DNA of 64,000 nucleotides from Litoditis marina (lineage: Eukaryota; Nematoda; Chromadorea; Rhabditida; Rhabditidae): contig OZ038440.1 of the NCBI GenBank assembly GCA_964036275.1, positions 12,561,690 to 12,625,689 on the forward strand. Reading direction: 5' to 3'. Numbering within the stretch: position 1 is the stretch's first letter; the number at the start of each line of letters is the position of its first letter. This document shows positions 1 to 64,000 of the stretch, piece after piece. A program made the translations under genes and the position numbers. The notes beneath the pieces were generated by a model that made no database searches, was not told the DNA's origin, and was given only the letters and a program-made list of their open reading frames with translations.

Positions 1-3000
1 AACTCATAATACAGTGACGAATAGTTCGGTAATCCCAGGCAAATAACAATGTATCAGCGCTATGAGTGATCTGCACGCTCAATTGTGTCTCCGACAGAGC
101 GATATCAAACTACAAAGCGGCCTAAAATGTTCTGTTTCAGAACAACCCATCGTGTCAGGTTTTTGATGACAAGATGTGGTGCACTTGCAAAGGAGACTAC
201 TGTTACAGTGATAAAACTAAGGTAAGTATCTGAACTTTTTTTTCGCTGTTAAAATGATTGCAAGTTAACTCCTTGAACAAAACTCTTCGCAATCTCATTA
301 CAATTTCAGAAAACCGTCAAAGTTTGAGTAAATGTTCTCAAAAGTTTGTTATGAGTGGCCAACAACACAAATAACAGAAAAATCGTTTTTTATGTGTTTG
401 TTCACGGTATGAGTGTGAAAAATCAATGTAACTTGAATTCTGTGCATTCTGATAAGCATCAATATCAATACTACGCTGATCTTAATCGTTCAGCTACACT
501 CGATGCGATGATAGTAAAGCTCCCCCATCGTTTTCTCGCCCCGAGCGGCTGCAAAAACATTCGCTCTGAACGATGACTAAGCGCCCCAACCCTGAGTCTC
601 CATCTTCAGTAAAAGCAACAGTTACTGAGGAGTTCTTAGTCAAGATGCAAGAAAATTATGCTTCCCTCCTAGAAGAGATCAAGTCCATCAAGAATGATCT
701 TTCTACCATGCGTTCCACCTCCATCGAAGCACCTGGCTGGTTCCAAGAGAAAATGTCAACTAATCTCAAAGGAGCGGCAACCAAGGACCCATCTATTTCT
801 TCTCTGGCCTTTTCGAGCTTCCTAATCCGTGAAGCGGCCAAAGCAACAGAGAAGAGTTTCAATGCTGTGATCGAAAAATTCGCAGATACTGTCGATCGCA
901 AAAACGACATCCATGAAGTTCTCCCATCTGACCGCAAGCTCATTGACGCCATATGTGAGAAAGGAAACCTAGTAAAACCAGTCTCATTCTCGCGCCAACC
1001 ATCGAAGAATCCCAAAAAGCCTCGAGTAATAAAGGTTCATTTCGAAACCACAAAAGACCGCAACAACTTCATTTTCAACTTCCGCAAAAACCTGCCCACC
1101 CTCCCTGATCAACCTCGTCTGCCCACTTGCCGTCGTGATATGACCGTGCCCGAACTTGATCTACTCTATTCACTGCGAAAACAATGCTATGCTGCCAATT
1201 CTCAGATGGGACAAATGAAGTACTACGTGAGAGATTTGGATATTTCCGAGCTAGCTGTTCCTCGCCCACTCAATGTACCGAATCAGTAGGTTTTGCATGG
1301 GGAGCTACCCAACCTCTCTTCTAACTCTATCCCTAGTCCTATAACTTCTCTCAAATGTCTCCTTTCGAATATAAGATCTATTGCATGTGAAACCCGTATA
1401 AAACTTGTAACCGAGCACTGTGACAGTTTGAATTTTGACCTTGTACTACTTACGGAAACTTTTCTACAGTATTCAACAATGCCAAACTCCATTACAAATT
1501 CTAACAAATACAATTGTCTCCGTTTTGACCGAGTTACTAATCAACACAAGCGCTGTGGTGGAGGCGTCCTTCTGTTCTATAAGCCTCACTTGAAAATAGT
1601 TGAAAAGGATATCTCTATTCTCAGTCATTATTCCAAGCATTTCTGTGAAATTCTCTGTTTTGACTTGCATACAAACGCTGAACAGTTTCGATTCTTTCTA
1701 GTATACCGCCCGCCTGACACCAATGCTACTCAAACAAAATTTCTTTGTAGCCATATCGAATCCTATTTTCTTCCTAATGAGAACAATGTTGTGCTTGGTG
1801 ACCTTAATTGTCCAAAAGTAGACTGGCAACTAATGACATCACCCTCCGATCAGAGTCAACGAAATTTTTTCCACTTTTGTCTAGAAAATAACATGAAACA
1901 ACTTGTGAACTTTCCTACTCATGAATCCCACAAGGGTACCAAAACTATTCTCGATGTAATTCTGTCTCAGCGAAATGATCTAATATTTAGATGTGACTCA
2001 TCCCCTCCTTTGCTCAACAGTGATCATTCATCAATAGATTTTGATTTACAGCTGTCATACGACGGCATGTCGTATCAAAATATTACACATAAAAATGTGA
2101 AGCTCATCAATTTTGCGAAAACAAACTTTGCGAAAGTAAATGAAACCATTGCGAAATTCAACTGGGAGGTACAATTCAGTCATTTCTCATCATTGCAAGG
2201 AAAGTATGATCATTTCTGTAGGCTAACGGAAGAAGTGGTCAGAGATAATACCCCTGCATGGTCAAACAAACCAAAACCCATACTACCGCTTTCTATTCGG
2301 AAATTGTTAGGTAAAAAACGAGAGGCCTACAAAACATGGCACACATCAGCTCACAGCAAAACACAATATAGGTCGATTACTAAACTCCTGAGGAAAAAGT
2401 TGACTGCATTGAGACTGAAAAACGATCAAAAAGTACTGGAATCTGGAAACGCAAGAACATTTTTCAATCACTTGCGTAGATACATGAAACCTCCAGAAAT
2501 CATTCCCCCTCTGCGCTCAGATGATGGCAAAGTTGCTTTCTCTGATCTGGAGAAATGCAATCTATTTGCAAATCAATTCTCATCTGTGTATGAGATGGAC
2601 ACTACCAGTACTTCTGACTTGGACCGATTTGAAATGCCAGTTTTTGACACTAAAATTTTTGATGTTTCATTTGAACCGCACACTGTTTACAAATACCTCA
2701 AACAACAACCATCCAAAACCACATTTTCTGCAGACTTTCTCAATCAGCTTGTTTTGAAAAAATGCGCACTATCTCTTGCATACCCCCTCTCACTCATATT
2801 CACAGAGTCCTATGAAACTGCTGTCTTGCCTAGCCAATGGAAAGTATCCTATGTCACTCCCGTGTACAAAAAGGGGCCAAAATGCACAGCGGATAACTAT
2901 AGACCTATTTCAATCACTTCAGCCGTATGCAGAGTTATGGAAAAAATGATAGCTTTTCATATCAGAACTAAATTTAATAACCGTTTTTCACCCAATCAAT

Positions 3001-6000
3001 TTGGATTTATAGGAAAAAGATCCTGCAACCTAGCGTTATTGAACTCCATTGATTTCTGGAAAAGAGAAATACATAAGAAAAAATCAGTTGATGCTATTTA
3101 TTTTGACTTCAGAAAAGCATTTGACAAAGTGTCTCATTCTAAACTTTTATTTAAACTCAAATCTTTTGGTCTAGATGACAAAATGGTTCAATGGTTCAAC
3201 AGTTTTCTCACTGACCGTACATCGTTTGTAAGAATGAATAATACTCTGTCTCAAAAATCTTTTGCCGTCACTTCTGGAGTTCTTCAAGGAACTGTCACTG
3301 GTCCTTTATTGTTCCTAATTTATATAAATGATTTATCAACTACTCTGCACAGTCGCCAAATACAACATTGTTTTTTCGCTGATGATCTAAAAATATATGG
3401 TTCTGATCCAAAAGTCATTCAAGACACCATTAACATAGTACATGATTGGTCTGTGCATTGGCGTCTTCCTCTCGCAGAAAACAAAATCAATGTACTCCAT
3501 CTTGGCGCAAAAAATGCAAGAGAAAAGTACTACATCAATGGAAAAGCAATTGAAGCAAAAGAAGTGATCAGAGATCTTGGAATCATGATTGACGAAAAGT
3601 TGAATTTTGAATCTCATATTAATCAACAGGTTGCCAAAGCTTCAGCGATTTCTACAAAAATAATTCGGTCCTTTTCTTTCTGCACCCCAAATGAGTATAT
3701 GGCATTGTTCAACACTTATGTTTCTCCTATACTTCTTTACTGTTCTGAAGTCTTCAATCCAGCGTTAAACTCTAGGTTATCCTTAGTATTAGAAGGACCA
3801 CTCAGAAGATTCACGGCTTCATCGTTTCAAAAATGCCATGTTCAGTACGATTCATACACAGATCGCTTGAACCAATTGAATGAGAAACCGTTTTATTTCA
3901 GACGTGTTAAAAATGATTTGTTACAGGCTTACAAGATAAAGTCGGGCCTATCCCAACTACCCACCGTTCCATGGAAAAACAGTAACCTCCCGAGGGATAG
4001 GCATCGACTTGTATTGTGTGATAAAATATGTGATAACAATTGGTTTTTTCCGAGAGTTGTAAAATTGTGGAATTCGATAAGTAGAGATATTGGTAGATTG
4101 GAAAATATTAATCAGTTAAAGACCTATCTAGACGTTATTGATGTAGCTGTTTTATTTGAGAACATTCCATATGCGCTTCAATAGATGATGCGAGAAATCA
4201 ACTGTTTCTCTAAAAAGCTCCCCTCAATCCGAAGATGAGAGAGTTATGCTCTCATCCCTTTGGGGACTCAGTTTATTCCTAACATCTTGTAAAACTTCTT
4301 GTTCTATGTTTTATATATGCAGGAATAAATAATAATAAAAGCTCTATTACGCTTCAAACGGAAACTTATTCTGTACATGTTGGATACGTGCGCCTTTGGC
4401 ACGTATCATCTTCTGCATTCATTGGCTAATCTCATTAGCATACACGTGGCATTCTATACTTTCTGTTCTCTACCGCATTAGCATTTCCTCACGCCTGTTT
4501 ACGTGTGTTTATACCAGTCTGCCTACGTGTTAGAAACAGTCTAGTTTATCGTCTGGCTACTGAGCGCTTGCTCAGTCGTTCATCTCTCTCTCTCACCCGT
4601 ACATATCAGGTATCAAGGTTATATTGTATTGTCTTTTATATATCCATAATAAACCTAGTATAATTAGTGTTTTGTTGTGCTATACCAAAAGGCTAACGTA
4701 TCGCCTTAAATACCTAATCGTTGTGACTTCGTGAGTACGAGGGTTACAACAGTACACGACCATCGGATTTAAAACACAATCTACTAGGAAAGTCTTGAAC
4801 TCATTTTATCTGAGAAGAGTTTTATAGTCTACAGAAGACTTTCTAACTCATGAATTGTATGTGAAGTTTATTGTTTACAGACAGACAAGTGGTGGAACTA
4901 CAAGAAAATGAAAAACAGAAACCGAAAACGTATGGAAGGATGCATAGTGAATTTGAGTGAGTGAACCTTGATAAGAATATATGTCGATGAGATAAAATCT
5001 TCTTTTTTCGATTTTTATTCAGCCTTCTTTAGGTAGGACTGTTGATAAATTTGGGGATGATACGAGTTGATACTTCCTGGTGTACCGTTTCATCTTTTCA
5101 TTGTTTCTATTTAGGTCAATAAAATTGGACATATAATTATTCCAGACAAAAACAGAAATGACGCGGAGGAAAGGAGAAAACAGCCCGGAAAAGATAAGAA
5201 GAAAAAAGGACAGCAGGGAAAGATTCAAGGAAAACAACCGCCAACTTCAAAGACTCCAGCGTCTACTGTAGCTTCGAAGAAGCCAAAGATTACGATACCT
5301 CCGAACATTCCAAAGGCCACAAAGGCTCCAGAAAAACCTAAGAATACGATATCTCCGACACGTCCAAAAATCACGACATCTCCGAAAAGTCCGAACCCTA
5401 CCAGAGCTCCGAAAACGCTGGAGATTACAGTACTTCCGAGCATTCCGAAGCCCTCAAAAGCTCCAAAAAGGCCTAAGAATACGATATCTCCGACACGTCC
5501 GAATAGAACAAACGCCCAGAAAAGTCCGAAAGTCACGAAAGCTTCAACAAGTCCAAAGCCTACGAAAGGTCCAGAACCTGTTTCGAAAGCACCACCGTCG
5601 CCTAAATCTGTCCCTGCACCAGCGAAAACACCCAAACAGACCACCAATACGAGTACTACAACAATAACAATTACTACGGTAATCACTTTTTTTTCTATCA
5701 TTCCATCACATAATCCGTAACTTAAAGTATCCTGACACCAGACCAAAAGTAATTTTCGTTATCACAGAGTTTGAAGATGGTTTCGTTGAAGTTCGAATAC
5801 GGAGTTTAATCAATAGTTGTATTTTTATATGTTATATATGTTTTCATAGCTATTGTTCAGACTCTTCTAGTCTTCAAAACCAAAAATTAACCTCATTTTC
5901 AGACCACAATACGACCTTTGCGCAAAGTGCTTCACAAGAATCCTATTCCTGGAACGTTTACGGTACACTTTCACAGATTCACGCTTGCTATTCTCTGAGC

Positions 6001-9000
6001 GAAGTACAATCATTCCTTACCATTAACTTGTTTTATTTTCACGTGAAAAATACATTATTTTGGTGGTTACGTTTGTAGTAAAAGCATGAATCTCAAAATT
6101 CCGCGTATTTGACGTACACTCTGTAGATACACGTTTCCTTTACGTTCAATTTACCTCAAAGCTTATGACGGATACCTTTGCTATATATTTCACTTTTCCG
6201 GCAATTTTTGAAAGGTAAAAACATCTCTAAATGCAAATATCATCCTCGTATGCGTATAAGGCACTACGCTGACCTGAAAATTGTATGCCCGCATAAGTGT
6301 TTTGCGCACTGACCAATTCTAGCTTGTGACAGATGTGAAGTTTGTACTGAACAAAGATGATATTCATTATACTGTTAGTCAAGTGCATAGTCGCGTGAAA
6401 CATGTTCAACACAGCTGAACTCAGAAACGTGTAATGACGAAGTGCACGATATCTCATTAGAATGCCAACTTTACCTGACTATTCAATTTACTTCTAGTAA
6501 ATTGTTCTCAGGGTGAACCTGTTGCCGACTTACTGGCAAGAATACAGGCGATGAGGGATCGCCGAGCACGAAACTCGTCCAAGAAAAAGTAAGCTCAAAT
6601 ATCACCTCTGCCGAATGATAGGTGATCTTATGTTTGTTACGAACTGGGTCGAAACGTGGAATGAAGTTGAAATTCATTTTATCATATTGATTAGTTAATT
6701 GAGATACAAAAATTGTGTTTCTAGGTTCTGAGATAAGCACATATTCAGAACACATTCTGTTGAAAACCGTCAACTGTTCTCTAATTCAGTTTGTCAATTC
6801 CCCCTGGTACATAAACTCAATGAAGTCTCCCATCATAACTTTGTTTTTTGTAGGAACTTCAGATTTTTCTCTAAGCCATCGTTGTACTCCGAGGGGTCAT
6901 AAAAGTTCACGCCTTAGAAACACGTGGTTTTTCACAACACGTTATTTCTCTCAAATGAGTTGTTCCAGAAAGGGATTCATGAAAAAGTGGGGGCCCAACG
7001 ACTGTGAGATTTGTCTTCTGCTGTGCGCCCCTTAGACAGCTACTCTCAAATGGAGCAGCTACTGCTACAAAAACCGAAAAATACTAATATACTCAAGTAT
7101 AACTGTTCATTACAAACATACAAAAGTCGTAAAATATTTTTTCAAACCTGTAAACTAGAATCTACAAATCACAGATGTTAACTCAACGTAGTCAATTGTA
7201 AAGTTTCTGGTGTTGTGCACAATGGTTTGCAGTTTTTTGTCGTTACTTCAACTCTAGGTGCTACGCTTGTCATATTATTCAACAGTTGTTCTCTCTTTCG
7301 CAGCTGTGATTTGTAGATTCTAGTTTACAGGTTTGAAAAAATATTTTACGACTTTTGTATGTTTGTAATGAACAGTTATACTTGAGTATATTAGTATTTT
7401 TCGGTTTTTGTAGCAGTAGCTGCTCCATTTGAGAGTAGCTGTCTAAGGGGCGCACAGCAGAAGACAAATCTCACAGTCGTTGGGCCCCCACTTTTTCATG
7501 AATTTTTCTCTTTTTGTATACATGCCGTAGGTATGTAGTTTAATCTGTACGGTGCAGATAAAATTGTTTTCTCAATGAACCACTTGTCAAGAATTACCAT
7601 CATTTGAAAAAATATGACGTCAACATTGCAGTTCTAAAAACTTACTTCATATGCTCTTCAGAATCCCAGAATACTTCATGTTTGAATAAAGTTTCGTCGT
7701 GAATTGACGTTTTTTAAGAATTTTTCAGCATTCGAAAAAAACATATTTTACGTCAATTTTTTTTTAAAGTTGACGTCATCTGGTCTCCAGAATCCCAGAA
7801 TACGTCACTCTTAGATTGAGTTTCACCGTTAATTGACCCTTTCTGAGATATTACCATCATTTGAAAATATATGTGACGTCAACTTTGCACTTTTCAAAAA
7901 TGACGTCATCCGAGCTCCAGAATCCTCGATGACGTCATCAGTAGAAGACTTATGTCTAAATCGATGTCAGTTTATGTCGTGGTATCATACTTCAAATTTT
8001 ACTTGAATTGGTTAGGACTGAGCTGAGTTATAACTCAATTTGATTTACCCCGACAGAGACGGCGAGAGAGTGCACGAAATGAAGAGACGCAGAGACATTT
8101 TCAAAGACCTATAACTTAATGAAAAAGAATTTTTTTCGAAAAAAAGTTTGCGCCCCCAAAGTTTGAGTGGGGTATCTATCGTGCCCCAAATTTTCAGTCA
8201 AATCGGGTCACACATAAAAATATCCCAGGAGTGCGCACCAACACACACAAACACACACACGACGGAAGTTGGCGGTCTGCATGAAGCGCATAACGTCATA
8301 ACTCGGCTCAAACACAATCAATTTCGTTCAAATTCCGAACATAGCTTGTAAATGTGCCATAGAAAATCAGAAAATCATAAAAAGTTCTGATTTGCACAAT
8401 TGGACCTTTTTGAGAGTGAACTAAAAAAATGAAAGCGCGCATTAGCCTGACCAAAGACAAATCTCGCACAGCGCTTCGCGATTCAACATCACTCTTTCTC
8501 AATTCAATTCATCATCACTATATCAACAATACTTTATCTGCTCATCAAAATATATCATTTCAATTTTTAACTTTGACGTCATATGGGCTTCATAGTGGCA
8601 GATGACGTCATTTTTCCATGAAGTTCAATCGTTACATAAGTAATCTCTGACTTTTACTGTCGTTTGAGAAAATATTTCACATTTTTGCACTTTTCGATTA
8701 TGACGTCATCCGAGCTCCAGAATCCTCGATGACGTCATCAGTAGAAGACATACATCTAAATCGATGTCTCGTGTAAGTTTTGAATTTCCTTGTTAATTGG
8801 ACATTTGCTAACTGACTAACCGTCGTTTGAAAACATATTTGACGTCAACTTTTCACTTTTCAACTATGACGTCATATGGCCTTCAGAATGGCAGATGACG
8901 TCATTTTTCCATGAAGTTCAATCGTTACATAACTGATCTCTGACTTTTACTGTCGTTTGAGAAAATATTTCACATTTTTGCACTTTTCGATTATGACGTC

Positions 9001-12000
9001 ATCCGAGCTCCAGAATCCTCGATGACGTCATCAGTAGAAGACTTACATCTAAATCGATGTCAGTTCATGTCTTGGTATCATACTTCAAATTTTACTTGAA
9101 TTGGTTAGGACTGAGCTGAGTTATAACGCGATTTGATTTACCCCGACAGAGAGGGCGAGAGAGTGCACGAAATGAAGAGACGCAGAGACATTTTCGAATA
9201 CCTATAACTTGATGAAAAATAATTTTTTTCGAAAAAAAGTTTGCGCCCCCAAGGTTTGAGTGGAACATCTATTGTGTCCCCAATTTTCAGTCAAATCGGT
9301 TCACACATAAAAATTTCCCAGGAGTGCGCACCTACACAGACACACACACACACGACGGAAGTTGGCGCTCTTGATGAAGCGAAAACGTCATAACTTTGCT
9401 CAAACTTGACCGATTTCGTTCAAATTTCGAACATAGCTTGTAAATGTGCCATAGAAAATCAGCAAATCATAAAAAGTTCTGATTTGCACAATTGGACCTT
9501 TTTGAGAGTGAACTAAAAAAATGAAAGCGCGCATTAGCCGGACCAAAGACAAATCTCGCACAGCGCTTCGCGCTGAGCGCGATTCGTTTTCAAGTGGTGG
9601 TACGTTTTTGTGATTATCGCCCTGTTGGCCTCGTTGGGTATGTTTGGAGTTGTTGCGTGGTCAGCAGCAACCAGGAAGAAGAGATGTGGGTTTTATGGAA
9701 TCAAAATAAGTTGTAGAATGTTGGCCGCAAACTCTGCATGAACTGGACATAAATAATATAGTAGAGTGAAACTTGAATCAGTGAAGAAGCATATCAGTAT
9801 TTGTATAAAAAAAGAATGTAAAGTGAGAAACGATTAGCTTTTGAGATTGAACTGCATGGAATGTAGAAAAAGAGGTCAATAACTCGAGAGGGAAATGAAA
9901 AATCTAATCTCGCGAATTTCATGAGTCAAACACACTTTGGTTTTCTACTGAGAACGAACTTGCAGCAAACAAACATTAGTTGAAACGTCCGAATATGATA
10001 ATTTCTCACCACTGTTAACTGATTCGAAACTGTTAACAGAACACAATATACTAGTGAATTGAGTATTTACGTGAAGTTAGCACTCTAATGAGGAATGGTG
10101 CACTTTGTCTTTCTCTTCACTTTTGTGAGTTCTGCTGTGTTTAACATGTTTCACGTGACTGTGCGATTGATTGACAGTATAGCTTTTTTTTTCAGATAGG
10201 TTTCAGTGTTAGCGGAATGTTCTCAAAGGGCACTTATTTCCTGATTTAGTTCGTCAGGATGATCATGAAAATTGCGAGATCAGATTTTTCATTTCCCTCT
10301 CGAGTTATTGACCTCCTTTTCTACATTCCATGCAGTTCATTCTCGAAAGCTAATCGTTTTTCACTTTACATTCGTTTTTCTATACAAATTGACCTCTTTT
10401 TCTATATTTCCGAAGGAAATAATGAATTAATAGATATGAAATGAGAACATCTAATCAATTATTGCTTTTTGAAAGTTTATTCAACTCAACAGGTGAAACT
10501 TTGTTGATTTGTAAAACATGAACTGCCTTACAAGTTTGGTTTCTTTTCTATTTCTGCCCGGAACTATATAATCAATCCGTGATTTCGGGCAGCGCACGTG
10601 TGGCACTGTCCTTTGCTTTCCTTCTCAGTGGCCATTTGGTCGAATCGGGGAAGCAGCGCATTACGCCCACTAGGCCGAGGGTTCGAATTCCTTCACAGAC
10701 CTCAATTTTGTTTTTGATCAGCCGCCGCGCCACGCGGCCGCTGTCGGAAGCCATTTTTGCGAGATAATTTCAAGAATAACTGTAGATCACTAGTCGCACA
10801 TTAAATATCGAATAGCTCAATGATTTACGATTACCTTTCCACTTTCCTCCTCTATCTCTCTCTCTCTATCAAAATCTCAAAAATCCGTTCAGGAGTTTTT
10901 GAGAAAATGGCATTAAACCACTTTTGAAAGTCCGCAATGTTGTGATCAAAAACTAATCTGCGCAGCGCTCCGCGCTGCGCGCAATTCAATATTTAATATT
11001 TATTTAACACATTCATGTACTCGACACATAGTACAATTATGAACTAATGTATCACATGGTGTTCTCTCAACTTCTTGCTTCATTGGCCGACATTGTTTTC
11101 TTGCGCTCTGAAGCATATCAGTACGCATGTCGAAATTTTGATGAAAATTGTAAATGTGAGAATACAAATATAGATAAGAATTTCATTTTCCTTCACAGGT
11201 GCGGCATATTGGAAGAAAAGAGAAGAAGAGAAAGGTTCGAAAAGTCCGATCAAGCAATCGAAGGATATGATCAAAGATGTAGTCATTGAAGTTATTCCGG
11301 AAGAGAAGATTCAAAAGAAAGGACCTCTTCATTTGCAGAAGAAGTTCATTGGAGAGATTGTTGGTTTTCGTTTTGATCTATTTTCTCACGTTTGTTCACG
11401 GTCACTCACATAACCGACTGAGTAATAATAAGTATGAATTACCATATTATGGAAGAGTACTCTTGTGATTCCCCAATCGGGCGCAGCGCGGAGCGCTGCG
11501 CAGATTAGTTTTCGTTCAGAGGTCTGCAGACATTACAATGCAGTTTATTACAATTTTCTTCAAAGCACGTCGACCATTTCTCTATATATTTGCATGAACT
11601 ACTGAAGGGCAACACGTCTACAAGAAATTGAGTTCACGTTCCAAGAAAAAATTTGTTGAGAGGAGTTAGAGGACCCAACGTCTCGCAGAAATGGCTTCCG
11701 TGCGGGGCGGCGGCGGCGGCGACAAAAGTGTCCGCCTCCTCAAATCTGGGCATAGTTTTGCTCAAAATCAACTTATTCCGAAATTTCTTACACTGTTAAA
11801 AAGCCATATAAAAGTGGAGGTATACGTATTTTCAGGTGTGTCGTAAATTTGAATATTACGTGTGAGACGGCCGAAAATGGTCTCGCAAAAAATTATGGAT
11901 AGACCGGTTTTGTGAAAATTAAAATGAAAGAGTTTAACGTGTAGTAGGAAGAAAATGAAAAAGTTTAACGTGTAGTAGGAAGACTTTTTCCAATGGAGAT

Positions 12001-13798
12001 CTCATGACAGGCGGGTACAGCTTGGTTTTCATTCCTATTCATGTCTGAATGGCGGATCGGATAAAAGCTCTATTTGCGCACGGCGAACGGAGGTTCGATT
12101 CCTGCCTGGAGCACAAAATTTGCTATCAATTTAACGAGGCTACAACCACACCAAACGTTCTGAACTACGGCACGGTTTGAAACTCCAATAGAAAAACATA
12201 ACATTCCTTGTTTAGCTAATTGTTCAAAAACATCATTTTATCAAAAATGACCGTTACTTCGTAACCATAGAAAAAGAGTTCAATTTGTATATAACGAGTG
12301 TAAAGAAAGTAAATATTAGTTTTGGATAAACATGTACAAGAAATATAAAAGAAGTCCAATAAAAAAATTTTGAGGAAAATGCTAATCTCGCTTCTCTTGA
12401 AAACAACGGAGTATAAGCTAGATTTTTGTGAGTTGCAGTCAGAAGTTTTCTTCCGGTAACATAAAACTCGGTATCCTTTTTTTGAATTTTTAAACCGAGC
12501 GAGATTAGACTTTTCCTCAAAATATTTTTATTGGACTTCTTTATATTTCTTGTACATGTTTATCCAAAACTAATCTCTACTTTCTATACACTCGTTTTTT
12601 ATACAAATTATCATTTTGTTACCTTTTTCCAAGACTGCAACACAACGAAAAAACTGAGTATGGTGTGGGTTTGAATCTTCACAATCTGTTCATGTTAAAC
12701 GGATGGAAAACCTCATTTTCCCGCGTTTATTGTCTTTTTATGCAGGCTCGTATGTGCTTTTCGGCTACAAAATACAGCTACAACAAAGTATTGGAATTTC
12801 TTTTTATCGTTTCAGACGCCACCTCCAACACCGAAATCGGAGAGTATTCGAGAGAGAGTGGAATTCGTTCCCGAAATGAACGAGGAAGTTGTGATTGGTT
12901 CCAATGTGGAAATAATTGATGTGGGTTTGAACTTCACCCTTGTAACACTTGAAACAGTTGTGACGGTTGTGACAGTTGTTACGCACGTTTTTTGTAACAG
13001 TTGTAAGAGTTCTGACGGTCTTAACGATTTTGTTACTAGTTTTTGTCACAGTTGTAGTGAATATAACATAGGCTTGTTTTTGATGTCTCGTTCGAACTTC
13101 TGGAGCGAGGTGAGACAAAGCGACAGTAAAGATCACTTTTTCTTTTTCTGATCCGATGACGATAGATACCCCTCATAGTTCCGTAACTCACCAATTGGAA
13201 TGATTAGTGCAAGCACCTGTCTTCTATTGACAAGACTGGAGAACATCTATCAACAGTTAGTTGAGCTTGTTTATACGAGAAACGTGGTTTTGTATAATAA
13301 TTTCAACTTCCTAGTTTTTCTTATAATTTATTCTCCTTATTTTGCACGACAGACCGTTTTCTGCAAGTTAAATGTCCAATTGTTATGTTTAACTGTACCC
13401 GTGAGCGGTAGACTACTCATCATTATTGTTATTATATTTTGTATCTGACTTGAATATTGCAGGGAATCGAAGCAACCACCTATGAAGAGAGCGCGTACAG
13501 TCGCAGTGACAACTTCAACACTGTTAGGGTAAGCATTCGTACATATTGATGGAACCAAATAGGTGAGAAAAACACATGTTTCCCATTGTGTTAGTTTCTC
13601 GCACGCAGACTGTTAGGAAATCCTGCGACGAGTTGCAGTTGGAAATTTTTTAGAAGAACTGAGAAAATTTTTATGATCTTATTATTCTGTCACGTTCATA
13701 TCTCAAACCGGAGCGGGAACTCCAGTTCTTGTAATGGAATCCTGCAGTTTCAAATGATCGTTTTCCATTTCAGCAATCGAGTGAAAGGCTGAAATGAC
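1..13798 (+). CDS. P1: ET-module-like/KP-rich-stalk membrane protein, 5' end outside window, probably damaged
   Basis: First of four tandem paralogues; function unknown. Exons read here: 141-221, 4881-4956, 5146-5678, 5903-5962, 6512-6588, membrane-span exon about 9583-9685, 11199-11359, 12816-12920, 13463-13528 and 13775-13798 (stop TGA). The signal peptide and first Cys exon lie before base 1. Exon 141-221 gives the second half of the Cys-rich domain (WCTCKGDYCY). The stalk exon (178 residues) is Lys/Pro/Thr/Ser-rich with repeated KPKNTISPTRP-like blocks, unlike the pure Thr stalks of P3 and P4. The cytoplasmic part has IQKKGPLHLQKKFIGE, KSESIRERVEFV, SRSDNFNTVR and ends QSSERLK. The membrane-span exon lacks a usable in-frame acceptor (see its own entry), so this copy may be a pseudogene. 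The donor after 11359 (GTTGGT) is also weak. Exon phases match P2-P4 everywhere else. Confidence 0.78.
573..1289 (+). CDS. LINE ORF1 protein
   Basis: This 238-residue protein lies immediately before the RT ORF; only 3 bases separate the stop from the next start. Residues about 10-45 look like a short coiled coil (TEEFLVKMQENYASLLEEI). The C-terminal half contains a basic segment (KKPRVIKVHFETTKDRNNFI) followed by a conserved-looking RRDMTVPELDLLYSLRK block, the kind of RNA-binding, RRM-like C-terminus seen in ORF1 proteins of nematode non-LTR elements. Its expected role is binding the element RNA. The assignment rests mainly on position and composition. Confidence 0.7.
   Translation: MTKRPNPESPSSVKATVTEEFLVKMQENYASLLEEIKSIKNDLSTMRSTSIEAPGWFQEKMSTNLKGAATKDPSISSLAFSSFLIREAAKATEKSFNAVIEKFADTVDRKNDIHEVLPSDRKLIDAICEKGNLVKPVSFSRQPSKNPKKPRVIKVHFETTKDRNNFIFNFRKNLPTLPDQPRLPTCRRDMTVPELDLLYSLRKQCYAANSQMGQMKYYVRDLDISELAVPRPLNVPNQ
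1293..4184 (+). CDS. LINE ORF2: AP-type endonuclease and reverse transcriptase
   Basis: This intact 963-residue polyprotein nicks target DNA and reverse-transcribes the element RNA. The endonuclease domain shows SNIRSI near residue 25, LLTET near 53, YRPPD, GDLNCPKVDW near 169 and SDHSSIDFDL near 243. The RT domain shows YRPISITSAVCRVMEK, YFDFRKAFDKVSH, SGVLQGTVTGPLLFLIYIND and the catalytic FADD at residues 695-698. The C-terminus carries a region typical of CR1/jockey elements; no RNase H domain was recognised. All catalytic motifs visible by eye are present. Confidence 0.92.
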   Translation: MHGELPNLSSNSIPSPITSLKCLLSNIRSIACETRIKLVTEHCDSLNFDLVLLTETFLQYSTMPNSITNSNKYNCLRFDRVTNQHKRCGGGVLLFYKPHLKIVEKDISILSHYSKHFCEILCFDLHTNAEQFRFFLVYRPPDTNATQTKFLCSHIESYFLPNENNVVLGDLNCPKVDWQLMTSPSDQSQRNFFHFCLENNMKQLVNFPTHESHKGTKTILDVILSQRNDLIFRCDSSPPLLNSDHSSIDFDLQLSYDGMSYQNITHKNVKLINFAKTNFAKVNETIAKFNWEVQFSHFSSLQGKYDHFCRLTEEVVRDNTPAWSNKPKPILPLSIRKLLGKKREAYKTWHTSAHSKTQYRSITKLLRKKLTALRLKNDQKVLESGNARTFFNHLRRYMKPPEIIPPLRSDDGKVAFSDLEKCNLFANQFSSVYEMDTTSTSDLDRFEMPVFDTKIFDVSFEPHTVYKYLKQQPSKTTFSADFLNQLVLKKCALSLAYPLSLIFTESYETAVLPSQWKVSYVTPVYKKGPKCTADNYRPISITSAVCRVMEKMIAFHIRTKFNNRFSPNQFGFIGKRSCNLALLNSIDFWKREIHKKKSVDAIYFDFRKAFDKVSHSKLLFKLKSFGLDDKMVQWFNSFLTDRTSFVRMNNTLSQKSFAVTSGVLQGTVTGPLLFLIYINDLSTTLHSRQIQHCFFADDLKIYGSDPKVIQDTINIVHDWSVHWRLPLAENKINVLHLGAKNAREKYYINGKAIEAKEVIRDLGIMIDEKLNFESHINQQVAKASAISTKIIRSFSFCTPNEYMALFNTYVSPILLYCSEVFNPALNSRLSLVLEGPLRRFTASSFQKCHVQYDSYTDRLNQLNEKPFYFRRVKNDLLQAYKIKSGLSQLPTVPWKNSNLPRDRHRLVLCDKICDNNWFFPRVVKLWNSISRDIGRLENINQLKTYLDVIDVAVLFENIPYALQ
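4378..4751 (+). mobile_element. Solo LTR (374 bp) related to the LTR retrotransposon at 46-50 kb
   Basis: It begins TGTTGGATACGTG and ends GGGTTACAACA, and is flanked on both sides by the 5-bp duplication GTACA (4373-4377 and 4752-4756). Its 3' portion (CTAATCGTTGTGACTTCG, GAGTACGAGGG) is the reverse complement of the LTRs at 46293-46644 and 49437-49788. The middle is diverged and the length differs (374 vs 352 bp). It is the product of LTR-LTR recombination of an older copy. Confidence 0.92.
6368..6499 (+). repeat. MITE family M1, copy 1
   Basis: A fold-back element of about 132 bp with ends TATACTGTTAGTC and TTCTAGTA. It has CACGTGAA-like motifs near both ends and a CTCATTAGAATG core. It lies in a P1 intron. 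Related copies are at 10047, 15573 (fragment), 30357, 33116, 40371 and 40509. Confidence 0.8.
6977..7502. repeat. Large fold-back repeat, arms about 198 bp
   Basis: The left arm (6977-7174, starting TTCATGAAAAAGTGGGGGC) is almost a perfect reverse complement of the right arm (7304-7502), with a spacer of about 130 bp. The same fold-back starts the related compound element at 59599. It lies in the P1 intron between the coiled segment exon and the membrane-span exon. ORFs here are shadows. Confidence 0.9.
7503..8515. repeat. Compound element body 1a, rich in TGACGTCA
   Basis: Noncoding repeat continuous with the fold-back. It has TGACGTCA at 7781, 7874, 7901 and 7930, then a block beginning near GCGCCCCCAAAG and ending in a CGCTTCGCG hairpin near 8470-8485. 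It is near-identical in layout to 8570-9582 and to 60323-61803. Confidence 0.85.
8570..9582. repeat. Compound element body 1b, abutting the P1 membrane-span exon
   Basis: A second copy in tandem with the previous one, with TGACGTCA palindromes at 8574, 8603, 8701, 8730, 8840, 8867, 8896, 8994 and 9023. It ends in the GC hairpin (GCACAGCGCTTCGCGC), directly against the coding sequence of the P1 membrane-span exon. Confidence 0.85.
9583..9685 (+). pseudogene. P1 membrane-span exon with lost splice acceptor
   Basis: The sequence encodes FVFKWWYVFVIIALLASLG and continues to WSAATRKKR before a GTGGGT donor, clearly the equivalent of the 110-nt exons of P2 and P4. By that alignment the exon should start at 9576, but 9574-9575 is TG instead of AG, and an in-frame TGA occupies 9574-9576. 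The only nearby AG (9576-9577) would give a start two bases out of phase with the upstream exon (6512-6588, phase 2). The sequence just upstream is the end of a repeat also found at 61.8 kb. The likely cause is repeat insertion removing the native acceptor. An unseen alternative splice cannot be excluded. Confidence 0.65.
9800..10388. repeat. Nested fold-back with MITE M1 copy 2 in its loop
   Basis: Arms 9800-9935 and 10255-10388 are near-perfect reverse complements (AACTCGAGAGGGAAATGAAA vs TTTCATTTCCCTCTCGAGTT). The loop contains an M1 MITE (10047-10181) in reverse orientation. It lies in a P1 intron; no coding signal was seen. Confidence 0.85.
10628..10702 (+). other. tRNA-like Pol III fragment (SINE or tRNA relic)
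   Basis: Contains an internal box B-like GAGGGTTCGAATTCC near 10677-10691 preceded by a weak A-box region. The acceptor stem does not pair, so this is not called a functional tRNA. Confidence 0.4.
10951..11510. repeat. Inverted GC hairpin pair flanking a P1 exon
   Basis: AACTAATCTGCGCAGCGCTC (from 10951) and GAGCGCTGCGCAGATTAGTT (to 11510) form an inverted pair of about 30 bp. Each is itself a GC-rich hairpin. Together they bracket the P1 exon at 11199-11359. A related single hairpin lies at 14455-14483. Confidence 0.7.
12043..12114 (+). other. tRNA-like Pol III fragment
   Basis: Contains a box B-like AGGTTCGATTCCT at 12091-12103 with four of five plausible T-stem pairs. The 5' half does not form a convincing acceptor or anticodon stem. 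It is probably a tRNA-derived SINE head or relic. Confidence 0.4.
12280..12611. repeat. Fold-back MITE, about 330 bp
   Basis: The left arm (from AATTTGTATATAACGAGTG) and right arm (ending CACTCGTTTTTTATACAAATT) are reverse complements over roughly 120 bp, around a centre near 12420-12500. It lies in a P1 intron. Confidence 0.8.
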
Positions 13799-14369
13799 AC
13801 TGAAATAATCGAAAATCAGAGGATACGAAAGGAAGAGTACAACTATTTTTATGTAATTTAAAAATTTCAATCTGTCGTAAATTCAATCAGTTCTATACCA
13901 TTGTCTTCATTCAGATTTATCAAATGTACCGTGAATAAATCTTCAACAATAGTTGGTTGTCTTCTCTGTTTTGCAGAAGAACGCGGCAGATTAATGGAAA
14001 TAAGCACCAATCGTCCACAACTACAATTACGCTATCATATAAACTTTTACAGAAATTTAGTGCCTCGCAAGGTTGTTCAAATCAGATCAAAATCAGATGT
14101 TTATTTTGTCTGTTTAGGTCTGTTCTCACCTGTTGCACTTCTTGTTCATTCGAGATACAAATAACATGTAGACCTCTCCTGTTTTCCATTCTCACTTTGC
14201 ACGTGGTTACGTGGTTCTTTCCGAAAGTAGACGTGGAGAACCACGTCTCGCATTCATGTTGAAAAGTGCCGTGGTCTGTAGTGCTTATTTCGCAATTCAA
14301 CGTGTAGAAGAATCATTTCCTTTTCGATTCTTCTCAGTGGAAGTCATAATCATTTCAACTTCATCCTGG
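13799..14369 (+). other. P1-P2 intergenic region with P1 polyadenylation signal
   Basis: An AATAAA at 13934-13939 lies 136 bases after the P1 stop and is the likely poly(A) signal. The remainder is the presumed P2 promoter. No other gene or clear regulatory motif was recognised. Confidence 0.5.
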
Positions 14370-17300
14370 ATGTTACATCGGCGTATTCTCTGTAAGTTAT
14401 TTTTCTGAGTAAAAAATTTTTCCATAAAAAAGGTTTCTACTGATTGACTCATCGTGCGCAGCGCGAAGCGCTGCGCAGATTACTTTTTGATAACAGGTAA
14501 TTCGGGCTTTGAAAAAGGGTCGATTAGAGTTTTCTCCGCTCTTCCCATTCTGTTCCATGTGCTCTCTTGCACAAATGAGGTAAAATGGCAAAAAGAATTT
14601 ATATAAAAAAAAGAGAATCTAAGACAAGTTGTGTCACTTTCATTAAGGTTTGTCAGATAGAATGGTTTCACCATGAAACGGCCATTCACTCCGTCTATTT
14701 CAGACCTATTGTTGTTGTGTTTCGGCGTTCCTTGTGGTTCAGGATTGGAGTGCGACCCGCACGGAAAAATGAAGTGTGATGATCCCAATGCAAGCTCTTG
14801 TTCAATTTACAGTGACAGTACTGAATGTCATTGGAATTGCGCGGATATTTTGGAGGTGATCCCCCTTTTCTTCTTTTTTTCAAGGACGTTTCGAGGATAT
14901 TGACAAATAAAGAATAGAGATTAATCAGTAAAAATAGTTTTCTTCCATTTATTACACTTCAGGCCTCACTATTGGCAGCGTGCCAATTTTTGCCTAGAAA
15001 AATTGAAGTATCGCCCCCACTTTAGTTGGATCCCTCCCCCCCCCCGTAGCACTTCAACTTCACCAAACCTAAAACATGAAAATCTAGGACGGGGGGGGGT
15101 CAAAATTCAACTTCGTTATTTACTATTTACCCCCCCCCCCTCACCTGGGTCGGCGGGGGGTAGAACATTAATGGTGACTTCAACGAGTGGGGGGCTGAAC
15201 TTCAAAAACCGGAAATGTTTACTTTTTACCCTCCACCCTCAAACTTTTGTATTGCAGACGATAAATTGAATTATCGGGGGGGGGGGGGGGGGGGGGGGGG
15301 AACTACAACTCCCCAAACGCAATACCAATTCAGAAAAGTGAGTGTAAAAAGTCAATGTTCCCTTACGCCCTTTATTGAGTTTCCTTTCCCAAACTTTTTT
15401 GTTCTTGAAAACTTGTTTGGAAAACACTGTTGCTAGTCCCCTTGACAAACATCATCAGATTTTATTATATTATTTAAGAAATTAGGTAACTCCAAAAACA
15501 AATTGCAGTGTAAAATATCGTATTTTTTCTGTCCTGCGTTTTCTCCTGTACAAGAAGACACTTCACGGCATATGTACTGTTAGTCAATTCCACAGTCACG
15601 TTCTTCAAACACCGGAGTTCTTCAACGCAATTTGCGCCTATGCAACTTGAAACACCGGACAAATTGCTGGCTCAAAATACACTCAGGTTTATGCCTGTAT
15701 TCCTGTACTGTTGCATATATCTCTCCACTGAATCATTTCTGGTCTAAAATGACAATCTGTTTTTGATGTTTTCACATCAATGAATGCTTATAGGCGCTCT
15801 TCTACCGGTCATGTGCTTTTTCCGGTGGTAATATGACCTGGGTGAAATGTATATGCGAAGGAGATCATTGCTATGCCGATCCAACTAAAGTGAGACCTTT
15901 AACCTACGTTCCCGATTTTGTTCAATGTTGATGATTCCTGTCGCTCTGTTTCTAGATGACATCACATTAAAGGGGGGCTGCAATGAATTTTCAAGTAAAA
16001 AATTTTCAAGCTAATTTTTTACTTACTGTCAGAGACGCAGAGCATGATTTGGAGTGAATGAATATTGATTGCGCGCATTTCTCTGACTCTCGTGCCTTTT
16101 CGGATAACGCCGTTAGCCAAATTCGGCGTTCAATGCAGCCCCCCTTTAATCACGAATGGGGTGGACACAGTGTTCCTCGTTGAGGAGACGTTTTCACGAC
16201 CAAGACGTTTGGGACCAATAGTATTCATACAACTAGAAACTCCACACTTCGATACTGTTCTGGCATCGCGGGGGGGGGGGGGGTAGGACTCCACATGATT
16301 CCCAGAACACTTCCGAACCTCTGATTCTGTTCTCTGACAAAGTTGTAAGCTTATTTCTAATTCTGTTCTCTAACAAAGTTGTAAGCTTATTTCTAATTCT
16401 GTTCTGACAAAGTTGGTAGCTGACAAAGTACAGAGCTTATTTGAGCTGATTCAATGAAATACTAATTGATCAGTCATCATTGTTTTCCCACCAACTATTT
16501 GCTTCTAAAATGTTTCACAGACCAAAAGATGGAACGAAAAATTAGCGGATTCGGAACCAATCAGAAATCGAATGATGGATTGTGTTCAAATTCAATGTGA
16601 GTCTTGAAGAACAATACTACAGGACTTGCTGAGACAATTCCCAGCAGTTCGAAATCCACTCTTGTAGTGGTCTTTTGACGAGAGAGTGTGCACTTGTGCA
16701 GGTCACAGAGATGCAGATTGTCTCAGCACGTCTGCGGTCTCACTGACCTCCATCCTCTCACGCTTTTGTAGCTAGTCAATAACAGAAAGTTGGCAGAAAC
16801 AGAACAGAAAATGACAGATAATGTTTTGATTCATGATCACAGCGTGGCTAAGACAAAAATGTTTTTGAACAGTTTTTTTTAATGATTGAATAAAGGGTTG
16901 GTTCTCGTTGTTACATCATGGACGGTACTTTTTAAACAATTATGTTGATCATCTACGTGATTATGACTGAAAGTAACATAATCGACACACCATAAAAAGG
17001 GTTCCTATACTTTTTCCCGTCATTTTTTCCATAAATTTTCTCGATTGGAGTGCCACAACTAACAATGTTGAAAGTCACGGGCTTATTTCCAGCGTGATTC
17101 TGTTCTATTCTATAACCTCACCTTTTTCAGCAGCCATACTGTCTCAAACACGAGGAAAAGCGTTGATGTCAGAGGTAGAACTAGTCAATTGAAAATTCGC
17201 GTGGTTCCAATCTGTAATAGCTCGTTAACATCTCACGAGCAATTTCTCTGTGTTCTACGTACTGTGTTACTTTAAACTTAATCGACAATCGACTTCATAA

Positions 17301-19957
17301 GTGGTATTCATTACCGTATTAACTTCACTCTAGTTAACTTCACTGTATTCAACTCTTATTATGTCTATTTATTTTCAAGAGTGCTCTTTAAACGGCGATA
17401 TGGTACTCATGAGGTGCTAACGAGGTATACAGGATTGGTACCGTGCCAGTATACATAAACGGGTAACCAAAACAATACTGTTAATATTGATTCGGTCCTT
17501 TCTAAAACAGTCCACATGTCATTGCGCATTCGAGAATTAATACGAAAACCATCAGTTAGTCTATTCTCCCTCAAGGAACACATCAAAGGGGCTACATCAA
17601 CCTTTTTGTTCAGCATTGGAAGAAACATTCGTTCATCTGGAATTTATCACTTCAATTATGTTTAATAATTATTGAAACTCTTTTTCAGAGCTCCACAAGA
17701 CCACTCCGCAACACTGACGCAAAAGATCCTATTCCTCGAAAATTTGAGGTATTACTCCAATTTCCTTGCATGAGACATATTGTGGTCGTGAATCTTTCTG
17801 ATCTCTTAAATATGTGATAGATAAATTTACATTGCTCGCAGCGTTGCTTGCGTTCATCAACTTTTTTTCAAGAATCTCTTTGAAACTTAAGAATTTCGTT
17901 GTTAGATCCTCAGAACTTCGGTGGCTTTCTCTAAAGAGATTATGGATGCAGATCCCGGTGACTCTATGTTTGTAAAATGTTTGTGAGGATGATTGTAACT
18001 CATGAAAGAATGAGTAAGAACAATAAGAAAAAACACAAAACAGGTCTGTTAATGATGTTTTTCAGGGTTTTTCTTATCTCGAGCTGGAGAAGCGAGTGCA
18101 TTCTATGAGAGAAAAGAGGAAGTGGGTTTTCGCGAGAATATCAGATATCAATAGTTGACAAACTCAAACATTTGTATTGTTATTATTGATCTTTCATTCT
18201 ACGTTGCAATAATCTAACAACGAATCAGAAAACAAAAACGGTTATGTATTCCTGCTTTTGTTTACATTTTGCGAGACCTAGTGACCTAGTAACCAGGAGT
18301 TGCACTACGGTAACGTAGCATGACTTCGAACGGACTAACAGATTCCAACACTGTTTGTTTTCAGGATCAGTTTTGTTTTCAAATGGTGGTACTTTCTGAT
18401 TGCTCTTGTTTTTTTGGCTTCACTTGGAATTTTCTCGTTTGTAGTCTGGTCTGCAGCTACAAGAGAAAAGAGATGTGAGTAGGTTTTGTCGGCAGATTAG
18501 AGAGTGTGTGGATCAAAGATACGCAGATGCACATACCGAAGCCCGCTCGTTGCAGAATTGACTGTACGCTGTCTAAGGGGTTGACTTCACCTTTCACAAT
18601 TAAAGGAGGACGATTATGGGAGCCAATCTTGACGCATCGGTCTTTTGAACTGTAATTGAAAAATTTATTGCAGTTCAAAGGACTGAAGGGTTGGGATTGG
18701 TCCACATAATCGCCCCTCTCTAATTACTCGTTCAAGGTGCTGAATATTGGAAAAACAAGGAAGACGACATACTGAAACGTGCAAACAATTCTGCCATGAT
18801 TCAGTTGAAAGATTTCGGAGAAGATGCCAAGATAGAAGTTATACCACAATCACATTTCAAGAGGAAAGGTCCACTTCATTTACAGAAGAAGTTTATAGGA
18901 GAAACGGTGAGTGACCTTTAATGCATACACTGTTTATACATTATAGTCGCCTTTCAAAACAAAACTTTAAAGTAGATCTTAGATTTGCCAGTTGTTTTTC
19001 AAGCTGTAAATGCTCCCAATATTTGATAGAAAATTTACAAATCGATTATCTCCACTCACACCTTTTCCGAATCTGATGCGGTTGTTAGTGACAAAACTAT
19101 TTTATAAACTGTATAATATAATTTTTGAACCGCCTTTCATTGCTGTTGTCAGTTACTGCAAAATGTTTGTATTCAGACCCTCCACCAAGATGTCCTCAAA
19201 TCGGAAAGCATTCACGAAAAGTTGGAATTTGTCAAGAAGCTGAACGAGCAAGTTGAAATCGGTTCCGATGTCGAAGTTATCGACGTTCGTTTCTTGTTTA
19301 AACTTGAAATAGTAAGGATTTTGATTGGGAAAAGTTTGGGTTGGTGAAATGAGAAACGTTTAAACTTTAAACTATGAAAAACCTAATTTTCATGCTCGGA
19401 ATGTTTCATGCTCAAACAGTTAAGTGTCTACTTCAATCCTGGTCTCTCTATTGGAGGATTTTCGATTGTTCATTTGAAGTTTATTCATGACTTGACAGGA
19501 AATGGATTTGACGACCTATAATGGCGATACCACCGGCGGCATCACCGACAATTTCAACACTGTCAAGGTAAAATATCAATTTAATGTTGAGTTTCTTATT
19601 AGAACCAGAACACGTATTATTGAATGGCGACGTTTCGACGATATTGTACAATATGCCGAGGTTTATCGACAGCGAAACATGGAAAAGATCTCTATTCAAA
19701 CATGAAACATGAATTTATTCTCTATTCAATCGTTCTCTCAACTGTTCAGGAAGGTCAATATAATTTCAACGTTGTTACTAAAATCTAGAACGTTAAACAG
19801 TTGAAAATGTAGGTAGTATCACTCGATAAGCATTTCCAAACTCTAAATTAATCAAAGTTCTCGAAACATGTACGATGTACATCGAGATCCTTGGAAAATT
19901 GCTTCAAAGCAACGAACAAGATTGTGTGAAAAAATCCTCATTCTGTTTCAGGGATAG
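14370..19957 (+). CDS. P2: ET-module-like membrane protein with near-absent stalk
   Basis: Exons: 14370-14391, 14704-14855, 15794-15889, 16521-16596, 17131-17174, 17689-17748, 18066-18121, 18365-18474, 18737-18906, 19177-19284, 19499-19567, and a last codon plus stop near 19952-19957. About 322 residues. Exon 1 plus 2 gives a signal peptide (MLHRRILYLLLLCFG). Ten cysteines follow in the family pattern, ending in CICEGDHCY. The stalk exon codes only 15 residues (SAILSQTRGKALMSE), against 178-411 in the other copies. The span is FKWWYFLIALVFLASLG, then AATREKRC. The tail has KRKGPLHLQKKFIGET, KSESIHEKLEFV, IGSDVEVID and DNFNTVK. All phases agree with P3 and P4. Weak points are the acceptor TTCAAG before 18737, the donor GTTCGT after 19284 and the very short last exon. 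Function unknown; the ET-module assignment is from the cysteine pattern only. Confidence 0.83.
15012..15305. repeat. G-run/C-run repeat in P2 intron 2
   Basis: Several runs of 7-11 C or G, then 25 G in a row at 15276-15300. The runs are interspersed with short unique text. They have quadruplex potential and resemble blocks at 20726-21056 and 31148-31490. Confidence 0.75.
18599..18715. repeat. MITE family M2, copy 1
   Basis: A fold-back of about 117 bp with arms containing GACGATTATGGGAGCCAAT and ATTGGTCCACATAATCG, in a P2 intron. Other copies: 32446-32566, 38934-39061, 42959-43080, 51021-51146. Confidence 0.8.
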
Positions 19958-20101
19958 TCAACTGAACGGTTCACGTCAAGAGAAGCCGTTCTAGTTCTTG
20001 ACGAAACTACAAATTGTATGTATACAATCATTTGCCCACTCTTATTAATCACATGTGAATCAGTTAACTATTCTTGCACCCATGAATCATATTTAGAACT
20101 G

Positions 20102-20107
20102 AATAAA
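20102..20107 (+). terminator. Probable P2 polyadenylation signal
   Basis: AATAAA lies about 145 bases after the P2 stop and is followed by T-rich sequence. Confidence 0.5.
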
Positions 20108-20642
20108 TATGTTTAACCTGTCTTCAGTTTTATTTGGCATAGAATTTCAACCGTGGTGCCTGGAGTTCCTCTTTGCCACAAAGTAGGGTTCGTTTAGTAA
20201 AATGTTGCGAGTAGTGGGGGGGGATACATCAAAATTAAACTACAACCATGATTCGGCAATTTACACACTGTTTTTCACACTGTGTTGTTTCACTGTTTTA
20301 TACACACTGCTTTTCTCAATCGTTTAAGTTTCCTCACGTTACACGTTACTTTATACGAATGCTTCAGAGCCCACAGCTTGAAACTTGTGAACCATTCAAA
20401 AACTTGTCCAACTGCCAAATTCCCTCTGTGGAAAATGAACAGAAAATAATGTAACTCTGTTTTCCAGAACCCCTTTCATGTTAATTTTGAACTTCCTAGA
20501 CATGGTGCTGGAACGTTTGTTAACTGCCAGTCTTGAACGTGTTTAGGTGTATTTCCTTCGTAGTTCTCTTGTTTTATTTCCGATTCATTTGTGATAAACT
20601 CTACTTCGAAGAGGGTTGTATTCTTTTCAGCTCCATTCGAAG

Positions 20643-23600
20643 ATGTTTTTACTTCGTACTGTGGTTTTGAGTGAGTTTTTGTGCCTAACTCCATTTATTG
20701 AATCCATTTAAGGGAAAATTTTACTTTCGCCCCCCACCGTACAATCGCACCCCCCGTGATAGTTTGGCCCCCCACCCGCACTAGTTTCAACAGAAAATGG
20801 TGGGGGGGGGGGGTAAAAGGTAAATGTATGGTAGAGTGGGGGGGGGCTAAAGTTAAATGTCGACATTGTACAATCACCCCCCACTAACGTAAATTGGGGG
20901 GTGAAAGTAACATGCCTGGTAATCTTTAACAATCGCCCCCCACCCTTGTAATTCTTAGTTGAAACGGAGCCATGTTACTTTCACCCCCCATGGTGGGGGG
21001 TGAAAGTAACACAGGACCTATTTCGGTTGAAACGAAAAAAGTGGGGGGCGAAAGTAAAATAGTCCCTCCATTTCAAAGAATGTGCGATTCGTTCTACGGG
21101 CGAATGTGAGAATTCAGAGTGTAATACTAGCAAACTTCAAAACATAAAACTACCAATGTTCTAAAATTAGAATCTTTTGTGCAGGTTATTTCTTACTGGA
21201 AGTCCGTATGGATGATAGGCTGAAATGCAGAGTTGATGGTAGATCTTGCCCGAAGGGCACGACGTCGTGTTACATTCGATACAGTAACTTGAAAGGATGC
21301 AAAGCTGGGTGCTATTCTAAGGTGAATCTGGGCATAATTATTAGTTTTTTTTTTGAATATTGTTACAAAAGTTGGTTTCCAACTTAACTGCTAGTAGAAC
21401 TACTTGAAGCTGAAATCTCTACACATCAGTGTTTTGTGAAGCTTCACAACAATTGTTTTCAATTGTATGCTGACAAGCTGAGTTTGATCATATCGGAAAT
21501 CGATAGAATGGTTACGGTAGTTCAGTGAGCTCCTTGTTCCGACTAATGATTCAATATACCAAGTTTCAGGAATGCTTCACAATAACAAGTCAGAAGTGTC
21601 ACATGTTTATATAGTATATAGATACGAGTATGAAAATTGAGCCGTTGTAGGGTCTTCTTCACGTGGACTTGTTCACGTTGTATGCTACCCGACAGGTCAT
21701 ATGAAATCCATAACACATATTCCCAAATATCGTTGATTTCCTGATTCTAACTCTCATTCACCTACATGTTATACAGTATCCAGACGACTCCGCGTGTGGA
21801 TATTATAAACTTCATTTCGTTGCAGAAAATACGGACGCCGTGCTCTGAGAGATCGACACATGTACGCTGCTATTGTTTCGAAGATCACTGTAACACAAAC
21901 AGCGAGCAGGTGGGTTAGGTCAAGGATTTAAACCTGTTAAATGCACTCTCAAGGAATGTTGAATTTGCTCTTTGCTAGCCGTTCGCTCTACAGTGTGTGC
22001 TGCCCTATGCTGTGTATGTGTGTTTGCAAATTGATCCCGTTTCTTTTCTATAGAAATTCATAAATCGGCGTTTTCAATAGCAAACCATAAAACTGCTTTG
22101 TTTGCATAGAGGTTTGCATATAAACAATATGAAACGCAAACCTTGAATAGTTTACCCAACCGATCGTAAAAATGACCTACTTTGACTGAAAAATGAAGTT
22201 GACCGACTTTGAGATACACATATTCTCAAAAAATACTGTTACAGATGGAAAAATGGAGGAATCATACATGGACAAATCAGACATCGTGGAATAGTATCCA
22301 AACGTGTTTTGATAAGAAAGGTAAGTGCCCTATTCAACAAACTGTTTGAGATGGGAGTTTTAAGGTAGAGCAAGATATCACTTTCGTATAGGTAACCTTT
22401 CATCTAACTTAGTCACCCGTCACAACGCAAACTGTTCTAATTTGAGCTAAAATCTAAACGAATGACAGACAAATGAGTGACGAAATTCATGGTGTCATGT
22501 TTATTGTCAACTAGCGGTCCCTTTAGAATTGTGGAACCACTGTTCCCATTATTTTATTATCATTTAATTCAATTTCTTTTATTTAAAAAAAAAGTTTTTG
22601 AAAATCCAGCTATTTTCAGCCAAGTTATAGGTGTTTTAGTGCCGCACGTCATTATCGATTATTGAGGCAGCCGCTGCGCGGCTGTTAATAACTCGGGGCT
22701 GGGCAACCAGGTTTACTAGTGGGCATCGCTGCGCGGCAAGCTTGGGAGTGATGGAACGGGCATCGCTGCGCGGCAAGATTGGAAAAATGCCGCTGCGCGG
22801 CCAGAGAAAATTGCCACTGTCCCCAAGGTGAAGTAGGGAACGGGCATCGCTGCGCGGCAAGATTGGAAAAGGGCCGCTGCGCGGCCAGGGAAAATTGCCA
22901 CTGTCCCCGAAGTAAAGTAGGGAACGGGCATCGCTGCGCGGCAAGATTGGAAAAGGGCCGCTGCGCGGCCAGAGAAAATTGCCACTGTCCCCGAAGTAAA
23001 GTAGGGAACGGGCATCGCTGCGCGGCAAGATTGAAAAAGGGCCGCTGCGTGGCCATGGGTAATGTAAGGAATGGCATCACTGCGCGGCAAGATTGGTAAA
23101 ATGCCGCTGCGCGGCCAGGGAAAATTGCCACTGTCCCCGAGGTGAAGTACGGGATCGCTGCGCGGCAAGATGAAAAATGGCCGCTGCGCGGCCATGGGTA
23201 ATGTAAGGAATGGCATCGCTGCGCGGCAAGATTGGAAAAATGCCGCTGCGCGGCCAGGGAAAATTGCCACTGTCCCCGAGGTGAAGTAGGGAACGGGCAT
23301 CGCTGCGCGGCGAGATTGGAAAAGGGCCGCTGCGCGGCCAGGGAAAATTGTCACTGTCCCCGAAGTAAAATAGGGAACGGCATCGCTGCGCGGCAAGATT
23401 GGAAAAGGGCCGCTGCGCGGCCATGGGTAATGTAAGGAATGGCATCGCTGCGCGGCAAGATTGGAAAAATGCCGCTGCGCGGCCAGGGAAAATTGCCACT
23501 GTCCCCGAGGTGAAGTAGGGAACGGGCATCGCTGCGCGGCAAGATTGGAAAAGGGCCACTGCGCGGCCAGGGAAAATTGTCACTGTCCCCGAAGTAAAAT

Positions 23601-26600
23601 AGGGAACGGCATCGCTGCGCGGCAAGATTGGAAAAGGGCCGCTGCGCGGCCATGGGTAATGTAAGGAATGGCATCGCTGCGCGGCAAGATTGAAAAAATG
23701 CCGCTGCGCGGCCAGGGAAAATTGCCACTGTCCCCGAAGTAAAGTAGGGAACGGGCATCGCTGCGCGGCAAGATTGGAAAAGGGCCGCTGCGCGGCAAGA
23801 TTGGAAAAGGGCCGCTGCGCGGCCATGGGTAATGTATTTATTGGCCCAGGATTATGTATAGCCTAAGCCTTGTTATCTGGTAAGCATACAGTGAACGAGA
23901 CAGCCATTGAAGTGGAACAAGCTCTTCTAAGAGTAATGGTTAGCCTAAGCCTAAGCCTTGTTATCTGGTAAAAATACAGTGAACGAGCCAGCCACCAAAG
24001 TGGAACGAGCCGAACCACTGAAGTGAAGCGAGCTGTTCTAGGAATGATGGCTAGCCTAAGCCCTGCTTAGTAAAAATGTTGCAAACGAGTCATTAGCACA
24101 AGTGAAATGCGCTTTTCTAGGATTTTTGCAAGTCTGCGCCCGAAGAAACGCGTCGCTGCGCGCCGCGCAAGGATATATTATGAAAAGTCAAACATTTTCT
24201 GGTAGCCAGAGCTATGCACAACTTTTGTTGCAAAAATCAGAGAAATCCGTTGACAACCACCCTCACAAGGTGCATCTAAAGGCAGTCAAGTCAAAAAAAC
24301 CAACGAAAACCCCTTACCAGCTTTATTGAGGAGTGAGCGCTTATCTTTCCCATTTGACACGTGTAAACTCAATTTTTTGGCTGTCTGATTTCGATATTCG
24401 GATTCTACGTAGTCGATTACACTTATTTTTGATGTTTTGGGAAAAAAATATTTTTTTCCTATTTTCATCCCATTTCCCATACCACCATTGGAAAGTAAGA
24501 AAGTCGATATTTTCGACTTGTATATCTCGATCAATTTTCGTGATTTGGACTTAGTTTTCACAGAGTACACTAATAATATGCATGTCTCTGAGTGTTGCAA
24601 GTTTCAGATCTTTCTTCAGATCAATCCACATTTTGAGTTTCTCGGCTGAAATTGAGAAAAACGTGAAACACGTGCAAATTGTTCGATTGAACAACTATTC
24701 GTCTCAGAATTTGACGCTGATTTCGAAAAACCATATCTCGAATTCTGAAAATGATGTTCAGCTGGTCCGATAACTGACACCTTCTACTTTAGTGCCACCC
24801 TTTAAGCCAGCTAGCCACGTTTACGTGTAGTTGCAGCCACCCAGTAACATTCTAATGTTGATATTCAGATTCGCCATAGTTGAAAACCTTATTCTAGTAG
24901 TTTCCGCATGAAAACATTGTATTTCAATAGCTTTTCAAGTTTAGCCACCCCCAAAAATTACCAAAACCGTTGCTTAAAAACCTCAGTTTTTTGGCAGGTT
25001 TGAAGATATCATCACAAAACTTCCAGAATATGTTTATAGATACTTCAGATACTAGGTTACCAACTTTAAGCACCCTGCCATCTATTTGAACTAGTTTACT
25101 AATTGACCCCGGCTCAAAATTTCGTCTTTACTGAATTTGACCCCGCCAACTTGGGTTACCAACTTTTTGTGAAAAATTGGGTGGACAAAATTTTTCACAC
25201 AGTACACCATTAGAAAGCCCGTAAAGTTTTCTAGGGGGAGAAACAATTTCTAACAACACATCCCCACCCATAAACCCACACGGCCGTCCACCACCAAAGC
25301 AACTTCTATTTCGAGCTTCAAAAAATTGTCAGTTTTGGCCCACAAAAAAGAAACTCACGTGTTTCACGTGCTAGCACGTGACCTGAAATTGTTCTAGAAA
25401 TGTTCAGCGCATCGAGTTACCCTATAATCACTCCATTTTCATATCATTCGCTTCATCTACCCTTCAAACCTGAGCCAAACCTCCGAATTTGGCCGGAATT
25501 TGAATTTTCTTGAATTAAAAATTCGTGAACAACATTAGAATATTGTAAACTCTACTACGAAATTCACCTTTGTACATATAATCATCAAATAATAATGCAA
25601 AAAATGAGAAACTTTTGCAAACCAACTTTTAGACTACTGTCTCCGGGCGGGATCGAACCCGGGTCCTGAGACTGCGGTCTAACACGCAATCGCGGTGCTA
25701 TCCTGTTTCCGGCAGAGGAGTGCTGACTCGCTGGTATATGATCGGGCGCCGGCGGGTGGCGGAGCGCGTTCACCTCTTGCTAGCTGATTTTGGAAGATAT
25801 GAAAAAGTTTTTTTTGGAAAAATGATCTACTCTTCAAGCTCTACCTGCCCATATAGGTGATTAAGCTGCCAGATGGCTGGTTCGAGAAGTCAACGTCCGA
25901 AATTGACCTTCTGACGGTCCCTGTGAAGTTTTGCGTGAACCGATTGACAGGTTGGAGGTGTCAAACTGATTATGGGGTAGTTATCCACATTTAATCGGAG
26001 AACTGTGATCAAAGGTAAAGTCAAAACCTCACAGGTAGGTCAAAACCGTCCGAAATTGACCATTTTTAAAACGTTGCGAAAAAGTAGGTCAAAACATGAA
26101 ATGAAGAAATGTTATTACATTTTCAAGTAGCTGACAACATGTGACATCTAAAATTGTTTTACTCGATTTCACCCCACCAACACTCACCTCTTCTCCAGAG
26201 CTCCGAACTGCAACACTTTGAAAATGTGAAAAATCGACTATTTTCGGTCGTGAAAACGTGAAACTTATTTTTTCTTGCTAAAACCAAGATGAATGTCTTA
26301 GTTAGACTATTCACCATCATATATCCAAAATTTAGCCAAATCAGAGACAAAGAAGTTTTTTCACCACAGGGGGGACCCTTATGTGAAACACGTTTTTGGC
26401 CAAAAAACTGTTTTTGTTGCGTTACAAAAAAATTTATCAATGAAATTTTTTGAAACAAACAATTGCTTAAACCGTTTCGAATTGCGCATCTTTCTCCGTC
26501 AAGTAGAATCAAATTTGACCCACCGCCGACCTGTGGTAGGTCAAAACACGTTTGACCTCCAAAAAATCGATAAAATCACAAATTCCACAATTTTTCAATG

Positions 26601-29600
26601 CCAATCATATTTTCTCATCAATTCCTAAGTTATATTCAAAATTGAGCCAATTCCGTTCAGCCATCTCTTCAAAACGGAAAAGTGCACGAAACTAAAAAGT
26701 ACAACCACGATCGGCGGAATCGGTCCGGTCGTGCGCAACCGGCACCATTCGACTCAGAATTCCAAGGCGCACAATAATTTTTTAATTTTTCGTACTTCGC
26801 CGATTCAATTCTCAACGCGAACCGAGAAAATCCAGAAAAACATGTTTTTGATTATTTTTTGCACTTTTCGACGCGTCGCGCCGCGCTTCGTGTGCTAATT
26901 TCCGTCTACTTTCTTGCATGTCCCGATTGGGCTCGGGAAGGGGGTCATTTTATATAATTATATCCAACTTGTATCTCAAACGCGCCAACAGCCAGCCGGC
27001 GTCGAAAAAAATCCACTCAAAAAAATCGAGCGCGTGCACCTACTCACACGTGAATAACGTGACACGTGTGACACGTGAGAAAAATATTCCTACGTAGATC
27101 GATAGTACAAGTCTTTTACAAACTTTCTATCAAAAAAGTAAAAAATTTCATCGACGGGTTCGCTCGCTACGCTCGCTCAAAAAAAAGGTACCCCAAAAAT
27201 CGTACGAAGAACCCTTACAGTCTTTAACAAAAAAGAGATCTTTAACAAAAAAGAGATGTGACGGTTTTTGTCATCTTAGAAATACACAGCCACATAATTT
27301 TCATCATGATGCGGTACGACATATCAGTCAGGGGTGAACTGTGATATCTTGTGACGTATGAAACACTTGAAAGTGGGTTTGATGTTGTTAAAACTGTTGG
27401 TTTAGTCAATTCAACTATTTTTCTGATTTTGCTTTCTATTTCAGCGAGAGAGTGGAAGGAATATCAAGTGAACAAGACACATACGGTCGTCCAATCATCA
27501 ACTACAGTGACACAAGAAGATGGAACTACAAATATGACAAAAACTACCCCCTCATCTCCAACTACCACTACAGTTCCGAATGCGACATCAGCTTCACTCC
27601 TAAGCATCACTACACCTGAAGATGCAACCTCAGTTCAAATCGCGGATACAACTACACTCCAAACTACAACTACATCCCTATCTCCAAATCCAACTACATT
27701 CCAAACTACAACCACACCCCTGTCTACGGATTCAACTACGTTCCCAACTACAACTACGCTGAATACGGATTCAACTACACCCCTATCTACGGCTAACACT
27801 ACACTTCAATCTACAATTACAACTTTAGATCAAACTACAATCAACACTACACTTCAAGCTACTGCCAATACTACCGTTCAAACCACAACTATGAGTGATT
27901 TCGGCGAAACCATCTTTGTACCTCAAGCCGAAATTACAACCACTCTCCCGACTACTACGTCAACAATATCAACAACAACAACAATAATAACTACCACCAC
28001 CAGCGGAACTACCCCTCTAACTACGACTACGACCTCCACCTCTCCGGTGACAACCCAGGAAACAACTATCCTACCAACAACAACTTCCATCCCAACTAAT
28101 ACGGTAACTTCAATTTCTCTTTACTTTTTTACTGATTGTCATGAACTCAGTTTCATAGAGGGATAATGGAACTTGATATGAATTAGGTTCATGAATTACT
28201 GCAGCACTGAATAACGATGTGGAATTTTAACTGACTTCTTCGACTTGGACAACTATAAATATGGCTGACTTATCAGATTTTCGCAGGGTTTCACAGAAAT
28301 GTAGATACGAAAAAAAGTTATTATTCTTCTGACGAATATGGAAATGAGCTCATGTTTTTTGCTAGTTGAAAGTTGTGAAAGTGTGGATGAATTTGAATGT
28401 GTAATCATCAGTAATGTCTGTAAACTTTGAATTTTCCAGAAACGGCCCTTGCGGCAATTGGTTGACAAAACTCCACAACAGAAAAACTTCAATGTCAGTT
28501 GTTATGTTAACACAGTTTATAACGCTGGTATTGAAATCTGAAACTTACGCATATACGTTTTGATAGCTCCAGCCAGCGCAGTACTTAGTATTGAGAGGTC
28601 TGTAAAACTGTAAATACAATGTTGTGGTTTTTGAGGTCCATTTTTCACTATCAACACCACGGCGCTCACCGCTCAGTGGTCTTGTTTAGGATTAACACTG
28701 AATAACAAATGACTCTTCTTACTGAGACCGTTTTGTATAAATCTCACACCTGGGAAGATTTCGACAACAGCTCACTTTTTATTGCTAGATAAAGTATTTT
28801 ATTAATCAAGCTTCTTTAAATCAACTATTACACAGTTTTCTAATCAAATTTTTTCCTCTCTAGGATACGTCGCTTTTGAAACTGCAAGATCGTGCGAAGG
28901 AGTTGAAAAAGAAGCGAGAAAAGTGTGTTTGTAAGAAGTTTCATGTACCTATTATATGATTGAAAAACTGCTCAGTTGTTAGAGTAACCTACCAAAACAT
29001 ACGAAATTTGAACTGTCTTACGGAGAGAAAACCTAGGAGATCCTTTGAGGAAATGTTCTCCTATGATAATATTTGATGAACTGCTCCCGCTCCCGAGCCA
29101 GGTCGGGAGAATGCTATAACTGAGATTCAGAATAATCATGTACAAAAGTCTCTTTTTTTGCAGCGATTCGATTTGTCATGTCCGATTCTAGGTCGTTGTG
29201 AACAACTTATCCCATACACCGTACTTTTTCCAGCACCAGCAAAGGCGTAGGGTTCAAATGGTGGTACTTGTTCATCATCGTGGCGTTTTTGGCTGCGTTC
29301 GGCTTGTTTGGTCTTGTAGCTTGGTCTGCGGCCACCAGAAAAAAGAGATGTGAGTTGTACTGTTGAGTGTGAAAGTTGAAAAGTATAGTTTTCTCTCTGG
29401 GTTCCCACCTATCAACATATTCCCATGTGTTTCTCGAAGTTTTGTTTTTCGGAATTCGCGCGAAGCGTGGATTGGTTTTTGATTTTCACATTGCGGACTT
29501 CCGAAAGGGGTTTTATGCCATTTTCTCAACAACAACAAACATTATTGTTATATTTATTTAAAACAAAAATATACTTAAAGAGTCTTCTCGTCCTGTTTTT

Positions 29601-31592
29601 CAAGTTCTCAGAGGAGTTCAACTGATGACCCAACTCTCTGAGAACAACACCAAAATCGTCTTGAATTAGAGTCGAAACGATTTTGAGTGGCACCTTTCAC
29701 TGAGCACATATTTCCATGATAACATCCAACAAAAAAACACTCCAAAACGGGTTTTTGAGATTTTATTGTTTTAGGTGCAGAATACTGGAAGAAGAAAGAA
29801 GCGGAAGAAGTGGCAGATAAAAAGAAACCGTCGGCGGGCAATAACACACCGAAAAAAGCGTCGAAGGATACTGTGATGGAAGTGATTTCTGCGAGAAATA
29901 TTCAGAGAAAGGGACCTCTTCATCTGCAGAAAAAGTTCATCGGAAATACGGTGGGTTGTGCAATGACATTGGATTGTTTCAATGATAAACATAACACTAT
30001 GAAGTTCTATTCGTATAAATAAATGAAACATTCGGTAATTCTGACCCTATAATACTTGAAAAACAATTCCAAAACGGATCGTATGTTGAAATTGAAACCT
30101 ATTTACAAGGGAGCGCAGATTATACCACAAACTACCGAGAAGTTTGGGACAAGTAGGAGTTTTGTTTGCATTTTACTTCAGGTTTGTAACAGAGTCAACT
30201 GGGAAAATCAATCATAAATGTCACAATTTTCAGAAGCACACGAGGGACGACCAGAAATCAGAAAGTATTCGTGAGAAGGTGGAGTTCGTCCCAACTCTGA
30301 ATGCAGAAGTAGAAATCGGCTCCGACATTGAGATTATTGACGTGAGATTCCCTTTGTATACTGTTAGTCAATTGCACAGTCACGTGAAACATGTTAAACA
30401 CAGCATAACTAAGAAACGTGCAACGAAAAAGTGCACGATTGCTCATTAGAATGATGACTTCACGTGACCATTCAATTGACTTCTAGTATACTTTGGTGTT
30501 TTACAGAATTGTACAGATTACTGCTAAAGAAGGGTAGTATGTAGACTGTTACCGATGCTGTGTTTACGATCAGATTTCTATGGTTGGGTTATTGGTTGGT
30601 TTTCAAATCGTTGCCTACCTACAAATTTCACCCCATTGTCAAACAGTCGATCAGCAATAGTTTTCACTCAAAATACGTTTTTTGGTGCGTAAACGTTTCT
30701 CTGTTTGAAGTGCGTAGTACGTATAGTGAATTAGAACCGCCTTTTGAGTCCGAATATCCGAAAAATTCCCTTAATTGAGAAACTAGTTTTTTGTTTTTCA
30801 AATATTCCATGCGTTTCTTTATTGCAATTTTTTTTCTTTAAGTGAAATTTTAAATTTTGCATAGAACTACAAGCAAAAACAATGTTCTGATTTCAAACAC
30901 TTTGTCAGGGAATGGAATTGACAACCTATGAAGAGAGTACAATTTGCAGTCGAAGTGACAACTTCAACACTGTCAGGGTAAGCAACAATTCTAGACTCCC
31001 TTTTTATAGGTTTCACTCAGGGAAGAGCGAGTGAACATACATCTAAATGTGTTTGTAGTTTGATCCCGTCTATGTTTAGTCGTGATTAGAAAACTATGTG
31101 ATGCCGCGTTGATCAAACTACAATTCAGGTTGGGGAAAATTGTACAATTGCCCCCCTCCTCACCTTAAGTCCCCCCGTAGTACTATCACCCCCCTCCCAA
31201 CACGATTCCCTATAGAGAGGGGGGGGGGGGGGGGGGGTGATTGTAAATGGGGGGTGACTGTAAATGGGGGGTAATTGTACAATGTCGACGTTTAACAATC
31301 ACCTCCCACAATACAAAATGGGGGGTAATAGTACAACCCCGATCCCGTTTAACAATCGCCCCCCCCCCCCACTCAATCCAAACCTGCAGTAAAACAAGAC
31401 GTTGTACAATCATCCCCCTATGGGGGTGGGGGGTGATTGTACTACGGGTCGGATTCCAACCTATTTCGGCTCAAGGGGGGGGGGGGACGATAGTACAATA
31501 AATCCGTGTCTTTATGATGAACATGAGCGATTGTTTCTGGTATCAGTGTATTGTCGGAATCATAGAAAATGTTTCAGAAATCCGTCGAGTGA
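20643..31592 (+). CDS. P3: ET-module-like, Thr-rich-stalk membrane protein
   Basis: Exons: 20643-20670, 21185-21321, 21826-21909, 22245-22320, 27445-28103, 28440-28493, 28864-28922, 29234-29349 (or from 29240), 29775-29950, 30234-30341, 30909-30977, 31578-31592. About 526 residues. The signal peptide (MFLLRTVVLSYFLLEV) spans exons 1-2. Ten cysteines follow (LKC...CYCFEDHC...TC). The 220-residue stalk is Thr/Ser/Pro-rich, a mucin-like O-glycosylation target. The span is FKWWYLFIIVAFLAAFG, then AATRKKRC. The tail has QRKGPLHLQKKFIGNT, KSESIREKVEFV, IGSDIEIID and SRSDNFNTVR. The predicted C-terminus is KSVE. Compared with P1 and P4 the last exon carries a small insertion that shifts it out of the SSETLK frame. 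The 29234/29240 acceptors are tandem and both keep frame. Function unknown. Confidence 0.85.
20726..21056. repeat. G/C-run repeat with perfect hairpin in P3 intron 1
   Basis: Runs of 6-11 C or G alternate with GAAAGTAA- or TGTACAAT-like text. A perfect inverted repeat (17-base arms, 3-base loop) sits at 20974-21010 (GTTACTTTCACCCCCCA and its complement). Confidence 0.8.
22671..23836. repeat. 84-bp GC-rich minisatellite
   Basis: The unit repeats every 84 bases (GGGCATCGCTGCGCGG at 22758, 22842, 22926 and 23010). It later alternates with a shorter variant containing CCATGGGTAATGTAAGGAAT. Each unit carries two palindromic CGCTGCGCGG-type cores. Because 84 is divisible by three, long spurious ORFs appear on both strands. 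Confidence 0.95.
25638..25714 (-). other. tRNA-like Pol III fragment
   Basis: The minus strand carries GATAGCACCGCGATTG and a box B GGGTTCGATCCCG. The T-stem pairs poorly and no good anticodon stem forms. It is probably a tRNA-derived relic in the P3 intron. Confidence 0.4.
30357..30490 (+). repeat. MITE family M1, copy in P3
   Basis: TATACTGTTAGTCAATTGCA at the left end and TTCTAGTATA at the right end, with internal CACGTGAA motifs. It lies directly after the SESIREK exon of P3. Confidence 0.85.
31148..31490. repeat. G/C-run repeat in the last P3 intron
   Basis: Alternating runs of up to 18 G or 12 C with TGATTGTA and TTGTACAAT text, forming several potential hairpins. Related in style to 20726-21056 and 15012-15305. 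Confidence 0.75.
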
Positions 31593-32339
31593 AACATTGA
31601 AACGACAGAGGATGGCCGCATTCATATTGGAATTGCACAATTTTCGAAATCTTCATCTCCCTTACTTCATTTTCTGACAAATTGTGAACCAACTTTATTT
31701 GAACATTCCTCTCTCATGTTCATTATGATTTATCTATACAAATTAAATCGTTAATGTGGTGTTTCATCCTCTTGAGTATGTTCACGAAGACAACTATGAG
31801 TGAATACGAATCATTCAAAACTGCTCCAGAATGTCAAACTAACATTTGTCTGTCTTTTTGTTCGCTTTGCACCGCAATGTCCGCTCTCTGGAAATCGAAA
31901 AAATCGAAGTCTGAGTTATAACCGCGGGAAGTCTTCAGTTGTTATTTGTTATTCCACACTTTAACAGGAGCCACATTTACGGTGTCCAAGATCTAAAAAG
32001 CCATTGCAATCATATAGACCATCTGAATTGCTCAAAATCTACATGTCATCTGAGAAAAATGAATGGAACTCTTCCTTATCCGAAATTTCCAGTCAAATTT
32101 GTCGAACGCTCCATCAAACGCGGTAACAGATCAACCCTAACAGACCAACTCTACCAACATGAATGCACGTTTTTGGGACTTTTCTCAACAAGAAACGATT
32201 CCGCTATCCCAATAAAACGAGTTAGAATTGCACGAAACTTTTGAACACGTGATAAACCCGTCATTTTTCGTGCAAAATGCATCATTCTCGCTCCTTCTTC
32301 CACCTAAATCGGTTATCTTCTCTTCTCTTCTCTGCAACT
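31593..32339 (+). other. P3-P4 intergenic region
   Basis: No gene recognised. An AATAAA at 32211-32216 is the clearest poly(A)-like signal but lies 600 bases past the P3 stop. The last 100 bases are the presumed P4 promoter and contain TCTTCTCTTCTC pyrimidine text. Confidence 0.4.
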
Positions 32340-35300
32340 ATGAAATGTGCCCATATCGCGCTCATAGGTAATTTTTCACAATTTTATGCCACTAAATGTT
32401 TTGATCATCATTGAACTCACTATTATTAGTCCAGCCTAACGGCATGTTAAAGCGATACGATTATGCGGACCAATCCCGTGTTAACGAGTCCTTTGAACTG
32501 CAATTAAAATAGCGGTCGAAGCGTTAGGATTGGACTACATAATCGGACCACATAATCTTCTTTAAGGTGTCCATTTTTTTTGTTTTTAGGAAAGACAGAA
32601 ACTCTGTTCAACATGATTATTGGCTTACTTCCAACTGATATTATACTGTAATATTTTGTAGCTCTACTTTGTGGGCTTCAGGAGTATAGTTGTTTTCAAT
32701 GTCATGTTACGATTGATTTCTATATCATATTCGGGTGTTTGAGATTTGCTCATGCAGAAAAGACGTAGTTCCACTACGGTTGATAATATAGTTTGTGTAA
32801 TTATGTAAAGCTCTGAATAAAGTAATCCACAGCTAAAGTAGATGCCGTGGAAGATTATAATAATTATTGTTATACGATTTTTCACCAATTATAAATCTTG
32901 TTCCAGTTGCCTTGTTGATGAGTAACGGTTTGGGGAAGAGCACGACACGAGAACTACGCTGCACCCTTGATGGCTCTCTGTGTAAGAAGGGTTACGTGTG
33001 CAAGGTGAAGTTGTCCACGAAGTGCGAACTCAAATGTTCTCGCTCGGTGAGATAATTTCAATGTCTTATTTCAATTCCTCAAACACCTCATGAAAAACAC
33101 CACAACTTATCTACAATACTAGAAATAAATTGAATAGTCACGTGAAGTTAGCATTCTAATGAGGCATCATGCACTTTGTCAGTGCACGTTTCTGAGTTCT
33201 GCTATGTTGTCATGTTTCACGTGACCTGGCAATTGATTTTCAGTATGCTATAAGTTCACGAATAGCTCGGATTCATGAGATTCTCGTAGGTATTACCACA
33301 TTCACTACTAATTATAGCAGATCTGTCGTATCTTAGCAAACGTATCGAAATCTTTAAAGGAAGCGTGGTTGAACAGCTCCAACCGGTTTTATTCGAGGTA
33401 TTGTTACGTAGAATGTTCGGAATAGCTCTCGCTGCTTTGGTTTCTACTGAAGTTTCTTAAGTTTTTTATTAGCATATGCATATGAGTAAAGTTTTTAGTG
33501 GTTAAACGCCCAGCCATTGCTCATTCAATCATCCTGAGACAGTTCGTTCGAGTATAATTTCCTATGAGTTTTGATGATGGGATTCGCTGTGCGTACTCAG
33601 GATCATCCCGATCATAGCGTGTTTTATGAATATTATAGGCTAGTAGAATTGGAACCTGTTACCGGCAGACCGAAGAGAATGGCTTCATTAACTGCTACTG
33701 TGGGTCCGGGGATTATTGTTTCACCAATACAACGGAGGTGAGAAACTCAGAGACAAACTGAAATACTGTGTGAATACAATTCATTTCGCTTCTGGGTATT
33801 GGTATCAAATTTGTTACCTGCTGCTGTTTCGTACTGTCATACTAGTTCATTTAGAAACCTATCTTTTATAGACTGTGGCGTGAACGTTTCCCAGATACTC
33901 TCAAATTTGACATCGAAGCCCACCGCACAAACACAACCCTGACGTTCAAGAGAATTCATTGTTTAATTTTAGCCCAATTAACTCGCAACCGAAGGGATGA
34001 AACAATACTTTTTCTGTGCGGACTGTGCTGGTCGCTTCATGGTTTCCGTGATATATAAGATTTCTTTGATGATCGTACGATTAATTTGGTGTGAGGCGAA
34101 ACTGCCAGCTGGTCTGTGATCTTTGATTTACATACTCCACCATATGCTAGCAAGTAATCAACGTTGGGAAAATAACACTATAGTTCAAGTTTCAGATCAA
34201 GAGATGGAGGGAAAGAGTGAGTACGACTAACAAGCTTCGTCGTTTTGATAGCTGCATGAAGAGCGCAGGTACCTGACACAGTCTCACGAGAGGGTCCCTT
34301 CTGAGCTGAGTCTAAATACCTACTGACCCACATTTTATGCTCAAACACGGTTGTAACTATTTGACTAGAATACGATCAGGTCTTCAATCGGTTTGACCCC
34401 ACGGCTTATATGACGTCACTGCCAAACAAAGCACTTCTTTCTCACTACTCCCCAAAGTTTCATGATTCAGATTACAGCAGATTGTCAAGTTGCTCGAACG
34501 ATTGTAGGTTTCTTACATCTGAATGTTATGTTGTCTAGACATATAAAGAATGTTATTTTTGAAACCAGAAATCTTTTCAGGTGAACAAGTGAGAACACTT
34601 TTGGCGCCAGTAACCAAGAAGCCCACTACAACCAAAAAACCAATCATCACCACCCCTCGGCCTACCATTGCTACGCTCCCTCCGACTACAACTACAAAAG
34701 CAGCTACAACTACAACCACTCCAACTACAACATCAACTACAACTACAACTACAAAACCGACCACGAAGAAAACAACGTCAACAACGTCAACAACATCAAC
34801 AACGACGACCACAACTACAACCACTCCAACTACAAGTACTACAACTACAACCACTCCAACTACAACTACAACTACAACCACTCCAACTACAACTACAACC
34901 ACTCCAACTACAACTACAACCACTCCAACTACAACTACAACCACTCCAACTACAACTACAACCACTCCAACTACAACTACAACCACTCCAACTACAACTA
35001 CAACCACTCCAACTACAACTACAACTACTCCAACTACAACTACAACCACTCCAACTACAGCTACAACCACTTCAACTACAACTACAACTACTCCAACTAC
35101 AACTACAACTAAAACCACTCCAACTACAACTTCAACTACAACTACAACCACAAAACCGACTACAATAAAGACAACGTCAACAACATCAACAACGACGACC
35201 ACAACTACTCCCACTACAACCCCAACTACAACTACAACTACAAAACCGACTACAACTACAACTACAACTACAAAACCGACTACAACTACAACTACAACTA

Positions 35301-38300
35301 CAAAACCGACTACAGCTACAACCCCAACTAAAACTACCACCACTCCAACTACAACTACAACTACAAAACCGATTACAACTACAACCCCAACAACAACTAC
35401 CACCACCAGTACTCCGAGTACAACGACCGAGCCAAGTACAGCCCCTACGACCGTCGTGCCGACAGCGATTCCCACACTTTCTAGTTCGGCCACCACCACC
35501 ACTACGCCGATTGTGGCCACTACTTCCAACCCAATCGCCGCTACCACCGAGCCCAGTACCGTAACTACAACAACAGTTCCAACCTCAACTCATTCGGACT
35601 CAACCCCAATGATCCCGGTTGTAATTGGGACCACCACTACACAGGTGGTACCCACTTCTACCGACAGCATAACCACCAGTATAGCCCCGCAATCTACTAC
35701 CACGTTATCCAGAGAATCTAGTACGGAGCCGCCAATCATTCCCGTTACTGACAATGGCAATACAGCGAATACAGCCGACGCAACGACCTCAACTATGACC
35801 TCGGCTGGAGAGGTAACTTTTCGGAAGTTCACCTTAGTTAAAATAGAATGAATAGTGATACTAGTCAGTTATAACACAGTTAGTCAAGTTAAACCAACCT
35901 TAGTTATGTAAAGCTTAGAATGTTTAGCGTCAAAAAGGTAACTTATCAAATTCAACGGTTTTTTCATGATCCAGTGGCCGTATTCACCAATGTCGCGGGA
36001 AGGTAGAAAAGCTTCCCGCGCCTCTGGACCCTCCTCACCAGAACACTATTTCTCTGCTCTACCTTCCCGCGGGAAGGTATTTTTGCTGTCCGAGGATTGG
36101 TGAAACGGCCACAGGACGCTTTTGAACTCGTGCCTTTTGTATGATGGAATGTAAAATTTGAGATGAACATGTAGCCTTGAGAGGTTTTGAAAACTCTAGA
36201 ACGTCCAATCCACTTTGATTGGAACATCATAGGATTTATATTTATCTGGCTTAAAACTATAAAAACTCTGTTTGACACTCTTATAGTATATCTACAAAAG
36301 TTTCCGTTCAGTTACCCGTAAACATTATAGGAAAGTAGAATAAAAAAAGGTGTACAAGTCATTCGTACATTTAGCATGAAACAGTTCCTGTCACGGCATG
36401 GCTGACACTTTTATTTGCAGACGGCCACAAGACCACTACGTACACTCGGTGCTCAGCCTCTCATCAAAAAAGAAATTGAGGTATATTTTTCATACTATTC
36501 ATGCTGAGCATATAATAAAAGGAACTAGCTAATTCATTATTGATTGTTCGAGGTATAATATAAATGCTACGGTTCTGTCCGACGTGATTGAGTTAGGACT
36601 GTATTGGTTTTACTGTGAAAGTAAAGTTTTGTATGATTTGATAGAAAAAAAATTAAAATCTGCATAGTTCTGTGCGCCATAAACTGTATATCAGTATTAG
36701 TACGTAAATTAAAGACGACCTGACAGGAACCAAATCTCGTGTCTTGCGCTCCACGGTTAATTCAATCGCTACAACGCGAATGCGCCCCAAAAACGAAGTT
36801 TTCGAATCTTCAATGAATTGTGATTGAATAATCCACAAAATGTCGATAGATTAGTTTTTGTAGCGCAATTGCACTTGGGCGACGAAATTAACCGTGGAGC
36901 GCAAGACACGAGATTCGGTTCCTGTCAGACTATCTTCACAATATATTCTTTCAGGATGACTCGTTAGCTAGATTGGACAACAGGGTGAACGACATCAAAG
37001 CGAAGAAACAGTTAGTTAATTTTGGAGCGACGTATTTCTACATTACTTTTCGTTTAACTTTTGTTTGGTTGGGTGGAACTTTTCAGATTGTTAGTATGCC
37101 AGCTAAAGACGAAACTCAATAAAATCATCGAACCAGAGCTACAGTAGTAATTTCAAACGATTTTGTCATTACCTCACGGTCCGCATAGAGTATGCGTAAA
37201 ACTTCCTCAAAGTTACTGAAACTGAATAGAATTACTGCTGTTCTTGCCAGATTCTCAGATAATACATGTACAAATTGAAATAACACATTTGTGTTGGGTT
37301 GTTTGGAAAACTCGCTTATTTTAGTTTAGGTTTCATTGTTGTGTTTCAGAAAAGGTTTCGTGTTCAAGTGGTGGTACGCCCTCATCATCGTTGCATTTCT
37401 CGCCGCATTCGGAATGTTTGGATTCGTGGCCTGGTCGGCAGCCACGCGCAAGAAGAGAAGTGGGTATTAGAAAACAAATTACTATTATTAAATAACAAAT
37501 TTAATTACTGGAGTTTGAATTAATGTATTCAGTATTTCAGAAACATTACATAATAAAGAATAGTGATGAGGAGTCAAATATTGATTGTAGTTTGATCTCG
37601 ATACATGACATTAATTGAGAATACAACCAGAAGGCTACGAGATCAAACTACAAAACCGTGGGATAGGGCAACGCAAAATACACCGTATATGCGCACTTGA
37701 GCAAACCCACTGAAGGGCAGTCTGTTCTGGTTGGGTTGTAGTTTGATGCAAGTGGCAGTACACTGCCGTACAGCAAAACGAAAACTCGGATATGATCCCT
37801 GGGTTGGCGAATACAGTATGTCAAGTGTTTCACGCCTTTTCTGCTTTGTTTTCGATCCTCCAACTTTTTCGGATGACTATAAGACACTGAGAAGTGAGCA
37901 GTTTTAAGGAGCAGACGAACCCAAAATCGAACAACTGAATGGAATAGCTCAAAACAAAAACTACCGTGACCCCGAATACGTATTTTTTCGAAATGACTAG
38001 ATGAAATTTTCAGAAGAGGAATACTGGAAAAAGAAGAGAGCAGAAGAGAAGAAGGAAAATAAAAAAGCCAAAGTCAACATCGAACCGCAAAATATGGACA
38101 AAGATGCTGTTATGACTGTGCTTCCCGCGGAGAATATCACGAAAATAGGACCACTTCATCTTCAGAAAAAGTTCATTGGAAAAACGGTGGGTGGTTGCAC
38201 GAAAATTTGATTTTCTCTAAAAGTCTTGTAATGTGCTCCAAATAGTACCGGACTAATTTTATTTTGCATTTTATAATGGTGATTCAACTTCTGACAGAAC

Positions 38301-38340
38301 GACATTTTATATGGTTTTGGTAATGGTTGCCGTATTTTCT

Positions 38341-38386
<46 letters not shown>

Positions 38387-40913
38387 GTCATTTTTCTTCG
38401 AAACTTGATACAGTATGACCACACAACATTAAAAGAATTAAAAGAAAGAGCAGTTTTTTTTTACATTTTCAACTTTCTGACGAAAGTGTGAAAAAAAATA
38501 TATTTCGAAACCACTCACTCTAGTGTTATCATCTTATTCAGACTCCCAGCAATGACGCTCCCAAATCGGAAAGTATTCGTGACAAGGTGGAATTCGTCCA
38601 AGAGTTGAATGAGCAAGTTGATATCGGTTCCGATGTTGAAGTTATTGATGTGAGTCCAATTTCCTGAGCTGTCAGCGTATTCTGTGTTTGTTTTCCCTTG
38701 CGATTGTTCGTCTGGAGAACGCAGCGTACTATAGTCGTCATTTTGTTCATTAAAGGAGGGCGGAATGGAAAGATAGTTTAGGTACCCCGGGGTACCTAAA
38801 CTTAACGGCGCGCGCGCCAAAACAGGCTAAACATGTGAACCGTATGCAAATTAGAATCGTTAGTTCGGATTGAAATTTGTTAATATCGGTTTTTCTTGAG
38901 TAGCTCTTTCATATTAACTTTCCTTCCTGTCCCCCTTTGAGGCAGGACAATTATGTGGACCAATCCCGTGTCAACGGTCCTTTAAACTGTAATTGAAAAA
39001 TGTATTGCAGTTTAAAGGACAGAAGCGTTGGGATTGGACCACATAATCGTCATTCTTTAAGGCTACGTTCATACTTTTTTACGCTGCATCTGGCTGCAAT
39101 TGCAGTCGCTTTGCAACATTTTTGCAGTTGCTGCAAATTGCCACTGCAGTCAGATGCAGCTGCAATTTTACGCAGCGTAAAAGTATGAACAACCCAGCGT
39201 AATTTCCAACGCAATTCAAGATAATCCAAAAATTCAATTCGGAAATAGTGAATCTATATTTCAAATTGGAGTATTCAACATCTTAACTTGAAACCATTTT
39301 AGGCCAATTCTACAACTAACCAAGTTTTTAGGTCACCTAACCGGTTTTTGGTAACCCTTTTTTCAGGTTACCTCACAAGTAACCGGTAGGTAACCTGAAA
39401 CTAAAATCCGGTTACCGTACAAACAAACGGTGAAAACCACATTTTGCGTTGGAAAAGGTAACCGGTTTTTCATTTTCGGTTTCCGACCGGTTAATTATCG
39501 AAGTAACCGGAAAAAACGGTTACCAAAAAACCCGGTTACATATAGAATTCACCACAATTTCATTGACGACAACTGATATTTTATCAAATTTGGCGCCAGC
39601 GCCCGGTGCCAACAGGATTTTTTTATTTTTAGACTGATAAACTCCTAGTCAACTGCTACTACATATTGGATTTTTATTATGGCACGCCTAAAATAGTGAA
39701 AAAATATTGATAACGATAAAAAATTCATAAAAAGGGTAACTACATTGCAGTGCAGTATGGTCATGTCAATACTGCAATTTACGCTGCAGTCAGCTTAAAT
39801 TACGCTCAATTCAGCGTAAAAAAACGCTGCAGCTGGCTTAGAAAAGTATGACCAACACAACTGCAGCGTATTTTTGCAGTTGCAGTCGACTGCATTGGCG
39901 TAAAAATGAATACGCGTATTTTCGACAAGATTTACGCTGCATCTAGCTGCAACTGCAAAAAGTATGAACGAAGCCTAAGACAGAAAAGGGGTGGCAGATT
40001 GAGCGATGCGGGGCGAGCGGTCGTGTATAATTCGCCAGTAGACAAGAGAGTGCGTAGATCAAAGTTACGCAGCTGAACTGCACACTCGCCGAACCCCACC
40101 AAACATCGTACGCTGACCACAACGGTTTGACAAAACCTGTAGTTGCTGTTGGAATAGAGTGGCTCAGAAAGAATAGTAGAACATTTTTCCAGTTAAACTG
40201 TTTGAGGAGAAAGTGTGATGATGAGTTAACTTTGCCCTAAAACTTTTTTGTATACCTGAAATTCTAGAAATTAGTATTAATTTTCTACCAGGGAATGGAG
40301 CTGACGACAGTCGAGGATAGCGTCTGCAGTCGAAGTGACAACTTCAACACTGTCAGGGTGAGTTCTATTTTATACTTTTAGTCAATTGCACAGTCACGTG
40401 AAGAATGTTAAACACAGCAGAAGTCAGAAACGTGCAATGGCAAAGAGCACTATGTCTCATTAGAATGTTAACTTTACGTGATTGTTCGAATGACTTTTAG
40501 TATATTCTTATACTGTTAGTGGATTGCACAGTCATGTGAAACATGGTAAACACAGCAGAACAAAGTGTACGATGTCCCTCTTAAATGCTAGCTCTACATG
40601 ACTATCCATGCTCCAAGGCATCATTTTTCTAAGAAAGAAACCAAAAACGAACACATTGACGTACTTTAATCCGAATTTTCGAAGAACATATTTTTGTGTA
40701 ATACAAATTTTCATAAATTATGTTTATAATTCTTTTGGATATGGACTTGTACTATTTCTGTAAATTCCAAAGTTTTTTTTCACACATCAGAAAGTCATTA
40801 CCAACAGTCAGAAGATCTTTGAGTAATACTAGAGATTTAATAGATTTTTATATATTTTATTCAGTTTACTAAATTTGCAGCAATCGAACTCGGAGGCAAC
40901 ACTCAAATTCTGA
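32340..40913 (+). CDS. P4: ET-module-like, long Thr-rich mucin-stalk membrane protein
   Basis: Exons: 32340-32367, 32907-33046, 33639-33737, 34196-34268, 34581-35812, 36421-36480, 36955-37010, 37350-37459, 38014-38186, 38542-38649, 40292-40357, 40881-40913. About 725 residues with every phase matching. The signal peptide (MKCAHIALIVALLMSNG) spans exons 1-2. Ten cysteines follow (LRC...FINCYCGSGDYC...SC). A 411-residue stalk is made largely of TTTTTTP repeats, about nine of them in a 21-nt tandem, then a more complex Thr/Ser/Pro part. The span is FKWWYALIIVAFLAAFG, then AATRKKR. The tail has EEYWKKKRAEEKK, GPLHLQKKFIGKT, KSESIRDKVEFV, IGSDVEVID, SRSDNFNTVR and ends EATLKF. The protein is expected at the cell surface with an O-glycosylated stalk; ligand and signalling role are unknown. 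Confidence 0.9.
32446..32566. repeat. MITE family M2, copy in P4 intron 1
   Basis: A fold-back with GTTAAAG...CTTTAAG ends and internal ATTATGCGGACCAATCC and GACCACATAATC arms. Confidence 0.8.
33116..33246 (-). repeat. MITE family M1, copy in P4 intron 2
   Basis: Reverse orientation relative to the 30357 copy. Contains GAATAGTCACGTGAAGTTAG and TTTCACGTGACC near opposite ends. Confidence 0.8.
35972..36112. repeat. Fold-back MITE with CCCGCGGGAAGG core
   Basis: The ends CAGTGGCCGTATTCACCAAT and ATTGGTGAAACGGCCAC are inverted, with paired CGCGGGAAGGTA motifs inside. It lies in the P4 intron after the stalk exon. Confidence 0.8.
36721..36928. repeat. Fold-back MITE, about 208 bp
   Basis: The inverted ends TGACAGGAACCAAATCTCGT and ACGAGATTCGGTTCCTGTCA extend inward through GTGTCTTGCGCTCCACGG and its complement. 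It lies in a P4 intron. Confidence 0.85.
38344..38382. repeat. (CT)n microsatellite
   Basis: About 19 uninterrupted CT units in a P4 intron. Confidence 0.95.
38934..39061. repeat. MITE family M2, copy in the P4 intron after VEVID
   Basis: ATTATGTGGACCAATCCCGT and GGGATTGGACCACATAATCG arms with CTTT/TTAAGG ends. Confidence 0.85.
39064..39978. repeat. GCTGCA palindromes flanking a GGTAACC repeat
   Basis: Blocks at 39064-39190 and 39741-39978 share TTTACGCTGCA and TGCAGT palindromic text and resemble two halves of one element. Between them, 39300-39552 is built of GGTAACCGG-like motifs ending in CCCGGTTACATATAGAATTC. That end recurs in reverse at 63945-64000. Confidence 0.7.
40371..40609 (+). 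repeat. Two tandem M1 MITEs, second truncated
   Basis: A full copy at 40371-40504 is followed after four bases by a copy starting at 40509 (TATACTGTTAGTGGATTGCA) that loses its right end near 40609. They lie in the last P4 intron. Confidence 0.8.
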
Positions 40914-41810
40914 AGACTCCGAAAAGACGTTGTGAAACATGTTTATGTTGTGTATAGATAGATGCAGATTTTTGACTGTGAATGGAATAACTTCTATACA
41001 ATTGTTTTAGTACATTCTATACTCCTATTGTACATAAATTTCATACAGAGTAAATGGACAGTTGACGTAATCTTATTTTCTGTTCGAAAATATCAGATCA
41101 TTTACGGTTTTACGATATAAACAGAAAGAACAACGCAACAAACTTTATGGTTCTCTCATTAAACTCAACTATTACAAAGTAAACAACATCACATTCAATA
41201 AAACAAATTAGTTGTCAGTAAAGACTGTCAACAAGATATGAAAATGTTAAAAAAGACGTCACATAACAGTCCTTAATTAAGTAGAGTAGCCCGATCCTGT
41301 TGAAGCCTAACCGAGATATTCTCCTTACACAACATTGAACTTCAATCTATTTTGATAAATCATAGGTTTGGAGAGACACCGAACCACTACATCTACCAGA
41401 TTGAAATATAATTAGGTGGTAATGTTCAACTCCAATATTATTTCAATCGGTTAAAGAAAAGGTTTCAGCGGAATCATTACATCAATCTTTCGGCAATGAT
41501 ATTGAGTATCCAAATGAAAGGAGACAATTATATAAAGTATGGATAGACATTATAGTTCTACTTCTTCTAGACACATTATTCAAATCTAAAATCTAGTCAG
41601 ACTAACCACGAGCAAAAAGAAAAGAAAAAAGAAAAGTTCCTAAACACAATCGGTATGGGGAACCTAAAAACTTGTCAAAAAAAAACTGAGCAAAAAAATA
41701 CCGGAATCAAAGTAACTGGACGGTCCTAAAGCCTGGAGGGATAGTACAAACGAAGAATTTGAAAGAACAAACAATTCACAATCTGTCAATAGCAAAAGGC
41801 AGCCAGCTTC
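40914..41810. other. Convergent intergenic region between P4 and the TTLL gene
   Basis: An AATAAA at 41197-41202 is a candidate P4 poly(A) signal. No gene was seen. The + and - genes end facing each other here. Confidence 0.5.
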
Positions 41811-44800
41811 CTACTTGGCCGAAACAGTGATTTCGCTGACACCAACAGTGGGCACAGTGTTCTCCTTCTCGGCAGTTTCCACGACTCTGCAAAACAATGA
41901 TTGAAAAAACAGCATCAACAAAAAATTTACTTTTGTTTTTCAGTTTTTCGATATGAGAACAACAAAAAAAGATTCAAACTTTGTTAACCAACTCGTAAGT
42001 CAAACAAAAAGAACCAAATTCTGATACCCAGCTGCCTTTCCAATACTTCAAGTCACATTGGGAATATGGTATATGGAAAATGGAATATTGCCGTTTTTCA
42101 ATGAGCTTGTCAGACGAGTTGCCACACACTATGAACGACTTCTGTACAAAAACGAACCTGGTTTTCGACTTAAATACGTTAAACTTTATGATTTTGCAGC
42201 CAAAACCAGCTAATTTTTTCTATGTCAGTAAAAATATAGCCCGTTTTGTGAAACTTTCTGGCTATTCGGACAACGGAGGAACGGAGTATGTGCCCAATAC
42301 TCACGTGGGTATCGCGGCGGCGGCATCCAATTTGGCCTTGACCTCTGCCTTTTCTGCCTTCTTGATCTCATACCACTCCGAACAACTGCGAGTTCGCAGA
42401 CGAGCCTCTGCTCGCACAACCGGCAACTTGGCTAAAAGCATGTACCAGTTAGGTCCGACTCTTCTTCAACGAGATACGGGCATCCGGAAAATACGTTCTC
42501 TTGATCTTTTTTTTAAGTATAAAAAAGACCGTGTTTTTTGAGAGGTACAACGATTGAACGGGAAACGTACAAATTTACACGTGAATCAGTATAGGGGCAA
42601 CATTTTTTTTATACAGATTGGGCATTAAGGTTCTAGAGACTTCAACTAAAAGCACTGAGCACCTCTACACAAATGAGTGAAACGTGAGGCAAGAATGGTG
42701 AGCTGAAGGGTGAAGCGAATAAATGACTGTATAAAACAACACAAACATCAACATAAACGCACGTGCATACGTCTCTCCATCTTTCGTAATCTTTGCAGTG
42801 TAGGCTTCTGCTGACTCGTACCAACATTCAATGAATGATTGGAGTTCGGGGGAGATATTCGAAAACGATGGGTACTGCAAGATCCGAGATTTACATAACT
42901 TAAAGACAGATTTCACACAATTCATAGCCTTCCATTTTGCTAGATAATCTTTTTGTTACTTAAAGTAGGACGATTATGTGGACCTATCCCGTGACATAGG
43001 TCCGATAAACTGTAATTGAAAAATGTATTGCTTGAAAGGACTGAAGCGTTGGGAGTGGACCACATAATCGTACTTCTTCAATAACACGTACAACATTGCA
43101 ACAAGAAACCATACTTTAAGAACCTTCCGATCATTTTGCTATGAAGATTATCTTTTTTTACTCCGCTAAAAAATACAGTATAACAGAACGGTATAATCTT
43201 ATAATTGTTATCTTAAGAAGAAGGTTCCGCGAAACCCCTCAAATTGAACCGTGAGTCGAGAAATTGGGTAATCAATGAGAGTTCTTCAAAGTTTTCTTGT
43301 AATTTGATCCTGGTTTGTAATAATTAGGACGGGAAACAAACAACTGTTGCATACCTTTGTGGTCATCATCATGACAGCATGGAACTCTTCCGAGAGCAAT
43401 TTCGACCCGGCCGAATCGAGGAAACTACCATACTCCTCCTCGTACACTCGCTGATCAAACTTCTCCCAGCCAGAATGTTCCATAACATGTCTGAAAGACA
43501 GGTATAAAATTCTATCAAGAACAGGAAACATAAAATAAATTTTAGTCTTCACGGGAAACCGTGAAACACAGCAGAAATTTCGAACATGTCACGACCTGAG
43601 ATCGAACTACAAGCACATCAGAACGGCAGAGAATAACCTGGCTTTACATCTATACAAATGCAACATGCTTTTTCGAGCGAGAAGTAACAGAAGACCTATG
43701 ACCTACCGGTACATCTCAAAAGAGCCCTTTCGCGGGAATATTCGCACAAAGTCGCCACATCTGCTCTCCTCAGCTCGCAACTTTCGCAGTATCAATCGCA
43801 TCCTTTGCTCGGCGCTCAGTCCACGACCACTCGGCAGAGAAAGATCACGCGCTGTTGTGCCGAGCCGCTAAACAGACGAAAGTTAGGATAACAGAATAAT
43901 ATGTCGATAAAAATATATTATGTATGATTAATGCACTAGTAACAAATTTACCTATGAATAATATAACTACTAATCACATTAAATGTCCATGTGAATCTTG
44001 TGATTATTAGATTATTTTGATCAGAAATTTTCTATTTATAAAACTCACCCGCAAAAGTCCCGTTTTCATAACTCCCGAAGAACGTTTTCTTTCCATTGGC
44101 AGAACTGCTGGAGATGTTTCACGGCTACTCGACTCGGGACCTAGAATCATTCAACCTACATTCTGAATTCATTCGTGCACAGTATGGAAATTTATAAATT
44201 ACAAACACAAGTCTAAATCCAAATCCATTCAATGTGAGCACTTGAGTAAAAAGAATGAGTTTCATTCTACTCACACACCGTATAGAGCATAGAGGCCGAA
44301 ACGGTGTTTAGATTACTTAATCAATAACATGACCTAATGTTTTTTTTTAACTTTAAGAAAGTACATAATATCCCTATCACAATTTTACATATTGCACTTA
44401 ATCATATTAATAACTTATAGATATTTAATATTTCTCAATAACTTTTGTTTACTAAACTTGATTTATCCAATAATACTTACTTTATTGTTGTCCCACAAAA
44501 AAGTTATCACATTCTACATGTTGATTTTACAATTAACATGTAGAACTGTGTAAAACGCGTTGATTAATTTACCCATACCATCTTCCAAAAAGTAAATAAC
44601 TTAGTTTACAAAAAGTAAATAAGTAACTTAGTTCTACAGGTACACAAACTGCTAACCTGATCCGGAATCCTCCAGATTGGAGTGCATTTCAAGAGTCTTC
44701 TTGTTCACGAGAGGAACGCAGGCCAAATTGAACAGGTCGCAGATCAAACGGGTTTTCACGAGTGCATCCAGTGGGGCATCACTGAAACGGAACAAAAAAC

Positions 44801-47800
44801 TTCTTTTTTTGAGACACGCATTACCGAATATATCAAATTCTGTCTAGTGAGCACTACCTGCAGTACTGAAACTTTCGTGATTTACAAGGCCTCAGGGTGG
44901 CAACAAATTATCTGAGAGGTTCCCAATATCTGCGACGAAAAACTCCTTTCTCACACGTTTCGCCGTATCACAACACACAGCTAGTTTTTGTTTATTAGAG
45001 GTACGGAATATCAGAATAAATTGAGAAACAAACCAGGACAGACTGGGCGACAGATTAACCTCCAACAGCCATGGTTTCAGATCCTCATCTACCAGCACAT
45101 CGAAGCCAAACAGCTCGAAGTTGGTGCCAATGTGGTTGAGGTTGGTTCGACTGATGGCCACCACGGTACTTTGGACAGACAACAACGACTTGGTGATCAG
45201 GTCCTCGATGCGCATCATCAGAACTGCAACATGATAGTACATCATGTTCATCATCTAGCAGTAATTATATAATATTTATATTTGTAATATGTACTTTTAT
45301 AGCTATCATAACCTCAAGAAGCGTGCTTTCGGGAAAACCAATGCATTTGTGGTCAACCGGGTTCCACCCGACTTGTACGTATAATGTTACTTTCTATAAT
45401 TCAAAAAATAACTATTGAATTGAGAAACTGTTGGTTTGAAGAAACGCGGTAGCTAAAACATCGAATGAAACAACTAACATCGTGAATCGACTCCCTTCGT
45501 CTCGAGGTGTCGCAACAAGGCGCCGAGCGTCCATTTGTGACCAACATCTTCGGCAGACATACTCTCGTTCCTGACAAATAGGTTAACATTATCACATGCT
45601 TGGAAACTAGAAAACCAAAAAACACTCGAATGATCAAGTGGTTAGCGTACGTCTGTCGCTCCAATCGACCCGGGTTCGATCCATCGACTCGCCGCGGTAT
45701 CTAAACGGTAACTGTCACCCCTGCCTCAATTTTCATCTACGGTTCATCTACGGTTCATATTAGTATTTTGTAAATATTGAGAATAATTGTGAAAACGGAT
45801 GAAAAAGATTATAGATAGTTGAGAAAAACTGAAAAACATAGTTTGTTTTAATCAACACATACAAAGAAACTGTCACTTACTCACGAAAAGACTGTGCAAT
45901 TCTCACAAAAATTTCACTGTACCAAACTTATGAATTTACCTAATGAAATCCTTGCTGTTCTTGTTGATAGAGTAGTTGGTGAGGTGAACAAATTCATTTT
46001 CCGGTGAGGCATCAGCGCAATATTTCCCGGATGCTAATCTGTAAAAATAGATTATGAAAAACCTCTCAAATGAGACCGGGTGGAAGTTTGAATATAACTC
46101 ATATCCGAAACGTATGTGGAATTTTGCTACAGTACATTTTACATTTTGTTTTGAAAAAATGAGAAAAGGCGTACAGGTTCATAATGTATGCATAAACAAG
46201 CAGTAGCAACGTGTTTCCTAAATTATTCCTAATTTTTGGCAGAACGAAAAGCAATCGTACAATAGCGTACGCTACGATGGTACTATGAATAATGTTGTAA
46301 CCCTCGTACTCACGAAGTCACAACGATTAGGTATTTCAGGCGATACGTTAGCCTTTTGAATATAACACAACAAAACACTAACTGGACTAGGTTTATTATG
46401 AATATAAATAAGACAATACAATAAAGCCTTTATACCTGACAGGGAGAGAAGAGATAGAATACTAGCCTAGTAGCCAGACTGCTTACTAGCTAGGTAGAGC
46501 TTACAATACTCACAATGCTCGCTGCTTTGTACACGTAAGCAGACGAGGAAACGTAACACGTTAACAGGGTAGCAGACTTATGCTAATGAGCGTAGACATG
46601 AGATGCAATGAGATGATACGTGATAATGGTTCACATATCCAACACCTCCCCTTTTTAACATCAAACATTGGGGATAAGAATAAGAACGAAACATGAACTA
46701 AAGTCACGAAGAGAGACATCGAAGACTAAGCTTAGTAGAGCGGCACTGATCTTCAATCTTTGGCACGGACTGATTCTTCTTCATCGACACGACATGGGAA
46801 CGAGTTCATTTTCTTCTTCTTTTTTCCTCCACGACAAAATGTATGCTTCCCGCATCTTGTTCACCATCTCGAGAGACAGCTCGCTTGCTGACAACCGGCG
46901 TTTCTGATATTCCTTCAGAAGTTGTCCAGCTAATCTTCCTTCTGTGATTTTGGTCTCAGGGTCAACATACTCAGTTACCCAACCAGCCTCAACACATCCA
47001 ACTCTGAACTTTTCAGATGTAAACTGCGAACTCAAACCAGTTACAACAGTTTTCGGGTTTTGTCCAACACTTTTGAACAGTTCCTTCAACGTTCTCATTG
47101 TTGACTTCGATCTGATATCTGTCATCCTTGCAACCACTGGCCACTTTTCCTTCATATCTTCTGCAACAAGATAAGAGATGCCATTCATTGGTCCAATCAC
47201 ATTGACAGTAACTTTTTGCCACACACTTTTCGGTTTCGTCAAATCATCATCTGTGTGTCTCTCCTTTCTAGGACCTGACAACTCCTTGACTGATTGACAT
47301 ACCCTCCTTGGTGCTGACGTACAGTATCCTTCCGTTTCCGCTGACCCTGCTGTGCTTACGCCGGAAACTTTCTGCTGTGGAATCACCGGATTTATGGAAC
47401 ATCCTCGAGCCTTATTCTCTCCAGAATACTCTTCTCTTCGGAACGTCTCCATAATACCATTTCCTCCGTTGATGGTCTGTCCGCTATCCTTCGTTGGTGA
47501 TTCCAAATTTTCTGCTGTGCCGAGATCTTCCATCTCGCACATGTCCGCCATCTTACTTAAATGATGCGACATTTTCTCGTCTTGTGCTATCCATTCCAAG
47601 CCACACAGACTTTCAGCCTTTGACACATATGCATATCCTGTTCCATTCATCGAATTGATCTCGAAGTGACATTTGAGTCGGCCCAAAACGACCATACTGT
47701 CTCCCTTGGCATTTCCGACTCTCACTTTTGATCTTTCCAAGTCTGGACTTCCTATACGTTTCCAATCAATCACACTCATCATAGTGATGTCAGAACCCGT

Positions 47801-50800
47801 ATCCAACTGCATGTCCAACTTGAATCCGTTGACTTGAACAGGCAGGTAACGTCTAACCACGTTAACCTGTTTTCCTGGACTATGAGACTCAACTACCACC
47901 GAGTTATTCACACGAGTTCTCACATCCCTCATGCCAGTTCTGAACTTCTTCGAACGTTCACAGAACTCTGGTTTGTGTCCTGAGCCTTTGCATTTACCAC
48001 AGTTCCACTTCTTGGATTGGCACTTGCGCGAGATATGACCACCTTTTCCGCAGTTCCAACACAAAAGTTCGGAATGTCTCGCTGTGTCAATGCTATCTCC
48101 GCTGTCGTTCCTTGTTCTGACCATATCCACATCTTGTGCTCCTGTTTCAACCATCTTTGCCTCTCGCTTGATGTTGAGCCACAAATCACACTCTTTGTAC
48201 AGATCATGTAACGTGACAGTCTTCTGATCAGAGTGTTTACGGTCCAGAAACATGAGAAGTCGTTGTCTGAGTTCCGCATCTCTGTTAGATTTCAATCCAT
48301 AAATCCATAACAGTGCCTTCAGACCATCTTTGTCCAACTCCTGGAGCTTTGCCTTCTCACATTGCTCATTCACGCGGCCAGTGTACTCCATGTAGTCTTC
48401 CGTGTCCTTCTTCTCTATTTTGAGACAGTGATATCGTGTCGAAAACACTGATGTTTTCACATCGAACATCTCCTTCAAAATCTTGATGGTATCGTCAAAA
48501 GTCACATCTGCGGTCGAATTTGGTAAGATCTGCTTTGTATAGCGATCAAACACATGATTCGAAAGTTTTCCGACCAATAGCCTAACCTTAGACTTGTCAT
48601 CCAACCTTTCTCCATCCACAGTCAACACTTCTCCATAACGTTCGTACCATTTTGAGAAAGTTTGATCACTCTCCGGATCAAAGTTGAAGACTGCTAATCT
48701 CCCACTGAGATCAGCCATCAACCTAGTTGTTCCTGAGACAACTGGTAGTGAAGCTACACTGCCTGGTTCTGCTCTCCTCTCCAGCAGTATGTCCTCCAAC
48801 AACTGCATTCGTTTCTCCTGCTGCTTGAACTGCTCCTCCTGTCGTTCTTCTTGACGCTTGAGCTGTTCTTGTTGCCCTTGCAACAACTTCAACAACAGTT
48901 CCTGCATATTGTTCTCGTCCTTGTCGTCTTCCTTTGTCTTCGGCATAGTGCTGTTGAATTGATCCTATTCGATCCAATCAACACGGTACACTATCCACAA
49001 CAACTCTGTTTGCGGCCACCAAATCAAAATTTGGGCAGCGCTTCGCCTCACCTCGCAAAAGTAACAATCAATTGAAAATTTGGGCAGCAATTCCCCTAAG
49101 GAAATGACTTTACCAGCAATTCAACTGGGTGCTCACTTAGCGGGGGTCGGCGGCAGTACTTACGGTTTCACTTCAACCTAGTACTCCACAACAAACAGTA
49201 TACTGATTCCCGTTCTCTTCACAGGTCACAGTGTTACTACGTCTCGCTTTACAAGACGCAGCCAAAGGGGTGTCGATCTCTTCGTACAAGAGACTTTGTA
49301 GACGACAATGAACAATATCCGAATCCAAAGATCGCAACCAATATCCTCCAATGATCGATCGTTCCAGGGAATCCGAACTTACCAGTAACTTACCAGTAAA
49401 TGCTACGAGAATTTTGCCTATCCTGATCGCCAATTATGTTGTAACCCTCGTACTCACGAAGTCACAACGATTAGGTATTTCAGGCGATACGTTAGCCTTT
49501 TGAATATAACACAACAAAACACTAACTGGACTAGGTTTATTATGAATATAAATAAGACAATACAATAAAGCCTTTATACCTGACAGGGAGAGAAGAGATA
49601 GAATACTAGCCTAGTAGCCAGACTGCTTACTAGCTAGGTAGAGCTTACAATACTCACAATGCTCGCTGCTTTGTACACGTAAGCAGACGAGGAAACGTAA
49701 CACGTTAACAGGGTAGCAGACTTATGCTAATGAGCGTAGACATGAGATGCAATGAGATGATACGTGATAATGGTTCACATATCCAACAAATAATATATCG
49801 TGCACTATGACAACTTGTGTTCCAAGAAACAATCGCTACAAACTACAATGACACCAACCTCGTCAACCCCTCGGCATAGACATAGGTCACAAGTGGATAG
49901 AAGGACGTGACTCCCACGTATATCCTCAGATCAAACTTGTGATCATTGGCGAGAATCGGCTTGTCCAGGTACCTAGATACCAACAGTGTTGACGTGAGAG
50001 GCACATCTTCAGCCTAAAAAGAGATGAATTCTACTCTCTTTCGAAATACATCAAATCGAAAATAAACAAATAGAATATGGCATCTCAATACATAGATAGA
50101 CAGTTGATTTTTGTATCATTCTTGAAAATCAGGTCAGGTAGTTGAGATTCCCGGTTTTCTAAATAATGTTTGATGTACCAAATCAGCTGAAGATTTATTA
50201 ATATAGACTGCTAACTTTTCTAGATGTTATGAAAAATATCACGGCTGGTGAATCCATTTTCCAATGACCTACTGACTCAATACTCAAACACCATCACATA
50301 CTCCAAACTACATGTTTTCCCAACAATCAGACATCTTACCAGACTAAGAACGAAATAGTATGTATCCTACCTTATCGACAAAGAAGATGCCTCGTCCCTG
50401 GGAGGCGCTGACTGGTTTCACGATGAATACGTTCTTCTCGTCTTTCGGGGCATTTTCGAAAGCCTCATTCATACGGACAGAGTCACGCGGAGTTACGTAG
50501 AACTCGGGAATCTGGATAAAAAGGAATGTGACAAATTTTTCGCTCACACTCACACCGACACCTCATGTCTGTTGTACCGCGACCCCTGCCATGAATTTTA
50601 CTATCGCTGTGCAAAACCTCCAAAACTCGTCTACAAAACCGCGATTTTTTGAAATTTTGTTAGGATACAGTTGATTATGGACTCGCGTCTCCTACTTTGC
50701 ACACCCCTTCCTCAAATGCGCGCCTGACGGTGCATGACTTTTCGCGTTGACCTCTTTTTTTGCGAAGGCGTTAGAAAAATGAATGTACATGAACTGTTAC

Positions 50801-52736
50801 CATTTTTCCCGGTGACTTTCTCATAATAAAACAGTACGAAATGTTATAACTCACGAAATCGAACGGTTCTCCGAACAGAGCCTGGGATCGTGCAATGTTT
50901 TCGTACAATTTATCCTTCCTAGTCAACTCGGTGGAACGAGGAAACTGGTTCAGTCGCTGCCTGTAATCAACTCAACTAAATGAACTCAACTTTCACTGTC
51001 TCAATGTTGTTGGCGCACCACTTAAAGTAGGACGATTATGTGAACCAATCCCGTGTCAACGGTCCTTTGAACTGCAATTGAAAAATGTAATGCAGTTTAA
51101 AGGACTGAAGCGTTGCGATTGGACCACATAATCGTTCTTCTTTAAGTACGCTGATAATTTAGCAAATTTCTTTCCACATATTTAACGGTTCAACAAACAT
51201 GAAAAGTCACCCATACCTAAAATAATTTTCCTCCGAGAGTAGCCGAATTCTGATGTGGTTTGATGATCTTTTTGAAACTTCAAAAGTTTCTCTAATACTA
51301 AGTCAAAGTAACCAAGAAGTTGTCTTTGAAAATCCCAGTAATGCTCACTATAAATACTCACCAGGGTTGAAGTGATCGCATTTTGTAGGCCTTGACTGGA
51401 GCGCCAGTCCACATGAGGTTGGTACTAGGATTCTTATTGGAGCACTGAAACAAGCTAGAAAACTGCGAATATTGTTGCTTTCCGAAATTGTTGCATTCGC
51501 ACAGTACAACATGTGTGAGGATACTCTACAATACCTTCGGTACTCTTCTTCTTGTGGATATAACATAAGCCTACACTAGTCTTAAGAAAATAATAAGGAA
51601 CCATTTTAAATACTTTGTATTCACATGCAACGGTCATTAATTGAATTTCTTCCCGACAGGAGGTTGTCAGAGTATAGAAGCAACATACCTGCGTGAAGCC
51701 GTAGCTGTGCAGTAACGTTCGTACCAGCCTCGTGTCGGTTCTCATCATTTTGAACGTCATACTGCATTGCTCGCCGAGCTACAAAGAACAAATGATTGAA
51801 AACATTAATGAAGTTCCTATACATCGCTGAAGTTTTCATTTTCAAATTCAGAACATTTTTAACAGTGCATTTTTCAGCAGTTTGCAAAACAATTTTCTTT
51901 TCTACTTTTATTCACTGTATAAGAGGTGAATTTAATATAATATACCAGCGTTTTTATATACCAGGAAATATATAAACGTAGTCGATCCTACCTGGGTATA
52001 TCTCTCCTGTTTGGTGGGTTCGGCAGTTCGCGATATATGCTTCAAACAATCCGGATAGAAGGTGAGATACTGAAAAAAGCTGATGTAATCTGGACAATGT
52101 GAACCGAAAAAATATTCCAGAATATTTCGTTTTTGTTTTAGCAATACTAGAGCGCCAGCTCACAATTCAATTCAATTTGAGGTTAATGTTGTTCGACTGA
52201 ACTTGTCTACAGAAAAACATCTGAAAATCTCAAATTGTAGGACATTACACCAATTTCACGTGAATCGAACACACCTCATAGGTTTTTCCTCGCCGGTTCG
52301 TGGGGCAATACTGAGAAGCTACGGATGATAATGAGTCCGAGGCATCTGCTTCCGGAACCACATTGTCGCTGCAGTTATCAGTTCTAGAAACTCATAAATA
52401 ATGCTTGTAACAACTACCTCCATATACCAAATCTCTCCTATACATTTCGAATATATATCATTTCATATAGGTATGTTTTCATTTAATAACCAGCATTTAC
52501 AAATGTCTTTAACAAAATGAACTTTGAGAAAAGTATACAGCTAGCAGCTACAGTCTGTATAGATAGTATAAAACGTCATTGCGACGTTCTACGACCGCAT
52601 TCCTATAAAACGAGTAGATTACTGAATCGCTCTTTTTTTTAATGAACAATCGTTAATAATAAACTAACTCCGAACTAATCGATGGTGTATGAGCTGGTGA
52701 TATGGCTGGCTGGGAGGTGGGAAGTGTGGGCGGCAT
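41811..52736 (-). CDS. ttll-5: TTLL5-like tubulin polyglutamylase
   Basis: Adds glutamate chains to tubulin tails (TTLL family, ATP-grasp fold). Eighteen exons in transcription order: 52669-52736, 52275-52368, 51992-52069, 51689-51778, 51362-51444, 50855-50960, 50371-50511, 49859-50013, 45940-46038, 45479-45570, 45034-45223, 44657-44781, 44049-44140, 43707-43867, 43355-43490, 42763-42874, 42305-42431, 41811-41886. All phases close to give 674 residues. Landmarks: NLMWTG near 130, FPRSTELTRKDKLYENI near 145-160, ATP-binding KPVSASQGRGI (K205), HKFDLR (246-250), HLTNYSINK near 295, metal/ATP residues in LLEVNLSPSLS (E390, N392) and GDFVRIFP in the tubulin-binding region. The 42763 donor (GTGCGT) was chosen over GTATGC because only it keeps frame. 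Family certain; the TTLL5 subtype and nematode symbol are inferred from overall resemblance. Confidence 0.92.
42484..42762. other. TTLL intron, nothing seen
   Basis: Part of the intron between exons 42763-42874 and 42305-42431. ORFs here have no supporting features. Confidence 0.4.
42959..43080. repeat. MITE family M2, copy in TTLL intron
   Basis: CTTAAAGTAGGACGATTATG at the left and GGACCACATAATCGTACTTC at the right, forming a fold-back. Confidence 0.85.
45627..45697 (+). other. tRNA-like Pol III fragment in TTLL intron
   Basis: Box A-like CAAGTGGTTAGCGTACG and box B-like GGGTTCGATCC at canonical spacing. The T and acceptor stems do not pair, so it is a relic or SINE head. It is antisense to the host gene. 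Confidence 0.45.
46293..46644 (-). repeat. LTR (3' relative to the element)
   Basis: TGTTGTAACC...ATCCAACA on the + strand, 352 bp, same length and sequence as 49437-49788 by inspection. Confidence 0.95.
46781..48946 (-). CDS. Gag-protease-degenerate integrase polyprotein (no RT)
   Basis: 721 residues, uninterrupted. Residues 1-60 are a Gln/Glu-rich coiled coil. A gag region follows (FSKWYERYGEVL, MEYTGRVNEQC). Two CCHC zinc knuckles start near residue 295 (CWNCGKGGHISRKC and CGKCKGSGHKPEFC). The aspartic protease motif is LDTGSD at 381-386. After about 190 low-similarity residues comes an integrase-like core (near 580-690). There the expected first Asp before IGP is Asn (VNVIGP), the second Asp motif reads VTGLSSQF, and the expected Glu region reads EGRLAG. 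All three catalytic acids therefore appear lost although the frame stays open. Mobilisation would need enzymes from another element. Confidence 0.85.
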   Translation of the reverse strand: MPKTKEDDKDENNMQELLLKLLQGQQEQLKRQEERQEEQFKQQEKRMQLLEDILLERRAEPGSVASLPVVSGTTRLMADLSGRLAVFNFDPESDQTFSKWYERYGEVLTVDGERLDDKSKVRLLVGKLSNHVFDRYTKQILPNSTADVTFDDTIKILKEMFDVKTSVFSTRYHCLKIEKKDTEDYMEYTGRVNEQCEKAKLQELDKDGLKALLWIYGLKSNRDAELRQRLLMFLDRKHSDQKTVTLHDLYKECDLWLNIKREAKMVETGAQDVDMVRTRNDSGDSIDTARHSELLCWNCGKGGHISRKCQSKKWNCGKCKGSGHKPEFCERSKKFRTGMRDVRTRVNNSVVVESHSPGKQVNVVRRYLPVQVNGFKLDMQLDTGSDITMMSVIDWKRIGSPDLERSKVRVGNAKGDSMVVLGRLKCHFEINSMNGTGYAYVSKAESLCGLEWIAQDEKMSHHLSKMADMCEMEDLGTAENLESPTKDSGQTINGGNGIMETFRREEYSGENKARGCSINPVIPQQKVSGVSTAGSAETEGYCTSAPRRVCQSVKELSGPRKERHTDDDLTKPKSVWQKVTVNVIGPMNGISYLVAEDMKEKWPVVARMTDIRSKSTMRTLKELFKSVGQNPKTVVTGLSSQFTSEKFRVGCVEAGWVTEYVDPETKITEGRLAGQLLKEYQKRRLSASELSLEMVNKMREAYILSWRKKEEENELVPMSCR
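49437..49788 (-). repeat. LTR (5' relative to the element)
   Basis: 352 bp, matching 46293-46644. Followed inward on the - strand by the primer-binding site. Confidence 0.95.
51021..51146. repeat. MITE family M2, best-preserved copy
   Basis: Perfect-looking ends CTTAAAGTAGGACGATTATG and ATAATCGTTCTTCTTTAAG, in a TTLL intron. Confidence 0.88.
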
Positions 52737-52785
52737 TCCTAGCCAAGTACTGACCCGACAGTTCGGGTGCGACAAAGGCGATAGG
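52737..52785 (-). promoter_or_regulatory. TTLL 5' UTR and probable spliced-leader acceptor
   Basis: On the - strand an ACATTTCAG acceptor ends at 52786 and is followed by 49 bases to the ATG at 52736. No donor exon that fits was seen upstream, so this is most simply a trans-splice site. A 5' UTR intron is the alternative. Confidence 0.6.
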
Positions 52786-53898
52786 CTGAAATGTAACTAT
52801 TTTAAGGAACACATACTATCTCAATTGTAATAAAACAAATATAGGTTACAAGCAACCAAATCCTATTTACAGAGCGGGTGGCTGTAAGAGGAGTGTATAT
52901 AATTCATTCGCTTGGCATGTATTTCATGTCAAACCAATAACCCTGTTCCATCACACTATTGGAACGATACTACGATATTATTAGATAGTTAAGGATAAGT
53001 CAACTATACCGTTTTCTGTAGACCTTCATTGGAATTGAACTTTACTAGCAAAGTGCAGATATTAGTTGCGGAAATGGAGAATCTCAACTAGCGCGCCGTA
53101 ATTGCAAAATGATAAAGAAAACCGGTACAACTGTCAAAATGACACACATTCTGGCAGGATTCGAGACCTTTACGAAATGGCGACATTTTAAAGTACGAAT
53201 AACTGGGAGATAATGTATCGGATGGTGAACCGAAAAATGAAACAATCAATGCCGAAGAATATAGGGACAAACACATCTTCGAACAAACAAATATAAATTA
53301 TACAACCAGAAAACGAAAAAACTGTAATTGTTCATTATGATCTAGGATAAAACCTTGGAAATTATGAAACGGAGCTACAAATTGTTATAATGCCAAATTA
53401 TACACTCCTATCGAATGCTATATGTCTATATGGTGAGATGAGACTATACAAGTACTGCTCAAATCGTAGTACCTAGATTTATAGAGGGAGGGAGCTATAC
53501 TACCAGTCTGAAAGATAAAAATAAACTCAACAGAGGAAGTACTAACATTATAAAAGAAATGTTGTGAACATCATACACTATCACAGCCGGAGATATCACA
53601 CTTTGAATCACAGCCTCAAAAAAGATTATACATAGGACTGGCTGGTATCCATTAAGACCCGCTATGGATGTATGTATATACAATTGCAAAAATTATTTAA
53701 AAAAAAACATCAAACTCAATATCATAATGTATACTCATATCTACATCTAAATTTTCGAAAACTTCTATTCAAAATTTAACACAGGCCATGGGGACAAGTA
53801 ATACAAAATTTTCGTCTAGAGCATAACTACTTAAAAAAGACCATAGACAGTAAGAAAATATCATTCCCAAATATCGAAACTGAGAATGTAGAAATAAG
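52786..53898. other. Intergenic region between FERRY3 and TTLL genes
   Basis: 1.1 kb of AT-rich sequence containing the FERRY3 3' UTR and the presumed TTLL promoter. No gene was seen. The two genes are on the same strand but the spacing is long for a nematode operon. Confidence 0.5.
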
Positions 53899-56800
53899 TT
53901 AAGTAATCGGTTGAATTTGTGCGGAAACTCCAGGAACCAGATGGAAGATGGTTGGCAGCATCGTGGCAATCTGGAAGTTACAAGTTATCCACTAAATGAT
54001 AGTTTCTAATAAAATACAATTGGCGATAAAACAAGACCAAATGCAAAACAACAAATTCATGTTGGGTCAGATTGAAGCGTAAACCCTAGATAAACTAGAT
54101 AAACTTTCTAAGAATAATCCGGTTCTTCATAAAAAAAAAAGTCAGAGTTTGGAGTCTAGGGAGCACAATTTGAGTCTAAGGATCACTATTTGAAAATTAA
54201 GCTGTCTATTAGGGGCATCCCCATTTAACTCTAATCAATCACAGGTATCAACTCCGACTCACTTGATGATAAATGGATGGAGACAGTCCTGATGGTAACA
54301 CGAAGTTGATGTTGTAATGGGGAGCGGTGGTCGAAGCACCACTAGAAGCCGAACCACAAACCTAAAAAAATTACATTATAATACTCCTTTATAACCTGTA
54401 TTTGACATTAGAAAAACAAAATGTAAATGTTATTGTGGTACATAGAGTATAAGTTAATGGACTAGCACGTTTAAAAACGTTATAATTAAGTTAACAGGGA
54501 ACAGCTTTCTAGATTTTTCTTCATGTGAATTGAATAAAAATCTAAAAAGTTGTTTCTCACTATCAGTAAATTGAGTGCGATCGTGTGAAAATGAAGAAAT
54601 TAGCAAAAACATTTGGACTTCATAATTTGGTGTCCGAATCAGACTAGGAGCACTTCTTCAAATTGGTTTTGCAAAAAATCCGCACGTGTTTCGTGTTGTG
54701 ACAAATCTAGCTATCGAAACAACCAAATTTGCAGCTAAGAAAAACGTACCTCCATCAAATATCCTTTTACACATTTGTAGACCATTTCGGCCCGTTTGAT
54801 ACACCATGCAACGGTGGTTGACTGAAAATTGACCACAAATAACATGATTAAAAAATAACTGTAGTATCTCAGTAGATTAACTAAGACACTGTGGACAACC
54901 TACAGTACTACGTAATGTGCCCTAAAAAATACAATCATTGAACAGAGTCCAGAATGGATATATAAACTACAGTAAGTGATCCACCTCAAAGGTATGCAAC
55001 ATATTAATATTGAATATCAATATTATAAAAAACCCACTTCACTCGGTCGCTCAATGAGCAACAGCGGTATGAAAATGGTTGTGACCCCCAATCGAGCGGT
55101 GAGTCGAATGACATTGCGAATTCCATTCAAACACGGATGCCTGTACAAACATCGAGAGGATCATCATCAATCATATACCGCTCTTTTTACGATCCTCATT
55201 TTCAGAACTTTGCACTTCCTTTGGGATTTGGACGATTAATGAAACTGATTTTGCCACCCGGTCAACTTTCTATGTGCAAAATGGCTAAATAGTGAAAAAC
55301 TGGCTCTATTTCTATTGCAAACATTCAAAAATTGGTAATTACTGATAAAAATTATTGAACATGAATTTTTTTCGAAACAAATGGGTTCTTCAAGGAGATT
55401 ATTTTATTTTCATACTTCCAACTATTTAGATAATTCCGAATGAAGGACCAAGGACTACTACAAAACAAACTCGAGTGAATAGTAAATAACTAACCGACTG
55501 GATATATCAGAGGATTGCAGTTGTTCGTCCACAACGAGGTGGAATACTATCTGAAACACGGAAAAATACGAAAGGGTTGTTGAATCATGCTGCCAAAACT
55601 TTATGAGCAAAACACTACCGAACGATTGACTTGGAAATGTAAGTGTTATGGACAACTACTATCCTAGAATGCAGAAAGGTTCTGTAAACAAGGAAAACTA
55701 CCCTGGCGAACGAAAACAAAAAAGGAGTTCATTTCGTGTGTTTCTAACCTGAACTTGGCGTAAATTCGAGTGTTTCGTACAGTAGACATCGCCGACGGCC
55801 AAAGTAGAGTCGTTTCTGCCCGAGGACATCTTACTTTCCGCCCCAGAACCATTCTCATCAAAGGTCGAAGTGCCACCTTCGGAACATCGCCAACCGTTTG
55901 CCTCCAGTGTCTGAATACCAACATAGTTTAGTGAATTGGAAACAATCATAGAACGGGCTCATTTTTTTGCCACTTGCCAGTATCGAAACAAAACCCTGGT
56001 TTTCGCTTATTTAGCTCGAAAACGGGTCCCTTTTGTAGAATAGTCACCCCAAACAACTAAAACTAAACAAACATTGCTAACTAGAATGAACAAGATATAC
56101 CCCCACCCACAGTTCTAACAGTGAATAAACCTTGGAATGAAGCATGAATTTCTGTCCTAATTCGAATATCACAGCAGTGTAATGATGTACATTAAAGGAA
56201 CAAATAATGGACCAGCTGCCCTAGCCAGATAAGAGTATGTATTCTTTAATATGACAATAAAATCTCATTGAATATGAAAATGATACCAAAATAGTAAAAA
56301 GTGGGGGAACCAACAAATGTGTGAGTTGTGTTTGGTTCGACCTCTATATCAGCAAAAAATGAACAATACGAATTGCTGTGATACTGTAGCCGAGGTATTC
56401 TGCAAAAATAGAACAATACAAATATTGCACAATGGTTCACAACGCACGCACACTATTTTAGAAATTGCCGAAGGGTATTCCATGTGTACTTTGGCGACAG
56501 GCGTGCGTTGTGAACTCATTGTGCAACATTTGTAATGTTCTATTTTTGCAGAATACTTCTGCTACAGTATCACAGCAATTCGTATTGCTCATTTTTTGCT
56601 GATATAGAGATCGAACCATACACAACTCACACACTTGTTGGTTCCCCCACTTTTTACTAATTGTCCTTTTTTTGCTAGTTGTACTCCTACAACTTTCCAT
56701 TTCACCTATTCACCGAGTGAATCTTGTAAATTCATAATATAGAAATCTCAGTTTTGTGTATGCAAGAAGCCGATTTAGACCATAAAATTCAGGTTTTGGC

Positions 56801-59800
56801 GCCAATTGGTGCAAATTGGCGCCCGCGCCCGGCGCCAACCCGAAACAGTTATTTTTCACCTACCAGTTCAACTCAACTTGCAATAACCATTAACTGTACC
56901 AAATTTTATATGATTACAGTGACGCTGTCGTGACTTTAGATTTCATTCAGGGTCAGGGCGCCTATTGGCGCCCGCGCTCGGCGCCAATGATAAGCTATAC
57001 AACTCATATTTGGCGCGACGGGCTAACTTTTGTATTAGAACTCCAAAAACGACTATTGGAAAAACTACTGAAGCGATTTAGCTGAAATTTAGTCGTTTTT
57101 GGCGCCCATTGGCGCCCGCGCTCGGCGCCAATGAGGAGCTATACATCTCATATTTGGCGCGCGGGGCTAACTTTTGCATTAGAACTCATGTTCCAAATTT
57201 CAGCTGAATCAGATCAGTAGTTTTTCCAATACTATGCGGACAGAATTCCGTGAGGGAGGAGGGACGAGGGAGGAGGGACGAATTACGGCGGAACTTTTCA
57301 ACAACGACACGAAACCATAACTCAGTCGAAAATAATCCGATTTTGCTGAAATTTTCAAACAATGTTCAATTCGTGATTCTCTAACTCTCTCTTTCTTTAG
57401 TTTTCAAAAAACTATTATATTTGAAGCTTTTTATCGATTAGAAGAAAAAACGAGTCCGCAATGGCCAAACCAAAGACAACTCACGCAGAGCGCTTCGCGC
57501 TCCGCGCGATACCATACAAAATCGTACCGATTCTGAAACATCCTTCAGTTGGCTCGCGAGTGACCCAAAATGCATGTCCGTAGACCGCTCACAGACCCTA
57601 GCAAATTCTGCAATAAGATCTCAGTGATAAAGAGAAATTAGAAGACTGATGATCTAATGGACTATCCAGTATCCGTGTGAAAGGTGCAACATTCAAAAAT
57701 GGTACGATTGCTTGTGCTTAGTGCTTGTCTCGTGATCGTGAATCTCCCGCAAAATCAACGAACGCATCATCCCCTAAAATTATGCTTAACCAATACCCAT
57801 ACTAATTCTGGAATCGACCGCTGGCCTAAAAAAACCAGGGACTCATAAATTCATTTAATGCAAAATCACTCATTTAATGCAATATCATTACTTTTTCATG
57901 CATTAATCTGTAGACGGACTCCTTTTTGTCCGATAGGCGAACCTTACAGCAGTATTACTACGCACCTGTTCGATTGTTTGTGTGTTCAAACGGATTTTTC
58001 GATACCAAAAGGACCATTCCAGCGAGCGAACGACTGTAGAGACACATTGACATTTGTAGTCGCGAACTCAAATCGCTCGTCTGAAATAAGTTATCGAAAA
58101 TTATGAAATAAAACAGAGGTCCAGGGGTGATGCCGACTGCAGAGGTCTGTGAAATGTAAAAAAAACGATATCGCCCAAAACCTACCAGATCAGGTGTACA
58201 AAGGCTGACAAAATCAGGCGACGTCAAGATACGGATATTCTGCATCGATTTCAACTGAGCTCCTGCAAACTAAACTAAATACATAGGAAAAGAATCGGAA
58301 TTCAGAAAACTGGTTATCTTTTGAAGAACCTTCGGACCATAGTGATGTGTGTTCATGAAAGAATAAACAGAGAAGATAACCCGCGCATTAAATATGTATC
58401 TCTGATTCTCGTACGTCATGTGTAAAATGTCGTACAACAAATACAATCTACCGAGTAACTATTCAATGAAAATTAAAAATACAAATTTACTCTTTTCAAC
58501 TTTATTACTACAAACTACATTACTTTTCTAGTATGGACATGGAGTGGTATACAGCAGAGGGAACCAGTGGTGAAGATACGAAATGCGTGTTACAAAACAA
58601 AAACAAACCTATATAGATGGTGAAACTCTCGTCAAGCTCCTTTATCTCAGTCACTGTATTCTGTGTAAATCTGAAAATGAAAACTATTTAAAAAAGGTCT
58701 GGAACTCTAAATCTAGAGACTAAAAAACAAGAAAGATATAAGTGGGCATCAAATGAACTATGCCGTTCGGTCAATTTCAACTTAAAGGAAACATACATAT
58801 TATCTGGAGTCCTTGAATCTTCATTCACGGCAACACTGAGACTTTCGGGGAGTTTTAAAACCGAACCATGCGCTGAAAAGAATAATAAGTTGACACGATA
58901 TAAATTGCGGAAAATAATACCTTTATACTGTCCCTCACGCTCTTATAAAGCACTTCTAAATCACACCAGTACGAATTTTTCTGTGATGAAATTATAGACG
59001 ACACCTGAATAGATTGCTTCCACCATGTCTCGAAATTGCTGACGTTGTTGTTCGACGAGAGCTTCGATCTGGCATCCATACGAACCATGGACTTGCTGAA
59101 CAAAAACAGCCTATTATATTGAAACAGTACATGATAGTGTAGTGTATTATAAAATGAAGAATAATCTAAATAACTGTAAACAACACAAATAATAGAGAAA
59201 GACAAACAACACATGTAATCCAAACATAGCGCTTAGCGAGATTTTCAAAATGATGTAAACTTGTAAACTAAGTGTGATATTTGGTGTAAGACCTCAACAA
59301 GACTTTAGTGAACCTGCTGAATCTGGTTGACACTGTACAATTGACAGACAATAATAATTATCCAATGCAACACTAGTTTCATATTTCTAGTTTAACATTA
59401 CTTTCAATTTCAGACATAACATACCCGCAACTTCTCATTCAGTTTGCTCAACTGATGTGGGTGCATGTCATCGGAATCCGTTCGACAGAGAACGACTTCA
59501 CACTCCTTCGTCAACTGGTCAACTTCCCAGGTTCGCGCACGTATTATGCCAGACATCTGGAACGTAAAAGATCCGTGATTACGTAACATAATACATAATT
59601 CATGAAAAAGTGGGGGCCCAACGACTGTGAGATTTGTCTTCTGCTGTGCGCCTCTTAGACAACTACTCTCAAATGGAGCAGCTACTGGTACAAAAAACGA
59701 AAAATACTATTATACTCAAGTATAACTGTTTACTACGAGCCTGCAAAAGTCATAAAATATTTTTCAAACCTGTAAACTAGAATCTGCAATTAACCGAAAA

Positions 59801-61532
59801 ACACTAATATACTCAAGTATAACTGTTCATTACAAACATACAAAAGTCGTAAAATATTTTCTCAAACATGTAAACTAGAACCTAAAAATCACAGCTGCGA
59901 AAGAGAGAACAACTGTTGAATAATATGCGAAGTGTTATATAATCTAGAGTTGAAGTAATGACCACAAATGCCAACCATTGTGCACAAAACCAGGAATTCT
60001 ATTATTGACTACGTTGAGTTAACATCTGTGATTTGTAGATTCTAGTTTACATGTTTGAGAAAATATTTTACGACTTTTGTATGTTTGTAATGAACAGTTA
60101 TACTTGAGTATATTAGTGTTTTTCGGTTAATTGCAGATTCTAGTTTACAGGTTTGAAAAATATTTTATGACTTTTGCAGGCTCGTAGTAAACAGTTATAC
60201 TTGAGTATAATAGTATTTTTCGGTTTTTGTACCAGTAGCTGCTCCATTTGAGAGTAGTTGTCTAAGAGGCGCACAGCAGAAGACAAATCTCACAGTCGTT
60301 GGGCCCCCACTTTTTCATGAATTTTTCTCTTTTTGTATACATGCCGTAGGTATGTGGTTTGATCTGTACGGTGAAGATAAAATTGTTTTCCTGATGAATC
60401 ACTTGTCAAGTATTACCATCATTCGAAAAAATATGACGTCAACATTGCAGTTCTAAAAACTTACTTCATCTGGTCTTCAGAATTCCAGAAAACGTCATGT
60501 TTGAATGAAGTTTCGTCGTGAATTGACGATTTTTAAGAAACTTCCAGCATTCGAAAACATACTTCACGTCATTTTTTTCAAAGTTGACGTCATCTGGCCT
60601 TCTGAATTCTAGAATGAGTCATATTAAGATAGAGCCTCATCGTTAATGTACCATTTTTAAGTTTAAGATATTTTCAGCATTCGCAAATATATTTCACGTT
60701 AATTCTGCATTTTTAAAAGTTGACGTCATGTGGCCTTCTGAATCCCAGAATACGTCACGCTTAGATTGGTTTTCACCGTTGATTGACCCTTTCTAAGATA
60801 TTACCATCATTTGAAAATATATGTGACGTCAACTTTGCACTTTTCAAAAATGACGTCATCTGGTCTCCAGAATCCTGAAGGACGTCAGTAGTAGAATACT
60901 TCATATTCAAAAAAAGTCACGATGGCATCATATTTCAATTTTCAAGCAAATCGGTAATTGTTTCTCTAAGTTACAGTACAGTTTGAGTTGTCGACCGGAC
61001 AGAGAGAGAGTGAGAGAGCGTGCTGAATGGAGAGACGCAGACCTTTTCCGAAAAATATCTATAACTTTGAAACAATTTTTTCGCAAATTTATTTTGGTCC
61101 GCCAGGGTTTGATTAGATATTACATCCCTTACACAATTTGCAACAAAATCGGTTGAGAAGAAACCCTTGAACTGGGAATTTTCCCTTGTTTCGACTATGA
61201 CGTCATCCGAGCTCCAGAATCCTCGATGACGTCATCAGTAGAAGACTTACATCTAAATCTATGTCAGTTCATGTCGTGGTATCATACTTCAAATTTTACT
61301 TGAATTGGTTAGGACTGAGCTGAGTTATAACGCAATTTCATTTACCCCGACAGAGAGGGCGAGAGAGTGCACAAAATGAAGAGACGCAGAGACATTTTCA
61401 AAGACCCATAACTTGATGAAAAATAATTTTTTTCGAAAAAAAGTTTGCGCCCCCAAGGTTTGAGTGGGACAGCTATCGTGTCCCCAATTTTCAGTCAAAT
61501 CTGTTCACACATAAAAATTTCCCAGAAGTGCG

Positions 61533-61571
<39 letters not shown>

Positions 61572-63511
61572 CGGAAGTTGGCGGTCTGCATGAAGCGCAT
61601 AACGTCATAACTCGGCTCAAACTTAATCAATTTTGTTCAAATTTTGAACATAGCTTGTAAGTATGCCATGAAATATCAACAAATCATAAAAAGTTTCGAT
61701 TTGCACGTTTGGGCCTTTTTGAGGGTGAACTAAAAAAATGAAAGCGCGCATTAGCCGAACCAAAGACAAATCTCGCACAGCGCTTCGCGCTGCGCGCGAT
61801 TCGAAACATTCTACATACATACATAAAATAGTATGTTTGCGTATTTTCTAACTGTGAGAGTGAGCATGTGTCATATGAACTAGAATTGAGCAAGAAATAG
61901 GATGTGTCATATGAACTAGAATTGAGCTAGAAATAGGTTTTCGTGCTTTTTGGTGGAAAATAGATTCAAAATCTACTAAAACCCAAATGTCTACCCAGCC
62001 TAGTTGCCTAGATACATGCAACCTTAGAGCTGAGTAAGAGTTTCATGACAATCTCATTGCTCACAGTCAATCACGTCCATATGTTGAACTATTACTAAAC
62101 GACGCTTCACACGCCATAAATCAATCAAATGTTTGATCATTTATCATACTCATTCTATCAATTCTATTGATACACAAAAAACAGTACCTCTTTCTCCATG
62201 CTAACTTCCATACGCATAAGAAGCATCAAATGATCCGTGGGAGAGTTGTGCATAATATGAGAGAAATGATCAGCAAACGTACTGCCAGAACGATCATTCC
62301 TATTCTGAAACAACCAGAGAATAAAACAGCAGCAAAACAAATATGAAATCAATTATTGATTCATATATCTAAATGCTACCTAAACGTCTCTCTTTGAACC
62401 GGAATCGTTGCAAACATACACCAGTAAAGTCCGACTCATTGACAAAAAGAGTCTATTCGTGGATTTACTGAACACGTGAAAATTAATGATTTCGCACTAA
62501 AATTAGACAAATCTTCTCGTTTTGGCCGAAAAAGTATCCCGTTTTTCGTATTTCTATAGCTATTGGGACAACTTCACTAGAAAATGGTTGTAAAAGTAAA
62601 TAAAAAACAAAAAAAACTCACGGAGCATATCTTTGGACTTTCCATACCCTCATTTTCAGGTAGGTCTTTAAGTCCGGACTGCAAGGCTGCTTCTACTATG
62701 GCATCATCTCTTAAACAGCAAAGACGATCTAGCTCTGTCAGAACGAGATCCTTCATTTTCGATCGAACATCTGAACAAAATGAATAATTAATTGAAAAAA
62801 GGTGTTGAGGGTTTAGGTGGAGCAAAAAAAACGCTTTATGATCTATTGTTCTATACCCAATAGCCATCCGAGATTCAAAAGATAAATTCAAAGTTTTGTA
62901 GCAATCATTTCATTTCCTAACTAAACACGTCGAGTTTCACATGTATCTCTTGAAAGATATATATATTCAAAACGGATCGTTGAAAGTTAAAAGAAAGAGC
63001 GAGAAAGTGTTACTGCCCCTCCCTCTCTTTTCTTCTACCGTTCTACCGATTTTCATTTTGCTTATATCACATGGCTATTTTTCACATAGCACTTTTGAAA
63101 TAATTTGTATTTATAGTTATTGAGCTGCCAAGCTACTGAGAGGAAAAGTTAAGAAAGCCCACACTCCAGCTAACAGGAGTATATGAGTATAAAATCTAGC
63201 TTTCCATGAAAATTCAAGTTAATTGAAGACTAAGACACACACGATGGTGAGCCGTCTTGTTTGCACAACATACGCGGCCAGTGTTAGCATATACGATACA
63301 TTCATAAGTGTCCTCCTCAATAAATGTATAAGAACTCGCCTTCTTCTGAACAGTAGTCAAGGATTCCAAGATCGCCGGCTTTGGCGACGTATTCGTCTAT
63401 CTCCACATACTCCGGAAGGGGAACGGGGATATCTACGTAACGCGATTGATCAGAAACGTCGGACGGACGGAAGGTCACTACACCACAGATGTCCGGGGCA
63501 GTAAGACTCAT
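53899..63511 (-). CDS. FERRY3: C12orf4/FERRY3 orthologue
   Basis: Subunit 3 of the FERRY complex, which in mammals links mRNAs and ribosomes to Rab5 early endosomes (established for the family, not shown here). Exons in order: 63389-63511, 63243-63345, 62622-62770, 62188-62304, 59425-59556, 59005-59095, 58797-58872, 58609-58670, 58186-58262, 55749-55910, 55495-55550, 55038-55140, 54750-54821, 54263-54361, 53899-53970. About 497 residues, close to the human length. Diagnostic segments in the C-terminal half: TKHSNLRQVQIVFHLVVDEQ, SSRHPCLNGIRNVIRL, FIPLLLIERPSE, WCIKRAEMVYKCVKGYLMEV and IATMLPTIFHLV. The first intron (63346-63388) would be only 43 nt and is the weakest joint; without it the first exon runs into a stop. 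A TGACGTCA-rich repeat lies in the 2.6 kb intron at 59557-62187. Confidence 0.86.
56293..56659. repeat. 367-bp fold-back in FERRY3 intron
   Basis: Arms of about 155 bp (AGTAAAAAGTGGGGGAACC ... GGTTCCCCCACTTTTTACTA) around a short centre near 56470. Internal ORFs on both strands are near copies of each other, as expected for a palindrome. Confidence 0.9.
56805..57180. repeat. GGCGCC-rich degenerate tandem repeat
   Basis: Three blocks of TTGGCGCCCGCGC(C/T)CGGCGCCAA separated by about 130 bases of related AT-rich text. A single similar block lies at 39590. Confidence 0.7.
59599..60322. repeat. Large fold-back, second locus, with duplicated arm
   Basis: Inverted arms of about 320 bp with the same outer sequence as 6977-7502, but each arm contains an internal partial duplication (AGTATAACTGTT block twice). 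It lies in a FERRY3 intron. Confidence 0.9.
60323..61803. repeat. Compound element body, second locus, rich in TGACGTCA
   Basis: TGACGTCA at 60434, 60585, 60721, 60824, 60851, 61198 and 61227. These are followed by the GCGCCCCCAAGG block, a (CA)n tract (61536-61569) and the terminal GC hairpin at about 61778-61800. Same order of blocks as 7503-9582. Confidence 0.85.
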
Positions 63512-63520
63512 TTGACTGAA
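63512..63520 (-). promoter_or_regulatory. Probable spliced-leader acceptor of FERRY3
   Basis: On the - strand CCGTTCAG is followed by TCAA and the ATG at 63511. An acceptor four bases before a start codon is characteristic of nematode trans-splicing. Confidence 0.65.
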
Positions 63521-63582
63521 CGGAAAGTAAATGAAAAGGAAAGGTGAAGAAAGAGACAGAAATATACAATCGCCTCGGCCAA

Positions 63583-63869
63583 TTACACATGCAACCGGGT
63601 TGCATGCAACCAAAATGCAACCAGGTTGCATGTGTAAAGACAGTTTGGTTGCTTTCCAAATGCAACCGGGTTGCTTTTGGTTGCTTTTCAAATGCAACCA
63701 AATGCAACCAAATTGCATTGAAAACCGGAAAATGTCCAAAAATTGAGTGTTTGGTTGCATTTGAAAAGCAACCAAAAGCAACCCGGTTGCATTTGGAAAG
63801 CAACCAAACTGTCTTTACACATGCAACCTGGTTGCATTTTGGTTGCATGCAACCTGGTTGCATGTGTAA
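63583..63869. repeat. 287-bp GGTTGCAT palindrome upstream of FERRY3
   Basis: Inverted arms starting TTACACATGCAACC and ending GGTTGCATGTGTAA, built from many GGTTGCAT/ATGCAACC repeats. They are centred near 63735. Overlapping ORFs on both strands are shadows of it. Confidence 0.93.
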
Positions 63870-63944
63870 ACCGCCAATCGCCTCCGGGGATCTCCCCAAC
63901 AAAACACGACTCGACTGATCTTAATACGAAAAACAAATATTCGG

Positions 63945-64000
63945 TGAATTCTATATGTAACCGGGTTTTTTGGTAACCTAACCGGTTTTTTGGTAACCCT
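63945..64000. repeat. GGTAACC repeat, cut by window end
   Basis: GAATTCTATATGTAACCGGG followed by GGTAACCTAACCGG text. It is the reverse complement of the end of the repeat at 39300-39552. Confidence 0.8.

Follow-up and report, generated by a model that had tools for sequence, protein, structure and literature searches.

Three-finger (Ly6/uPAR) domains end in CCxxDxCN, and tandem domain arrays occur in the Ly6/uPAR superfamily, in proteins of the multi-domain CD177/uPAR type. The Hydractinia Alr complex and the vertebrate paired receptors are built on immunoglobulin-like or lectin domains, and the paired receptors carry ITAM/ITIM-type signalling. The four tandem paralogs of Litoditis marina described here (P1-P4) resemble these last two systems in their tandem clusters, diverged ectodomains, conserved transmembrane (TM) segment and tail, and damaged copies. 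However, they are built on another disulfide module and no ITAM/ITIM-type motif was seen in their tails. In contrast to Ly6/uPAR and activin-type proteins, the family combines a single pass through the membrane with a conserved tail that lacks a kinase. We propose, with a probability of roughly 0.55, that P2-P4, and likewise P1 prior to its damage, encode type I single-pass recognition or adhesion receptors in which the module varies and one common intracellular partner is served.

We refer to the whole stretch of 64,000 nucleotides that was analysed (C18:12561690-12625689) as the window; own-genome searches covered the 261.8-Mb assembly of 522 contigs. The window codes for GPLHLQKKFIG four times, always on the plus strand (11321, 18868, 29912 and 38148), where 100 shuffles gave an expectation of 0. 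GT-AG splicing outward from this motif yielded 12 coding exons for each paralog with the common phases 0-1-0-0-1-0-0-2-1-0-0-0, in models built from genomic DNA alone with exons picked by eye and homology under the GT-AG rule. The frame is open from ATG to stop in P4 (32340-40913, 725 aa) and P3 (20643-31592, 526 aa), and is open in P2 (14370-19957, 322 aa) with 14370-14391 as exon 1. P1 is represented within the window by exons 3-12 (141 to 13797), and its exons 1 and 2, which contribute five cysteines, were found upstream, just outside the window, in L044 (exon 1, 8631-8658; exon 2, 9015-9163). All four share a layout of ten-cysteine ectodomain (five cysteines from exon 2, four from exon 3 and one from exon 4), stalk, a single TM helix and, in the tail, three conserved blocks; signal peptides and TM segments were assigned by eye and are putative. 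The exon order and phases that a preliminary description had reported as common to P1-P4 were thereby recovered in GT-AG models, the exon 7/8 junction of P1 excepted, and the ten-cysteine ectodomain proposed for each gene was confirmed, including the half of P1 that had been missing. Its four tail motifs, GPLHLQKKFIG, SESI, IGS(D/N)(V/I)E(V/I)ID and DNFNTV, are present in 4/4 paralogs. The modelled exons are as follows:

141-221 (+): P1 exon 3 (Cys 6-9 of the module), GT-AG, phase 0-0
4881-4956 (+): P1 exon 4 (Cys 10)
5146-5678 (+): P1 exon 5, Pro/Lys-rich stalk, 177 aa, P 19%, K 19%
5903-5962 (+): P1 exon 6 (RPLR segment)
6512-6588 (+): P1 exon 7 (membrane-proximal charged segment)
9579-9685 (+): P1 TM exon 8, open frame only; its start is not a splice site
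11199-11359 (+): P1 exon 9 (GPLHLQKKFIG), unusual donor GTTGGT
12816-12920 (+): P1 exon 10 (SESI...IGSNVEIID)
13463-13528 (+): P1 exon 11 (DNFNTV)
13774-13797 (+): P1 exon 12 and stop
14370-14391 (+): P2 exon 1 (putative signal peptide, start)
14704-14855 (+): P2 exon 2 (remainder of putative signal peptide, Cys 1-5)
15794-15889 (+): P2 exon 3 (Cys 6-9)
16521-16596 (+): P2 exon 4 (Cys 10)
17131-17174 (+): P2 exon 5, vestigial stalk, 14 aa
17689-17748 (+): P2 exon 6 (RPLR segment)
18066-18121 (+): P2 exon 7
18365-18474 (+): P2 exon 8 (TM)
18737-18906 (+): P2 exon 9 (GPLHLQKKFIG)
19177-19284 (+): P2 exon 10
19499-19567 (+): P2 exon 11 (DNFNTV)
19952-19957 (+): P2 exon 12 and stop
20643-20670 (+): P3 exon 1 (putative signal peptide, start)
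21185-21321 (+): P3 exon 2 (Cys 1-5)
21826-21909 (+): P3 exon 3 (Cys 6-9)
22245-22320 (+): P3 exon 4 (Cys 10)
27445-28103 (+): P3 exon 5, Thr-rich stalk, 219 aa, 41% Thr, 6 N-glycosylation sequons
28440-28493 (+): P3 exon 6 (RPLR segment)
28864-28922 (+): P3 exon 7
29234-29349 (+): P3 exon 8 (TM)
29775-29950 (+): P3 exon 9 (GPLHLQKKFIG)
30234-30341 (+): P3 exon 10
30909-30977 (+): P3 exon 11 (DNFNTV)
31578-31592 (+): P3 exon 12 and stop
32340-32367 (+): P4 exon 1 (putative signal peptide, start)
32907-33046 (+): P4 exon 2 (Cys 1-5)
33639-33737 (+): P4 exon 3 (Cys 6-9)
34196-34268 (+): P4 exon 4 (Cys 10)
34581-35812 (+): P4 exon 5, Thr-rich stalk, 410 aa, 59% Thr, 14 PTTTTTT units, coding tandem repeat
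36421-36480 (+): P4 exon 6 (RPLR segment)
36955-37010 (+): P4 exon 7
37350-37459 (+): P4 exon 8 (TM)
38014-38186 (+): P4 exon 9 (GPLHLQKKFIG)
38542-38649 (+): P4 exon 10
40292-40357 (+): P4 exon 11 (DNFNTV)
40881-40913 (+): P4 exon 12 and stop

P1 looks damaged at its membrane exon. No usable in-frame acceptor was present among the AGs tested between 9481 and 9620: four of the eight are in the right phase but run into a stop, and the other four are off phase. A palindrome-like repeat with an in-frame stop disrupts the 5' junction of this exon, and the core of the repeat recurs at 8463 and 61772. Under simple GT-AG splicing P1 is unable to join its membrane exon in frame; an extra upstream exon is conceivable. 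Since the P1 tail is still conserved like the other tails (P1/P4 tail pN 0.23), the damage should be recent, or else the assembly is wrong at that spot.

The family was larger than the four members first described, with at least 12 loci carrying a TM exon in the genome (P1-P4 and n on C18; a, f, g, h, i, j and k on C17) in addition to tail fragments. Own-genome searches returned 50 matches for the P4 tail and 56 for the tail of gene a, all on C17 and C18, and because such a search scores the best candidates only, family counts are lower bounds. Matches restricted to a tail exon lay at about 4.73 Mb of C17 (three copies with identical scores), with further ones at 4.746 Mb (one), 6.576, 14.84 and 16.97 Mb. 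At E<=10 the P4 ectodomain hit nothing in the genome beyond the three exons that encode it, so that searches with a single module miss other modules of the family. Neither P2 nor residues 330-526 of P3 had a match at E<=10 in the protein collection, and an exon 9 profile, for which the 7988 best word-sharing candidates were scored, found one 104-aa ENA protein, which we took to be from the same species because it has stretches, intron included, in common with gene k. No family relative was found in viral or GTDB contigs, and none from another species in the searched collections; as these may contain few or no nematodes, the absent matches are not evidence of novelty. Five tail and TM motif strings did not occur in the main texts of the literature searched.

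In 5/7 of the relatives on C17 the module forms arrays of repeated exon 2-3-4 cassettes with entry and exit phase 1. The DNA examined contained six complete and two partial cassettes in gene k, three and three in a, four and one in h, three and two in g, and three and one in i, whereas j and n have one module each, that of j being incomplete, and gene f showed no module within 10 kb. These counts were tallied by hand; the automatic exon chain for gene a omitted two cassettes. Modules are collinear between a and k and between h and i. All 24 complete modules followed the pattern C-x(3-7)-C-x(5-8)-C-x(7-11)-C-x3-C-x(7-11)-C-x(4-12)-C-x-C-x(4,5)-C-x(22-29)-C, with a mean identity of 27%, or 17% without the cysteines. 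Their exons were found by cysteine patterns or by eye, with one or two exon ends each trimmed by eye in k1, k6 and i2, and the set omits the incomplete cassettes (k 2/8, a 3/6, g 2/5, h 1/5, i 1/4 and j 1/1); the fixed number of cysteines is therefore partly a product of how the exons were chosen. Serial splicing of the cassettes is the ordinary reading. Since skipping or joining phase 1-1 cassettes preserves the reading frame, many ectodomains per gene are conceivable; alternative cassette choice in the manner of Dscam or the protocadherins, which would let single genes make a varied set of receptors that have one tail in common, nevertheless seems to us a very long shot.

The ten-cysteine module has no convincing match to a Pfam model. 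In Pfam and NCBIfam searches no module match reached a cut-off where one was shown, and the best E-value among 18 modules was 0.01; weak Pfam matches included Antimicrobial25 and gamma-thionin, neither reaching the two cut-offs shown. Pfam matches to UPAR_LY6, Activin_recp, Toxin_TOLIP or the nematode ET module (ET) were not listed, and no three-finger family appeared at E<=1 among the 18 modules searched out of the 24. In PDB searches the only match of the P3 module was CD177, which we take to be a Ly6/uPAR protein (whole-sequence E 0.018; best stretch, residues 12-31, E 5.8), the P1 module matched only Kit (E 0.96) and no three-finger protein, and the 18-module profile gave a scorpion alpha-toxin as its best, weak match (E 0.24). 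We also compared folds with hhalign, covering three-finger, CS-alpha-beta and EGF domains with reversed and shuffled controls. The score was 8.3 against six three-finger domains (reversed control 10.7; mean of 30 column shuffles 8.5) and 14.7 against CS-alpha-beta (reversed 9.9; maximum of 30 column shuffles 16.6), and the controls thus do not support either fold. The order C..CxxxC..C..CxC, shared with CS-alpha-beta proteins, occurs in 24/24 modules, where it is partly built in by cysteine-based picking. In contrast to defensins and scorpion toxins, however, the modules carry four further cysteines, and the C-x-V-x-C that follows a DG/NG turn suggests to us a beta hairpin more than a helix. 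Resemblance to Ly6/uPAR domains is seen in LxC near the module start in P1-P4 and in the end of the module core, CxC-x(4,5)-C, which recalls the three-finger ending, although the tenth cysteine of the P1-P4 module lies in a separate C-terminal segment. We lean weakly, at less than even odds, towards a three-finger fold, a preference that the hhalign control and the CD177 match reduced on closer inspection.

Divergence was distributed very unevenly along the proteins. Between P1-P4, pN was 0.50-0.59 in the modules, 0.22-0.31 in the tails (exons 9-11; pS 0.58-0.77) and 0.12-0.24 in the TM exon, while pS was at least 0.58 in module, TM exon and whole tail alike; exons 6-7, at pN 0.40-0.55, showed almost module-like divergence except for RPLR. 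The same held in 45 pairs of ten genes, for which the membrane-proximal or only module was compared with exons 9-10 as the tail: median pN was 0.54 for the module, 0.28 for the tail and 0.19 for the TM exon, at median pS of 0.75, 0.74 and 0.62. Module pN exceeded tail pN in 45/45 pairs, whereas module pS exceeded tail pS in 20/45. Because tail pN is lower at similar median pS, the tail is under purifying selection, and the constrained tail with a diverging ectodomain that had been noted in P1-P4 extends across the pairs. The TM exon is under purifying selection as well. For genes a and k we compared 13 exon pairs from collinear cassettes, omitting exons not found in both. The ectodomain (390 codons) had a dS of 1.03 (0.78-1.46) and a dN/dS of 0.30 (95% 0.21-0.41), the cytoplasmic part (116 codons) a dS of 0.30 (0.17-0.49) and a dN/dS of 0.08 (0.03-0.17), and the TM exon (36 codons) a dS of 0.34 (0.13-0.73) and a dN/dS of 0.09 (0-0.29); dN/dS in exons 6-7 was 0.62 (95% 0.27-1.41). 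Equal constraint on tail and ectodomain was thus seen neither across the pairs nor between a and k. The predicted contrast of low tail with high ectodomain dN/dS was upheld in its direction but not in its upper value, as 0.30 gives no sign of positive selection: in a-k, the sole unsaturated comparison, the ectodomain appears to be under weaker purifying selection, with dN/dS well below 1, so that rapid change driven by ligands finds no support.

The lower dS of the a-k tail compared to its ectodomain indicates that this tail was homogenised or is of more recent ancestry, and the low TM-exon pS of the g-h, g-i and h-i pairs (0.15-0.30, against module pS of 0.63-0.86) indicates the same for their TM exon. 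Part of the similarity on the inside therefore appears to be recent in close pairs. Such low synonymous divergence, found in the a-k tail and TM exon and in the TM exon of these three pairs, is what would be expected if the constancy of the tail were owed chiefly to gene conversion between neighbours and not to functional constraint. Most pairs, however, combine a high, module-like tail pS with half the module's pN, in agreement across all of them, and the P1-P4 tails pair high pS with low pN. The data are against gene conversion as the whole explanation, which we regard as highly improbable; it remains a contribution in close pairs.

The most conserved parts of the family are the membrane flanks, followed by the three tail blocks. 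Over 12 loci the outer flank FKWWY had a mean identity of 1.00 and the inner flank WSAATRKKR one of 0.98, and in the helix between them identity was higher in the inner half (0.58) than in the outer half (0.45). The tail blocks lie on three exons (GPxHLQKKFxG; SxSIxxxxEFVxxLNxxVxIGSDVEIID; DNFNTV), and constraint is patchy, with variation in exons 6-7 and in the central part of exon 9. An alignment of 11 tails, read by eye, revealed no known signalling motif and no conserved YxxI/L, the sole invariant tyrosine being that of YW(K/R). The best matches of these 11 tails were DUF2514 in Pfam (E 0.00055, below its cut-off) and one at E 0.0025 in NCBIfam. The final residues differ among members, which led us to reject a C-terminal PDZ ligand.

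Exon 5, compared in P1-P4, a, k, j and n, is entirely different among P1-P4: Pro/Lys-rich in P1, nearly absent in P2 and Thr-rich in P3 and P4. The Thr-rich stalks (41% in P3 and 59% in P4), the single TM segment and the tail are reminiscent of transmembrane mucins; however, no Pfam match to a SEA domain was listed, the stalk features are mixed across the four genes, P1 being rich in Pro and Lys and P2 having only a vestige, and it is the TM flanks and tail that are conserved here and not the mucin region. These stalks, with the coding tandem repeat of P4 and the Ser/Thr-rich exon 5 candidates of j and n, would also suit structural adaptors tying the glycocalyx, the cuticle or apical extracellular matrix to the cell cortex. 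In such adaptors the mucin-like stalks would act as spacers and the tail would hold on to the cytoskeleton or cortex, with no part in recognition or signalling. The family's basic and acidic juxtamembrane stretch and the lack of a visible signalling motif point the same way, and ligand-binding and matrix-binding modules would look alike by sequence. Exon 5 is nevertheless only 12-14 aa long in P2 and in the array genes a and k (12-13 aa in the latter two), and an adaptor role alone does not call for so many diverged modules. We consider the adaptor explanation a possible, though less probable, alternative to recognition or adhesion receptors.

An intron-less relative bears on where the family is transcribed. 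At L042 (C17:16.97 Mb), exons 10, 11 and 12 of an a/k-like gene are fused at the modelled junctions, with 93% identity to gene a over exons 10-11 and no intron; exon 12 was matched by eye. The copy has an internal stop, starts within two bases of exon 10 and has GAATAAA in the sequence after exon 12, and no poly(A) tract was seen within the 500 bases inspected. Either a processed copy truncated at its 5' end or another RNA-mediated intron loss could account for it. Its lack of introns supports two exon junctions (10-11-12) and implies transcription of a close relative of gene a in the germline or early embryo. Gamete or germline surface proteins, whose changing disulfide modules would mediate sperm-egg or sperm-competition recognition, are thereby brought into consideration, and PMC8830517 deals with the duplication of fertilisation proteins, including three-finger proteins. 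One intron-less copy is, however, weak evidence of function, and we judge such a role unlikely.

Surface sensors feeding one partner, as the preliminary description suggested, would fit the gene anatomy. In the recognition or adhesion receptors that we favour, the predicted order is a signal peptide, one ten-cysteine module, a variable stalk, a short charged membrane-proximal segment, the TM helix and finally a tail roughly 120 residues long. The modules would contact different extracellular partners, whether ligands, matrix or other cells, and the stalk would set the height of the module above the membrane. FKWWY, WSAATRKKR and the three tail blocks would dock one common intracellular partner, which would be bound by the tail together with the inner part of the membrane segment, while differences in module and stalk would track what each protein encounters outside the cell. 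If the family is known in model nematodes by gene numbers only, this would be its first description as a family. The three tail blocks provide ready baits for a search for the partner. With flanks and tail kept while module sequence, module number and stalk vary, one inferred intracellular partner would serve many surface proteins.

A LINE-like element (570-4184 of the window) sits within the third intron of P1, the first of the four tandem receptor-like paralogs, and both endonuclease and reverse-transcriptase domains were detected in its 1290-4184 portion. Further along the same gene, a GC-rich palindrome-like repeat (9555-9578) lies at the 5' edge of the TM exon, exon 8, and no in-frame acceptor remains at this edge. 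The core of the repeat was found again at 8463 and 61772, and stretches related to it occur at 10955, 11493 and 14468. The fourth intron of P3 contains a satellite-like array (22700-23860). P4 is adjoined by an exon of a tubulin-tyrosine-ligase-like gene (44892-45254, - strand; Pfam TTL match), and a Gag-like retroelement ORF was observed at 46781-48964, also on the - strand. Segment 47600-48964 of this ORF gave aspartyl protease and DUF7083 matches, together with a zinc knuckle match slightly below the cut-off.

Outside the window, on contig C17 of the same genome, family tail exons 9-11 were present at loci L032 and L033 (C17:4.727-4.746 Mb) in repeating 5-6-kb units, and neither a TM exon nor an exon of the ectodomain module (exons 2-4) was found alongside them. 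Both units at L032 harbor a satellite of ~168 bp. At L042, also on C17, exons 10-12 of the family were copied without introns (9101-9310, reverse complement), and this copy carries an internal stop.
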